Shown: piece after piece, positions 1-64,000 of the stretch | How the letters are laid out: each line of letters begins with the position of its first letter | Position numbering within the stretch: the first letter of the stretch is position 1 | Source of the DNA: Lepisosteus oculatus | Taxonomy: Eukaryota; Chordata; Actinopteri; Semionotiformes; Lepisosteidae | DNA: 64,000 nucleotides | Assembly: GCF_040954835.1 (NCBI RefSeq) | Contig: NC_090712.1 | Span: forward strand, 8,255,284-8,319,283 | Reading direction: 5' to 3' | Made by a program: the position numbers and the translations under genes | Notes under the pieces: model-generated | Told to the model about the DNA's origin: nothing | The model's input: only the letters and a program-made list of their open reading frames with translations | The model's database searches: none

Positions 1-3000
1 GAATGCTGCAGCAGCTTTGCAGTTCATTCCAAAGTGCTCAGTGAATTGCAGAAACAGTCTGTACATGTTCCTGATTAGTGCCACTAGAGTCTACGTGTAA
101 GGATAATTCAGACTTTTCAACCTGTTCAGCAGCCACATCCTAATCCCATCCACAAAAATGTTGGTAGTCAGCTGGACCTCTTCTGTGTGTGTATTATCAT
201 TTCCAGTGTAAGATTCGATCTGTGATTTGGTCATAGAGGTGTTAATGCAACACTTTTGTTGTTGCAAGAGTGGGCACAGTTGAAGTTGAGACTGTACCTT
301 CTTAATCTGAACTATTCTAGGAAAGAGGTGCTGAAAACAGCAAGGATTGCATTGATGTAGTTGAGTCATTCAATATCTATCATACATGTGATTTGATTCA
401 ACATGGTCACACACAGAAAAAACAATCAGCTGCTGTTAGACTCTGTGAAAAATGTTTAGAGTAGATTTAGAGTTTGATAACCTGGGTAGAAACAGCCATA
501 ATAATTTGTCAAACAGAGGCAATGAAAGTAAATTCTAACTTGAAGATTAATACTTCTCATTTGTTTTGTCAACTTTTGGCTTCACTTGCATTTCCTGCAA
601 AGTTAAACAATGCTTTTTATTAATATGTACCCAAAATGTTTTTCTACATAATCAGAAAAGGCTAAAAGTAACGCACAAAAGGCAAAGTATCAATTAACTG
701 AGCAGTTCTGCTGAATGACCTGTTGACAAACCGCCTGCACAGCCATACAAAATGATAAAGTCTCCATATTAAAAGTTATTTAGAACGGACTGAGTTACAT
801 AAGGCCACTGCACATTTAAGTAGGCCGGAAAAGTAAAGCTATATGTATTCAAATCAGTTACTTGTTAATTAAAATTCAAGCCGGCTGCCCCAAAAGCATT
901 TATCATAATTGAAATTCAGGCGGATGGACAAGCAACTGCTAAAATTTAAACTGATTGTGTATAATTAAAGTCTGGGGAAAATAAGCATCACAGAAAAACC
1001 AAGCAGTGGCCTTCTGTGCTCCTCTCAATGTTTACATGGCACAGTGCAGACTGCAATTTGAGAATCTGAAATACCTTTATTCACAACGGGTTTTATGCAA
1101 ATTTCATATACCTGCTAATTCATATCCTGAATACTTGAAATCTATCTTCAGAATGCAAAATTTCTACTCTGACATTAACCCGTATTCTAATGCTCTATCA
1201 CAAAGGTTTTGGTTTTCATATTTTTAGTGCATGAAAAACTTTTCAAACAAAAAAAAAAAACTCCTTTAAGTTTTTCCAACACATCTGCAAATACCCTAAA
1301 CTGCAAGCAACTTAAGTTTGAAGACATGATGACAACAGATTCCATAGCAAACATTATCCTTATTTTTACTGCGATGGTTTAAGATAATTGTTGTTATTAT
1401 CGTGATTGTCAACTTCAAAGCTATTGCTGTTGCTGTTCTGTGTCTACTATTTTACCTTGTACACTGTTAAGAGATCACTTTTCTAAACACCTGCTGTGCC
1501 TGTGTCTTTTCAATTTGAAGTGTCAAAATCCCATTAGATCTGAACCACAGCACTGCATTAACTTAGGTCATTTTGGGCTTCAATGTAGCAGTGATCCAAT
1601 ATAACATGCATCTAAAACTGCACATACATCTTAACAAAAACAAGATTTATTTGTGACAGTTTGTGGCATCTTGCAAATTGGGTTTGGAAATTTAGTACAT
1701 GGGATTAGAAACTACAAGTCCTTACATTTACACAATCAAGTGCAGCCTTCAGCACTTGTCAGGAAATGCCTTTAGGGTTAATTGTGATCTGCGTTTATTT
1801 TTTTCCATGTTATTATACATTCTTGTACAGTAATTAAAACTACATAGCAGATTGAAAGTCCAACTGACAGCTCACAATTCACACTTAAAGTAACTGTAAT
1901 GCTGTTCAATGTAGAATTAAGGTTGTAAGCACACAGTGTTCCAGTGAAGGGGGGGACAGTTTTTTCCAGCTTAATATCTACTCAAATATGTACCAAAATA
2001 AAAGCTATTTTAAAATTGTCCAAATATTATGTCTAAATCGAAATAAAAACAATATGTTTACAGAGATTTATTTGCATGGTTTAAAAACAATGTAAGAAAT
2101 CTGTCTTCTAAAGTCTGACTTTTAGTGATGAACTAGACTGGAAATAGCATAGAACATGTCAGGGATGAAACACCACTGAGCATTTTGAAAGACTGAGTGA
2201 GAACAAGTCACACAACAAGCATTTCTAGCTTCTAATAATTATCAAATAAATTAATTAGCAAAAAGGTACAGCTGTTCAAAGACTTCAATTATTTTGCCTC
2301 TGGGATATTAAAAAGCCATAATGAAATCCCTAGATCTCTCAAAAATTAATGCCTTCTGGAGATACCTTCATATCTGTGGTAAGCATTCAAAAGATTTAGA
2401 ACTGACACACTATTCATATTTGTATTCAGGTATTGCAAGGGAATTAAAACTACAACAATCATTCAAACCTCATTCATAATTGGATTGTGTTAATTAATAG
2501 GTATAATTTGGAAACAAAAAGATGAGGCGTCCTTGGTATTAAAATGATGTAAAAACATCACGTACATAAAGAGTATAGCAAAGATATTTTTTGTTATACA
2601 ACACAGGTAAAGCTTCCTGTGACAACAGAACCAATATTTTAAATTAATTTTTATATGACATTCAGCAGTATGTCAGAAAGGCCATGGAATTCTCTAGTAA
2701 TATTTTATTAGAGCTTCTCAGTCACAAATAGCCTTTTCTTTTAAAAAAGCATAACCACATATAAATCCCGTATAAATTATTCAGTGATAACTATTGCCAT
2801 TAGGTATCCTCAGCTCTTACCCTCAAAAAGAGCACAACTGAGTTACTTGTAACTTGAGTTACAAGTGAATACATGAGAACTTCATACCCCTTCAACAACC
2901 TGACCAGAAAAACAGCACTAATTATCTAACATTGATTTTTCTGCCCACTTCCGCATGCAATAAAGCAATGGATAGAATGCTGCACATGCAACTGCTTGTG

Positions 3001-5392
3001 CTTCCATCTTTTTATTAGTTCTGTAAATACAGTAATAGGTTTCCAATATAAGATCAAGGGTCAACTTTGGCTGATACTATACAATACTGTTGGATAATAG
3101 AGTGTTTAACAGTCCTAACAGCAGCATGCCACAGCAAAAACACCATGTGTGATTGGTTATCTTCAGGATAGACTAATACAATATGCTCAGACAGATTTAG
3201 GTTTTTCTTCTATCAGAGAATTTCTTTAAATACAGCAATACAAATTCATTGTGTTTCATTACTTTGCTAAAAGCTACATCTTATGCATTAAAAAATAAAG
3301 ATAGAGTGTATACATCCTAAAAAATGTATTCATTGTCAGAGGTATTCAAGGGAAGTATACTTATTACAGAAAAAGCTAAAAGGCTGCAAGAACTTCCTTA
3401 TTTTGTTCTTTTCAAATGGACAAATGATCTGCCATTATTCTAAAACGACAAACAACAAATTGAGGGTGCTTTGAATCTTTATGGCTTCGCTTTATCATTT
3501 TTCCAATGTATGAAAGCAGGCTATTCAACTATGCTGAATAAGGAAAAAAAAGAAGTGAAAACAGAAACTCAGCAGCTGGTATCACAGGCAGAAAAAAAGA
3601 ACTTGAGTTCTATTGCCTCTGCCGGTTCCAAAACAAAGTTAAACTTGGCCTTCAGATGCATATTTTAATAGGCTATATAATACTACACTACACTTCTTGA
3701 ACAATTCATTTTAAAGAGCAGAAAAAGATTTTCAATCAAATTTAACTTCTGTAACATTCTCTCACACCAACATTTTTCAGCTATAAAGGACCAATAGATG
3801 GTGCCCTTCAAGCTGAAATACTATATTGTATGGAGGTTTCAGAGAAGAGCACTGCACCCTTCTATGACTCATCTTCTACTTACTGGCAGGTTCTTTCATA
3901 CTGTATGTAGTATTTAAACAGTCTGTATTTTACTCATTCAGCTCAATACATATTCTACTGATAAAACACTACAGAAATACTTTAGATCACACACAGTATA
4001 TACTGTAATTACTGTATTTACATAAAATTGCTTAAGCAACTGCAAAAAAGTATTCCTGAAACCTTTCTTCATAATCCATTAGTATTCCAAATTGAAAATT
4101 GATACAGGTTCCATATATCATAAGACTCCAATTTAACCTTTTACACTTCACATATTCACAATATAAAACTTGCACTAAATAAATGAATATTAATGTACAA
4201 TATGGCCCACTAGAATACTAAGGCATAGAGTTATTTGGATTTTGGTCATCATAGACCTTTTAATCAAGAAAATAAAGGCAACACCCTACAACTTGGATGC
4301 CCTAGACAACAATCCAGATCATGACAATAGGGAATTCACAAACCCCATATGGAGCAAGTCAAGAGGCTGTTGAAAAGACATGTAAGGATTAGTAAAGCAA
4401 GAAGAATTAGGAAGAATTAATGACCCATATTTATACAGGGGCAGGAAGATCCATCAGGTGTCAAGTATTGAGGGTTGCATCTCCCTAAAAATTTATTTTT
4501 TAAAATCCGTGACGTATAATTGTCCACAAATTTCTCTTTTATCTGTACTGAGGTCTTTTGTGAAATCAATTAACAACCAGAAACAAAGGGTTTTAAGGCC
4601 ACCTGTACTAAGATAAAGTCAATAAATACTTCTATACTCATTCACAAAACACGGGACATGAGTTCTTAGGTATTTTTAAGTCATGAATAAAAATCTGTTA
4701 CAGTTAAATGTTACTGTTAAATGCTCAGATCTGTTGTTAAAAAAGCACTAGAGTGTTATTTGTGCAATACTGTAACTACTAGGTGTTCCACCCCTTCTTG
4801 TGAGCAGCAAAGCTGCCAATGTGTAGTTTGACCTCATCAGATCTCATATGCTAGAGGGGTGGCAGACCATCGAGGAAAACTGGGATACGGTAGTAAGTGG
4901 TGCCAGTATACTAGTAGATGACACTCATCCTTCTAGGACAGAATTTCCAGTATGGTGAACTGGAAATTCCAGTACAAAGCTACTAGTCTTTGTAGTAGCT
5001 CTCCAATTGGGATAAAATGTTAAACCGAGGTTCTGACTTCCTGGACAATGAATATCCCATGGTATTGTTTGTAAAAGCAGGGGAATCAGTGTCCTTGCTA
5101 ATTTCCACTAAGGGCAGAATGTGGGAGAAGGTCCCCCTTAATTTAGCTGGTGAGGTAATTTCTCATTTTCTCATTTCTCCAGGTGATAAACTGTGTAATA
5201 GGGCTGTTGGAACATAATGATTACCATGTGTCACCCCAGTGGTACAGCAACTTTGGGGTGGACAATGTCTATGACCTCTAAAAAAAGTGAAGCACTTTGG
5301 CATTCTAGGGAATAAATTAGCTTTCACAATACAAAAACCAAGAAAAGATTTCCCAAACCTGCAGTGCACAAAGGTAGGAGAATAAAACATAC
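1..5392 (-). other. KIF16B: KIF16B intron 3 (part)
   Basis: This stretch lies 3' of the third coding exon of KIF16B on the minus strand. I looked on the minus strand for the next kinesin exon, which should carry the P-loop (GQTGSGKS type), and found no codons for it, so that exon lies beyond the left edge. The DNA is AT-rich, with short A runs (about 1249-1260) and a diverged 5S-type SINE near its right end. An open frame at 91-369 (minus) matches nothing I know and has no convincing splice sites. Confidence 0.7.
4835..5330 (+). repeat. Diverged SINE with 5S-rRNA-like head
   Basis: Around 4840-4890 the text follows the internal promoter region of 5S rRNA (a 'cagatctcat..gcta' block, then 'gcagacc'). 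Next comes a SINE body with 'gttaaaccgaggttctgac' near 5020 and a tail block 'gaagcactttggcat' near 5288. The same head, body and tail order recurs in other copies in the window. The copy is heavily diverged, so it is an old insertion. It accounts for the two open frames at 5017-5390. The family assignment rests on memory of fish SINE consensus sequences. Confidence 0.55.
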
Positions 5393-8300
5393 CTTTTCCT
5401 GAGATGCATAGTTTGCATGTTTATTATCAGCTGAGTCATAGGAGAAGTCATATGTGAATGTCTTGATTCTTTCTCTTGCAGAATCTCCTGAGATCCCCTC
5501 TGGTATCTGGTAAATAAAATGTTACGTGAACATATATATTTTTTAAACCATAAGTAAAATAAGAGGAGAGGAACATATTTGTTTTTTATGTGCTATTTCC
5601 CTCCTTTTATTTATGTCTTACATTTACCAGATCAGATAAGATTTAAATCTTCTATAGGAGAGTGACAGGGTGACTTAATACCCACTGCCAGATATTTTTA
5701 CATTTACTCTAAACATGACAGGGGAAATCCAGTTTAAAGAAAACAGAGTACAAATACTTACCTTTATGTTTGTTATTGAAGTTTTGTTCCCTTGCATCTG
5801 AATTATGAATTTGGCATCTAAATCCTTCTCCCTATTATAAAATGACAAGACTTTATTAAGGAATAATAGAATACGAAACTGTAAATTGATCATTATTGCT
5901 TAATTATTCTCAATAATAGTATTCCTGTCTTTTCAATGGACATCTTCTCACACTTTTCCCAGTGTGTCATTACCTTTGAATAGAAAGTTAAATGCTTCAT
6001 ATAGAAAACTCATACGAAAACATATAGAAGGTACTTTATGTGCATGAGACAGATTATCTTGATGTCTGCCATTTATGGTTTAGTCAAATGCACGTGTGCA
6101 TGTTGAGGTCTCCTATTTTGTTATGGTAAAGGTTTCAATGGCATTTCATACTTATAGGTAATTAAGAACAATTATAAATGAGGAGGAGGCCTTACAGCCC
6201 ATCAAACTCATTTGGACTTTAGCAACTGATTGGCCCTAAGATCTCAACCAGCTGTTTCTTGAAGGAAACCAGGGTATTGGCTTCATTAACACAGAACAAG
6301 GTGCCCGGCCACTTTCCCAAGAACTTTTGTTTTTTACACACTTACACAGAGTTTCCGAAAAAGTTCATTGTTATTATTTAAAAAGCATAATGAAACTATA
6401 AAGAGTACTATAAAACTATAAAGAAGACACAAGCAAAAACTAAATGGAAATGCTAGCACTCTGGTGTACAAAGAATTAATAAACACATACACTCTGGCAT
6501 TATAAATACAGCACACACAGCACTAGGTACTTCTCTGAAGTACAGGTGGCTGCAACTACTGCATGACAACTTAAAATAATTAAATAAACTTTTCTTATAT
6601 TTTTCTAAAAATGTATTGTGCAAAATTGTAATTTAAGATTATATACTGTGAAGATGGAGCTAGCTAATTATCGAAAACAGTTTAATTCAAAGAACTATAT
6701 CCTTCAACTTCTACTGAATGCACACCATTAATTAAATGTTAAATATAGCAAGAGATACCATTTTACAACATCCAGGTGGGCCTGCACATTGGTGGTGGTG
6801 GAGGGGAGTCCCCATTACCTGTAAAGCACTTTTTAGTGGAGTGTCCAGAAAAGCGCTATATAAGTGTAAGTTAATTATTATTATTAACTCATCTGTTGCA
6901 GATGTCGCCTTACAGGAACCTTTCACCTGAACTAGCTAAGTCCAGAGACAATTGAGCATTATTTATTTGAGAAATCTTGCTGTAACAATGAAGTACTGGA
7001 GCCTTAGATCAAAATTGAAACTTGGTGCCCTGTCCTAAATTTCCAGAGCAGAGAACTGGCATGCAAAGTTCAACTAGTGTAAAGTAGAACAAAGAAAACA
7101 ACTGTCACTCAAGATCCGGTTAGTAATCTTCAGGTCTAAAAGTTTATTTAATTGACATTTACTATAGATCTCATTTAAAGCACAGTATATCCCTGTACAT
7201 TACTTACTCTTATAGGATAAAAATTGGAGCCATACTTTATGCTACATACTACAATAGCACAGATTCAATTAGAGGAAGATTAGTATAGCCTGTAATGTTC
7301 TTATTGTTGTTCTGTCTACATAAAATGTAAAAATGATTGGAGACTTTTAGTTGGTCAAGTTAACAGCTAGAACCCCTTTCTGGAAGGAATTGCTAAGGAC
7401 ACAGTAAAACTATTTTCTTGATCCATGACAAGCATCATAAACATTGTTGGGACAAAGAAGCTGGTTATTTAAACTGTACTGCATAACAACGTATGAAGGG
7501 AAAATACTTTATGTTTTAAAACGTATTGCACAACTAGATTAGCTTTAACCATTTTGTAATAAAGGGTTAAGGCTATTTGTAATTCCACTGCATGTTTTCA
7601 GACCCAAACAGTCGTCAGTTTAAGTCATGAAGATTTTCATTAAATAATGTTGTGTGGGTCCCGTCCGCCCACATGATCTCCCTCTCCCTCTTTATGGAAT
7701 ACAAGCTGGATTGTAGTTTTACGCACAAATTTAAAGAACTTAAGTCTGTACAAAGGTTAAAACAACACAGAACAAAGCAGTCAAGCAAAATGGGAATTTT
7801 CTGTTTGCACACGATGTCTTACAACCTGCCCTTACAGTAAAACAAACAAAGGCTGTTTTGTATAAGAGCAGCCTATCTGAGAGTGAGAATGGTGATTAAC
7901 ACTAGACGTTCATGAGGCAACACAGGATTTGACCTCCTGTGTCATAGTTAACAAAAGTTATTTTCATGTTTTATTGCTACAAAAACAAAGCGGAACCTCA
8001 TTTCTGCCTAATACTTATTAACATTCACGGCAAATATTGTCTAACAAGAAAGGAGCATGGTTGTAAATAAAAAAACATAAAACCAGAGACATGGAATTTA
8101 GGTTCTGATTATTTTTGTATGCGTATAACTTTCTAAAGATTACATTTTTGTATGCTTAAATCCTTAATAAATAATTTGTTTAACAGTCATCCCTATCCAG
8201 AGCAATAATTTGTCTTTCTAATAACTAAGGCACTTCAGACTCTGTAGTACAGTAAAACACTGATACTGTATGTGAAACACAGTTCCTTTAAATATCATGT

Positions 8301-9387
8301 TACCCCTCTTCAATGACCTAAGATAATGAGCAAACGAACTTTCAGCAGTACAGCTATTATACCCTAATAGCCATTCTGAAGTCATTTTCAAGCTTTCAGG
8401 TTCTGCTAGCCCAATTTAAGCAAACAATGACGGTCTCTAATAATGCATTTCTGCGGGTGTTCATCTCAAAATGCAGTTTTCTAAATGTATTTATGAAATT
8501 ACAATGTAAATTACACATAGACATTTTACTGCACATATACAATGCAATATGTGTGGTAATATGCTCAGGTAAATTGTTCTGTATTTATCCACAGCAAACA
8601 GTATAAAAACAGCAGAGCAGTAAAAAAGGGTATCTTCTCTATGAAGGTATGATGAAGGTCAGTCTTGACAAAGATGAGGTTGCAGAGTACCGCGACATTA
8701 CGCAATTCACAGCAGCTGACTCTGCTGTTGTCCCGCAATACTGGGACATTGGAAGCGAGGTGGGGTGAATCACCAAACAAACTTCAGATCCATCTTTAAT
8801 GACGTCAGTTATTTCGAATTAGAGCGCAATTTGACACCGTCAAATTGTGCATTTCTCTTATTGCTTTTCTGCATGTTATAGCAAGAGAGCAAAATTAAAA
8901 ATGAATATGCTTCTCATTCCGTTATGTCAAATCCCCAGTCTGTTTCCCGATCGGGGAATATTTGAGGAACAGATAGGAAGATGTGTTGCAAAGACGCTAT
9001 ATAAAACATTTACTAAACGAGAAGCAGTTATTCAAACCTTCGACATGTTTTGCATTTTTGTTGCTTAGTTGAAAGATACCACGTTGTCAGCTTCAAACAA
9101 CATGGGTGGATAGTTTGTTCTACACTTTCGAAACACTTCGTGTAAATGTATACAAGGTACCGAATAAAAACAATGTAGCGCGTTGCATGCAAAGAATACA
9201 CGGTGAATAACGCTGCTGCGACTTAAATTCTTTAATATTACAAGAGGAGACGCTAAAGCAGGTAAGAAGACATTTTTAAAGAAAGACTTTGCATTCAAAA
9301 CTTAAATGCGAAGAAAATATTTTTGTAGTTAGACACTTACCGCCGATTCATCGGCCTGACTCTGACAGCCACTCTCACTGATGCCAT
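5393..9387 (-). CDS. KIF16B: KIF16B, kinesin-3 motor protein: first three coding exons (5' partial gene)
   Basis: KIF16B is a plus-end-directed kinesin-3 that carries early endosomes along microtubules and binds PI3P through a C-terminal PX domain. Only codons 1-77, the start of the motor head, are in the window. Exons on the minus strand are 9387-9341 (MASVRVAVRVRPMNR, beta-1 of the motor), 5831-5762 (starts REKDLDAKFIIQMQ) and 5506-5393 (IPEG... to NYASQEK, includes the TFTYDFS motif). All have GT/AG borders (GTAAG, GTAAG, GTATG) and phases 2 and 0 that join without a break. The peptide follows human KIF16B closely as I know it. The start ATG has A at -3 and G at +4, but another ATG lies 7 bases upstream in a different frame. 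The P-loop exon and all later exons lie to the left of the window. It is transcribed divergently from SNRPB2. Confidence 0.93.
6172..6308 (-). repeat. LINE-like 3' region fragment
   Basis: The text 'gaggaggaggccttacagcc' followed by 'cagctgtttcttgaaggaaa' and 'cagggtattggcttcatta' matches, in reverse, a LINE-derived repeat common in fish and other vertebrates. Copies of neighbouring parts of the same element occur at 43250-43430 and 22600-22690. It is old and truncated. Confidence 0.5.
6766..6895 (+). repeat. SINE 3' tail with ATT repeats
   Basis: The block 'cattggtggtggtggagg', then 'agtccccattacctgtaaag', then 'gtccagaaaagcgctatata', ends in an ATT-rich tail. This is the shared LINE-derived 3' end of a common fish SINE family. 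It is the best preserved SINE piece in the window, so probably a younger insertion than the others. The head is missing, consistent with 5' truncation. Confidence 0.7.
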
Positions 9388-9540
9388 CGTTCATTCCTGT
9401 GGCTCTGTTGTGATTCGCACCTGTTACCAGCTCAACCGCAGTCTTATTATTTAGGTTTCTTACTTTTGGACAAACGCAAGGGGGGAAAAAACATATTTTT
9501 TTGCGTATGTCAGTGTGAATTTCTGAACGGTGTGAACTGT

Positions 9541-9800
9541 TGACTTTCACTGCACCGGTGCCACCGCAGCAGAAGTAAATACAGGATATCTTTCCAAGGA
9601 AAAACTCTCAAACTCCGCTACCGCTGTCAGCTGACAAAGCATGAACTCCAGGAGGGATGCTGTAAAGGACAAAATACTCTTAAACGAAGAACGCGTTTGG
9701 AAAAAGGCATCGGGGAAATCAAAGCAAAACCCTCATGACTCAGTGTACGACCGCAACGCAGCGGGCGTGGGAGTTTGTAGGCCTGCTCAGCCACAGGCTA
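9541..9800 (-). promoter_or_regulatory. KIF16B: Probable KIF16B 5'UTR/promoter region
   Basis: CpG density rises here above the surrounding DNA (caccggtgccaccgc near 9552, later gcgggcgtgggag near 9760), as expected just upstream of the KIF16B start at 9387. No TATA box is evident. An AP-1-like TGACTCA lies near 9736. The start site itself cannot be placed. Any long 5'UTR would carry upstream ATGs (one at 9550) in other frames. Confidence 0.4.
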
Positions 9801-10924
9801 ACAGGAAATTATGTGTGTTTAAAATAGGGTATTATTTGAATAATCGAGAGATTCTTGTGGATTGAAACCAGTAATAACGATTCTCATCAAACGATTAATT
9901 TTAAATTGCCTCCGTGACCTCTTTTCAAATATGTATTGCAGTGGGCGAATTATGATTTTAGAAAACAATTGTCTACCTGATTTTCTACAGTTTAACCGAA
10001 ATTCGTTTTCTGATTTTCATTTTGTGTCCTTGTCAAAGTTGAGTTTTGTTTTCTCTTAGTGTTCCTATGGGTTTTTTAGATACAATACTAAGAGAAGGAA
10101 CATGAGTTTAACATTTGTAGAGTCTCGATTTGTAAATTGAGTAATTTAAAGATCATCTGGGATCAGAATCTGGGTACCATTCTGTCCTCAAAGACATAGT
10201 TCCCTTAATTGTAAAGACAACGTGTAATTTATCAATAACTTTCAGATGTTTTATATTTTAAAAAAAATGGACAAACCGAAATTGTACTCTCTAGGACCAA
10301 AGCTGGAAATCACTGCTTTAATGTCTTATACATATTATATTCTCATTCACATACTGTATGATCTCTCTTACAATTTTACCTTTTTAATTCTGACTGTAAT
10401 AGTTTAAACTGGTTAATACAGCACACTCTAATTGCTATGAAAGCTCACATTGTTTAGTATATTAAGTCAAAAATGAATCATTCAAAAATTAAATGTGTTG
10501 CTTTGATAGTGCAGTATAGTGGTGCAAGTCATTTAGTATATATTAAATGTAACATTAAATATTAAGCACTATGTAATAGCTGAAGTACGCTGCTACTTGA
10601 GCATTCCCTTGAGTAAAGAACTATACTGTACTTCAGTAAAAGCTCCAGTTAAATCCCTGTTTGTATAAATAGGTCTTGAAATCCCAATTGTTAAATAAGA
10701 ATTTGTTCTCAACTGATAGGTAAAATAAATGAGAAAGAATCAATGGTATATGGAGAAAATATCTTCCTAATGATATTGAAGCTAAAAAAGAAAAACTAAT
10801 ATTTCACAGGTTTGGCACCTCTGAATTTGAGTCTTTGCTTTGGATTTTCAGAAAATCAGCTCCTCCCCTCATCTCAGTCTTTTGTTCTCCCATCTTTAGC
10901 AACTGATTTCCCTCTCTCCCTCAT

Positions 10925-11005
10925 GCTTAAAAAAGGTCCCATAGCAGAAACGTTATGTCTCTTTTCATTTTAGCAGGGAATAAACCCTTTCTGGAACATT
11001 TGTAC
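10925..11005 (+). repeat. Retroelement 3' end fragment
   Basis: The segment with 'gcagaaacgttatgtctctt' followed by 'agcagggaataaacccttt' resembles the 3' end of a dispersed vertebrate retroelement that ends in a GGAATAAACC-type block. The identification is from memory of the consensus, and the family name is uncertain. Confidence 0.35.
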
Positions 11006-12336
11006 TTTGAAAATCAACCTGATAGTGTTAGAAGGGTACTAAAAACCATTTGATGTTTTATGACTCGATGATCATATATTCAACTTCAGAATAAATAAAA
11101 TTAAGGGACACAATTTATTTTTCCTCTTTAACTTTCCCCATGCTTTTGGAAATCATGGTAGAAAAATGAATTATTATTTATTATTTTCTACAGTGAACAC
11201 CATTATTTAGATGTTATAACAGAAAAACTGATTAAACATTTAGCTGAACTAGATTATTTGTATAACATTTTAAAAAACATTCTAAAGCATTGAACAAAAC
11301 TAAAATGGCAATAAAATAATTACAAACAAGCTTGAACATGCTTTAAAAGAAAACACAGAATACAATAATAATACTGTACATTTTAAAGGACATTTCAAAG
11401 TTGTGTTTTTTGTCATTTCTTTTAAATTGTCATCATTCAATGTACTTTTCTGTAACATGGGACCAACACAGTGATTTTGAAAAATGAGCCAGGTACATTT
11501 TGGTGCATTTATATCACTCCAAATTGCCTGGACCATCTTTCTTCCACACAATTTATTTTGTCAGCAGGCTTTTTCTTTTATGAGTAGATATTCTTTTTCA
11601 CTAAGCTGTTGATATCCAGCAAACAAAGAGCAATGGTTTTATTTATGAAGTCCGGACCCTCAAACCTCAGCACGAGTGAATCATTCATTTAATGTTTGGA
11701 AGGATATCCAGAACGCTCAATCTGCCTCCTGTAAGCGACCAGTCTCAATGGAAACAGAAGCGTTTGGCAAAACACCTTGCCAGTATATTGAATTGTGTTA
11801 TTTGCTTCCTTTAATATCTTTCACTCCAAGGATCTCCAATCTCTAAGAAAAAATAAATAAGATCCAGATTTAAATGAGTCGCACGCAAATATGCCAACCC
11901 TTAGAGAGCCCTCCACAAGCTGCTGCATGTGCCAAGTGAATCAGTGGTATTTTGTAAAACAGTCTGACACAAACTCCTTTGCAAACCAATTACACGTGTC
12001 CTGCAGGCGTGACTAAGTAAGCTTATTACAAAAAACAAAGGCTCAAAAAGCCATACATCAGAATGCAATATAATTTCATTGGATTTATGTAACACTTTTA
12101 TGCCTAAGTATCACAAAAGCTCATTGCACATGAAAGAATGCATTTCACACATTACTGATGTGCTGCACCAACCTGGGTGACACAGAGAAGTAAATTTATG
12201 CACCAGGAGCTCCACCATACAGCAGATAAAGTAGAGAACTGAGAAATTTTCTCGACGATTTAATTAGAGGGGAACATTAGGTAAGACAGATAATGTAAGT
12301 TCGAAATTAAATTTAGCCAGGAGAATGCCGTTAACA

Positions 12337-12627
12337 TTCTATCCACCCATTTTCTAACCACTTTATCGAATACTGGGTCGTGGGGGATCCAGAGCCTATT
12401 CCAGCAAGCAACAGGTGTAAGGAGGGATGGATGTTTGGCAGGGCCGAAACATCCACAGACACATTCACACCATAGCCAATTAATCTGGTATGTCTCTGGA
12501 CTCTAGAGGAAACACGCATAAATACAGGGATAACATACAAACTCCACGCAGACAGCAATCTGGGAATTGAACCCAGGGCTCCAGTACTGTGACGTAGCAA
12601 TGAACCACTGCACCACTATGCTGCCCT
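12337..12627 (-). repeat. tRNA-derived SINE
   Basis: Read on the minus strand it starts with a tRNA-like A box (gggcagcatagtggtgcagt) and a B box (gggttcaattccc). It runs through a 'ggagtttgtatgttatccct' body to the tail 'ggttagaaaatgggtgg'. The same layout recurs at 26038, 29731, 41388, 42896 and 46040. This is the most complete minus-strand copy. The 89-aa frame here is a chance frame within it. Confidence 0.75.
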
Positions 12628-13811
12628 CGATAAACTCACTACTCTTACAAACAGTACCATTTGACTTTTAATTCCCAAGTAGTTGGGACACATTGGTTTA
12701 ATAGGCCCTTTGAAGGATGAACCTCCTACAGCAGTGTAGGACCATTTGTATTCTGCTGCATTGGATTGAAAATTCTGGTATGAGAAAAGAGGTTCTTCTT
12801 TTAAGCCAACATCACTTACAGGAGCAGCCTGATTTTCCTTTGAACTGGCAAGAGCTTTTTATAATGGGTTTAGTTACACTAAAAATACAAGAGTGGGTAG
12901 TGGAGTTGGAGATGTGCCCCTTACTGAACGTGCATGTTTCACACTGGGGTGCTGCAAGATTGTAAGAATTACTCCAACAATGGTGAGTAATAGCCCCAGC
13001 CTAACTGTCATTCCCTTGCATAGTAGATGCCTGAATCTCCACAAAACGATTTCACCATGGCAGGGTTCCCGGGTGGGTACACTAGCAGTCCTGAAGCCAT
13101 GTTTAAAACTGCTGTTGTCTGCATGTATTGTATCCCTGCTAACATGTAGGCCCTCCTCCCGTCTTCCTCAGGGCTGAGTAAAAACACACCCATGGCGCCT
13201 GATTATATAGCATATTGTATCACATGTGGTTTGCATTTAATAGGAGAACAAATCAATGAGGTATTTTAAAAGCATTAAATTAACTGCATTCAGATGTCTC
13301 TTTGTTGTGTCACAAATAAGACAAAGAATTCCCATTGAACACTGAACAAAGTTACAGGAATTATTTGAAAATAAAATCAGGCAGGAATCTCAGATCAGTA
13401 AACCACCGTAAGATTTCACAAGCTGCGTCTTGACAAGCAATACAATACGGTATGTTTTCGGTGCACAGAATCTATATCGAGACCTGTTTGATTAAAACTG
13501 TTTTCTAGCTAACACAGGTCATGGACAATAGCTGTATGATGCGTGTTTTCACATTCAGTTAATGTGTACCCCACATGTAAAAAACGCCAAAAAAAATCAC
13601 AACAAAAGCGTGCTCAAGTCTTTTTTGTCAAGGAGATATTTTCTCTTCACCGGGAATGTAATATTTCTCACACTTTTAAATGTGTAGCTTTAAACGTGTA
13701 TTTTTAATAGTGGATTCGATAGTTTAATTAACCCAATACAAATTGGTTTCACAAAATTAACGTATTTTATACTGTATGTAATTATTACGTACAGATACGG
13801 TATGCAGTCTG

Positions 13812-13827
13812 TGCCGCTAGAGGGAGC
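13812..13827 (+). promoter_or_regulatory. CTCF-like motif upstream of SNRPB2
   Basis: The sequence gccgctagagggagca fits the core CTCF pattern (CC..NAGAGGGAG). It lies roughly 100 bases upstream of the likely SNRPB2 start. Similar words occur at 23136 (opposite strand) and 32169. Motif match by eye only. Confidence 0.35.
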
Positions 13828-13859
13828 AAGAAGTATGTAGGAACTAAATATTCAAAGCG

Positions 13860-13943
13860 AAGTGTTCTTGTTGTTTTACACAGTGTTGCACACAGGAAGT
13901 GTGATGGTAGTTTGTTTCCGGTAGCGTTTTGAAGAAGAGCGGC
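13860..13943 (+). promoter_or_regulatory. SNRPB2: SNRPB2 promoter and untranslated exon 1
   Basis: ETS-type sites lie at about 13889 (acaggaagtg) and 13915 (tttccggtagcg), typical of TATA-less housekeeping promoters. The sequence agagcggc ending at 13943 is followed by the donor gtgagt. It would pair with the acceptor ttcttcttgtag at 14274, just upstream of the start codon. Transcription probably begins between about 13890 and 13925. Confidence 0.5.
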
Positions 13944-14295
13944 GTGAGTTTGCTGTGTTTTAATATTGTGTTGTTTCTATTAATTTTATTTTATGTTTTA
14001 ATGAAATGCAGTTTAAAAGTGGAACATCTCTCTTTATAATTAGAAATACTAATATGTTCTGTTGACTTTAGTCTTGTTTTGTAAATCACGTACTTGTTTC
14101 TTCTAGCTTCTGAGCAAAGATGATTTTTAATTGTTTTTAATTAACTCTTACATAAATACAAATTCATGTAAATACTCGATCTAACAAGAACAATGTTTCA
14201 CTTTCTTTAGCCACCGAGGTTTTTTAAAAATTAGATTAGAACAGTTTATATGTAAATCTCTTTTCTTCTTGTAGTTATAACGTTGCAGTGCCATC

Positions 14296-17200
14296 ATGGA
14301 TATTAGACCCAACCACACCATTTATATTAATAATGTAAATGACAAAATCAAAAAAGAAGGTAAGTATTTACGAATATCGTCATTTATGATTCAGGAAGTC
14401 TGTTGTTCGGATAAACGTTGCCTATTTGTAACCGTACCCAATAAATTTGAATGTATATAGGGTAAAACCGAAAGAGAAATCATGTACCAGTTGTGTCAAA
14501 ATAGTGTGACTGTATGGTAATATTGTTTAATAGGAGGCTGTAGGGCCGCGTACAGTCAGATTTTAACTAAATTAATTTAAATTGTATGGGCGTTTGGCCT
14601 CTTGTGGGAGCCACCGAGTTAAACAGGAAGCTACAAGGCTGTGTCCAAACAGTATTTTAACTTAATTCATTTGAACTATGTTGACCGCTGGGTTGGGGGT
14701 GGGAGTGTCACAGTTTGCATGTCATTTACTGCTATATTTAGATTGACAGTAATTTAGTATGATCTGATTAATATTTCAACATGTTCAGAAATAAAGCACA
14801 GTCCCAGTACTAGCAGGCATTGATTTTTAAACTCATTAGATCTGAATAGTGTTCCTGTGCAGTTTCTATCATTTCTTCCTGACTTAATACTTAGTGGTTT
14901 TGAATGCACTAATTTTTTTTTATTTCTCCGTAGAGCTAAAGAGGTCGCTATATGCACTGTTTTCTCAGTTTGGACAGATAATTGATATTGTGGCTTTGAA
15001 GACAATGAAGATGAGAGGACAAGCATTTGTTGTCTTCAAAGAACTGGGCTCTGCTACCAATGCTCTTCGACAACTGCAAGGATTTCCGTTTTATAATAAG
15101 CCAATGGTTAGTTACACATCTGAGTTTTAAGTGCACTTGAGCTGTTTTGACATTTACAAAAATACATACCTTGTATTTGACTTGTCTAGAAAACAAGTTG
15201 CCATGTATGATTATTTCATGTAACGATGCATATTTTTTAGGAAGGCTCTTCAATAAGGAATAAATCCAATTCTTACAAGGTTTTTCTACATTAAAAAGAA
15301 AAACAGGAACAGCTTTTGGGCCTTTTATATTAAAATTGCATTTTTTTATACTCGTGCAAAAGCCTTAGAGATCCTGGATCTAATTGGCTGTAACAATATA
15401 TGTCATGTTCGGCATCATTGACACCGCAAGACGTTTCTACTGTTCAGACCACCTTGATAGTCATTAATAAAGCTTAGCATGGGAAAGCTTACATGAGCAG
15501 TACATGAAATGTTGGAGTAACGTATTCCATCACATGCACAATAATAAAATCTATAAAATCTAAACTCTATTATTGTCAGGTTTTGCTCACAATTTACATA
15601 ATAAAACTAAATGGCTTCTTTTTGTAGAGCAAAATGCAGATCTCTCAGGCCTAACTCTTCTCTTAAAATGTTCAAAATTTCTGTATTTCATTACTACAGA
15701 ACTGTTTCTGCATTTAGAAGGAATAGCATTGAAAACAACACAACAGTATAATATATTTCAAGACTTTTACACAAGAGTATTTATACGCAATTTCTTTCCT
15801 GTTTTACCTACACAGCGCATTCAGTATGCCAAGACAGATTCTGATGTTATTTCTAAAATGCGAGGCACATTTGGCGACAAGGACAAGAAGAAGGAAAAGA
15901 AGAAGAAAGTTCAGGAGCAGGCAGCAAATGCAACCAAGAAACCAGCCCCGGTAAATAAGTTTTGCTTCATTAAACATAACCCCAATATATCAAAACCACA
16001 CCCATGCTTCTTTTAACTAATGTTCTTTTTATGAAATTTCAATACCACAAAGCATCAAATAGCGATACTAGCTATAGAGTGAAGAGGAAGGTGCATACAG
16101 CGCCACTCATCTCATGTAGACTGCTTGCATCACATTCCACTAACTAACAGAGCCTATGGAGTGGTAGGAGAGACGTGTGTGATGCACTTCATTACATCTT
16201 GCTTTCTATGCTGTTCAGTATTGTGTGAGCTCTTGTTTTTCGTGCAAGAAAATTGGCTGTTTTGACATTATAATGGACCCCAAAGGCATTAAGAAAATGA
16301 AAACTGTGATTATGTGTGTAATTACACAAAAATCAAATGAAGTGGTTACTATACGGTACTGTACATAGGTATAATTAATAATATCTAGGTAAGCAGTGTT
16401 TTTTATTACTAAAAGCACAAACCACAGTATGAATGTTAGGTATTTTTCTGGATGAATGTTTTTCATTGATTCTTTTTCTTTACTTTCTGCGAAACAGGCA
16501 TCTACGAATACACCTTCAAATGCCCCCCAGACTCAACAGGTATGTGCCAGATGACGGGGGATTTATTTATGAAATTATCTATAACTATAATGAAATAGTT
16601 ATTCTATATATTATTCTATATTCATATATGTGAGTATGAATGCAGATCTGATAAAGTCCATATTTTTAACTTGTTTGTATTCAACATTTCAAGAAAGAAA
16701 TACTAAAAATATAGAACATCAAAGAAACGTAAAAGGTTAACTTGCAGGAATAAAAAGATGTTGAAAGTGTGAAATTCATGTCCAATATTTGCAGTAGCAC
16801 AATAATACTTCTGTACTTATTGCTATAATGTTATTTTTCCTTTTTTCTAGACACCTGACAATCCACCTAACTACATTTTATTCCTCAATAATCTACCAGA
16901 GGAAACAAGTGAAATGATGCTATCTATGCTTTTCAATCAGTAAGTAGAGACTTTTTTTTTGTTTCTGTCTATCTTTACAACTGCCACAGCACAAATCTAG
17001 AACACGTGACTTATTTTTTTCAGAATCGCGTTTGCACAGCATTATAAGGCGTGTGACAGTATAAAAGGATTGAATTAAGCTATTTCTTACCTGTAAATCT
17101 TTAAATAATGCTGTTTTCCATTTGGCGAATCTTGATTATTTAGAGCTTTACAAATACAACATAATCTTGCTGTTATTTCTAGCCAGGGTTTCCCACAAGC

Positions 17201-17704
17201 TGGATTTTCAGGTCTGTATCAATTCAGGTTTTTACTTCCCCTGACACAGTAATGACTTCATCTATAAATTACACAGTGAACTCTTTGGCTTAACCCTAAG
17301 GACAAGGTAAAAAGGTTGTATGCTTGTTGATTAAAGACTCTGAAGTTACTAAATCTAATTGATTCAAGTTCGTGGTGCAGCTTTCTGACCTAACTCAATA
17401 ATACTGTATGTAGGCCTGGTCTCAGTTTGGTGCTAGAAGTCACTTATCCCAGCGCAGCCTGGAGAGTGGTTTGCATATCTGTTAAGTTCGGTAGAACATT
17501 GCTTTTTTTTTTTTTACAATCAAAGTGCTCCTTGTTTTGCCTAGGTTCCCTGGTTTCAAAGAGGTACGTCTTGTGCCTGGCCGACACGACATCGCCTTTG
17601 TTGAGTTTGAAAGTGAAGGGCAAGCAGGAGTGGCGAGGGACGCCCTGCAGGGATTCCGCATAACGTCCACCCACGCCATGAAGATAACTTATGCTAAAAA
17701 ATAA
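14296..17704 (+). CDS. SNRPB2: SNRPB2, U2 small nuclear ribonucleoprotein B''
   Basis: U2 snRNP protein B'' binds stem-loop IV of U2 snRNA together with U2A' and acts in branch-site recognition in the nucleus. Coding exons are 14296-14359, 14934-15106, 15816-15950, 16498-16539, 16851-16939 and 17545-17704, all with GT/AG borders: 663 bases, 220 aa (human 225). RRM1 covers about residues 7-86 (RNP2 IYINNV 9-14, RNP1 RGQAFVVF 49-56). A lysine-rich linker ([10 protein letters not shown]) follows. RRM2 covers about 145-220 (RNP2 ILFLNN, RNP1-like RHDIAFVEF 181-189), and the protein ends in MKITYAKK. The [10 protein letters not shown] segment marks it as B'' rather than U1A. The start ATG opens exon 2. 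OTOR follows about 1.5 kb downstream on the same strand. Confidence 0.97.
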
Positions 17705-17994
17705 CCGCGGATCTGTGGATGTTTGTGGACTGAGATGAGGACCTTTTGTAGCCAATGGAATCTGAAGTTTAAAGGAGGGTTTTCCAGATTTTTTTGTTAT
17801 GAATCCCAAAAATACACCAGACGTAGTGAGATATCTAGCTTTTTTTCTATGGTGTAAAAGGATAAGTTTGGACTTGTTGCAGAGGCAGTCTTTGAAGATG
17901 AGAGCTTGTTTGGGGAAAATTGTTTTTATTTTTGTGTCAACCATTCTTAAAGACTGCTTCTTTGGAGAATACAGCAGTTTAATTTAATCTGAAA

Positions 17995-18000
17995 AATAAA
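17995..18000 (+). promoter_or_regulatory. SNRPB2: SNRPB2 poly(A) signal
   Basis: AATAAA lies 291 bases after the stop codon. A second AATAAA follows near 18045. Cleavage is expected near 18015-18065. Confidence 0.7.
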
Positions 18001-18069
18001 GTTTTTTAAAAAATACATTGTATGTAGTATTTTTTTTCTGATTGAATAAAATAGCGGTTTGCTGTTTTT

Positions 18070-18990
18070 TTTAATGAAACGTTGAGAACAACAAAGGAAC
18101 ACATTGTGTTTATATAAACTTTGCTTCATAGTGCAAAAAATTAGAAAGGCTAGATTAGAGTTATCATCAACTGCTCTGATGGATTACTTAATGATAAATG
18201 GGATTATATATGGTGCTTGTTTTTTTTTCAACTTTAAACTTTAATGTGTTTAATCTTTAAAATGCTCTGGGTTATTTCCTGGAGTTCACAATAAGGTACT
18301 CCAGGATCAGGTTAATTGAATCCTCTGTCAGTCATTTGAATGGGATTTGTGAGATTTGTTCTATCACGATACGGTGGTGGTGTATCTAGATGTACTTTCC
18401 CTTAGGAAGAAGAAAATTCATAAGCTTTCATGAATTATTCAACATGAATTCAGTGTGGAGAATGTGTGCACTCATTGGGTACATTTATCCACATGTTGGA
18501 TCAAACAATATGACACTAGCTTTATTTTCTCAAGGTAATTAGATAATTAGTATTCCTAAAGTATTCAGCTACTTAATCATATATAGTTAGAATTTTTAAA
18601 ATGCAATGTGTCTTCAAAGGTATATTGTATTCTGTCTTCTGGGAGTCTCGAGATGAAATATTCCTTGCAGATTTAATACATTTGTTTTCTTATCTCTGGT
18701 CTACAGCAATATTGCCTTTGAGGCTGTTTAAACATTAATTAAACCTAAAGTCTTCCCCTTATGTTCCCATATGGTTATGGTTTTGTTTTTTTTTTGTCAC
18801 ACTTAAGTGCAATATATACACCAAATCTTACAATGTTAGTAAGCAATATATTGGACGTTTTTCCCCCTTTCCTAATTCTTACCTTTTAACTTGAAAAGTC
18901 AGTCAATAAAGGGAATGCCTTTAGCACTGACTCACTAGTTTGTTAATGATGCATATTTTGAGTTATTAGATGGGTCAAAGGCCAAAGAAA
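18070..18990. other. SNRPB2-OTOR intergenic spacer
   Basis: A short AT-rich spacer of about 1 kb between two genes on the same strand. It must contain the OTOR promoter at its right end. I see no other feature in it. Confidence 0.6.
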
Positions 18991-19002
18991 AGAAATCTGG
19001 TT

Positions 19003-19009
19003 TATAAAA
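19003..19009 (+). promoter_or_regulatory. OTOR: Candidate OTOR TATA box
   Basis: TATAAAA lies 178 bases before the OTOR start codon. This would place transcription start near 19035 and leave a 5'UTR of about 150 bases. That UTR contains upstream ATGs near 19080 and 19097. A TATA promoter suits a tissue-restricted gene. Confidence 0.45.
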
Positions 19010-19186
19010 AAAACATCCGCTTGAGCCACTTTGCCAACAGCTTTTTGGAACAACCCTTGGAATTTGGAGCTGATCTGCAATGATTGGTCATCCAGATGTC
19101 CTGCCCAAGTTCTTGAATAAGCCTTTCAGCCAGAGGAACATTTCACAAGAGAAACGAGATCCTACAGTATACACACGGCTGTCAGG

Positions 19187-21205
19187 ATGCTAAAGCTTCT
19201 CGACCTTGTGTTTGTTCTCACTCTGCTTGGCTCAATAAACCAAGCTGTTAGTGGAGTTATGATGGAAAAACTTGCAAATATGAAGCTCTGTGCAGATGAA
19301 GAATGTTCACGTGAGTGTACAGAATTCAATATTATTTTTTTAAGGATGCCCAGGAACTTAATATGCAATGTTAATGTGGTTTATTTGAATTCTATAGTGA
19401 CCAGTTATTGTCTGTAAGGCATTTAATCTGAATTTTATTAAAACATTTTTTTACAGTGTGCTACAGTCCATACCAGTTTTATTGCTGTGTATTCATTGGA
19501 GAATATGATGCTTTTGTAAACATCTTTGTAGATTGTGTTTGGACCCAAGGGTTTAGTAGACCTCTGTTAACCTCTATTCTTCTTTTAGACACGATATCCC
19601 TTGCCACAGCAAATGATGATTACAACGCACCTGACTGCAGATTTATTAACATAAAGAAAGGCCAGCTGATCTATGTTTATTCCAAACTACTGCCTGAAGA
19701 AGGCTCAGGAGAGTTCTGGTCTGGAAGTGTATGTGTATTATTTAAATATTTTATTTAATTCTTCATTTCTATGTTCTATAACTAGAATGTTTCATAGCTC
19801 AAGTTGTAGCAAGTGCTTAACATAAAGGTACAGCATGCATGTTATGACACAATGAAACGGGTTTTGTTAAATATACACCACAGCATTAATGTGATTGGAT
19901 TTGAATACCTTAGTAAAATTTGATTTAGAACATGTGAAGTGTTTTGCTGCTACAACAGGTTAGTATCTTTCCTCTAGCCATCTTTGAATTCCTTTGGAAT
20001 GCTCTCTCTTTGTTTGAAAACTGCTCAGAATCTGCTGAACATGAAACAATGAAAGACTTAAAACAGAGCTCTTCTGTTTTTCCAAAGACATAACATGTCC
20101 TGCAGCATTCTTAAATGCATTTTGGGAATAACAGACTTAAAGAAACAATGTGTAATATTAGTGCAATACGACCGAAACATTTTTAATTGCAGATAGCCAT
20201 CTATCCTAAACAAAGTTGTCCCACAAATCCCAGATTTGGTATTTAATTCCTGTTCCGCAAAATATCAGTGACAATTGTAAATACATGTTAAGGTAAAATC
20301 ACACAAGTTTTCCAGAAGTTGCTTAGAACAATATGATATTGAGAGAAGTAACAGGCTCAGTAGAAGTATACATGACTTTGTAGCTCGTGCTGGTATATGC
20401 TCTGTTAGGGAAACGGGAAGATATTCATGTTTCAAGGGGGGAGCGAGGGGGTAGAGCAGCTTCTTTTTACAATCTCAAAAAAAGACACAGTTTAGAAACC
20501 TAGAGCCCCTTCCCCCACCAAAAATGCATGGCCCTCCACTCACCTTCTCCCAGCACCCTGTTTATTACTCTGTCAATAGTTGGGTGTAGGATCATGTTCA
20601 AAGTGTAGTTTCACAATTTTAATGGGGTGGGCATTGCAGATGCAGGCAAAAACCTTTTTCACTCATGTCTGTTTTGTGTTATTTTCCTTCGTGTGCATGT
20701 CTGTCCTGTCAGGTCTACAGTGACCGGTATGTGGAACAGATGGGAATCATTGGATACTTCCCCAGCACCTTGGTCACTGAAACCCATGTGTTCAAGGAGG
20801 GCAGTATTGAGATTCCCACAACCGTAAGTACTGCAATAAATTTCCTAACAGCTCAAAGCTAATGTGGAAAAAGCAGAGCCCATTAAACTTGGTCAAATAT
20901 ATTTTGCTTTAATGTTTTTCAACCCTTTGTTTGATATTCTTGCAGATACTTACAAATACTTTCCCAGAACATCAAAACAAAAACTTGACCCTTATCTATC
21001 ATTCTTAGAAAATTCTATACTATATGTTGATTTAGGACATTTATTCCTCTAGCAGAATACATTGAAAACAGGCAATTGTGTCTTTTTGAATATATTTTTG
21101 AATAATATTTTTGGTAATATTATATGAATAATATTTTTGTCACTTTTTAATGTTTATTTCTCTTGTTTTTTAACTTTACAGGACATTGATTTCTACTGTG
21201 TTTAA
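19187..21205 (+). CDS. OTOR: OTOR, otoraplin (MIA/OTOR family secreted SH3-like protein)
   Basis: Otoraplin is a small secreted protein of the MIA family, known from cochlea and cartilage. Exons are 19187-19310, 19589-19728, 20713-20823 and 21182-21205 (GT/AG, phases 1, 0, 0): 399 bases, 132 aa (human 128). Residues 1-23 form a signal peptide (hydrophobic LLDLVFVLTLLG core). The SH3-like fold follows, with conserved blocks DDYNAPDCRFI, YVYSKL, GEFWSGS and IIGYFP. Cysteines at 35, 40, 58 and 131 have the spacing of the two MIA-family disulphides, and CADEEC (35-40) matches human CADDEC. The last exon encodes only DIDFYCV and stop. The family choice (OTOR rather than MIA) rests on sequence and on the SNRPB2 neighbour. 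Confidence 0.95.
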
Positions 21206-21650
21206 GACAGGAAGAAGATTGTGAAACATTTGAAGTGTACAAGACATATCAAGGCATAAGAGAAGAAAAACTTTCAAAGAAAATTCTACTTTGCTTTCTT
21301 CTTAAAAGAAAAACAAGGAATACAAAGATAGGAGAAAGTTGTTTTGGTAGGAACTTTGTGAGACAGTCTTCTGCTAAATACTCTTTCACTTAAGTAAATA
21401 CTTTCACCCTTGAAGTATGAAACCTATTTTCTTTAAATAGTTTTTTCTTTTCTTTTGTATTTTTAATCAAAAAAATATATATAACAGTGTGATGTTTCTC
21501 ATACTTGCTGATACTATTTTAGAAAAATATTTTTTTTCTTCAAAACAATATTGTAAAACTGCTTTACATACACAGCAATAGATATTTGAACTTTTGAAAA
21601 GATACACATTTATAGGTTGTACATGATTTATTATCCAGTGTTATGAAACA

Positions 21651-21656
21651 AATAAA
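21651..21656 (+). promoter_or_regulatory. OTOR: OTOR poly(A) signal
   Basis: AATAAA lies about 445 bases after the stop codon, within AT-rich 3'UTR. Confidence 0.6.
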
Positions 21657-22599
21657 AACCATATGTCTAGACAAAAATAACATTTTTTGTTTGAAACTGA
21701 TTTGATCAAATCCATTATTTATATTTGGAATTTTCTACTGATCTGAGCTCAACAATATCATCCAAAAACGAACAGAGCTACGGTACTGTATTTAAAATGT
21801 GTCTCGTATGTTTGACTTGTGTGCTGAGTAAACAGAAGCCTGAACCCTGTGGCTAACATTTTCCTACTTTGAAAGAGATGATCAGCTCTTGAGTGTTTCT
21901 TAAACTGGAGGACAGAGGAACCAATTTAGAATGTACTGTGTTTAATTTATTAACATGAAGTTAATACAGTAAGTCCCAATTTAATACTTACCACCTCTAA
22001 CATAAATGAATTTAAGTACAATAGATCTGTTTAATAGTTGTTCAGATTGTCCAGATCACATACTGTATCAATAAATTATATACATTTCATATAAATTAAT
22101 AAACAATAATTCACAATTGTAGTGCATGTCAGCAAACAAAATACAAGAAGGCCTTCATAATTTCTTCTTATAGAGGTATTATGCATTTCATTTGCTTAAG
22201 AAGTGACATCTTAATTTTTACTAGTCGAAGTTTTAGTTTTGTAACTTATTTTATCCTGTGAATATTGTGCATATGATAACAGTACCATTGAAAGAACTGT
22301 GATTGACGGAATGGTAATAAAGAAAAGATGTAGGGAGCTTGAAAGGAACAAATTAATTCAGGCCAAAGATAGAAGTCATGCCTTTTTAAATGTGTCAAAT
22401 TGATTGCATTTGTTAGTCCAAAAGTCAACCCTGTGTACTTCCTGAGAATTAACAGTGAAACATGAGCCAGAGAACACAAGTGGAAACTAAGGACTTTCCA
22501 AACTGAGAAAAGGAGGCATTTTTTACATAAAATAATTGTGGGGGTCAATGGACAAGCTACCTAGCCTTATTGTTGTTGAAGCCGATATATTGGTTACTT

Positions 22600-22690
22600 A
22601 TAAGAAAGCACAAGATGAAATGCTTGTAATTATTAGCTCTAGGAACCAAATAGGTTAGATGTGTTGAATGGCCTTCTTTATTTATTGATT
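22600..22690 (+). repeat. LINE-like 3' fragment
   Basis: Short diverged match to the end of the same LINE-derived repeat as at 43250-43430, ending in 'tgttgaatggccttctttat'. It is followed by a short GATT tandem near 22683-22701. Confidence 0.35.
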
Positions 22691-23135
22691 GATTGATTGA
22701 TTTTATAGAGGTATTATGCTTATAATTTGCTTAAAACCTTACATCTTAATTTTCTAAACACAAACTGTAGTACTAGACTGATCTTTCTCTGACCACACAG
22801 TGAAATCAACTTGGTAAATTACATCCTGTAAAAACATTCAGACAACACTGGGCCATCTATTCTTATGTAACATTGCTAACAGTACCACTGTTGTCTGAAA
22901 AATGTCTGAAGAAGCATTAGGCAAGCAAATAACAGGTAGAATGAACGCTGCCAGAACAGCTGTCTCCTACATTAGTATACAATACAGTATTAACGGTGGC
23001 TGCAGGTAAGTTTCAGCAAACTTAATGAAATCCAAAGGTCAAGAGTATCGTGAGCTCAATGAGAGCCTTTTATAGTATAATGAAGCCCTTATCTTATTTG
23101 AATTTAAGAATGCTGCTTTAGAAATGCATATTGTT

Positions 23136-23150
23136 GTCTCCCTCTTGTGG
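23136..23150 (-). promoter_or_regulatory. CTCF-like motif
   Basis: On the minus strand this reads ccacaagagggagac, a good match by eye to the CTCF core. It points opposite to the similar words at 13812 and 32169. Confidence 0.35.
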
Positions 23151-24307
23151 TTTACTGGCAACATGACAAAATACACTGCTGTACATTCTCATACAGTACT
23201 TAAAAAAATAAAATATTTTATTTTTTAATATATATACTACTCATGCTTCTTCACTGGATAGTTTTTAGTAATAACCATAAAACCCATTTTCAGCACAAAC
23301 AGAATGCACAAGAACACAGTGCTGTTTTATAACAGGATGTTTCTTTCTTTTCTTTAAACAGGTTTCTTTTATTTACATTTTTACATTTTATGTGTCCCTT
23401 CATAAACATGATCTCTTGTTGTTGATTGTGAGATGTAGCAAGCATAGTGTTTTATAAATCTGAAATTAAAAATTGATCAAAAAGACACAGATCCAAAGAA
23501 CTGGTTTTGAATGGATTAATATGTGAATGAATGACAGTACCTTTTCAATTCATATAGAAATGTTTGAGGTAAACACTTGTTAAAAGTAATGTAATGAAAG
23601 GTTACCCATTTTTTTCTGATCAAAAATATTTTTTTGGTGCTAATGTGTTCAGAACATGGTCTCATATTATTGAATAAATACCTTGTGTTGCAGTATGCAA
23701 TTGCCTTTGTACTGCTTCCTCTAGGTTTCACTGTTGTCTCCGGGCATGTATAATAACTGCATTTGAATCAATCAACTCATTTAAAACAACAATATGCAAG
23801 TTGCAATTTTACATCCACTGAATTTTATAATTCCACCAAGTGCAAACTTTTTTCAATCCAATCAGAGCCCAGCTGTCTGCCTCTCAAACACTACGTGGAA
23901 GGTATGCAATTCTGAGACTACCTGTAGGATTGTGTCAGGTAAGGTCTCATGCAAAGGGGATTATAGCAGCAGAGGTACAGTATTAGCAGTGGCAGTGCTG
24001 GTAGAGGATTATGCAAAAATGTTGAGCTAATAATTTCTCCCTTCTGTGTTTCTTCTACCCTTTTTGTGTGAACTGTGCAGGATTAGAGCTCAAAACACTT
24101 TTATAAGAGCAGTAAGTATTCTGCTGCCATTAAATGTTAACCGAGACATTTTGTCTCCATTCTGTTTTAGCTCTCTGTAGCCATTTGATTGCCATTTGTT
24201 TGCTTAGAGACAGGTCCCCTTGGAAGTTCAGTAACCAAGAGTCTGTGCTGTACAGCCCTAAAAAACAAAGGAGTACTGCAAGCTGCTTAATTCAGTAAAG
24301 AAATGCC

Positions 24308-27300
24308 ATGGAGAAGGAGTATAAGGGCAAGGCTCAGACATCCAAAAACATGGCTGGGGTTTATATAGGAATGGTATGTACTTGTGATATTATAAAGTGT
24401 GTAAAAATAGTTTAATAATGTTTGTTGATATTTTTTTAACCACATCATTTATATTCTGAAGTAAACTGATTTCAAACAAAAGCGAAAACATTTATGAGAG
24501 AGATCAAAATAATTGTTATTGATTGTTTTGTTGGTAAGACTAGGGAATGATATAACCAGGGAGGAACACATTTATAGCTGCATTGGTATTTTCATTACTG
24601 CAGTAACCTACCGCATTTTAATATTGTACTTTGTTTAAGATTCACATTGGGAACAATCTTGATCTTTTAGCAAATTTAAATTAATCCCAACAAAAAGCTG
24701 GGGTAATTTAGAAAGCTACAAGTGTTTTATCTCCCAGACAGTTCAAGAATAAAATTAGAATTGTAATTGGAACATTAGATTGAAGGAAGAAATGACCAAG
24801 GGAAAACATTGTTTTAATGTTCAGAGATACAAGACTGTTATAAAACAATAGATACATTATGTTGTTTTACCTCAAACCTATTAGGTTACATTATGCTTTG
24901 TGAGTGCAAGACACAGTTGAATGGCTGATAAATTGGAAGCAATTATCTTAGAGCACAAGGTCTCCCTCAATCCTTGTATCAGTTTTAATAACTTCTTGAG
25001 ATGTATATCTATGATCACAGTCTATGAAACAGTAAATTTAATTTCACTGTCACTACCACTAATTAAATGTGAACTTAAAATATGATTTGTATTTTGATTA
25101 TTATAATGAAAACGTCTGTACTAAACAGAGGCTGTAGATATCAGATGTAAGAATTGGATAAGTAAAAAATATTGGTGATGGCTTCAGATGAAAATTCGAC
25201 ATTACTTTAAGTTGCAAATTTAAATTGAGCATGGATAAGGTTTGTATAATGAGAACTTCAGTTGTTCTGAAACTGGGCTAATCTGTCTAGCAACACTAGT
25301 TTTGATTTAGCCAGGTACAGCATGAAATGTTATTTTTCAAGCTTTTAGCAGAATTAGAACTTTCCAAGATCCCAGGCATTTGTGAGTGCTGTATATTGCT
25401 TAATTAAATCAATCCGAAGAGGAAGTACATGTGGCCAAGGGTGAAAATGCAAAGAGAACATGTTCTAACTTGCCTCATGAAGAAAAGATTAACAGTGAAT
25501 CTAACAAAAATCTGGTATTCAGATTATCCATTGACTTTCCCTTAAAAAGCTTTCATTTAGTTTGAAACTGTGAAGATGGGCACTTGTTTTATGCAATTTA
25601 AATGAGAGGCATTAAAAGGTAAACCACTTAAAAATGCAATGGCTATTATTTATAACAAGAAAATCAAGACCATCGGTGAAGTACTGTTTCTGCTCAGATT
25701 CCAATTCAGGCACTCTCAGTTCATTTTCCTGAAGTACTGGGGTTTATTGAAAATTATGGTTAAAATACTTCAAATATTGTGTTTCCTCAAAAAGTTTATA
25801 ACAATGAATATTTCACATATCTATGTATGAAGAGTATGTACAGATTTGTCTTCTGTTGTCAACCTTTGTAATTGATTATATATTTTTGTTTTTGTCATAT
25901 CTATTTTAATTAACAATACTTATTCCTTATTAAATAATATCAGTTAGCAGAATTGCTTTTGTGTAATTTCAGAATATGGCAGTTTAGAATTTAATATGCA
26001 GATAGGACATCACTGTTAATTCTGCATAGGTTCTGTATGGCAGAGTGGCATGATGCCTAGCAGTTAGTATTGTTGTCTGACAGTTTTTGGGTCCAGGATT
26101 TTGATTCCAAATTGGAGAATCATCAGGGTGGAGTCTGCAGTCCCCTTGGGTCTACAGGTGCTTCAATTTCTTCTTACATTCCTGCCTCACACCTTACGTC
26201 TTGGAAATAGACACTGAGCTTTCCTTTGCTCTTTCTGACAATGGATGGATGTAGAACAGGGCATTGACGTGCACCTTCTTCTTTGTATTATCTGAGGAGA
26301 GATCACCAGCTGCTCTTTAGAGTTGATTCTGAATGTATGTGATGCGCAAGCAAAGCAGGTATGGTGATTTTTGAGGACACAGGAATGTGTTCTTCACCAG
26401 TCCTGTGTGGTACAGCAGGTAGCAGCTCTGTGTGAATTGGTCAGTGCTTGAGAATAGGAACAGTTCAACAAGAACAGAACCCAGAAACATTCTTTAACAA
26501 AAACAGATCCACAGCTCATAATGATTAAATACTATATTAATTGTATTATAGATCTTTTGTGCACATATTGTTTGTCTAAAGAACTCTTTAGTTCTGCGTA
26601 GCAGACAGGATTAAGTTTTTAATGTGATGAGAAAAATAAAAAGATACAAATAGATGCTCTTACGCTCAAACCCATACTTTGTTTCTAGGAAGGAATTCCT
26701 CCTCGAGTGAAACATCCTGCTACATCTCCTCACAGGATCTACAGAAGAAGCAGATGGAGTGTAAAAACACAAACAGAATGCCAATGTTATGTGCGTACCT
26801 CCATTGTCATATAGACAGTATACTGTACATTGCTTTTGTTTATATTTTTGTTTGTTTGGTTTATATATTTTATTGTTCTTTATAAATTTGTTTAGTTGAG
26901 TTGTGTAGGTTCAGAATTTTAAATGGAGACTTTTAGTATGAGGATCCTTTGTCATCTTTAAAGCACAAAGTATTAATCAGAGACCATTTTCATTCAAACT
27001 TTGTCTGGTTTGATAATAGACTATCAGGTCTGACATTACATCAAGTTGATTTAATTTTGTATTCATTGTACTAAAGGTTGTAGAAGAAATCATAGGTATA
27101 GTTTATCTTATAGTATTTAACTTTTATTGTTTACAATATTAAAGAATAATTAGAGAAACACATGATCAAACAGGACATTTGAAGACACACTTTTCTTAGG
27201 ATATTAATATTCATTTTTTCCCCTATGTGGATCCTGTTCCTGTACAGTATATTGTTTTCAATAAGGTTTTGGAGTTGTCAGACAGTGGTTTTTATGGTTA

Positions 27301-30300
27301 TTCTACATCATAAACATGAAACCTCACTATTAATGCTATTATTTTTGTGGTTTTATTTTAATTGTTGATCTCGTCAAATATACCTTGTGTTTTGGGAAAT
27401 AACATTCTTCAAATAAACAGATTTAATTGGCATAGTATTATACATTAAGTTCACAATGATAAAGAGATAATAATAGACATGTTGTATATCAATGATTAAG
27501 AAGACCATTGTCTCTCATACAAATAAGAGCTAAAACCTGTATAGTTTCATAAGGATCAGTTTAATCTTTTTAAAAAAACATCCAATTCACAAAGCATGTG
27601 TATGGCAGCATTTTTCCTAATACTTCCCTTCATTTGCTATATGATAACATAAACACACTAGGTTTCAAAGAGACAATGTTTAAATGTCAGTTACACATTG
27701 GAAATATGTGTGACTGAGCACATAGGAATGATAATAAAAACCTAATCTAATACTGGCAGTGGTGAGTGATTCAGGCTCCTTGTACACTAGATATCCATAT
27801 TGAAATACATGTCTGTGCATGCATTATGTATTACTCTGATTAAAACACAGTGTGACATTTCCTGTTTAATTTAGAAATCTCTCCAGGACAAAACTCAAAA
27901 TCATTATCTTCTTTGATGCTTCCTTTGTGCTTATTTTTGGAGGTGTAGAAGTAATCTTCAACATTTCATTTTATACGTCATTGTGCAGCGAAAGTGAATA
28001 CGTGGTTTCTTTGTAAAGAGATACTACCAACAGATGTAGTAAGCATTGTTCACATTACCTTTACAAATGACATTCTCACCTGGGAGGCCAGTATTGCAAA
28101 AGGCTTTTTAATGACCATTTTTTTCTTTTGTGCTTTCAATCTCTGATGTAATTATTGCTTTTAAGATCTACAACCATACATATGTCTTATTTCCATAAAA
28201 AGGCGGGTGCATTCACTTAAACTTTTTACATACTCTTGTAAGGCCTTCATTGTGAAAATTGTACTTGTCGGTTGCAGTTGTTTTCTCCTGTTGTCTGAAT
28301 TTCAAAAAGGCTAACTATAGAAACAGTGACAACCAGTGGCAAGATTGCATTGTGAGAAACTTGTTGTGCAATCTGATATGTTCAATTGAAATTCAATGCT
28401 TGTAGAGCAGGAAAATCTTTGAAGTATTTATTGCAGCGAGAATGGCAGTTAAACAACCTCATGGAATCAGTAGTGTCAACTCATTCTTCAAGTTGACAGC
28501 TAGATACAGGATATTATTAAAGTAGGTAAGACAGACCAACATCCAAAATGCCATAAAGCAAATGTGAGAGTAACTTGATTTTTGTTTTTGTCTTATTGCT
28601 GATTCAATTAGATTATATCAATTCAGTCATTTCAATTCTTTGTAAAATATCAAATGTTTATAAAATATGTATCTTTATAGCTCCCTACACAACCCATACC
28701 CTGTCCAAACATTCAAATTGGATGATATCTGATATAAGATTTGGAAATGTGTAGTCCTTTCTGAAGCAGTGCATCTCATTTCATATTCATTGAAGTCTAA
28801 CAAGATTAAATAATGCTTAATCCTGGTACAATAACCCTCTTCTGAGAGAAAAAAAAAGATGGTTTTACTTTGCAGCTCATGGAGACATTTTGTTTACCTA
28901 CACAGGAACATATCTATCCCACTGTAGGTACTTGTACTTGTTTTTTGAGAATATAACAGTTTATTGTGGCCATCAGGCTCAGAGTCTTAATGATCTATAA
29001 TACCTTTCAAGACTTTCTTTTGTGACTTTAATAAGGCACACTTGCCAAAATCTTGACAATCCTCCTAACATAATTAAATGTCAATATGTGACGCAGAGCA
29101 CACAGTCTCAAGAATAACTGGCAAGAGCCGAAGTCATGTTATAAAGGGCGTAGAACAAAAATGGTCAACTGTCCATCACGTAGTGATTCCTGAAGGGTAT
29201 GCTATTGCTGCTGTGGACAAAAGGAAATGTTTCTGTTAATAAACTTTTCTCCCATTATATTAGAACTCAGAACTTGCTGAAACCAGCTTTTTTTACTCAA
29301 GGATCTCAAGAGCTTGCTCACACTGAGAAAAGCTTTTCATGACTACTTTATCTTAGATTGAGGTTTTCTAATATAAGCTGCAGGATCTATAATTCACACT
29401 AAACCTGCTGTGTCTCTTCTAATGACTACTGTGTGGTGTACAGTATAGCGCTTTTGTATTTTGGAAGTGCTCAAAATCTGTAAGTCCTCATTGTGTAAGT
29501 TAATTTAGAGTGACTCATCAAAATCAATAATTCATGTTTCATGGCCAGAAATAACAATAAAAGTTTTTATCTCATAATCATACTTTTCTTTAAAGTCTGT
29601 TAAATATCTATAATGTTGAAGCAAAGGTGACTCATGAATTATAAAAAGTAATAATATGATACAGCAGATTTACCCAGAAAAATGTATATTTTTTTTAACT
29701 TTGAGATTTTGTTTCAATTACATTTATACCAGGCAACACAGTGGCACAACGTTTAGCATTACTTGTTCAGCACTGAGGCCCTGGATTCAATTCCAGGGTA
29801 TTACAGTATCTGTGTGGAGTTTGTTCTTTCCCTGTTCACATGGGTTTTTGCTGATAGGTTAATTGGCTTATGGAAAAGGTGGCCCCAGTAGGAGTGTGTG
29901 TTTGTCTGTGCCTGTGTCTGCCCTGTGATGGACTGGTGTTGCATCCAGGGTGTATCCTGCCATGTGTTTTTTGCTTGCCAAGATAGACTCTAGTTCCCCC
30001 ACAACCCTAAATTGGATGAAATGGTTAAAGAAGTGATAAATGGATGAAAAGGAATACCAGCATCTCTCAATGTTCCAGCTGAATTTTACATGCAATGGGA
30101 AAGAAAGTGATGTTATGAAAGTATTTAAATAGGATCTGAATGTTCTTGGCAATCTGTTGTGATTTCTACAATTTATTTGTCTTAGCAACATTAAAATTCT
30201 CTTTCAAACAGATTGTTATGAATTAGGGTCTTTAAAGGGTCTCCATTAATTACAATTGTCTATTTAATAGGAAGCTGTTGTTCTTCAGGAGCAGAAGATT

Positions 30301-33300
30301 AGGGATTGTTTTCATAGGCAAAGAGAAAAAAGATACAAGATGGTTTGAGTACTAGGCATGTACTAACATCTTTGGTTGTAAAATTGTCTATTTAATTATT
30401 ATTTTTGACTTCTAAGAGCTGGCAGTTTTAATGGATTTAATTAGAATGTCTCAGGGCTGCCATCAGGCACTAAACTGCAGAAATGGTTAGCTTATTACTA
30501 AGTCCCAAGACCCATATTTAAACAAATATAAGGTATTACTGTATATCCTTACAGACTGAATGCAATAATTGCTCAGACTTTTCACATTGGATGCATAAAA
30601 GTATTACCTCAATATATTTGTTTCTTAATGTAGCTCTAGCAGAAACAAAAACTTAACACTTGCAGCTAAGGTGGTACTTGAGATGCTGTAATATACAGAA
30701 ACTCATATTTTGTTTTGAGAACCACTTGATATCAGTAATTTCTTTCTATTGGTTGTTAAATATTGTCCATTAACACTTACAAGCATATTTACACCTTATC
30801 ATAATTTGTCCATATTCATTAATTGTTAATTTATATGAAGCTGAATTCAATCTTATTTCAATCTCAAAACATATGCTTTACTGTTTATTGACAGAAGCAT
30901 TACCACCTGTAGTCTAATCCTGTCATATCTCAGAAGCTTTGCAAGGATCAGCCTGATCACCACAGGTTTGTGAGACCCTAAGGTAGATCAGGTTATTCCT
31001 ATTGTTAGTGATGTTTATTGGATCAGATTTGCAATACCGATGCCCCTGTTTGATAGAGGAACACTTTTCTGTAAGAGGTTCTCTCCTTCGGATGAGGTAT
31101 TAAATTAGTCCAGATTAATTCTTCAGATCCCCACGACCCCATAGACTAAATTCTACTTTGTGCTTGTACTGTACAATCATGCCCCTGGAAATATATATGA
31201 TTATTAAAGTAATTGACCCTGCCCCTAATTTCACAACTGTTTTTTTCCTCAGTAAGACAACAATAAAATAAGGAGTTGAAGTAATTGATAGATACAGATG
31301 AATATATATATATACAGTATATACTGTATACTGTGAATAGCTAACTATAGGCTGGGCAAACACTACATGTGTATTTTTTAATAATTGGTTTACTTTTGTT
31401 TTTTCAAAAAAATAAGGTGTATTAATCTTAGCTTGGCAAGAAACATGTTCAACAAACTGCAAAGAGGGAATTTTACAATAACGTTTTAATCCCGGTACAA
31501 GAGTCCTTCTGTAAAAAACAGCAGAGTACCTTTAACATATTCATATTTTTCCTGTAGATGTTTTTCAATTGGTTTCAAAATTTGATTTATATCTAGATGT
31601 TCAAAAAATTATAAAATTAAATGTAGTAAGAAATTGAGCACTTTTTCTACTCAGGTTTTATTGAAAAATTGCAGTCCTGCAAAAATCTATTTGAGCAGCT
31701 AATTAAACAGCTCTTGAATATATTAAGCAGCTTGTACTGTATTTCTAAGAACTAGCAGAACCAGTTACAAACAATTACAATATAAATCAGCTCAGCCTTT
31801 TGGCTTAAATATGCAATATCAACAATATTAACACTGTGGATTCTGGCTCACATGCTTTTTGAATTTAGAGTGGTTTATATCTGAATTAAATTCCATGGAA
31901 TATGTCCCATATCTTCTTCAGTGAATTGTTTTCAACTTTTTTCTTTTGTTTTTTGTTTTGTAAAATTATAGTGTATAGTATTTATTAATGTCCTAGTTTG
32001 TGTCCTGGAATGTCCAATGATTAGAGAATATGTAAGTTGTTTATGATTATTATTGATTATTCTTGATGGTGTTAATTAAGAAATCTTAAAACAAATTGAA
32101 TTTTTGCATATGTATGTTATTTCTAACTTTCTAAATTTCTAAATAGTTTAAAGTTTTTCCCATTATCTGCCGCTTGAGGGAGCCCTTGCCCAGAAACTGG
32201 GTGAATATATGTGCAGGTAGTGGTTTATCCAGTTATCCTTTTCAGGGAAAATAAGTAAAGAAGCACACTGGTAGGGAAGAATATATAGGTCACAGTTATA
32301 TGATACAAAGTTCAAGACAATAACTTGTTTACAAGAAATATCATCTGCCAAGTCTTTTCTCAGTCTGAATTTGTTCTTAATCATTTGATTATCTTCTGTT
32401 AGTATTTTCTGATGTTTTTGCCTATGATTTAAATATTTTTGCCTTTGGTTTAATGTGTAATATAGGTAAGCGATACATAAGTAGAAAACTTCAGAAAACT
32501 TAAACAAGAAAACAGTTTAGATTCTAATCAAGTTCTCCCTTTAACCAGTAATTAAGTCTTTGTCTTTATCTTTGGCTCTAGGAGTTATGAACTTGCACTA
32601 CAGTATATGAAATGTTTTTAACATTTAGTGACTATTGCATTACTAAAACATTATTTTTTAAGGTTATGTTGGCCAGGAATGTTCAAAACATGACACATGT
32701 TAAGCAATCCTAGTCAAACAGAAAATTGGCTAGGCTTAAGGCCTGCAAGCAATTTTCAGCTCTTAACAGTTAAAGTTATGAAGTATACCAAAGAGAAATA
32801 TATTTTAAATTATAGGAACTGGCACAAATTTAACACTGCACGTGTATTATACAGTTCTTCTTTGCTGGTAGATATCCATTTCAGACTGAAGGGTGTTTGT
32901 AAAAGCAAAATTATTTGACATTAAAAAATCAATATGTTGATGATGTTTTTCTCTTCAGAATAAGATTGAGTTACTTCGAAATAAGGAGCCCCAGCAAGGA
33001 TTTACAGGAGCTGTTCTTAAGGTTAGTCAATGCACAGTTTAACTTAATTTATGTACATTATTGAGAATGTATAATGTATAAGGATTTCTTGCGACACAAT
33101 TTCCCCTATTCCATCAATGTGTATATACCACGAATATTCTAGTGCTTTTACAGCTGTAGGTTATTCAGGAATAAATGGAGTTTGCTCAAGACAAATACTG
33201 TATGCCCACATGGGTGAGTAATGGCCTATTTATTACCAGGTATAGCAATCCTGGAGTCAGTGATCCTCCCTGCATTCACACACAGTTACTCCCGAAGCAC

Positions 33301-34090
33301 CCACTCGCTCACAGCCAGTCCTACCCAACAGGGTCTGCATCTATAGGAGCTGGAAGGCAGTCCCACACACACACTTGCCCACTCATACCAGGGCTACAAC
33401 ACACACTGTGAACGGCACAGGACAAATGTAGGCACCACAAGAACAAGAACACCACAAAATCCTAACAATAATGCTGCAGCTGTCCTGCTGCTAACTGTCC
33501 CAGAAAATGAGTATCTCTCAGTCTAATTAGGCCACATCACACTCTCTGCACTCTGTGCTTTAAAATGGTAACATAATGACAGGACAGCAAAACACATGCT
33601 ATAATTTTATGTACAATTGGAAAAAAGTGTTCAGATGATTGGATAATATTATAAAACTCTATTAAAATCGATTTTTGGTTTTCTTTTAGCTAAATTGCGG
33701 AGGGAATACCTAAAACAATCCTGTGAAATTATCTTTTCATACAGTATTGATTGCGGACAAAAAGTGTTTTTCCCCAGTTTTTCTTCAAGCAGGCTACATT
33801 GGATCTTGTTAAAATGCCAATCAGACAGCATTAAGGAGGTTTCCATGACTACAAGCATGCTGGCTTCTGTGGTTGAGTGACAGAGGGTGATTAGTAGAAT
33901 TCACCGTGTGACTGAGGGAAATAAATGTAGTGGCAGATCTGACAGAAATTTCTGGAATAATGACATCTGGAAGCATAGAAAACAGTAACTTCTGACAGTA
34001 TTGTATATTAGTGAATCAGAATCACACTGCCTTGATATTCAACATTTCAACTATCTGGCACATTATAATTATAATTATATGATTATTATT

Positions 34091-34139
<49 letters not shown>

Positions 34140-37100
34140 TTACCATCAATACCATGTTTTTTTCAGTTTTAGTTTAGATTATTTTATTAATCCGTATTTA
34201 ATTGCATATTAACATAAATATTTTATTTATTATTAATTATATAGATAATTGGCCATTGCTTTTTACTTTATTCTTTAGTTCATTTCAAAGGTGACAGAAC
34301 ATTTAGGCTTTTTATTTTGTGATTGTTCCCCTTAGTGCCTATATTTATCTATGTTCTGTCACATCAGACCGATTTTTAACTTTGAAAATTTACAGTTAAG
34401 ATTCACTTGGTTAACACCACAGGATGCACAGCTTGATCCTCATTATCATCTCACGTTATGGAGTTCTGACGGAAGGTGTACCGGAAATTTGGGAGAGAGG
34501 TTGGATCTCAACCTTGCACACTTCCGCTCGTCTATGTATGTGAGTCTTGCACCCAGGACTCCATTCCGCGCGTCTCCCTCACATCTCCCCCACCCCCCAG
34601 TGAACACCCCTGCAGCAGGCTCCCTTCTGCAGCTCAGGAGGGAAGGTTTGGACAGCTTATTCAGCCTTGGAAAGGTTGCCTTTCCCTTAGCTAGGGGAGG
34701 GAGCTACTTTATACAGTATATTTGTCTCTCTGGTGCATTCAATGGCATCTAACCAAAACCAAAGTACTGAAATATTGGTTGTATTACTTGAGAAAAAACA
34801 TAATTTGATACAGTAGGTTGATACAGAGTTAGAGAAACAGTTGCAGGTAGGATAATGAAATGTAATTCCATAACTGGAGACATCTCGGTATGCTCTGAAA
34901 AAAAAAGTCAAATGTGCTCTCCTTAAATTAAAAACCTGTTTTTTTATTTTTTACCGGCTCTGGAAAACAGTCTTGACAGTGAAAAGACTTCAACCAGAGA
35001 GTGTGAAGTGCAAACAAAATGGATGCCAGCTAGACTGTTCCTTAAGTGTTTATCTTTCTGGACAGGCCTTTTTTCTCAACGAGCAAACATGCTCAGTTAC
35101 AGAAAGAGATGTTTGCACAAGATGTTCTGTCATGGAAAACACTTCATTCTTTGGGTCTGCAATGGTCAGCATGACAGACGGTCTTTGTAATTAACTTACC
35201 CTCCTTTTGATCTGACTAAGCTACAGTACATTTCTATTTAGGAAAATGATAAACACGATCTGAAGTGTTTGAACATGTTAACAGCGTAATGTGAGTTTGC
35301 CCTTCAATCTCACAGGGAGCTCCTCGTAAAGGTTATTGTTGTCTGTTGGTTTCCCGTTTTCTTTTTTTTGGCTGTTGTAGCCATGTACAGTATGCTTAAA
35401 AACTGAAGATCTTACCCCGCAAGCACTGAATATTTTATGCTTGATTCTGTTAGAGCTCTTGAATGACAGGATAAGCTTAGCTATTTTCAGATGTGATGTG
35501 AGCAGTCTCCAGCCATGCAGTAAAATAGTTTATTTGTTATTATTAATTTATGTAGCTATTGCTTTTATCCAAAGCACATTAATGCTACCAAATTCCTAAT
35601 GCAAGAAATTGTATATGGCTAACAAAGTGATCTTGTCTTATGTACTGTATACAGTATATTCTATAACTTATTTTATTTATGTAAATATTATTGATATGTT
35701 TTGGTAATAATTCACACAATTGGGTTTGCTGGAGGGTAAAGTACCCTACTTAGGAGCTCATCATCAGTGTCCTTTGAATGACAGGCCTCCACTATTGCAC
35801 ACATTACTGTGTCAAAAAAGTAAACAATGGTTTTACCTAAACCTATGTTATAATACAGTACATGATCAATCAGAATCTAGTAGATTATCATTATTATTCT
35901 GTATTTTTTTAATAAAAAAGGTTAAAAAATTACTGTTTTCACACTCTCATGCTACATGTGATAGCTAGAATACATTTTCATGAAAAATCCTTCAACACCT
36001 CCTGTAGTACTTGTACAATTTTCACTCTCTCCAAACTCACACAGATATTGTGCTTTTCATTAATATGGATACATATGTGACATGTGGTATATGAAAGTCT
36101 ATTTTAACCCTGCAGTGTATAATTGCTGTAACATTCTTTTCTATTAAGGCATTATATATCACTTTCATATAATGTATAATCTATACAAAAAGGAAAACAT
36201 GCAGCTGTTTTAATGAAATAAAGTAATCAATTCTACGCTCTCTATTGTGCTTGTTTTAACATTTTATCAGCCTTTCCATCCAATTTAATTGTGGTTGCTT
36301 CTGGCTCTCGCGTATCATATACGTAAATGTACTGTATATGGTATTGCTTGTTGTATATTTATGTTTAGATAGTTTCGTTGTTTCAGGGGAGCTTCTCTTA
36401 AGGGGAGCTACATACTGAGAAACCATTCACAACCTGAGGCTATTTCTCTCTAAAACAGTTTCTTTATTGTTTTAGAGAGAGATGCTCTACGGGTGGATCA
36501 ATAAATCATGCTTATTCAGAGGCATAAATAGAAAAAACATGTTTGTTATGTACACTTTTTTGTTTCCTGATGGCACTTTTATCCCTGTTTGATTTTATGT
36601 ATTTGTATTATTTTAATAGATTATGGAATCATTAGGTTGTTTTTTTTCTGTTGTTACATGGCGAAACTGTACTCAGCCTTAGCGACAGTGGCAAGACTGC
36701 TGTGCCTTGTGAGTTTCGTAGCAACTAAAAATTAAATTGGTAGCTAATGGAAGAAATGTAATGCAGCTGTTCTGAAATAGTGGTTTAAAAGTATCAAGGT
36801 GGTATCTTTGGTTCAGTGAAGTCTCTGGCAATTGATTTTTATCTTGAGGAAGAACACAGAGCTGTCCTTGATGGATCTTCTACAGAGTGAAAAGATTTGA
36901 GCTTGATTCTGATTTTGATTAGAAAATAAATCATGCAGGATTTCCTCAGTGTTATTATAGCTTTGCTTTAATAAATGATCTCTCTTACTCATTTGTCAAT
37001 ATGAGCATCGCATTAGTGCTGATGTTGTTACAGGTACTGAGGGCAGCTGCTTCTTCTATTCAAAACTGCACTTACAGTACATGCGATGCCTGGTCAAAAT

Positions 37101-40100
37101 ATATCTGCCCTAATGGGTTTTCAAACAAACTGCACAGTCTTGGGTTTTTGCTATTGCTTTTGTTCTCAAAGCAGGATTTTTACATTAAAAACATTGACAA
37201 TTCTATTGAAGAAATGTTGGACATCTTGTCCTTCAAATCTGATTATTTAGTTTAGAAATTTCTGAAATAAAAAGCTTTCATGTACACAGTATACAATATT
37301 TAAACTCATATTGTTGTGTGGCATAAAGTAACTGGCACAGACACAGAGGAATGAAGAATTTGATGTTGCAGAACATATATACTTTTGTTGTTCTCCTATA
37401 TTGTAGGGAAAATGTAAAGGAGCATAAGATTTGTTTTATCCCTGTCTTCTACATTTACAGTTTCATAAGTAGCTTCTACAAGGACTCTGTTTCCCATTTT
37501 GTATCTGCACTGCTTATGTTTTTGCTACCTTAATGTGATGCTCTGCACATTTATACATCAAACATTACCTTCCAGTCTCAAGATTTTCTTTAATATTCTT
37601 TGTAGCTACAACAGTGTTTGCTTATTCTCGTATTTTTGCATCATTTGTAAACTTAATTACCATGGATATGAAACACTGCTGGCCATTTTCAGAGAAAGAA
37701 AAAAGATTGAAACTGTACTTTTGGCGACTTCTTTGCTTGGTTATTATTAAGCATACAAAATATGTTTAATCTTTCATGTTGTTTTCCTTTTATCCAGATT
37801 GGTTTCCAGAACAAAGTGTGACATCACACCCCCTATATAAACACTGCTACATGATTTCCTTGTGTTGCTATTTCACCTCTCACAGTTACCACTATGCATC
37901 AGGAAGAAAAAACAGGAAGGTGTGACCTTCACTTCCCTTTTAGAAATAAATCACCAAACGTTTTTACCAAAAGGAAAAATACATTTCTTTCCTAACACTG
38001 CTAAGCATTGAGTTGCACAAAACAAACTGTCACAAAACACATCCAAGAAAAATGACTTACTGTGTGTAGGTAGGGTGATATTTCAAAAGGAGCACAGTGT
38101 TAAATTTGAAATGCACTGGAATGTATTGGGAACAGCCAATGGAAACAACAATGTGTAACTGTCAGATAACAAGACAAAATTGTCTGTGAAACAGTTAGTG
38201 CTGCTCTTCATTCTAACCCTTTTTATGATTCTATTTGGAAACATCATCCACTGAAAATGTGCAAAAAGAGAGCATTGTTTATGTAGATTCAGAAATAGCC
38301 CGTTTAATTAATCCATAGACAAGGTACAGTAAAATATGTTCATATATTGTGCAGCTTTGTAAAATACATTATGCTTTACAGTATATTTGGGATATTTCAT
38401 TTTATTTTCCTTTTCACCATGTAAACAGATAAACCCCACCCAAGTGTTTCTAATGAAGTAAATACATCTCTCTTCAACTAAATTATTAGTGGAACAATTT
38501 TAACCTTTTTAATCTTGATGAGTCCATCATTTCAGGATGATGTACTGGCTTAGGAAACCACAGTAAAGAGTGAACAAAATCTAATAGTGCTACACATTTC
38601 TCACAGCTTTAGTCCCCTTTTTTATTTTTCTAAGAGTACTGTTTTTTATTGATATTTGAGGCGTGCATGATTTTAAGAAAAGTATTAAAAGAATGAAAAA
38701 CCAAGGTTTGATTTTAGATGTTGCTGTAAACCCTAAGGAACCACTGATAATGATATACACTCATACATTTTTATCATCCTTTTCCCAACAGCCAAAGGTG
38801 AAGTCTGTCATTGGGGAAGAAGAATTGCCTCCATTCAGCCTGACCAAGAAGGCTCTCCCAACAACAGAGGAGCTGCGAAAACTGACAAGGTAATACATTA
38901 TAAACCTGAGCAGTTTTTAAAGCGGCTTACTATCAGAATACAACAGCAAATATTGATACGATGGCTCCAAGGTCATTGCATTGTGAAGGATCTTGCTTGT
39001 TGTCAGATGAATTTGACAACCTTTTGATTATAAGTATTTTAAAATGCTTTCTCAAAAAAATTAACAGTTCATTTTTTTAGCTGTTTTCTTTTTTTTTGTT
39101 CTTTAGTTTTATTTATGTTTATTTAGTTTTCTTTATGCTTGTATACAAAGTCTGCACAAATTCTATTTATGTATAGCCTCTGCTGACCTAATTTTGAATG
39201 TCCCATTAAAAAACAGGACTGGAAGAAGTTCATGTTCTTGTTTCACTGGTCTGTATTTTCACACATAGTTAACAACCACAAACAGAATTTCTACAAAAAC
39301 AAGGTTGCTGTGTGGGATGTTGTAAGTGCTGCCCTGAGGAGGAGACATCAAACTGAAAACACAATGTTAATTGAAAATCCCTCAACACTGTTTGTAGGTG
39401 TAAGGGTTTTAACCTCAAAGTTCTGGCTAAATTCTACTTTGAACTTGTTCACTCTGACCTACCAAAAGATCCCCCTTACTTCAGCTGCTGCAGCAATTAC
39501 TCACTTCTCTGCCTCATCTGCAGTATATTGTGGCAGCTGGTGCATAATGGTTCCTGGAATTGGGTGGTGAATGAGAAAGGTTCACTCCTATATACAAAGA
39601 ACTTTGTGATCCTTCAGTAAAGCTCTACACAAATACGATTATGTAAAACTAATTATAATTCTTAATGCAGAAGCTCTTGGAAAGGTATTTACAATGTTCT
39701 GTGTACTTGGAAGCATGTGATAACAAGTACCAGACTAAAGAAGAGAACCAAGACTTTTTTAAAAAAGGAGAAATAGAACATTTCCAATTATTTGCCATTC
39801 ATACCGGTACAAATGGAATCTTGAGAGCTTTTCTTCATTTGCTTGTCACTTGCAGTCTGAAGCAAAATTCTATACAATATGCTTCTAAATAAAGAGATGT
39901 TTTGACTACATTGAAGCTCCCCATATCTTTCTGGTTAATATATATACTTTCTACAATATCACCTGTAAACATTGAAATTAGTGATAACTGTTCATTGCTG
40001 ACCTGGAGTGGGTCTGCATTTTGTTGCATTGTAAAAAAACACTGATGTCAAATGGACTCTTTTTTTCCCTTGTTCCTACTTCTCTTCATAATGACATCTT

Positions 40101-43100
40101 CTTCATTACTTCAATTTGTTTTATTTTCAGAACAGAAAAAAGAATTTCAAGTTAACAAGGTTTTTCTAAACGTATGCAGAATGATCAACTAAAATTATTT
40201 GTTTCCTTTCCTTCTGACACTTATTTAGAGTTACAGCACAAAGGTTCTTAATGCAATACAAATGGTCTGGCGGGGGAGGGGTGTCAAACAGATGATGTGT
40301 TCACACATTTGTAACCCTGAATAACAGCTGCGTTGGATAATGTGCATTAAGGTGCCTTTTGAAAATTAAAAAAAAATCCACTGAAGATATGAAAAGCCAA
40401 AGTAAAGATGCAAATACCTTTGTGTTTATCATATTGACTACACCACTAATAAACCAGTAAGGAAGGAGATGATGATCAGCTTGCTGTTGACAGCTGAACT
40501 AAATGTAAAGTAAAAGGAAGCCTATTTGTGAAGCGACTCTAAGGCTAGAGACCAAAGTGTTTTTCTTGTTAAGCAGTGATAGTAAATGGAGCGGTGTTTC
40601 ATCAGAGTAGTGCTAGTATATCTCTACGGCACATTAGACACAGCTTGCTAAATGGAAGGTAAATAACTCTTCAGATTTGTAGCTGCAGCTGCTGGCCTAG
40701 AAATCCGTCTTTGTGATGTTCGTATTAATGAATGGAATGAACTGAATTAGAGACCAAGGAAAACCTTCAGCAACAGCCCCCTCAGGAGATCATAGCTAAG
40801 CTAAAGCTAAGCTCTAGGCAGGGATTTCAAGCTGAGAACTTTTTTCGTTGAAAGCAAACTATACAGAACTTTTTCATTAGATTTGTCTTGTATTAAATGC
40901 TTCATAATTAAGCCCTTTGTCCAATTATAGTAGTCTGTAACTGAGAGTTTATTTCAGATTTATAGTTAACAGTTTCATTGCACTTTTGTGACCCTCCATG
41001 TTTCCTGTACTGTTAAAATTGAAGACCAATGCCATTTAATATCTGCTGACTGAGTTGGGAGGAAGGAGCAGCCATTAACAGCATGGGCGGCTGTCACACA
41101 TGAGCAAACTCAATGCATGTCACCACTCCAGCTGGAATTCCCTTAGCTTGGGAGAGCAAAGAGGCACGCTGCCATGAAATCACAACTGTATGAATCATTA
41201 ATGAATTTCTGTTATAGTATAAAAATAGTGTGACCATGAACTGTATCATCAAATGTGGAATTGAAGTAGGAAATACTACTGAACTTGGATTGCCTTGTAT
41301 TGAATTGCCTTGAGCATCAAATACTAAATGATAAAATAGCACATACTGTAATAGAATTATGAGTGTGAAAAACAAGCCCATAGCTTATTTATCCATACAT
41401 TTTTAACTGCTTCATCTAATTCAGGTTTGTGGGGAAACTGGAGTCCCCTGCACAGGGAGCCAGTGTGATAATATGAAAGGTTGCAGAGCACACACAGATA
41501 CACACACGGTCACACCTAGGCCAGTCTTTCTCAGAAGCCAATTAGCCTTCCAGTTCTGTACTGTATGTCTTTGGAATGTGAGAGGAAAGCAGAGCATCTG
41601 GTGGAAATACAAACAAGTGAGTGCTTCTGGAAAATAAAAAAACAGCATATCACTTGTACTAATAAACTCTTCCTCCATCTCCTCTGTCTCTTCCTATGCT
41701 CCTTAAACTAAACTAAAAGACCCTTGCCTGGCACCCCAAAGTGTCACAATACCCCAATACCCCTTTGAGAGGATGTACTGTAAATGTGCAGGGGATTTTG
41801 TGAAGACATTTCAGAGCATGTGGTGATAACAGCCAATGACATTTCCTTTATTTTTCTGGTTACTTATTTCAATTTGCCTGCCTGAGCCTTCTTGGTCCAG
41901 GGTATGTAGCATTGCCTTACAGTGTTGGGGTCACTAGCTTGTCACTCTGATGTAATTCAGAACACTTCTGACAAGCTGGAATGTCACCTGTGTGCATGCT
42001 CATACAATCAGGCCTCATCTTCCAATCCAGTGTCAGAGCACAATGAATAGGGTCAACTGCTTCATGTCCTCTTGTAGTTCACAGAAGCTGAGTGAGATGA
42101 CAGAAGATATATTATGATCACAAGAATCCTGTGACTTCTATAAAAAGGCATTGAAGGTCAAAGAGTAATTTATCCCTGCCAGATACAGTTACCATCAAGT
42201 TTTGTTTTCTGGGGGCATTTACACAATGTTAATATTGTCATAATCTGGTTATACAGACTTTACTGAATCTCCTGAGAATGTGTTTAGAGGCAGAAGCTGT
42301 ACTTAATGCTGATGAGGTGGCTGCATAAAGGAACAGCTATTTTGTAATGAAAGCATTATCAGCTGTAGCCTATGGTAATAGTAATCTTTCTTTTAATAGT
42401 AATCTTTTCTTAATTCTTTGATATGTTCGTGGGGTCTGAGAATAATCACCACAGCCATTGTGTGCAGAATACTATAGTAAACCTTTGTACAGTATACTGG
42501 TAATTAAAGTGGTTATGATGTGGTATGATTTGTCACCGTAATTACAACTTCTGATGAAAAATAAAAGATGGCCTATTTTCACAGGCATCTGCCAGATTAT
42601 CATCAGGTATGATTAGTGCAGGTCTCTAAAAAGGGTAAAAAAATTCAAACGTTTATTGTGACATGCAGCTGAATGTCAAAAGCCATGGGTGTTAGTCATG
42701 CTTGTCTTCTCTAAAGCTGGAAACCATCAGCAAGCATAAATGCTCCTGTGTTTAAATGTCACCCCTGCTCATGGATTTCTTCCAAGTAAGAAGCAAAAAA
42801 AAAGTAATAGTTAGTCATTTCCATGGGTTATATCAACTGATATGGTACATTACAGCTAAGAATTGCCTTTTTCTGTAACAATCACACAAAATTGCAGGCA
42901 GTATGGTGTTGTGGTGGTTAGCATAGCCTTTACATTGCCTCATGGTATTTGAGTCCTGTATTTGATTCTAGCCTGAAAAACATTCTACAGTATATGGCCA
43001 AATGGGTTTTTGCTGGAAGCTCCAATTTCCACTCGCAGTCCACAGATATGCTGTCTAGGTTGGTTATCCTTGTGTGAGTATGTGTGCTCATACGGCAATG

Positions 43101-46100
43101 GACTTACAATGGAATTGTAAATTGTTTACATTGTCTCCTGTGCCTTGTTCTTGTTTCTCTGTCAAATCATTCTCCAGCTTTCCCTTAGTGGACTTAGCTG
43201 TTATTGAAAATTTCCAAATGCATTTATGTGCTTAAAAACCTCATTTAAAATGGAGAACAGGAGGCAGTTCCTAACCAGAGAGCTGTGGATGAATAAAATG
43301 ATGTATTCATAGTGTTGAATCTGACACCTTGGCTTCTTTCAAGAAACAGCTGCGGGAGATCCTTGGATCGATCAGCTACTGCCTACCAAAAGTGATAGGC
43401 AGAATAACCTTTCTGTTCTTATGCATGTATGTTCATCTTAAAGAATTGCAAACCACTTTACTTTATGTGCAGCCCTACATTATGCACTAGCAGTGCCACA
43501 TCATGGAAGATCAGGTAGAGGTAAATTCATGTTGAACGTTAGATAGGAAAGATTGTGCAAGCCGTAATAGAACTTAACCAGTAAACGTCTGCTTTTCTGA
43601 AAAATGACCTGAGAAGTTTAAAGGCCAAGTAGTCTGGACCTCAGTCTAATCTCTCCAGGAGATGGCACCTCCTTCAGTGCCACGTCCCTGGACACCATAT
43701 TGAAGTATTGTTTGAAAATTCTTGTCCAGAAGAAAGAGTGCCACCTATAGGTCCACTAGTCCAATATTGCTTCTCACATGATGAGAAGTGATAAATTATC
43801 ACTCCTTGGTGTGTTGGAATCAATCTACTTTTTGGAATGGAATATACAGTATGTTGCTCAGACCTACTAACCATAATAAAATGCATGAACCTAAGGAAGG
43901 CAGTTATAGGGAAATAAAACATATTTTCTGAAATGTTCTAATACCCCTGTGTCTATTGGGGTATGCACTGAAGGTGGAGAAAAATCAGGAAAACATTTAA
44001 AGGAGCAAAATATAAAAAGGACAATCAATGAAGTCCCACAGGTGTTGTAGGAATATTGACAGTATATTTAATTGTAACACACCTTAAATCTTTGAATCAG
44101 CCTGTTGATTTACTTGATTGGTTAAAATAATGATTCCCATAAGTTTTAATCAATTGGGGAAAAGCAAAACCTGCAAGGCTTTGGCCCTTTAAACTGTGTT
44201 GATGCCCTGCATGAGGTTATGAGTTTGGATGTTTCTCTTTCATAACTAAGACTTTCATATAGGTCATTCTCTACAAGGATATAAACCAATAAGAAAAAAT
44301 CTTGGACACCTAGGACTAATTCCACTATGTCAGAAATGAATCTGTGGAAGTGTCTTAATATATATATATATTCAAAGAGGAAGGTTTGTTTAAGTGCATT
44401 GTTTAAAGCATATTGCAAATATTAGTAATACTATATATTTTCACAGAGATACATCTTTCATATTATCAATTCATCCTCTCATTTATTTAATACTGTATAT
44501 TCAGATCTGTGTGGCAGTTTGGCAATCATACTTTTCTAAGAAGGCCCCAAATCGCTTTCTTGCCATTAAGGTCTGTACCTTACAACAAACATGAAATTCC
44601 ACACTGAAATTAAGAACCTATGACGCTTAAATGAAAAACCACAGCAATGAGCAGTGGGATTCTAGTTCTACAGATAGATGAGTTACTGTATGTGATTTGT
44701 TTTCCCTTACGTATGACTGAATAACTCTTAAGTTGAAGCTGCTGCATTGTGAAGTTACAATTTATATATTGTTTTATTGCTTTGTTTTATTGTAGGAACC
44801 ATTATCTCGTGAGAATCGGATTTATACCTGCTTCTGACTAACCGGCATGTTTTTCTAATATTATATTACACCTTCTAACTTTGGGTAATGTGAAATGAGC
44901 TTTGCTCCAACAGTTAGTTAGGGCAATTGTTAGAATTAAAGTTGACTTACTTCCATTTTAGCTGAAGCACAAACGTTTGTATAATTGCTGCCTGGGCCCA
45001 CTGTACCAAAAAAAACACTCTGTAAAGTCTCTCAAAACCATGGTTCAAATATATGATGAAAATGCTAATTAAACCTTTATGAGGGACCTTATCGAAATCT
45101 TTCAGGCAATTTTAATATATCATGGTATACTGTATGTCTCAGTGTTATAAGCTAAGTTATTCTTGCTATTTAAATACGACTTTCCATCAATTAATCTATG
45201 ATGGCTGTATTCTAAAATGCCATTGTTTTGTAAGTATTCTTCTAATTTAGCTTTAACTATAATTTCCATAATATTAGCAGTGATTGGTCTATAGTTTCCT
45301 GATTCAGTTTTTCCCCCATCTCAGTTTTATTTTGGTTGACAGGTTGCCTTATATGCTGTATTTTCTACTGGTCTGTGCAGAAGGTCACAAAGAGAGGAAG
45401 CATTATGCGGTATACATACTGTACAGTAAAGATCATTCAGACTCTCTAATTGATTACCATGTCTGTTTTCTTCTTTTGTATGTCCACTGCAAGCACTAAC
45501 CACCTGCAGAATTTGCCATGTGCATACTATTTTATGCTGACCATTGCTATTTCATAATTGCATCCAAAAATGCATCCAAAATTCCAAGATTTCTAGAACC
45601 TTATAGATAAACATATAAGCTTATGTGAAAGACTGAGGATCTGTAAATGAGTTCTATTGCTACAAATGTGAGTCTTTTATTGTTTTATTTGCATACACTG
45701 TTAAAAATGTAAAAGTGTACATATTTTTGTAGCTGTGTGTTTGTAAAGCAAATGGGAATTCAGTTTTTAGCTTATCTCAGACCAGGCTGAGGCTGATGTG
45801 TTCCTTTTCCTGCAGCAAAGCCTCAGAAGAAGTGCTCTCAGTGTTTCCCAGGGATCCCCTATTATTTATGTGAAGACTCTACAGTGCAGTTTATAGATTG
45901 GTCAAGCTGGTTAAGCTTAATGGGCACTTTATTGATTGAATTGTGTATACCGACTCACAGAAGAGAAATTAGTTATGATTAGAGTTACCAGTTTCTTGGA
46001 TTATTTAGAATTCAAAAGATGAAGTTTCCAACTATCACCAGCGTGACCCGATGATACACTGTACCAACCTGGAAGCATAGGTTACCAGGCAGGAGAAAGA

Positions 46101-49100
46101 GCACATGACAGCTCTGTTTCTGGACAGGATGCTAGTCCATTGCAGAATTATAGAGAAAGGAATAATTAAAAACAGTCAATCAAACCTCACCAGAATGTCT
46201 TTAGGAACTGGGAGGGAGAAAACCTGTGCAGATATGTGGAGAGAATGCAATCATACACTTGAGCAGTGAGGCAGCAAAACATTATTGTTTCCAAACTTGA
46301 TGAACAATGTGACTACAAAGAGAGTCACTGGAGAAGCAGAATCTCTTCTGGCTCATGATCTCAGAAACAACGCTTTTCTAGGAAGCACTTGTAGGGATGC
46401 AAGGATTCACAGCACAATCCAATGAAGGTTTGAGATGAGCTTAATTGTAATGAAAATGGCGACTTCTGGAGAACACTGAAGGAGATACACATGACATGTA
46501 TTTCCCACAGTGCCCAGAATTGCAACAGTTTTACAGTCGTGTTATTACCATGTGGTTTAAGAGTCCACATTCCACTTATGGCCCACTGGCTATTCTTAAA
46601 CATATTGTCCCGCCTTTCAGCTATTTCTGTGGTGTCACGTACAAGAGTAGTGTCTGTTCTAAAATTCTCTAAAGCCAGGTCAGGAGAACTGGTCAATGAC
46701 CCCAGGCCAGAGCCTGATATCTACACACTTTACGCTTCTGTCATAGATAGTGCACAACAGTCCATTTTACGTTCAATTAAATTGTGAGTGAATGGGGGAT
46801 AAGGATTTTTTTTAATAACAAAGATTAAAAAAAACATTTCCCTAACTTAAAGGTACACTCAAGATTTGTCTTTGAAGGGTTACTTGACTTATGATGTTTT
46901 GTATGGTGAACTTTTTAATTTTAGGATTTAACACTACATAGCGCTAAACCTATGACATCACCCTATGAAGTGTCAAATTATACCAAGCGTTTCAATGAAT
47001 TACAACAAAAATAATCAACGTCCCTGAATTTGAAGTTTCAAATATTAAAAACACTTGTTAATTTCACTGTATCCAAAGCTTAAAAAACAATTTATGTATG
47101 CTTTTTTTATTAATCTGACATCTCTAGTGTAGTTGTTATTGCCCTATTGCCTCATACATCTTCTGTGTTTTGCATCATTAGCTTATGCAGTATTATCTTT
47201 ATTTTAATTTCTTGGCATATATTCAAATATTTCAATAACTATAGTTCTATAATCATTGAATCATGATTAAATATATACTAAACTGGCAACCTAGAATTTG
47301 ATTCAGACTAAATAAATTTAAATGCTTACATGCCACAAAAGTCTCTGTCTTAATCATGATGTACATACAATACAATATATAAGAAAATATAATGTTATTC
47401 CAGATACAATCTTATTACTGTATACTATGCAGCTTATTATACAGTATATGGCTGGGCTGTCACAGCGTGAATTAGTGTGGTGCTTGAATTTCAGAATAGC
47501 ATGCTAAGCAGATGTCAGAAACCTTCTGTATCATTTCTGTATCTAATGGGATTTCAGTGAAAGGCTATCTTTGTAACTTGATTTTCACACATTTTGTTGT
47601 GCTAAATCAGAGGGAGCTGTTAATCCATGAACAATCCATGAACAGTTTCTCCATGACAATTGAGAAAGAGCAGCCTGTAAGCAAACTAGGCCTTTAAAGG
47701 TTAGTACGGTAATTCTGAATGTATTGAAAACGGACAGTTGTTAAAAAGCTTATTTAGCCAGGCAAACAATGGTGCTATTTGTCTTTCCATAGCTACATAC
47801 TGTGTGAGACAAAGCAGAGCTGGCTTATAGGGGTATATGTTAGCCTCTGAACCATGTCTACAAAGTTTATAAGTGGTATCCCACTTTAAATTAGAGACAC
47901 CTCAGAAGTCTAGTGTATGGCTCTTTGAATGCTGTCCAGATATAGTTTTTGATACTGAAACATGCACAAATACCTGTGTAGTAGTAATGCTATCAACTGA
48001 AATACAAGCACTGTCTTAAGGGAGCCTTCCTGGATAGAAGGTGTGAACTTGAAATACTCCAGACTGCTCCAATAACGTAATCTTAACTTTCATTTAAATA
48101 AAACAATCTTTCCTTGTGTTTATGACAATTTGAACTTTTTACTTGTATACTCACAGCTGCCTACTTTTTACATTTATTTTCCCTACAAGGTTAAAAAACT
48201 CATTAAGAAACTGCCAAGTAAAATGAAAATAAAAGTAACTGAACTGCTGTATTTAGTCAGCTTTAATAAGCTATGATCACCTTTAATTGGCAGAAATTCA
48301 CCATTAATTTTATGCTATAAAATAAAACAATATAATGTAATGAAAATGCTGAGGAAAGAGGAAATGATCGGGTGGTCATGCAGGGCCTAGTTTGTGAAAG
48401 TTATATTAAAATAGTGATTACCTGACTGGTGAGCATTACTGAGCGCAATCAAATTAATTTTAAAGCCCCTGAACTTTAAAGGTACATAATGCACTCCTCT
48501 GCTCCAATACCCAGTTCACTTCCCAAATAATCACTTTTTATTTTTAGAGCTTCATTGTTCCACTGACGTCAGTTACACATCCACTGTATGTCTAATCTTC
48601 AAATAACAAAGAATTTGACTCCAAGCATATCCAATGCTTTTTTCTCCTTGGGCTTTTTCCCTCTTTTCATTTCTGCTGTAATGATGCGTGCACTGCTCTT
48701 AAAAATAAATATCCTTCTAAAGAGCTTATTTGCATTACTTCAAATGCTTCTTAAGAGACATGTTCATACCTTTCTGTTTAAAAAAAATATTTGCTTTTCT
48801 AATGGAGTCTGTTGTTTGCCAGCTCAGGTGCTGCTTTATTAAAGAATAAATGCTGACATATGTGCGGAAGAACTGAGATACCATTAACATTAGCACTAAT
48901 CTAATTTTAAAATGGAAAGTATTGCAATCTAGTGCATGGCGTTAACTGTTGTTGTAAAGCCTTTCCTTAATGTACACTACCAACATGACATTTACATCAG
49001 TCATATTTACATCAGTTTGAATGCTTAAGATTTAAGATTTGTAGTGACATTTACTCAAATGAAGTATAATAATAAAGATGCTTCATTGAATACATTAAAA

Positions 49101-52100
49101 GCGATTGTTCCTCTGTGTTTTGCGGTGTTTTAGTAAAGATTCAAACAGAGCTAATGTATTCTCACACCAGTAAGCTACCTTGATTATTTCAGTTCTAAAT
49201 TTCTTAAGTTAAAGAAGTAAATAATTGCACATGTTTACATACTTGTATCATTCTAGTTAGTAATTAAAGCACCTACTTTATCCGTTACAAATTATATTTG
49301 TCCAAAGCTATTATTTCTTCAGGTTAGACTCAGATAATATTTTATCAGTCCTGCTCAGCTTGGTAATGATTTTTTTTTCAAGAAATGATCTTGAAAGTAT
49401 TTGTTACAGGAAGATTCTGAGGGAGTATGCTCTGCCATCTGGGAAAGAGCTGAGCTTTCAGGAGAGGGTGGTGAAATGGTGTGCCCTCCAAGGCTGTTCA
49501 AGGAAATTCAGAGCAAAAGACCCCTCTCTCAAGTCCTCTACTACCAAAGCAGGAGGATTGGATACTGTAGTCCTGAAAACAATGCCCACAAAACTCAGAG
49601 AGCAGGTATGTGAATCTCCAACATGAATGCCAGTTTAGGTCTCTTTGTTAACACTGTATCTACTCATGTGTATGTACTGTACGTAAGAAACAGAGAGAAA
49701 TGTAATATAAAATAAGAGTTAAAAAATAATATAATCCATTAGCTCCTTTCGTTTCACATCAGCTCATGGAGTTAAAAAAAACAACAAGATAAAAGAAGCT
49801 GAGACAGGTACAGTATATGCAAATCAATAAACTAAAACAAAACACAATTAAAAACTAGTATATAAAAGTCAGTTTTATGACAGAGTTTGAAAGCAATAAC
49901 TGACATACAAGATCTGAAGTGGAATAGACGACCAAGCGCTGCCACAGAGGTGATAAAAACACCATTACAACATTGTGAACATGAACGTCAGATGTCTGGG
50001 AGTAAAGCTGAAACCTGACCTGATTGATAAAACTAGAAAAATATTATACATCTTGTAATATTATTACTAACTAATACATAAGCCTCTTCTTTTAGTAGCT
50101 TAAGAAATAAAGTATTTTGTAAAGAAAATGCAAGACTGAGCCCTGCATTATTCAGTATCTGGGTTATTTGAGGAAATGTGATGACTTCAGAAACGGTTAC
50201 TATTCTAGAAAATTCAGCCTGAAGCAGGAGACTTGAAAATGAGACCAAATGATTTCCACTGGGACAAAACAGGAGGAATATTACTGCACTGGGTATGCCA
50301 TAAGGGCTGTCTAAATTACATTTTCATGAAGAAAAGCAAGGAAATAATATATGAAGGGACAAAATAAAAGCAGTGACTAATAAGTTGAATTATGCTGAAA
50401 AAATCTGTTTCAATATTTTTTATATTTACTGGTTTAATTCTCTTCTAACCTCAAAGTGTTCAGGTTTTTAAGAATATAAGGACATACTGTATAGTGCGTT
50501 CCCCACTATTCATCACCAAACACTAATTGCTGCAGTTGCATCTTAATTACAGATGACCTACATGTGTGAAAGACATAATGGCTGTATTGATAAAAGTAGT
50601 TAGGCGAGTTCATTTGAAAAGATTAAAAATGGAACGACTGCTTCAGTATATTTTGCTCTCTTTAATGCTCAATACCAGTGTTAAATAACATTTCTCATTT
50701 CTTTCTCATCACTTCAGGTCATATGTAATGAAACGCTGTGCAAAGCACAGCAGAAGCAATCACATGGATCTCATCATGTCCTCTCAATACAGTAAGAAAA
50801 ACAACTTTTTTTAGAAGTTTCAACTGACCTTCTAATGAAAAGTGGCTATTGTGTTCTTAATCTTACATTATATTCACTTAATGAATTCCATGCCCTGAGA
50901 CCAACAGTACAATGCAAAATAGCTGAACTGAAAGGACATGTACAGTAGCTCTAGAAATAAATGTTTTTTTTTTGTCTAAGTATAGCACAAGGACTCAGGC
51001 TGTTCTTTTAGCACCCATGTTGTAAGCTCAAAGATCAAACCACTTGCATTGAAAACCTGTCACTTGACAAAGGGATCTGTGTGCTCTTGAAAACCCAAGG
51101 GAGCAAAATAAATACAAGAAGGTCACCACATTATCAGTCTGGTTATAAAAGAATATTTCCCCCCAAAAATGGAACTAGTAGCATTGTACCTTTCTAAAAA
51201 AAAGGTTAGACCATGAGGTTTACTACAATCATTGTTCAGCATTACAGAGGAAAAATATCTGAGGTGTTTTAGTTTTTTGAAGTGGGTTGGTGTACGTAGG
51301 TTGCAAGCTTATTGCTGTGTCCCTGCATTAGCAAAAGGATTCCGTTTTTTTCAAGTCAGCTTGAACTGTACTTTGAAGTCTCCAGGATAATGTTTTTTAA
51401 ACCAGCGACCCACAGACTTCTTTTTGAATGTGTACAACACCCTCCCCCCCCCCCCCCCCCCCACTATCCCCTCTTCCCTTGTTTTTGAAACTTGTTTTTG
51501 AAGTCTGTTTACTCCCCTGAACTCTTCTCTGGATCTCAATTTTTTGTTTTTGCCTTGACAGGAATCTACAAATACATCCAGAGCCTAAAAGGCTGGGCCA
51601 GTCTGTTGGTTTTGAAACCTCGTGCTGGTTGACATCTGCTAATAACCAATTTCTCCTGCCATCAGTGAGTGTTGGCATCATGCCCACATTTCTCCCCCGC
51701 GCAGCAGTCTCCATGGAGAGAGGGAGACTCGTAGGGCGGCATGGTAAGGTTTTAAGTGAAGTGCTCTGACATGGGCAGAGACAAAAGAGTGATTTGCTGC
51801 TCCCAATCTGAAATACAATTTACTCCCACATTTTCAATTAATTTACTTAGCAGCTTCTACAGCATTTGTGGTCTTGAAGGATGTGTAGGGCTGGTTGTTT
51901 TTAAGTTGCAGTTTCTTGAAAAAGTGAAATGAAACCTGATTTATTAAAATAAAGCCTTCAAAAATGTGAATGTCTGTACACTGAAAGAAAGGAATTGATT
52001 TATTTTCTGTTGTGGGAAAGTTATTTTTTACAAGTTTTACCCTTTGTAATGTCATATTTCCTAGCTAAAGGGTAATTTTTTTTGGTATGGTTTGGTCTGT

Positions 52101-55100
52101 GTGGTAATCTGCATCTCCCCCATACTGCTAATGTGCTGTTGCGGTATTGACAGAAAACTAAACAACAAGACCTTTGGAAAATAGAAACTGCATTATATAA
52201 ACATATTTCATATACTTTGCTAGGCAAAGCAGCATTTTTATTGTAGTCTGCAAATATAAAATGCACACTGAGTCATCACCTCCCACAGTATAGCAGCTAA
52301 GACCCCATCCAGCGTATGAGTCTAATTAGAATAAAAAGCGTAGCAATTAAAGTTTAGAGAGATGACTCTATATTTGAACTCTGCATGTGATGGATATTTT
52401 ATAATAGTTTTAATACCACTTCAGAGACACAGTGATGCCCTGTTGGCTGTAAATAGAGATGTGTATTCATTTACTAATTATTGGAGTTTCACACCAATGC
52501 TGTTCACTGCTGCCAAAAGTACAGCTGAAAATAGAATTTGCAGGAGGACTGCAGTTTTAAAAATAACTCATTGTTTTCTTTACCATTTTGTGAAGGTGCA
52601 AGAGAGTGTCACAAAGGAACTTGCCTTTTAAATATTTATAAGAATAAATATTGTGGATTTATTTCAATTTATGTTTGTAGTCCCTTTGAAGATCACCCCC
52701 CTGCCCCATGTTTTACCCTGGTTTTCACCTGCAGTTCATTCATTAGGTACAAACAGTGCACTTCTTTAAAATATTAATGAAGTTTGTTGAATGAATTGGA
52801 TGGATTTCATCTCCCCAAAGTAATTAAGCTTCCACTCTTATGCCTTTTTTTGTGTTTCTGTTTTGTGTTATTGCCAATTAGTAAGTGCTTGCTTTAAACG
52901 TGCTTGGAATAACAATAATATATAATAAATATAATATATTTAAAGAATTTTGCCTTGTATTGAAATTGAAGAGACTGAAGAGGAAAAAGAACATTACATT
53001 AGGATAGTACCATCTACTTTATGACCTGCAGTTTTAGCTCCTGTTATTTTGGAATCATTTATAATGGAGAATTTTATCTCGAAAGTTTACTTTTTACTGT
53101 TCTCCGTCTTAATCAGTGAACATAACATTATTCTAAGAAATAAGGGAGTCATAATGTAATGTGTTTCACTCTTTTTGACAGCATTTTCCAGGAGTCTGCC
53201 TTGCTTTTCTTTTATCTCTTGCTACCTGGAAAGGGAACTAATTAATTTCCTTCAACAACTATTTTTGTTAATTAAAGAACTCACCAAATGGAACAAATAG
53301 AAGAATGAATCTCTATCCTTCTGACTGAGATGTTGCTGTGGTGCAGCAATGTTAGTCTTCTGAACTCCTTACATAAAAGTTAACATATAGTGTTAACAAT
53401 GTGTACTAATTTTACCACAATAATGTAGTTTAAATTAAGTTATTTGTATAGATTTATAAATGATTATCAACACCGCTGGAAGGTTAACTTGCAATGAATA
53501 AGCAGGTTGTGTTATCCTATCCAGTCTCATGTTTCTTTAATACTGTGCCACTTAAAGTAATGACAGACATTTATTTTGGGCCATATGGCCAATACTGTTC
53601 ATTTGTTGTTTTTCTCTATATTTCCATAGCCCAGTACCAGTAACCTGCATGCCTTTGGTACAGTACAGTATGTGAAAGGAAACAAATGCAAAATTCACAC
53701 AGATAGCTACTCCAAACTGGTGAATCCAAAGCCACAGGAGAATTAAGTAGTAGTGTTAGCCACCATGATACCATGTCAAGTATGGAATTGTAGTGCAAAC
53801 ATTTTTCCTTAAATAAATTACAGACCTGAATTGTTTGGTAAGCAATGTGAAAGTACTGTAAAATGCAAACCAGAGTTGTCAAGAGCCAATAATTTGAAAA
53901 GAGCCACATGTTGCTTACTGAAAACAAATGGAGAGCCTTGTACTATGGATTGTGATGTTCTGATGATCTCTTGTTGTGTACCTAAAGAGCCTGGTATAAA
54001 ATGGAGAAATACAGGAGGAATAAACTCGGAAAGCAAAAAGACCTTCCAAGCACATCATCTGATGAGTCCTGAACAGATTTAATCATATTCCTTTGACTGC
54101 TGTGGATAGGGGGCCTGGGGATGAGCTATTTTTGATTGTCTATCTGAAACCTCTATGGAATTCTGAATGTTTTTCTTGTGAAACTCTGTAGAAAAATAAA
54201 ACATAAAAAATGTTACCATTGATAATAATTTGTATTACCATTGAGGGTGACCTAGCATTGATTTCATTTAAGGTGCACAACATGTTGATATTAAAAACAA
54301 GTAAATTGTACCTCAGCTCTTCCACAAGGACAAAAACCAGAGAAAAAGCCTACATGATGGACAGACTGAGATGAATGGGAGAGCCCCGTGCTGGCTCTGC
54401 ACAAAGGTGGAAACACAGGACAGTTTCTTTTTTTCCATGCACACTGGCCTGGATTACATCAATCCACTCACACTCCTGCCAATTGCAAATTACAAGATCA
54501 GTACTTGATAGTGGGTTTTGATTGAAGTAATAACCTTCTGTAAAATAACAAACCACCACCAAATATCAGGTCTATAAAATGTGATTGGTAGGTTGATTGA
54601 AGAGCTGATTTAATACAGACCATAGTTAGAGCAACTTGGCTGAAATGACAGATTGTAAAAATTAGATGATACTGAAAACTGGATAGCAAAATAAATGAGG
54701 TGAAATGGGCCTTATGACTTGGCACTGTCCTGCCGGTAGTTGGAAGCAAAGGTGAAGAACAGTTATAATCTTACAGAAGAAATGTGAAACATCTTATGGT
54801 TTTTTATTGCCTCATTTGATGGCTTTCCTGTTTCAGAAGTTTTAGAGACTAAGGCTCAGTGCTTAACCAAAACAAGAGCTTTAGTCTATTAAATACGCTG
54901 TGAGGTATGGGTTTTCTATCAACTCAAATCCAAATAACATAATGCCGATTAAGTAATTATTTCTATTATAATGACTTTTAAGAAAGCCATTAGACACCAT
55001 ATGCTGTACCAAAGGATGAGCATATTAGCTAAGACATGTGAAATTGATTATTGATTATTATTAAATATGCATCACAAAAAAATGGTTTGGTCTGAAAGGT

Positions 55101-58100
55101 TTTTGATAAGATGAAAAAGTGCTGAAAAATCAATTTATGTAATGAAGTAAACCTTAAGAATTTTTTTATTTCTTCATCATCTCTATGAGTTAATATAATT
55201 GTAACTGTAGTTAATTAGTTATGAGATGTACTGTACAGTATATGCATTTTCACAAATCTCCAAAATACAGAGTGGGAAAACATTATATACTGTAAAGATA
55301 TTGTTTCTTAAAAAATCCAGTCACCAGAGGCCAGGTCTCCCTCTATTTTTTCCATTGTTTCTGCTCGTAAGCAGAATAATAAATTTGAAAGGTCACTATG
55401 AAATGTGTAACATGGATGCACTCAAAAGCTGCCTCATTCAACTGTGTGGTGCAATACAGCGTGATTCACAAACACCAGATGCCCTGAAAAATATTTTTTC
55501 TCACATCAAAATGCAGAGGTTTCTATTTAAGAGGACTGTAATCACAAGAATTATCCAGTTTATTACAGCTTACATTACCCTGTTCTTTAAAAAAAGGCAT
55601 TTGTCCTGTCTGATGTTTGAAAATTGAATTTTATAGATGGTATTACAGTAGGTGACATTTCTGGCTTGCACTGCAGATGTTGGATTCTTCTCATAGGGTA
55701 TGCTATCTTCCTCAGAGCTGTTGAATAACTACACCAGTTATTTCAGACAGGCCACTGGAATTATGTCTCTCACTAAATTTATTGAGAATAGTGTTAACAT
55801 CCCACAGACTTGTCTTGGTGTTGAAATCTTGAATATAAATGAAGTGCACTGCACTGCAGCTGATAAAAAAGTGACAGATCAGTTGTTAGTGCTCTGTGCT
55901 AGGCTCAAATTAGTTCAGTTAGTCCTGGTGTTCTATATTTTACATGACAGCTTATATTCAAGGTTGTATTGCTGCAGGCTTTCTAGTGGCCTGGATTCTT
56001 GTATTGTATAATAACTAGTTTCAAGCTGTTGTATTTAATTTTGCTCACAGATGTTTCATTTTGCGAATATAATGGGTAAGTTTAATTTCACCTGAATACG
56101 CAGTACTCCTTAACGTTTTATTGATTTTAGCTTTTTTGAGTCCAACTGAAAATGTTCATGCAATACTTCAATTACAGGCAAACAAGCTGATGGAACTAAA
56201 TGCACAGATGAAGGTGAAGTTCATCTGGCAAGCTTTATCACTTTACCTTCTCATATGTTTAGACAGCAAAGCTTAAAAACCATCTCAAGATGCAGAGAAA
56301 GGACCAGTTATAATCGCACTACCATTAAAATAATTGATTAATAAAATCAGTACACATGGAGAGAAGTCCGCTTATGTGTAGCTCATGTGACTAATAGGAT
56401 AAATGCATCATTGTATTGATCTTATTGTATTGGTCACTACAACTCTTCTCAATGTACAGTGCTGCCTGCTTTATTGTATTGGGGCCATACAATTTGATTA
56501 GCAGAATTATCAGTGTATTACATCTATCTTTGGTAGAGACATGTAAAACACTAAATGAATTTTCAAAGTCTTAGAGCAGAGATTAAAGTCAGGAAGATAA
56601 TGGAACAACCCACAGGGCATTATATCCTAGACCTACTATAGATCTCAAGAAAGCCAAAGATTCTATCTTACTCTGCATGGGTCATTAAGAACATTAGTTT
56701 TAGTGTTATAGATGTTACAAAAGGACATTTATGACCAAACATTTATTAAATTTAATCTTAAACTGCCTGTAGTGATTTCTATACAAGTCAAACAACATTT
56801 GCAGTTTTTTCCCTCAAAAAATAATCTTTGGATCAAAGTTCTTTTAATAGCAGTGATTATCCACAGGAGGAAGAAGGAATGCTACAGTTCATACATCAGC
56901 ACATACTGTATGTGAACCTGATAGTCTGAAACAATTCAGGGGATATTGTTATTGTAAATAAAGGCTGAGAAAACTGAAAAATTGAATTGTTGAAAAAGAG
57001 ATGTGAATTTGTTGCAAGGTCTGAACAATGTTTTATTTTTAGGGTACACTTGTTTCCCAGGCAACAAAAAGCCAGTTGCTGTATCCTCAGTGCCAGTAAG
57101 TCTTGTATCTACATCACTGGAGCTAAAACGAAGATCCAATGGGTATGAGAGTCTCAGACAGGTGAGCTGTGGTCCTGTGGCTGTTTTCAGAATAATATTA
57201 GTTACTTTTTAAATTTCCAACATAAAGACTTGTAAAATGTTATTTCATATCATGTAACAGACTATATAAACTGAAGTAATAATATAAAAAAGTAAGTAGT
57301 TTGTAAAATATTAGAAATGGTTGTTTTAGCAGTTTAAAACCCATGCATCCTCTGTTATAAACTAAAACACAGACACTCCTTAAAGGCACTGGTTGTCTTT
57401 CAATGCTTAAACATTATGTTAAACCAAAGAGGAAGATGGAAATTACGTAGAGAAAACAGCAACAATACGTTTAACAGGTAATGAAATCATCATTATTCTA
57501 TTTGCCTGTTTGTATTCTGAAAAATTAAAATTCATGACATGAAATGCATGTGGTTTAAACTATTGTAATTCAGAGACTCTTAATAAAGATTGATTGGACC
57601 ATATTATGTATATCTTTGCAATAGCATGAGCACAATTTTAAGATGTATAGCGAACAGAATAAAACAAAAATTTACACCTGTTATATTAAAACACAAATGC
57701 ACAAGATATTTAGCAGGCATACAGTATATAGGCATACTGTATATCTGTATGAATGTATTTGCATATATTCATATATGTATGTATATTTGAATTTATGAGA
57801 ATTATACAAAAAATATACTGATTTTCACCATTAGGTATCCATAGCTTTTTTCTTTTTAACTAAGCTACTGTATACGGTATATATATTTTCTCCAAAATAG
57901 GTGTGTGAAGACAACACAACCAACGAAAATCGAAATACAAGAACACTTCCTACAAGAGCCAGATGTAAAGATGTCATGAAATGTGAGTTTGAGGCCTGTT
58001 TTGTCTTATTGCATAACACATGAACAAAGAAAATTATAAGAAAATAACCCACCAAGGATTAAAGCCGGTATAGGTAAGTGATTCATTAGAGATGCCGCCC

Positions 58101-59265
58101 TGCAGGTACTGTATTTTTTAATTATGAGCTGATTTAGATGTGAAATACAAGTGATTGTAAATTATTAGCTCAATTAATTAATTAAGATCAGAGATGGAAT
58201 AAATACTGGAGGACAATTGGTCTTCACGGTCCCAGCCCTGGATAAAAGTTATACCATTTGTTCTGCATTTTCAAAAACAAGTGTGTCAGGTCTGGGTAAT
58301 CACTTCAGTAGCCCAGCTGGATAGCAAATTTGTCAGTCCCTTAATGTGATGCTGATGACAGTCCACTTGGCCTGCAGGACACACTACGCAACAACTGCAT
58401 TCTTTAATAACGTGATAGAGGTCAGCCTTTTAGCCTATTAGAACCTCATTTAATTAAAACCAAAATTACTTTAGTCGTTACTCACAATTGAACAAATTAT
58501 CTTTTAATGTCTTCAATTCGAAGTGAACAGAATGCAAATTTCCTCATTGATCGCACATTGTTAGAAATGGCTATTTATAGGTAAGCCTAAGAGCAAAACT
58601 CAAGTGTATTAATGGTTTAATTATAAACTCTATTAGGGAAGCAATTGTAATCAGTTGTAACTTTCCTTTTTACAGAAAGAGCAGCACAATGCAAGTGTAC
58701 TGTTTTCTTCGCTGTATACAGTATACTGCTGTTGAAAACAGTAGTAAGTTGCAGTTGTGAGTTGTTTCTATATATTGTACTGTATGTTCAAAAGTAAAAG
58801 GAATATGTGTTTTGGCTTTTCTTAAAATGTTTTTTGTTTCAGTTGTACTCATATTTCTTCTTATTGGAAATGTACACAATTGTGGAAAAACTAGTAAATG
58901 GTGTTTTTATTATTGTTAAGTGCTAAAGTTAATATTATAGCCATTTATTAGATTAGCAGCTCTTATGAAACGTGGTTTTCTGAGTACTGTATGTACAGTA
59001 GTCCTAACTGCAAATTATTTCATAAACAATATGAACAATCTCATTCTTAACAGTATGCCTGAATACATTTTTTTCCAATTTTGTATTGATTTCTGTAACA
59101 GAAAAGAAAACATTCTATTTTCTATTTCATTCGAGGTTGTTTTTCACCCCTGTCAAGAAAAAGCATGTATTCATCACTAATAGATCATAACAGTGCGTGT
59201 AGATTTTTCTTTGACTTGCAGTGAAGACCAAGAAACTTTTTCATCACACATTTTTAAAAGTTTAA
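24308..59265 (+). CDS. Unrecognised spliced gene, about 341 aa, in the OTOR-PCSK2 interval
   Basis: I do not recognise this protein. Candidate exons are 24308-24373, 26689-26790, 32959-33021, 38792-38889, 49410-49605, 50718-50791, 51562-51743, 57043-57161, 57901-57982 and 59222-59265. All have AG/GT borders and phases 0,0,0,2,0,2,1,0,1 that join into one 1026-base frame. The exons at 38792, 49410, 50718, 51562 and 57043 are the strong core: exon 51562 (60 codons) and exon 57043 (39 codons) are open only in the frame that the phases demand. The start MEKEYKGK sits in gccATGG with an in-frame TAA four codons upstream. Readable blocks include IGEEELPPFSLTKKALPTTE, TRKILREYALPSGKELSFQE and SLELKRRSNGYESLRQ. 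There is no signal peptide or membrane segment. The protein is basic and Ser/Thr-rich, probably intracellular and partly disordered. If intron 9 is not removed, the frame stops at 58021. First, second, ninth and tenth exons are tentative. Confidence 0.6.
26038..26253 (+). repeat. tRNA-derived SINE, diverged
   Basis: Starts with a tRNA-like head (ggcagagtggcatgatgcct, then 'ggattttgattcc' as decayed B box), followed by 'ggtggagtctgcagtcccct' and a truncated tail 'caatggatggatgta'. Older than the copy at 29731. Confidence 0.5.
29731..30050 (+). repeat. tRNA-derived SINE, near full length
   Basis: Head aggcaacacagtggcacaac with A-box spacing, B box ggattcaattcc, body 'tgtgtggagtttgttctttc', then 'tgatggactggtgttgcatc', and tail 'aatggttaaagaagtgataa'. 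This is the same family as 12337 but on the plus strand. The open frames at 29656-30191 lie in it. Confidence 0.7.
30905..31240 (+). repeat. SINE with 5S-rRNA-like head, diverged
   Basis: The head near 30920-30980 resembles the 5S rRNA box A to box C region: 'atatctcagaagctttgcaa', 'aggatcagcctgatcac', then 'gtgagaccc'. The body has 'ctccttcggatgaggtatta' near 31085, as in fish 5S-type SINEs. It is decayed after about 31200. Confidence 0.55.
32169..32184 (+). promoter_or_regulatory. CTCF-like motif
   Basis: gccgcttgagggagcc differs from the word at 13812 by one base in the core. The match is by eye. It lies in intron 2 of the unrecognised gene. Confidence 0.3.
34082..34138. repeat. Trinucleotide (TAA/ATT)n microsatellite
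   Basis: ATT units switch into a pure run of about fifteen AAT units. The simple repeat sits in intron 3 of the unrecognised gene. Confidence 0.95.
39330..39655 (+). repeat. 5S-type SINE body and tail, diverged
   Basis: 'gaggaggagacatcaaactg', then 'ttctggctaaattctacttt', 'ggcagctggtgcataatggt' and the tail 'ctttgtgatccttcagtaaa' appear in the order seen in the body and LINE-type tail of the 5S SINE family. It covers the 112-aa frame at 39232-39570. Confidence 0.5.
41388..41635 (-). repeat. tRNA-derived SINE, minus orientation, head lost
   Basis: The forward text 'catacatttttaactgcttc', 'gcagagcacacacagataca', 'gccaattagccttccagttc' and 'tgtctttggaatgtgagag' is the reverse of the tail and body of the family at 12337. 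The tRNA head is decayed. Confidence 0.6.
42896..43110 (+). repeat. tRNA-derived SINE, diverged
   Basis: Head ggcagtatggtgttgtggtg, decayed B box 'gtatttgattctagcc', then 'ggtttttgctggaagctcca'. The tail is truncated. Confidence 0.55.
43250..43430 (+). repeat. LINE-like 3' region
   Basis: 'ggagaacaggaggcagttcc', 'gaatctgacaccttggcttc', 'aagaaacagctgcgggagat' and 'cctttctgttcttatgcatg' follow a dispersed LINE-derived repeat. The minus-strand piece at 6172 comes from the same element. Confidence 0.55.
45045..45335 (-). mobile_element. Non-LTR retrotransposon reverse-transcriptase remnant
   Basis: The minus strand translates, with frame shifts, to recognisable reverse-transcriptase pieces. ESGNYRPITANIMEIIVKAK matches the NYRPISL block, and downstream FDKVPHKGLI matches the AFDKVPHxxL block. 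Stops and shifts lie between them, so it is a dead fragment of a LINE (L2/CR1/jockey-like; clade not resolved). The metal-binding YxDD motif is not seen here. Confidence 0.65.
46040..46285 (-). repeat. tRNA-derived SINE, minus orientation, diverged
   Basis: 'gacaggatgctagtccattg', 'aatgtctttaggaactggga', 'gaaaacctgtgcagatatgt' and 'cttgagcagtgaggcagcaa' match the reverse of the tRNA-type SINE body and head. Confidence 0.55.
51444..51462. repeat. Poly(C)/poly(G) tract
   Basis: A run of 19 C on the plus strand, 99 bases before the exon at 51562. It could form an i-motif or, on the other strand, a G-quadruplex. Confidence 0.9.
58130..58650. promoter_or_regulatory. Candidate conserved non-coding element
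   Basis: This 500-base stretch lacks repeats and open frames. It is dense in homeodomain-type TAATTA/ATTA words, and is more balanced in composition than its surroundings, with blocks such as tttaatgtcttcaattcgaa. It resembles developmental enhancers by eye only; conservation cannot be tested here. Confidence 0.25.
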
Positions 59266-59421
59266 ATGAGAACGCCGTGGGTGGGAGCTGGGAAGTACTA
59301 TAATATTTTCAAAACCTAAATTGAATTCAAACAACAGTAGGGCAAAGTACACAACACAAAGTGTCTGTCTCTGAATTCTTGTAACTTAGGTTTCTTAAAA
59401 GCTATTGAATCTGGAGATAAA

Positions 59422-59427
59422 AATAAA
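59422..59427 (+). promoter_or_regulatory. Candidate poly(A) signal of the unrecognised gene
   Basis: AATAAA lies 157 bases after the proposed stop at 59263-59265. AATAAA is frequent in AT-rich DNA, so this is only supporting evidence for the last exon. Confidence 0.35.
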
Positions 59428-59429
59428 TC

Positions 59430-62400
59430 AAAGGGACTGTCTTTAAATAGCATCTGGAACTTCACAACAACAAAGTCCTAATTTCTGAAAGGTCAACACT
59501 GACACGGCTTTCAATCTTAAAAGGAAATGTTTCTGACAGATAAAAAATTCAATATGAAAAGCCATCTATTTTGCTGCTTATATGGTATATCACTTTCCTA
59601 TTCTTTGTTCTTAGTATGTAGATTAACAGCAATTAATAGACTTCATTGGTAAGCTACTGTAGGCATCTATACCGTATGGCTTTTTCTGTCCATTGATTGG
59701 AAATGAAATGCTACTGGTACTGTAAGTGATTAGATCAAAGGTAAATTTACATTTGTGTTTTCTTCTAAATTTTTTAATACATTCTAAACAGTTAGAAACA
59801 ACAAATGTTGCGAATGGTGTTGCAGGTTCTCTTGAGCACCTGCTTTACACAATATCATGGATTTCCCTGAATACAGTAGATACTGGTCTTGACTTTCAAA
59901 CAGGCTATAAGATTTTATAGACTATTACTTCCCAACCAGGGATTCGCAAACCTAGGGGTTCGTGATGGTACTGCAGGGGGTTCGAGAGATTGTGATGGAA
60001 ACATCAATGTCAAATTAAATAGTCCTATTAGTAAATCACAATGTAATGATAAGAATAAGAAAACAACAGAAGCAGTATCAATATTTTACGAAGTGAAAAG
60101 AAGCATGTTAAGAGGGTTGCTGTAGCATTTATCTACATTTATTGAAAGGTTGTGATTTAGTTAAAATCTCAAAGGGGTACTTTGAGGCAAATAATTTAGG
60201 TTGAAGGGGTTCAGCTGACAAAAAAGGTTGGGAACCCCTGACTTAGAGGATAATACTATCTCGGCTTCTCCTGTTTCATAGAAAAGATTCACATTTAACC
60301 AAAGAAAGATGCTTATGCATAACACACATTTTAATAATACATATTTTGAACATTAATGAAAGTAGCAATGTTTTATTGCAATGTCTGCTTGATCCCTACT
60401 GCCACATTACCACAACAGTCTTTACTTACGTCTCTGTTATTTGTTTTTTAAACACTGTGCTTTCCTGCTGCGACATTTATAAAGTGAAAATAGAATGTTG
60501 TAATATAATTATTAGACTTATATATAGACACTCAGAGTAGACTTATTGGAAATAGTGGGGGGAAAATATTTTATCGGAAGGTAGTCTATCGTAACAAAGG
60601 GCTGTTGCAAGACCATACAGTATATAAAGTGGCTTTCAATTGATTTCAATTGTGACTGTAAACTCCAAACATGTTGGACTGCAATTTTCTGTCACACAAA
60701 TAAAAATCAATATTTAAAAAGCTGCAATAGTATTTGTAATCATTTGCATGAAATGGGCCTTGTTGGGACATAAAATTTAGGGGTGAAACCAGGGAAACTA
60801 AATGCAATATTGTAAAATTGCAGATGCATAGTGAAAGGAACCCTTCATTTGAAAAGCTGACGTGTACTGTAGTATCAGCTTTAATCAAACGCATTGATTT
60901 CTGCTCATAGGAAGCTTTGATGTTATTTTAACACCAAGACAGCAACATGGAGAAGGCTTCTTCTGGCAGATTCTGTTATTGTTTCAGTGTTTGTGCAGTT
61001 CATCTTTAAGAAGGATAAGAACATAATTTTCTAGCTGCACCACAGCACTATCAACATTGCAGCAACTTCATCTGATACCTTGTGTGTCCCATGAGTTCCA
61101 GGAATTCCAGAGTCTGTGCCATGAACCTCAGAGCCTCTTCTGAATTCACAGTAGGAGTCAGTAACCTACTGTAGCATGAATGAGTTATTATCAAACTGGT
61201 GGATTGTCATGAAAATATATAATGTATTTCTGTGTAAATTGACACTGGAACATTTCATTAATATACAGCAGTTGATTTCCAATACTTCTAGTAGGACAAC
61301 ATTAACAACATTTGCTCTCGTGCAAAATTTGCTCTGTGTATTCTCTGTTGTGCTGCGTCTAGCTTCTTAAATGTAATAACTGGAAAAACAAAGTGCAAAC
61401 GTACCTAAAGTTGGTTCTGTGTGAGCTACTTAGCTTGAACTTAAGCCCCAAACTAGGCCTCTACTGTACTTCCAGATACATTACGAAATGTTTGACGGGA
61501 CCTTATTCCAGGTGGAAATTGCTCTGCAGGTTTGTGGTGCTAGAGAGTTAAATAAAAGTAATTTAAACAAGCATCAATGCTTTTGAGTTCAATCAATAAC
61601 TGTTAAATACGATAGAATGAAGACAAATTTCAATCCTGCATTTATTGATTTTGTCAAACTTATTTGCAGTGCAAGGCTTTCTTATATAAAGCATTTACTG
61701 TAAATAAATATTGTTGTTTAAAGTTAAACACTGTTACAGTGTTTTTATTGGGTTTACAGAGAAATACTGTATCTGAAATGACCTAGAACAAATGGATTAT
61801 TAACTTGATCTTGGCAGTATTTAAAATACAAAAAGGTCTTTGTGTTGTATAACTTGGAGACATGCTCTAAGCATATCAGTCATTATCAAAGAAAGGGAGA
61901 AATCATAGAAAATGTGCTTTGAAAGTAAACACGTTTGTGACAGAAATTAGAATTGTGACAGAAGAGAATTGTGTTAAAGGTTTTTCTATGGATGATGATT
62001 TTTTTCAGTTTTGATGTTTCTGTTTCAGTAACAGTTAAAGATGTTTTTTTGCAATGATGTAGTCCAATAGTTTATAATTTTTTCAGTCATGAAGTGTTGA
62101 ATAGTTTTATATAGCTTAGATTTGATCACTTAAGACTTATTAAAATATACTTTAATCTGACTTGACATCTATAGCGTAGTGAATTGAAAAGTATATATAA
62201 TGTTCTCTAATCATACCCACAATAAAATAGAAACAAACAAATCATGTAGTTATGGACTTTATTTAAGGCAAGAAATATCTAGTTATCTTATCTGTTATCA
62301 TTCTGTTGTTTGAAGTTTATTTTCCCAATATCATCATGGGCATGATACATTTGGAGGGAAATGTATTTTATATACATACCTTGTCTACAGTATATACAGT

Positions 62401-64000
62401 ATAGATGTGAATATGGTAGATGAACATACTATGATGTCTTTTCTTTTAAAAAGTCCTTTCCAATAAAAAGTCTAACTAATTGCTTTTTGGAAAGGAATTA
62501 AACTAGTATTCCATGCTCTAGATTTTTCTGTCATCCCAAAAGTAATTTATTCCTTCCCTTGTAAACTCCATTGTGATTAATATTGATATTTGCTTAGTTT
62601 CATGATTAAAGGACAGGTTGAAATGGGTATCGTGTAGAGCAAATTTAAAATGAGGCCCAGAAATCCATTTTCATAATCATGTAGATTAACTCTCATCGTT
62701 GAGCCTTCATTAAGGTGGCACTAGAACAGAAAAGTTCACAGTGTGACATTTAATTTTTTAATTTAATCTTTTGGGAACCGGGATATTTTTGCTCAATACC
62801 TTGCACAAAAATACTTTAGTACAAGAAAAAAATAGGACATAAAAATAAAAAAAACTATTAACATAACTACTTAAAATACACATATAAAGAAATACAAATA
62901 ACTAATTCTAACTATGACTATGGCTTAAAGCAACTCTCTTCTTGATGTTTAACATACTGTAACTAACTGCAACCTACAGTTAACTCCAAAACAAACCCTG
63001 GTTGATAATAGTTAATTATTGCCTTAAACCTGGTGGCAACTAAAGCTATTCTCTGATACATATATAGTATTTTGTTAAATTGCCAGTATAATTTGTTTTA
63101 GATTAATACAGTCACAAAAGCACATACTGTATGCATGCAAAAATAATCACAGGTTTAACTGCAAATTTATGTACAAACTTAGGATATTATTCAACTTTCA
63201 TGTTGATTTAACTGCAATAAATTTTCATTTCCACTGAATTGTTACAGTTAAAATACTAATAAAGTAAAATTAGATTGTATAGGTTCCATCGATTTTTATT
63301 GGCTTCATTTCTCTATAAAGAATATACCACTTAAAAGCAGTTAGGAGCAAAGTAATTAAAGGAAAATATTGAATCTAATTATATTGACTATTGTACTCGA
63401 CGTGAAGGCTGTGCTTCAAAACAAATACGATTGAACACAGTATAAAAAGTAATTAGAATGCAAGACTTTTAAATTTAAAATATTCCAGTTTAGTATTTGT
63501 GGGTTTTTTTTTCTTGGCATTGGAGTCTGGTAAGCACAGACAGAACAAGAACTTTTTGATGGAGAATGTGACTCCTCTCCATTATGTACTGTAAAATGTT
63601 CTGGGCTCTTCAGTATAGAAGATACTATATAAATGTGAGGAATTTATTAATGATATATTTTGGCATCTTTTACTCACTGTTAAATAACATCTGGGTAGCA
63701 GTAAAAACATTTTAAAAATATACATATATATATATAAAAGTAAAAGCCTTTTTAAAAAACAATCTATAAAAAGAAAGGATGCTGATAAAACGTCTGATTC
63801 TCATCTGAAATAGAAGGGTGACTCTGAGAAACCAATGGAAAAGCAACTGGTGTGAGCAACAGGAATCCTTTAGACTTTGTATAAAGAATGTTGCCAGTTT
63901 GGAAAGCAAAGAGATAAAACTTGTAAGCTGTTCACTGTTTGTCATGGAAATTTTATCTCTATCACTTGGACGTTACTTAGCCCTACAGAACAAGGGAAGC
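59430..64000. other. Intergenic region at right end
   Basis: AT-rich sequence with one hAT-like element (59937), a decayed SINE-like tail near 63600-63650 and a TA run at 63721-63736. I looked for the first exon of PCSK2, the expected next gene, and found none. No gene is supported. Confidence 0.5.
59937..60240 (+). mobile_element. hAT-like non-autonomous DNA transposon
   Basis: The left end CAGGGATTCGCAAACC and right end GGTTGGGAACCCCTG form an imperfect terminal inverted repeat of the CAGGGGTTCCCAACC type found in hAT elements. It is about 304 bases long with no transposase. The interior contains 'cctaggggttcgtgatgg' and 'ttgaaggggttcagctgac'. An 8-base target duplication is not clear, which fits an old copy. 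Confidence 0.6.

What the first reader, a model, noticed from the sequence alone, without database searches (positions are those of the whole stretch)
24308..59265. An undescribed spliced gene between OTOR and PCSK2
Ten candidate exons on the plus strand join, with matching phases, into a single frame of about 341 codons. In exons 51562-51743 and 57043-57161 two of the three frames are closed, and the open one is the frame the neighbouring phases demand. The product resembles no family I know. As I recall, the human OTOR-PCSK2 interval has no annotated gene, so this may be a gene lost in mammals or a lineage-specific one.
Basis: partly seen in the sequence, partly recalled or inferred. Interest (0 to 1): 0.75.

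Follow-up and report, generated by a model that had tools for sequence, protein, structure and literature searches.

The report
Probable orphan spliced gene near OTOR
Between two well-known genes of a vertebrate genome there is a string of exon-like pieces that reads as one protein, probably a real gene that none of the family libraries names, though no second animal genome was at hand to prove it.

Summary
The exon chain is there: the named junctions are GT-AG, phases match, and 51562-51743 and 57043-57161 are each open only in the frame their neighbours require. That alone proves little: best in-phase chains in control DNA score as high. But a frame-blind exon scan, trained on 31 neighbouring exons, ranks 57061-57161, 51562-51743, 49410-49605, 38792-38889 and 32959-33021 as the interval's five best plus-strand exons. 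Six of its top nine join in one frame; shuffled copies did so in 1 of 3000. Against it, codon usage of the four core exons is at chance level, and the coherent chain shrinks to 4, 4 or 2 of nine when scoring terms are dropped. PCSK2 is not in the window but starts about 6.2 kb beyond it. The product (307 aa as rebuilt, pI 10) has no significant Pfam or PDB relative, and a search of its own 1.2-Gb genome returned only its own exons. I judge a real coding gene likely (0.72). 'Undescribed' and 'lost in mammals' were not testable. First, last and tenth exons are weak.

The parts
24308..24373 (+). putative first coding exon (22 codons, ends in phase 0)
   Evidence: ATG in GCCATGG context; donor 6.9 bits; codon z 2.68; exon 4-mer z 1.23. 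Not assessed by the internal-exon scan.
32959..33021 (+). internal exon, 21 codons, phase 0-0
   Evidence: acceptor 10.1, donor 7.7; fifth of the frame-blind exons of the interval
38792..38889 (+). internal exon, 98 nt, phase 0 to 2
   Evidence: acceptor 10.4, donor 5.5; fourth of the frame-blind exons; codon z 2.65
   Evidence: acceptor 5.9, donor 5.8, z 0.44
49410..49605 (+). internal exon, 65 codons; alternative acceptors in the same frame at 49323 and 49359
   Evidence: acceptor 5.0, donor 9.9; third of the frame-blind exons; frames 0 and 1 both open; acceptors 9.5 at 49323 and 6.2 at 49359
50718..50791 (+). internal exon, 74 nt
   Evidence: acceptor 10.1, donor 5.2; ninth of the frame-blind exons; frames 0 and 1 both open
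51562..51743 (+). internal exon, 182 nt, single open frame
   Evidence: acceptor 11.0, donor 9.8; second of the frame-blind exons; one match in the genome, itself
57043..57161 (+). internal exon, 119 nt, single open frame; a stronger acceptor in the same frame lies at 57061
   Evidence: donor 12.5; acceptor 5.7, or 9.8 at 57061; 57061-57161 is the top frame-blind exon
57901..57982 (+). internal exon of 82 nt, or start of a terminal exon whose frame ends in TGA shortly after 58020
   Evidence: acceptor 5.8, donor 7.9; exon 4-mer z 2.91; read-on translation. The frame-blind scan preferred a longer, closed form, 57901-58073.
59222..59265 (+). putative last coding exon ending in TAA
   Evidence: acceptor 7.7; 25% G+C and GC contrast -0.13, unlike an exon; 4-mer z 1.37. 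Weak.

Best explanation
A spliced, protein-coding gene on the plus strand between OTOR and PCSK2. Its supported core is seven internal exons (32959-57982). With the putative end exons it would make a soluble, basic protein of about 300 residues (pI 10.0) without a recognised domain. Shown: splice-site quality, exon-like composition on this strand, frame coherence, no second copy found. Inferred: that it is transcribed and translated. Most likely way of working, by inference only and with low confidence (about 0.2): a fast-evolving intracellular adaptor that works through short motifs, for instance by docking protein phosphatase 1 through RVVKW, which follows a helix-like stretch (EELRKLTRKILREYAL, judged by eye).
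For: Frame-blind scan of both strands of 130 kb: 4 hits at score 22 or more in the 35 kb of plus strand, against 2 unlabelled hits in about 219 other strand-kb, 0.3 expected; hits antisense to known or candidate exons were left out of that count. Six of its top nine exons join in one frame; shuffled copies of the same nine reached six in 1 of 3000, as for the BFSP1 strand (6, 1 of 3000). Strands without a labelled gene reached only 3, 2 and 2, values met by 514, 2272 and 2208 of 3000 shuffles. The plus strand keeps a gene-like top-nine mean (20.2-21.5) with four reduced training sets, chains 4, 7, 6 and 6. GC-adjusted strand-specific exon score: mean z 1.32 for the nine exons against 1.44 for 31 known exons left out one at a time. 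Exons join without stops. On splice sites and openness alone the best chain of this strand, 169.3, beats five controls at 132.3-150.3. A genome search at E up to 10 gave eight matches, all at the candidate's own exons.
Against: Codon usage of 49410, 50718, 51562 and 57043 has z 0.66, -0.72, -0.28, 0.58; 31 real exons average 2.24 and 153 pseudo-exons -0.01; likelihood ratio 0.012 for these four and 0.24 for eight exons. The rebuilt chain itself scores no better than the best chains of control DNA. Exon GC contrast is about as high in chance chains picked by codon score. Dropping the 4-mer term, the contrast term or both lowers the coherent chain to 4, 4 and 2 of nine, no longer clear of the controls. 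One control chain also has exon-like 4-mers (mean z 1.03). One unlabelled strand, 185-220 kb minus, reaches 7 of nine. The real gene PCSK2 does not stand out in the shuffle test (272 of 3000). The test was designed after looking at the region.
Confidence: 0.72

Rival explanations
1. Chance: intergenic DNA with scattered splice-like sites and GC-rich patches, chained by a reader who could choose among many.
For: Control strands give equal or better in-phase 7-exon chains by the codon-weighted score: 170.3 on the minus strand and up to 225.2 in the PCSK2 region with its exons removed, against 166.5 here. Openness-only chains of 424-1,421 codons arise on seven control strands at the strictest setting. 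Codon usage of the core is at chance.
Against: A scan that knows nothing of frames picks the same exons, and their frames agree to this extent in 1 of 3000 shuffles; most strands without a labelled gene do not behave so.
Confidence: 0.17
2. A spliced non-coding RNA, or a remnant of a former gene, whose exons happen to be open.
For: Strong splice sites and exon-like composition need no coding; codon bias is near zero in the core exons.
Against: Six frame-blind exons share one frame, rare in shuffles; no stop in the joined frame of the nine exons before the final TAA.
Confidence: 0.09
3. Upstream or alternative exons of PCSK2, which lies on the same strand about 6 kb past the window.
For: Same strand, the next gene found downstream.
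Against: The frame has its own stop options (TGA just after 58020; or TAA at 59265) before PCSK2.
Confidence: 0.02

Closest known systems
REV1 ubiquitin-binding motif region (PDB 5vzm_B)
   Same: 42 residues around LDTVVLKTMPTKLREQV align to it, E = 0.1; that this is the first ubiquitin-binding motif is recalled.
   Different: Chance-level score and no Pfam match for the core.
Ada2/TADA2A (PDB 2cuj, 2aqe; SWIRM domain, name recalled)
   Same: 66 residues across the 38889/49410 junction align with one short gap, E = 0.09.
   Different: Chance-level score; no SWIRM match in Pfam.
Orphan or poorly annotated vertebrate genes of small, basic, domain-less proteins (general knowledge)
   Same: Spliced, no second copy found, weak codon bias, no domain.
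   Different: No relative outside this genome could be looked for.

Membership tests
spliced protein-coding gene | GT-AG introns and one open frame with matching phases | tested here: met
   frame coherence beyond shuffles
spliced protein-coding gene | codon usage like that of coding exons (usual, not defining) | tested here: inconclusive
   the four core exons fail (likelihood ratio 0.012); eight exons together 0.24; 24308 and 38792 are high
spliced protein-coding gene | transcription, and conservation in other species | not testable with these tools
   no RNA-seq, no other vertebrate genome or proteome
Ada2 SWIRM domain | significant match | tested here: not met
   phmmer E 0.09, no Pfam SWIRM match
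REV1/UBM ubiquitin-binding protein | significant match | tested here: not met
   phmmer E 0.1, no Pfam match
DUF5712 | score above the gathering cut-off (25 bits) | tested here: not met
   16 and 17 bits

The most novel reading that the evidence does not exclude
The gene belongs to a vertebrate family absent from Pfam and lost from mammals, kept at a fixed place between OTOR and PCSK2.
Probability: 0.25. Interest if true: 0.6.

Novelty: new member of a known kind. Interest (0 to 1): 0.4.

Why it matters
That would make it a candidate for a gene family lost in mammals, or born in one lineage, and one that annotation leaning on homology could miss. It also shows how far one genome alone can carry such a claim: chaining exons means little, but frame coherence among exons chosen without regard to frame is informative.

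Tried and rejected
Dinucleotide-shuffle null for exon chains: rejected as too easy, since the minus strand also beat all 200 shuffles. GC contrast of seven internal exons (0 of 20,000 random sets of open pseudo-exons as high): discounted because ten control chains picked by codon score have mean contrasts of 0.055-0.128, near the 0.132 here. Density of well-bounded open exons (17 in 42 kb plus, 9 minus, 15 and 11 in 56 kb of PCSK2 region): only a mild excess. REV1, SWIRM, DUF5712, Cdc13, polybromo and glutamate mutase resemblances: all sub-threshold. Arena_glycoprot, on the minus-strand frame at 51400-51819, also sub-threshold. Protein scans of bacterial/archaeal genomes (17 stretches matched a pattern, none confirmed) and of viral contigs (4 stretches, none confirmed) found no relative, as expected. 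Paper searches (1, 1, 4 and 2 papers; listings and starts of abstracts seen, none opened): nothing seen there on a gene in this interval. No structure prediction was made, because a spliced product is not a contiguous translation of the window. In one search, two of my eight control exons were given in a wrong frame; one search replaced them, and dropped one of 32 listed control exons that had no open frame at the coordinates used.

Full report
What the window is. A 64-kb stretch of a 1.2-Gb genome in 813 contigs, on contig C17 at 8255284-8319283. Recalled human proteins locate SNRPB2 (exons from 14296 to about 17700) and OTOR (19187 to about 21205) on the plus strand. PCSK2 is not in the window. 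After fetching 200 kb downstream, its first matched exon lies at 70166 counted from the window start, about 6.2 kb past the end and on the same strand. The species was not identified.

The observation. Every junction named is GT-AG; 51562-51743 and 57043-57161 each have one open frame of three, the right one. The ends are uncertain: the frame of exon 57901 runs on to a TGA shortly after 58020 if the donor at 57982 is not used, and the last proposed exon (59222-59265) is AT-rich, unlike an exon. Stronger acceptors in the same frame exist at 49323 and 57061.

Is it more than chance? First attempts gave no clear answer. A splice-plus-codon chain finder beat all 200 shuffles on the plus strand, but on the minus strand too. 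With real DNA as control, the rebuilt seven-exon internal chain scores 166.5; the best chains are 170.3 on the minus strand and 138.6, 132.7, 225.2 and 186.3 on PCSK2-region strands with the PCSK2 exons removed. With splice sites and openness only it scores 148.8, against 132.3-150.3 on these five controls. So 'ten exons join in phase' is by itself no evidence. In its favour, the best chain that this strand allows is above all five controls on splice sites and openness (169.3), though not with codon weights (190.9). Codon usage of the four core exons is at the level of pseudo-exons (z 0.66, -0.72, -0.28, 0.58; 31 real exons mean 2.24, 153 pseudo-exons mean -0.01; likelihood ratio 0.012, and 0.24 for eight exons).

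The test that changed the picture does not use reading frames. Exons were scored by splice sites, GC-adjusted strand-specific 4-mers and GC contrast with the flanks. The 4-mers were trained on 31 exons of other genes: 19 placed by tblastn with SNRPB2, OTOR and PCSK2, and 12 taken by eye from peptides, those at 118-129 kb read as BFSP1. On both strands of 130 kb, the plus strand of 24.3-59.3 kb holds 4 hits at 22 or more, against 2 unlabelled hits in about 219 other strand-kb (0.3 expected), with 8 known-exon hits. At 20 or more it holds 5 against 1.4 expected; at 18, 9 against 3.2; at 16, 19 against 7.4. Hits antisense to known or candidate exons were left out of the outside counts. Its five best are 57061-57161, 51562-51743, 49410-49605, 38792-38889 and 32959-33021; 50718-50791 is ninth.

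Of these top nine, six join in one open frame. Among 38 overlapping strand-windows, four reach six or more: this one, 64-99 kb plus (PCSK2), 118-153 kb minus (BFSP1), and 185-220 kb minus, which carries no label but zinc-finger-like peptides by eye. Shuffling each of the nine exons gave six in phase in 1 of 3000. The same test on other strands, each against its own observed value: 118-153 kb minus (6) 1 of 3000; 0-35 kb plus (4) 73; PCSK2 plus (4) 272; the minus strand here (3) 514; 130-165 kb plus (2) 2272 and minus (2) 2208. With four reduced training sets the top-nine mean stays at 20.2-21.5, and the coherent chain is 4 without PCSK2, 7 without SNRPB2/OTOR, 6 without BFSP1 and 6 with SNRPB2/OTOR/PCSK2 alone; dropping the 4-mer term, the contrast term or both lowers it to 4, 4 and 2, no longer clear of the controls. 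The test was designed after looking at the region, and its numbers should be read with that in mind.

What it encodes. The joined product is basic (pI 10.0, 34.4 kDa, GRAVY -0.52). Pfam gives only DUF5712 at 16-17 bits and Cdc13_OB4_dimer at 12 bits, both against a cut-off of 25. PDB gives REV1 (E 0.1), Ada2 (0.09 and 0.21), glutamate mutase (0.098) and polybromo-1 (1); none is significant. A search of the whole genome at E up to 10 returned eight matches, all at the candidate's exons, eight of nine; exon 51562 matched as DNA only itself. One phosphatase-1 docking pattern, RVVKW, lies after a helix-like stretch that spans the 38889/49410 junction; by my estimate such a pattern turns up by chance in a fair share of proteins of this length, so it is only a lead.

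Verdict. A protein-coding gene is likely (about 0.72), chance about 0.17, a non-coding RNA or remnant about 0.09, PCSK2 exons about 0.02. Whether it is undescribed, lost in mammals or lineage-specific cannot be told here. Four paper searches (listings and starts of abstracts only) showed nothing on it; an automatic annotation as an uncharacterised gene is quite possible.

Noticed in passing
34336-34749: GC-rich island with long open frames on both strands (138 codons plus; exon-like 34455-34690 on the minus strand). No Pfam match for the plus frame; its copy number in the genome could not be obtained.
   Followed up: partly
41425-41616: Exon-like stretch on the plus strand (acceptor 8.0, donor 9.1, one open frame), seventh in the frame-blind ranking but not part of the in-phase chain.
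   Followed up: no
37798-37919: Exon-like stretch on the plus strand (acceptor 10.5, donor 7.6), eighth in the ranking, not part of the in-phase chain.
   Followed up: no
8647-8759: Exon-like open stretch on the plus strand upstream of SNRPB2 (score 33.8), not assigned to a gene.
   Followed up: no
51444-51462: Run of 19 C about 100 bases upstream of exon 51562.
   Followed up: no
34093-34138: Perfect (TAA)15 microsatellite.
   Followed up: no
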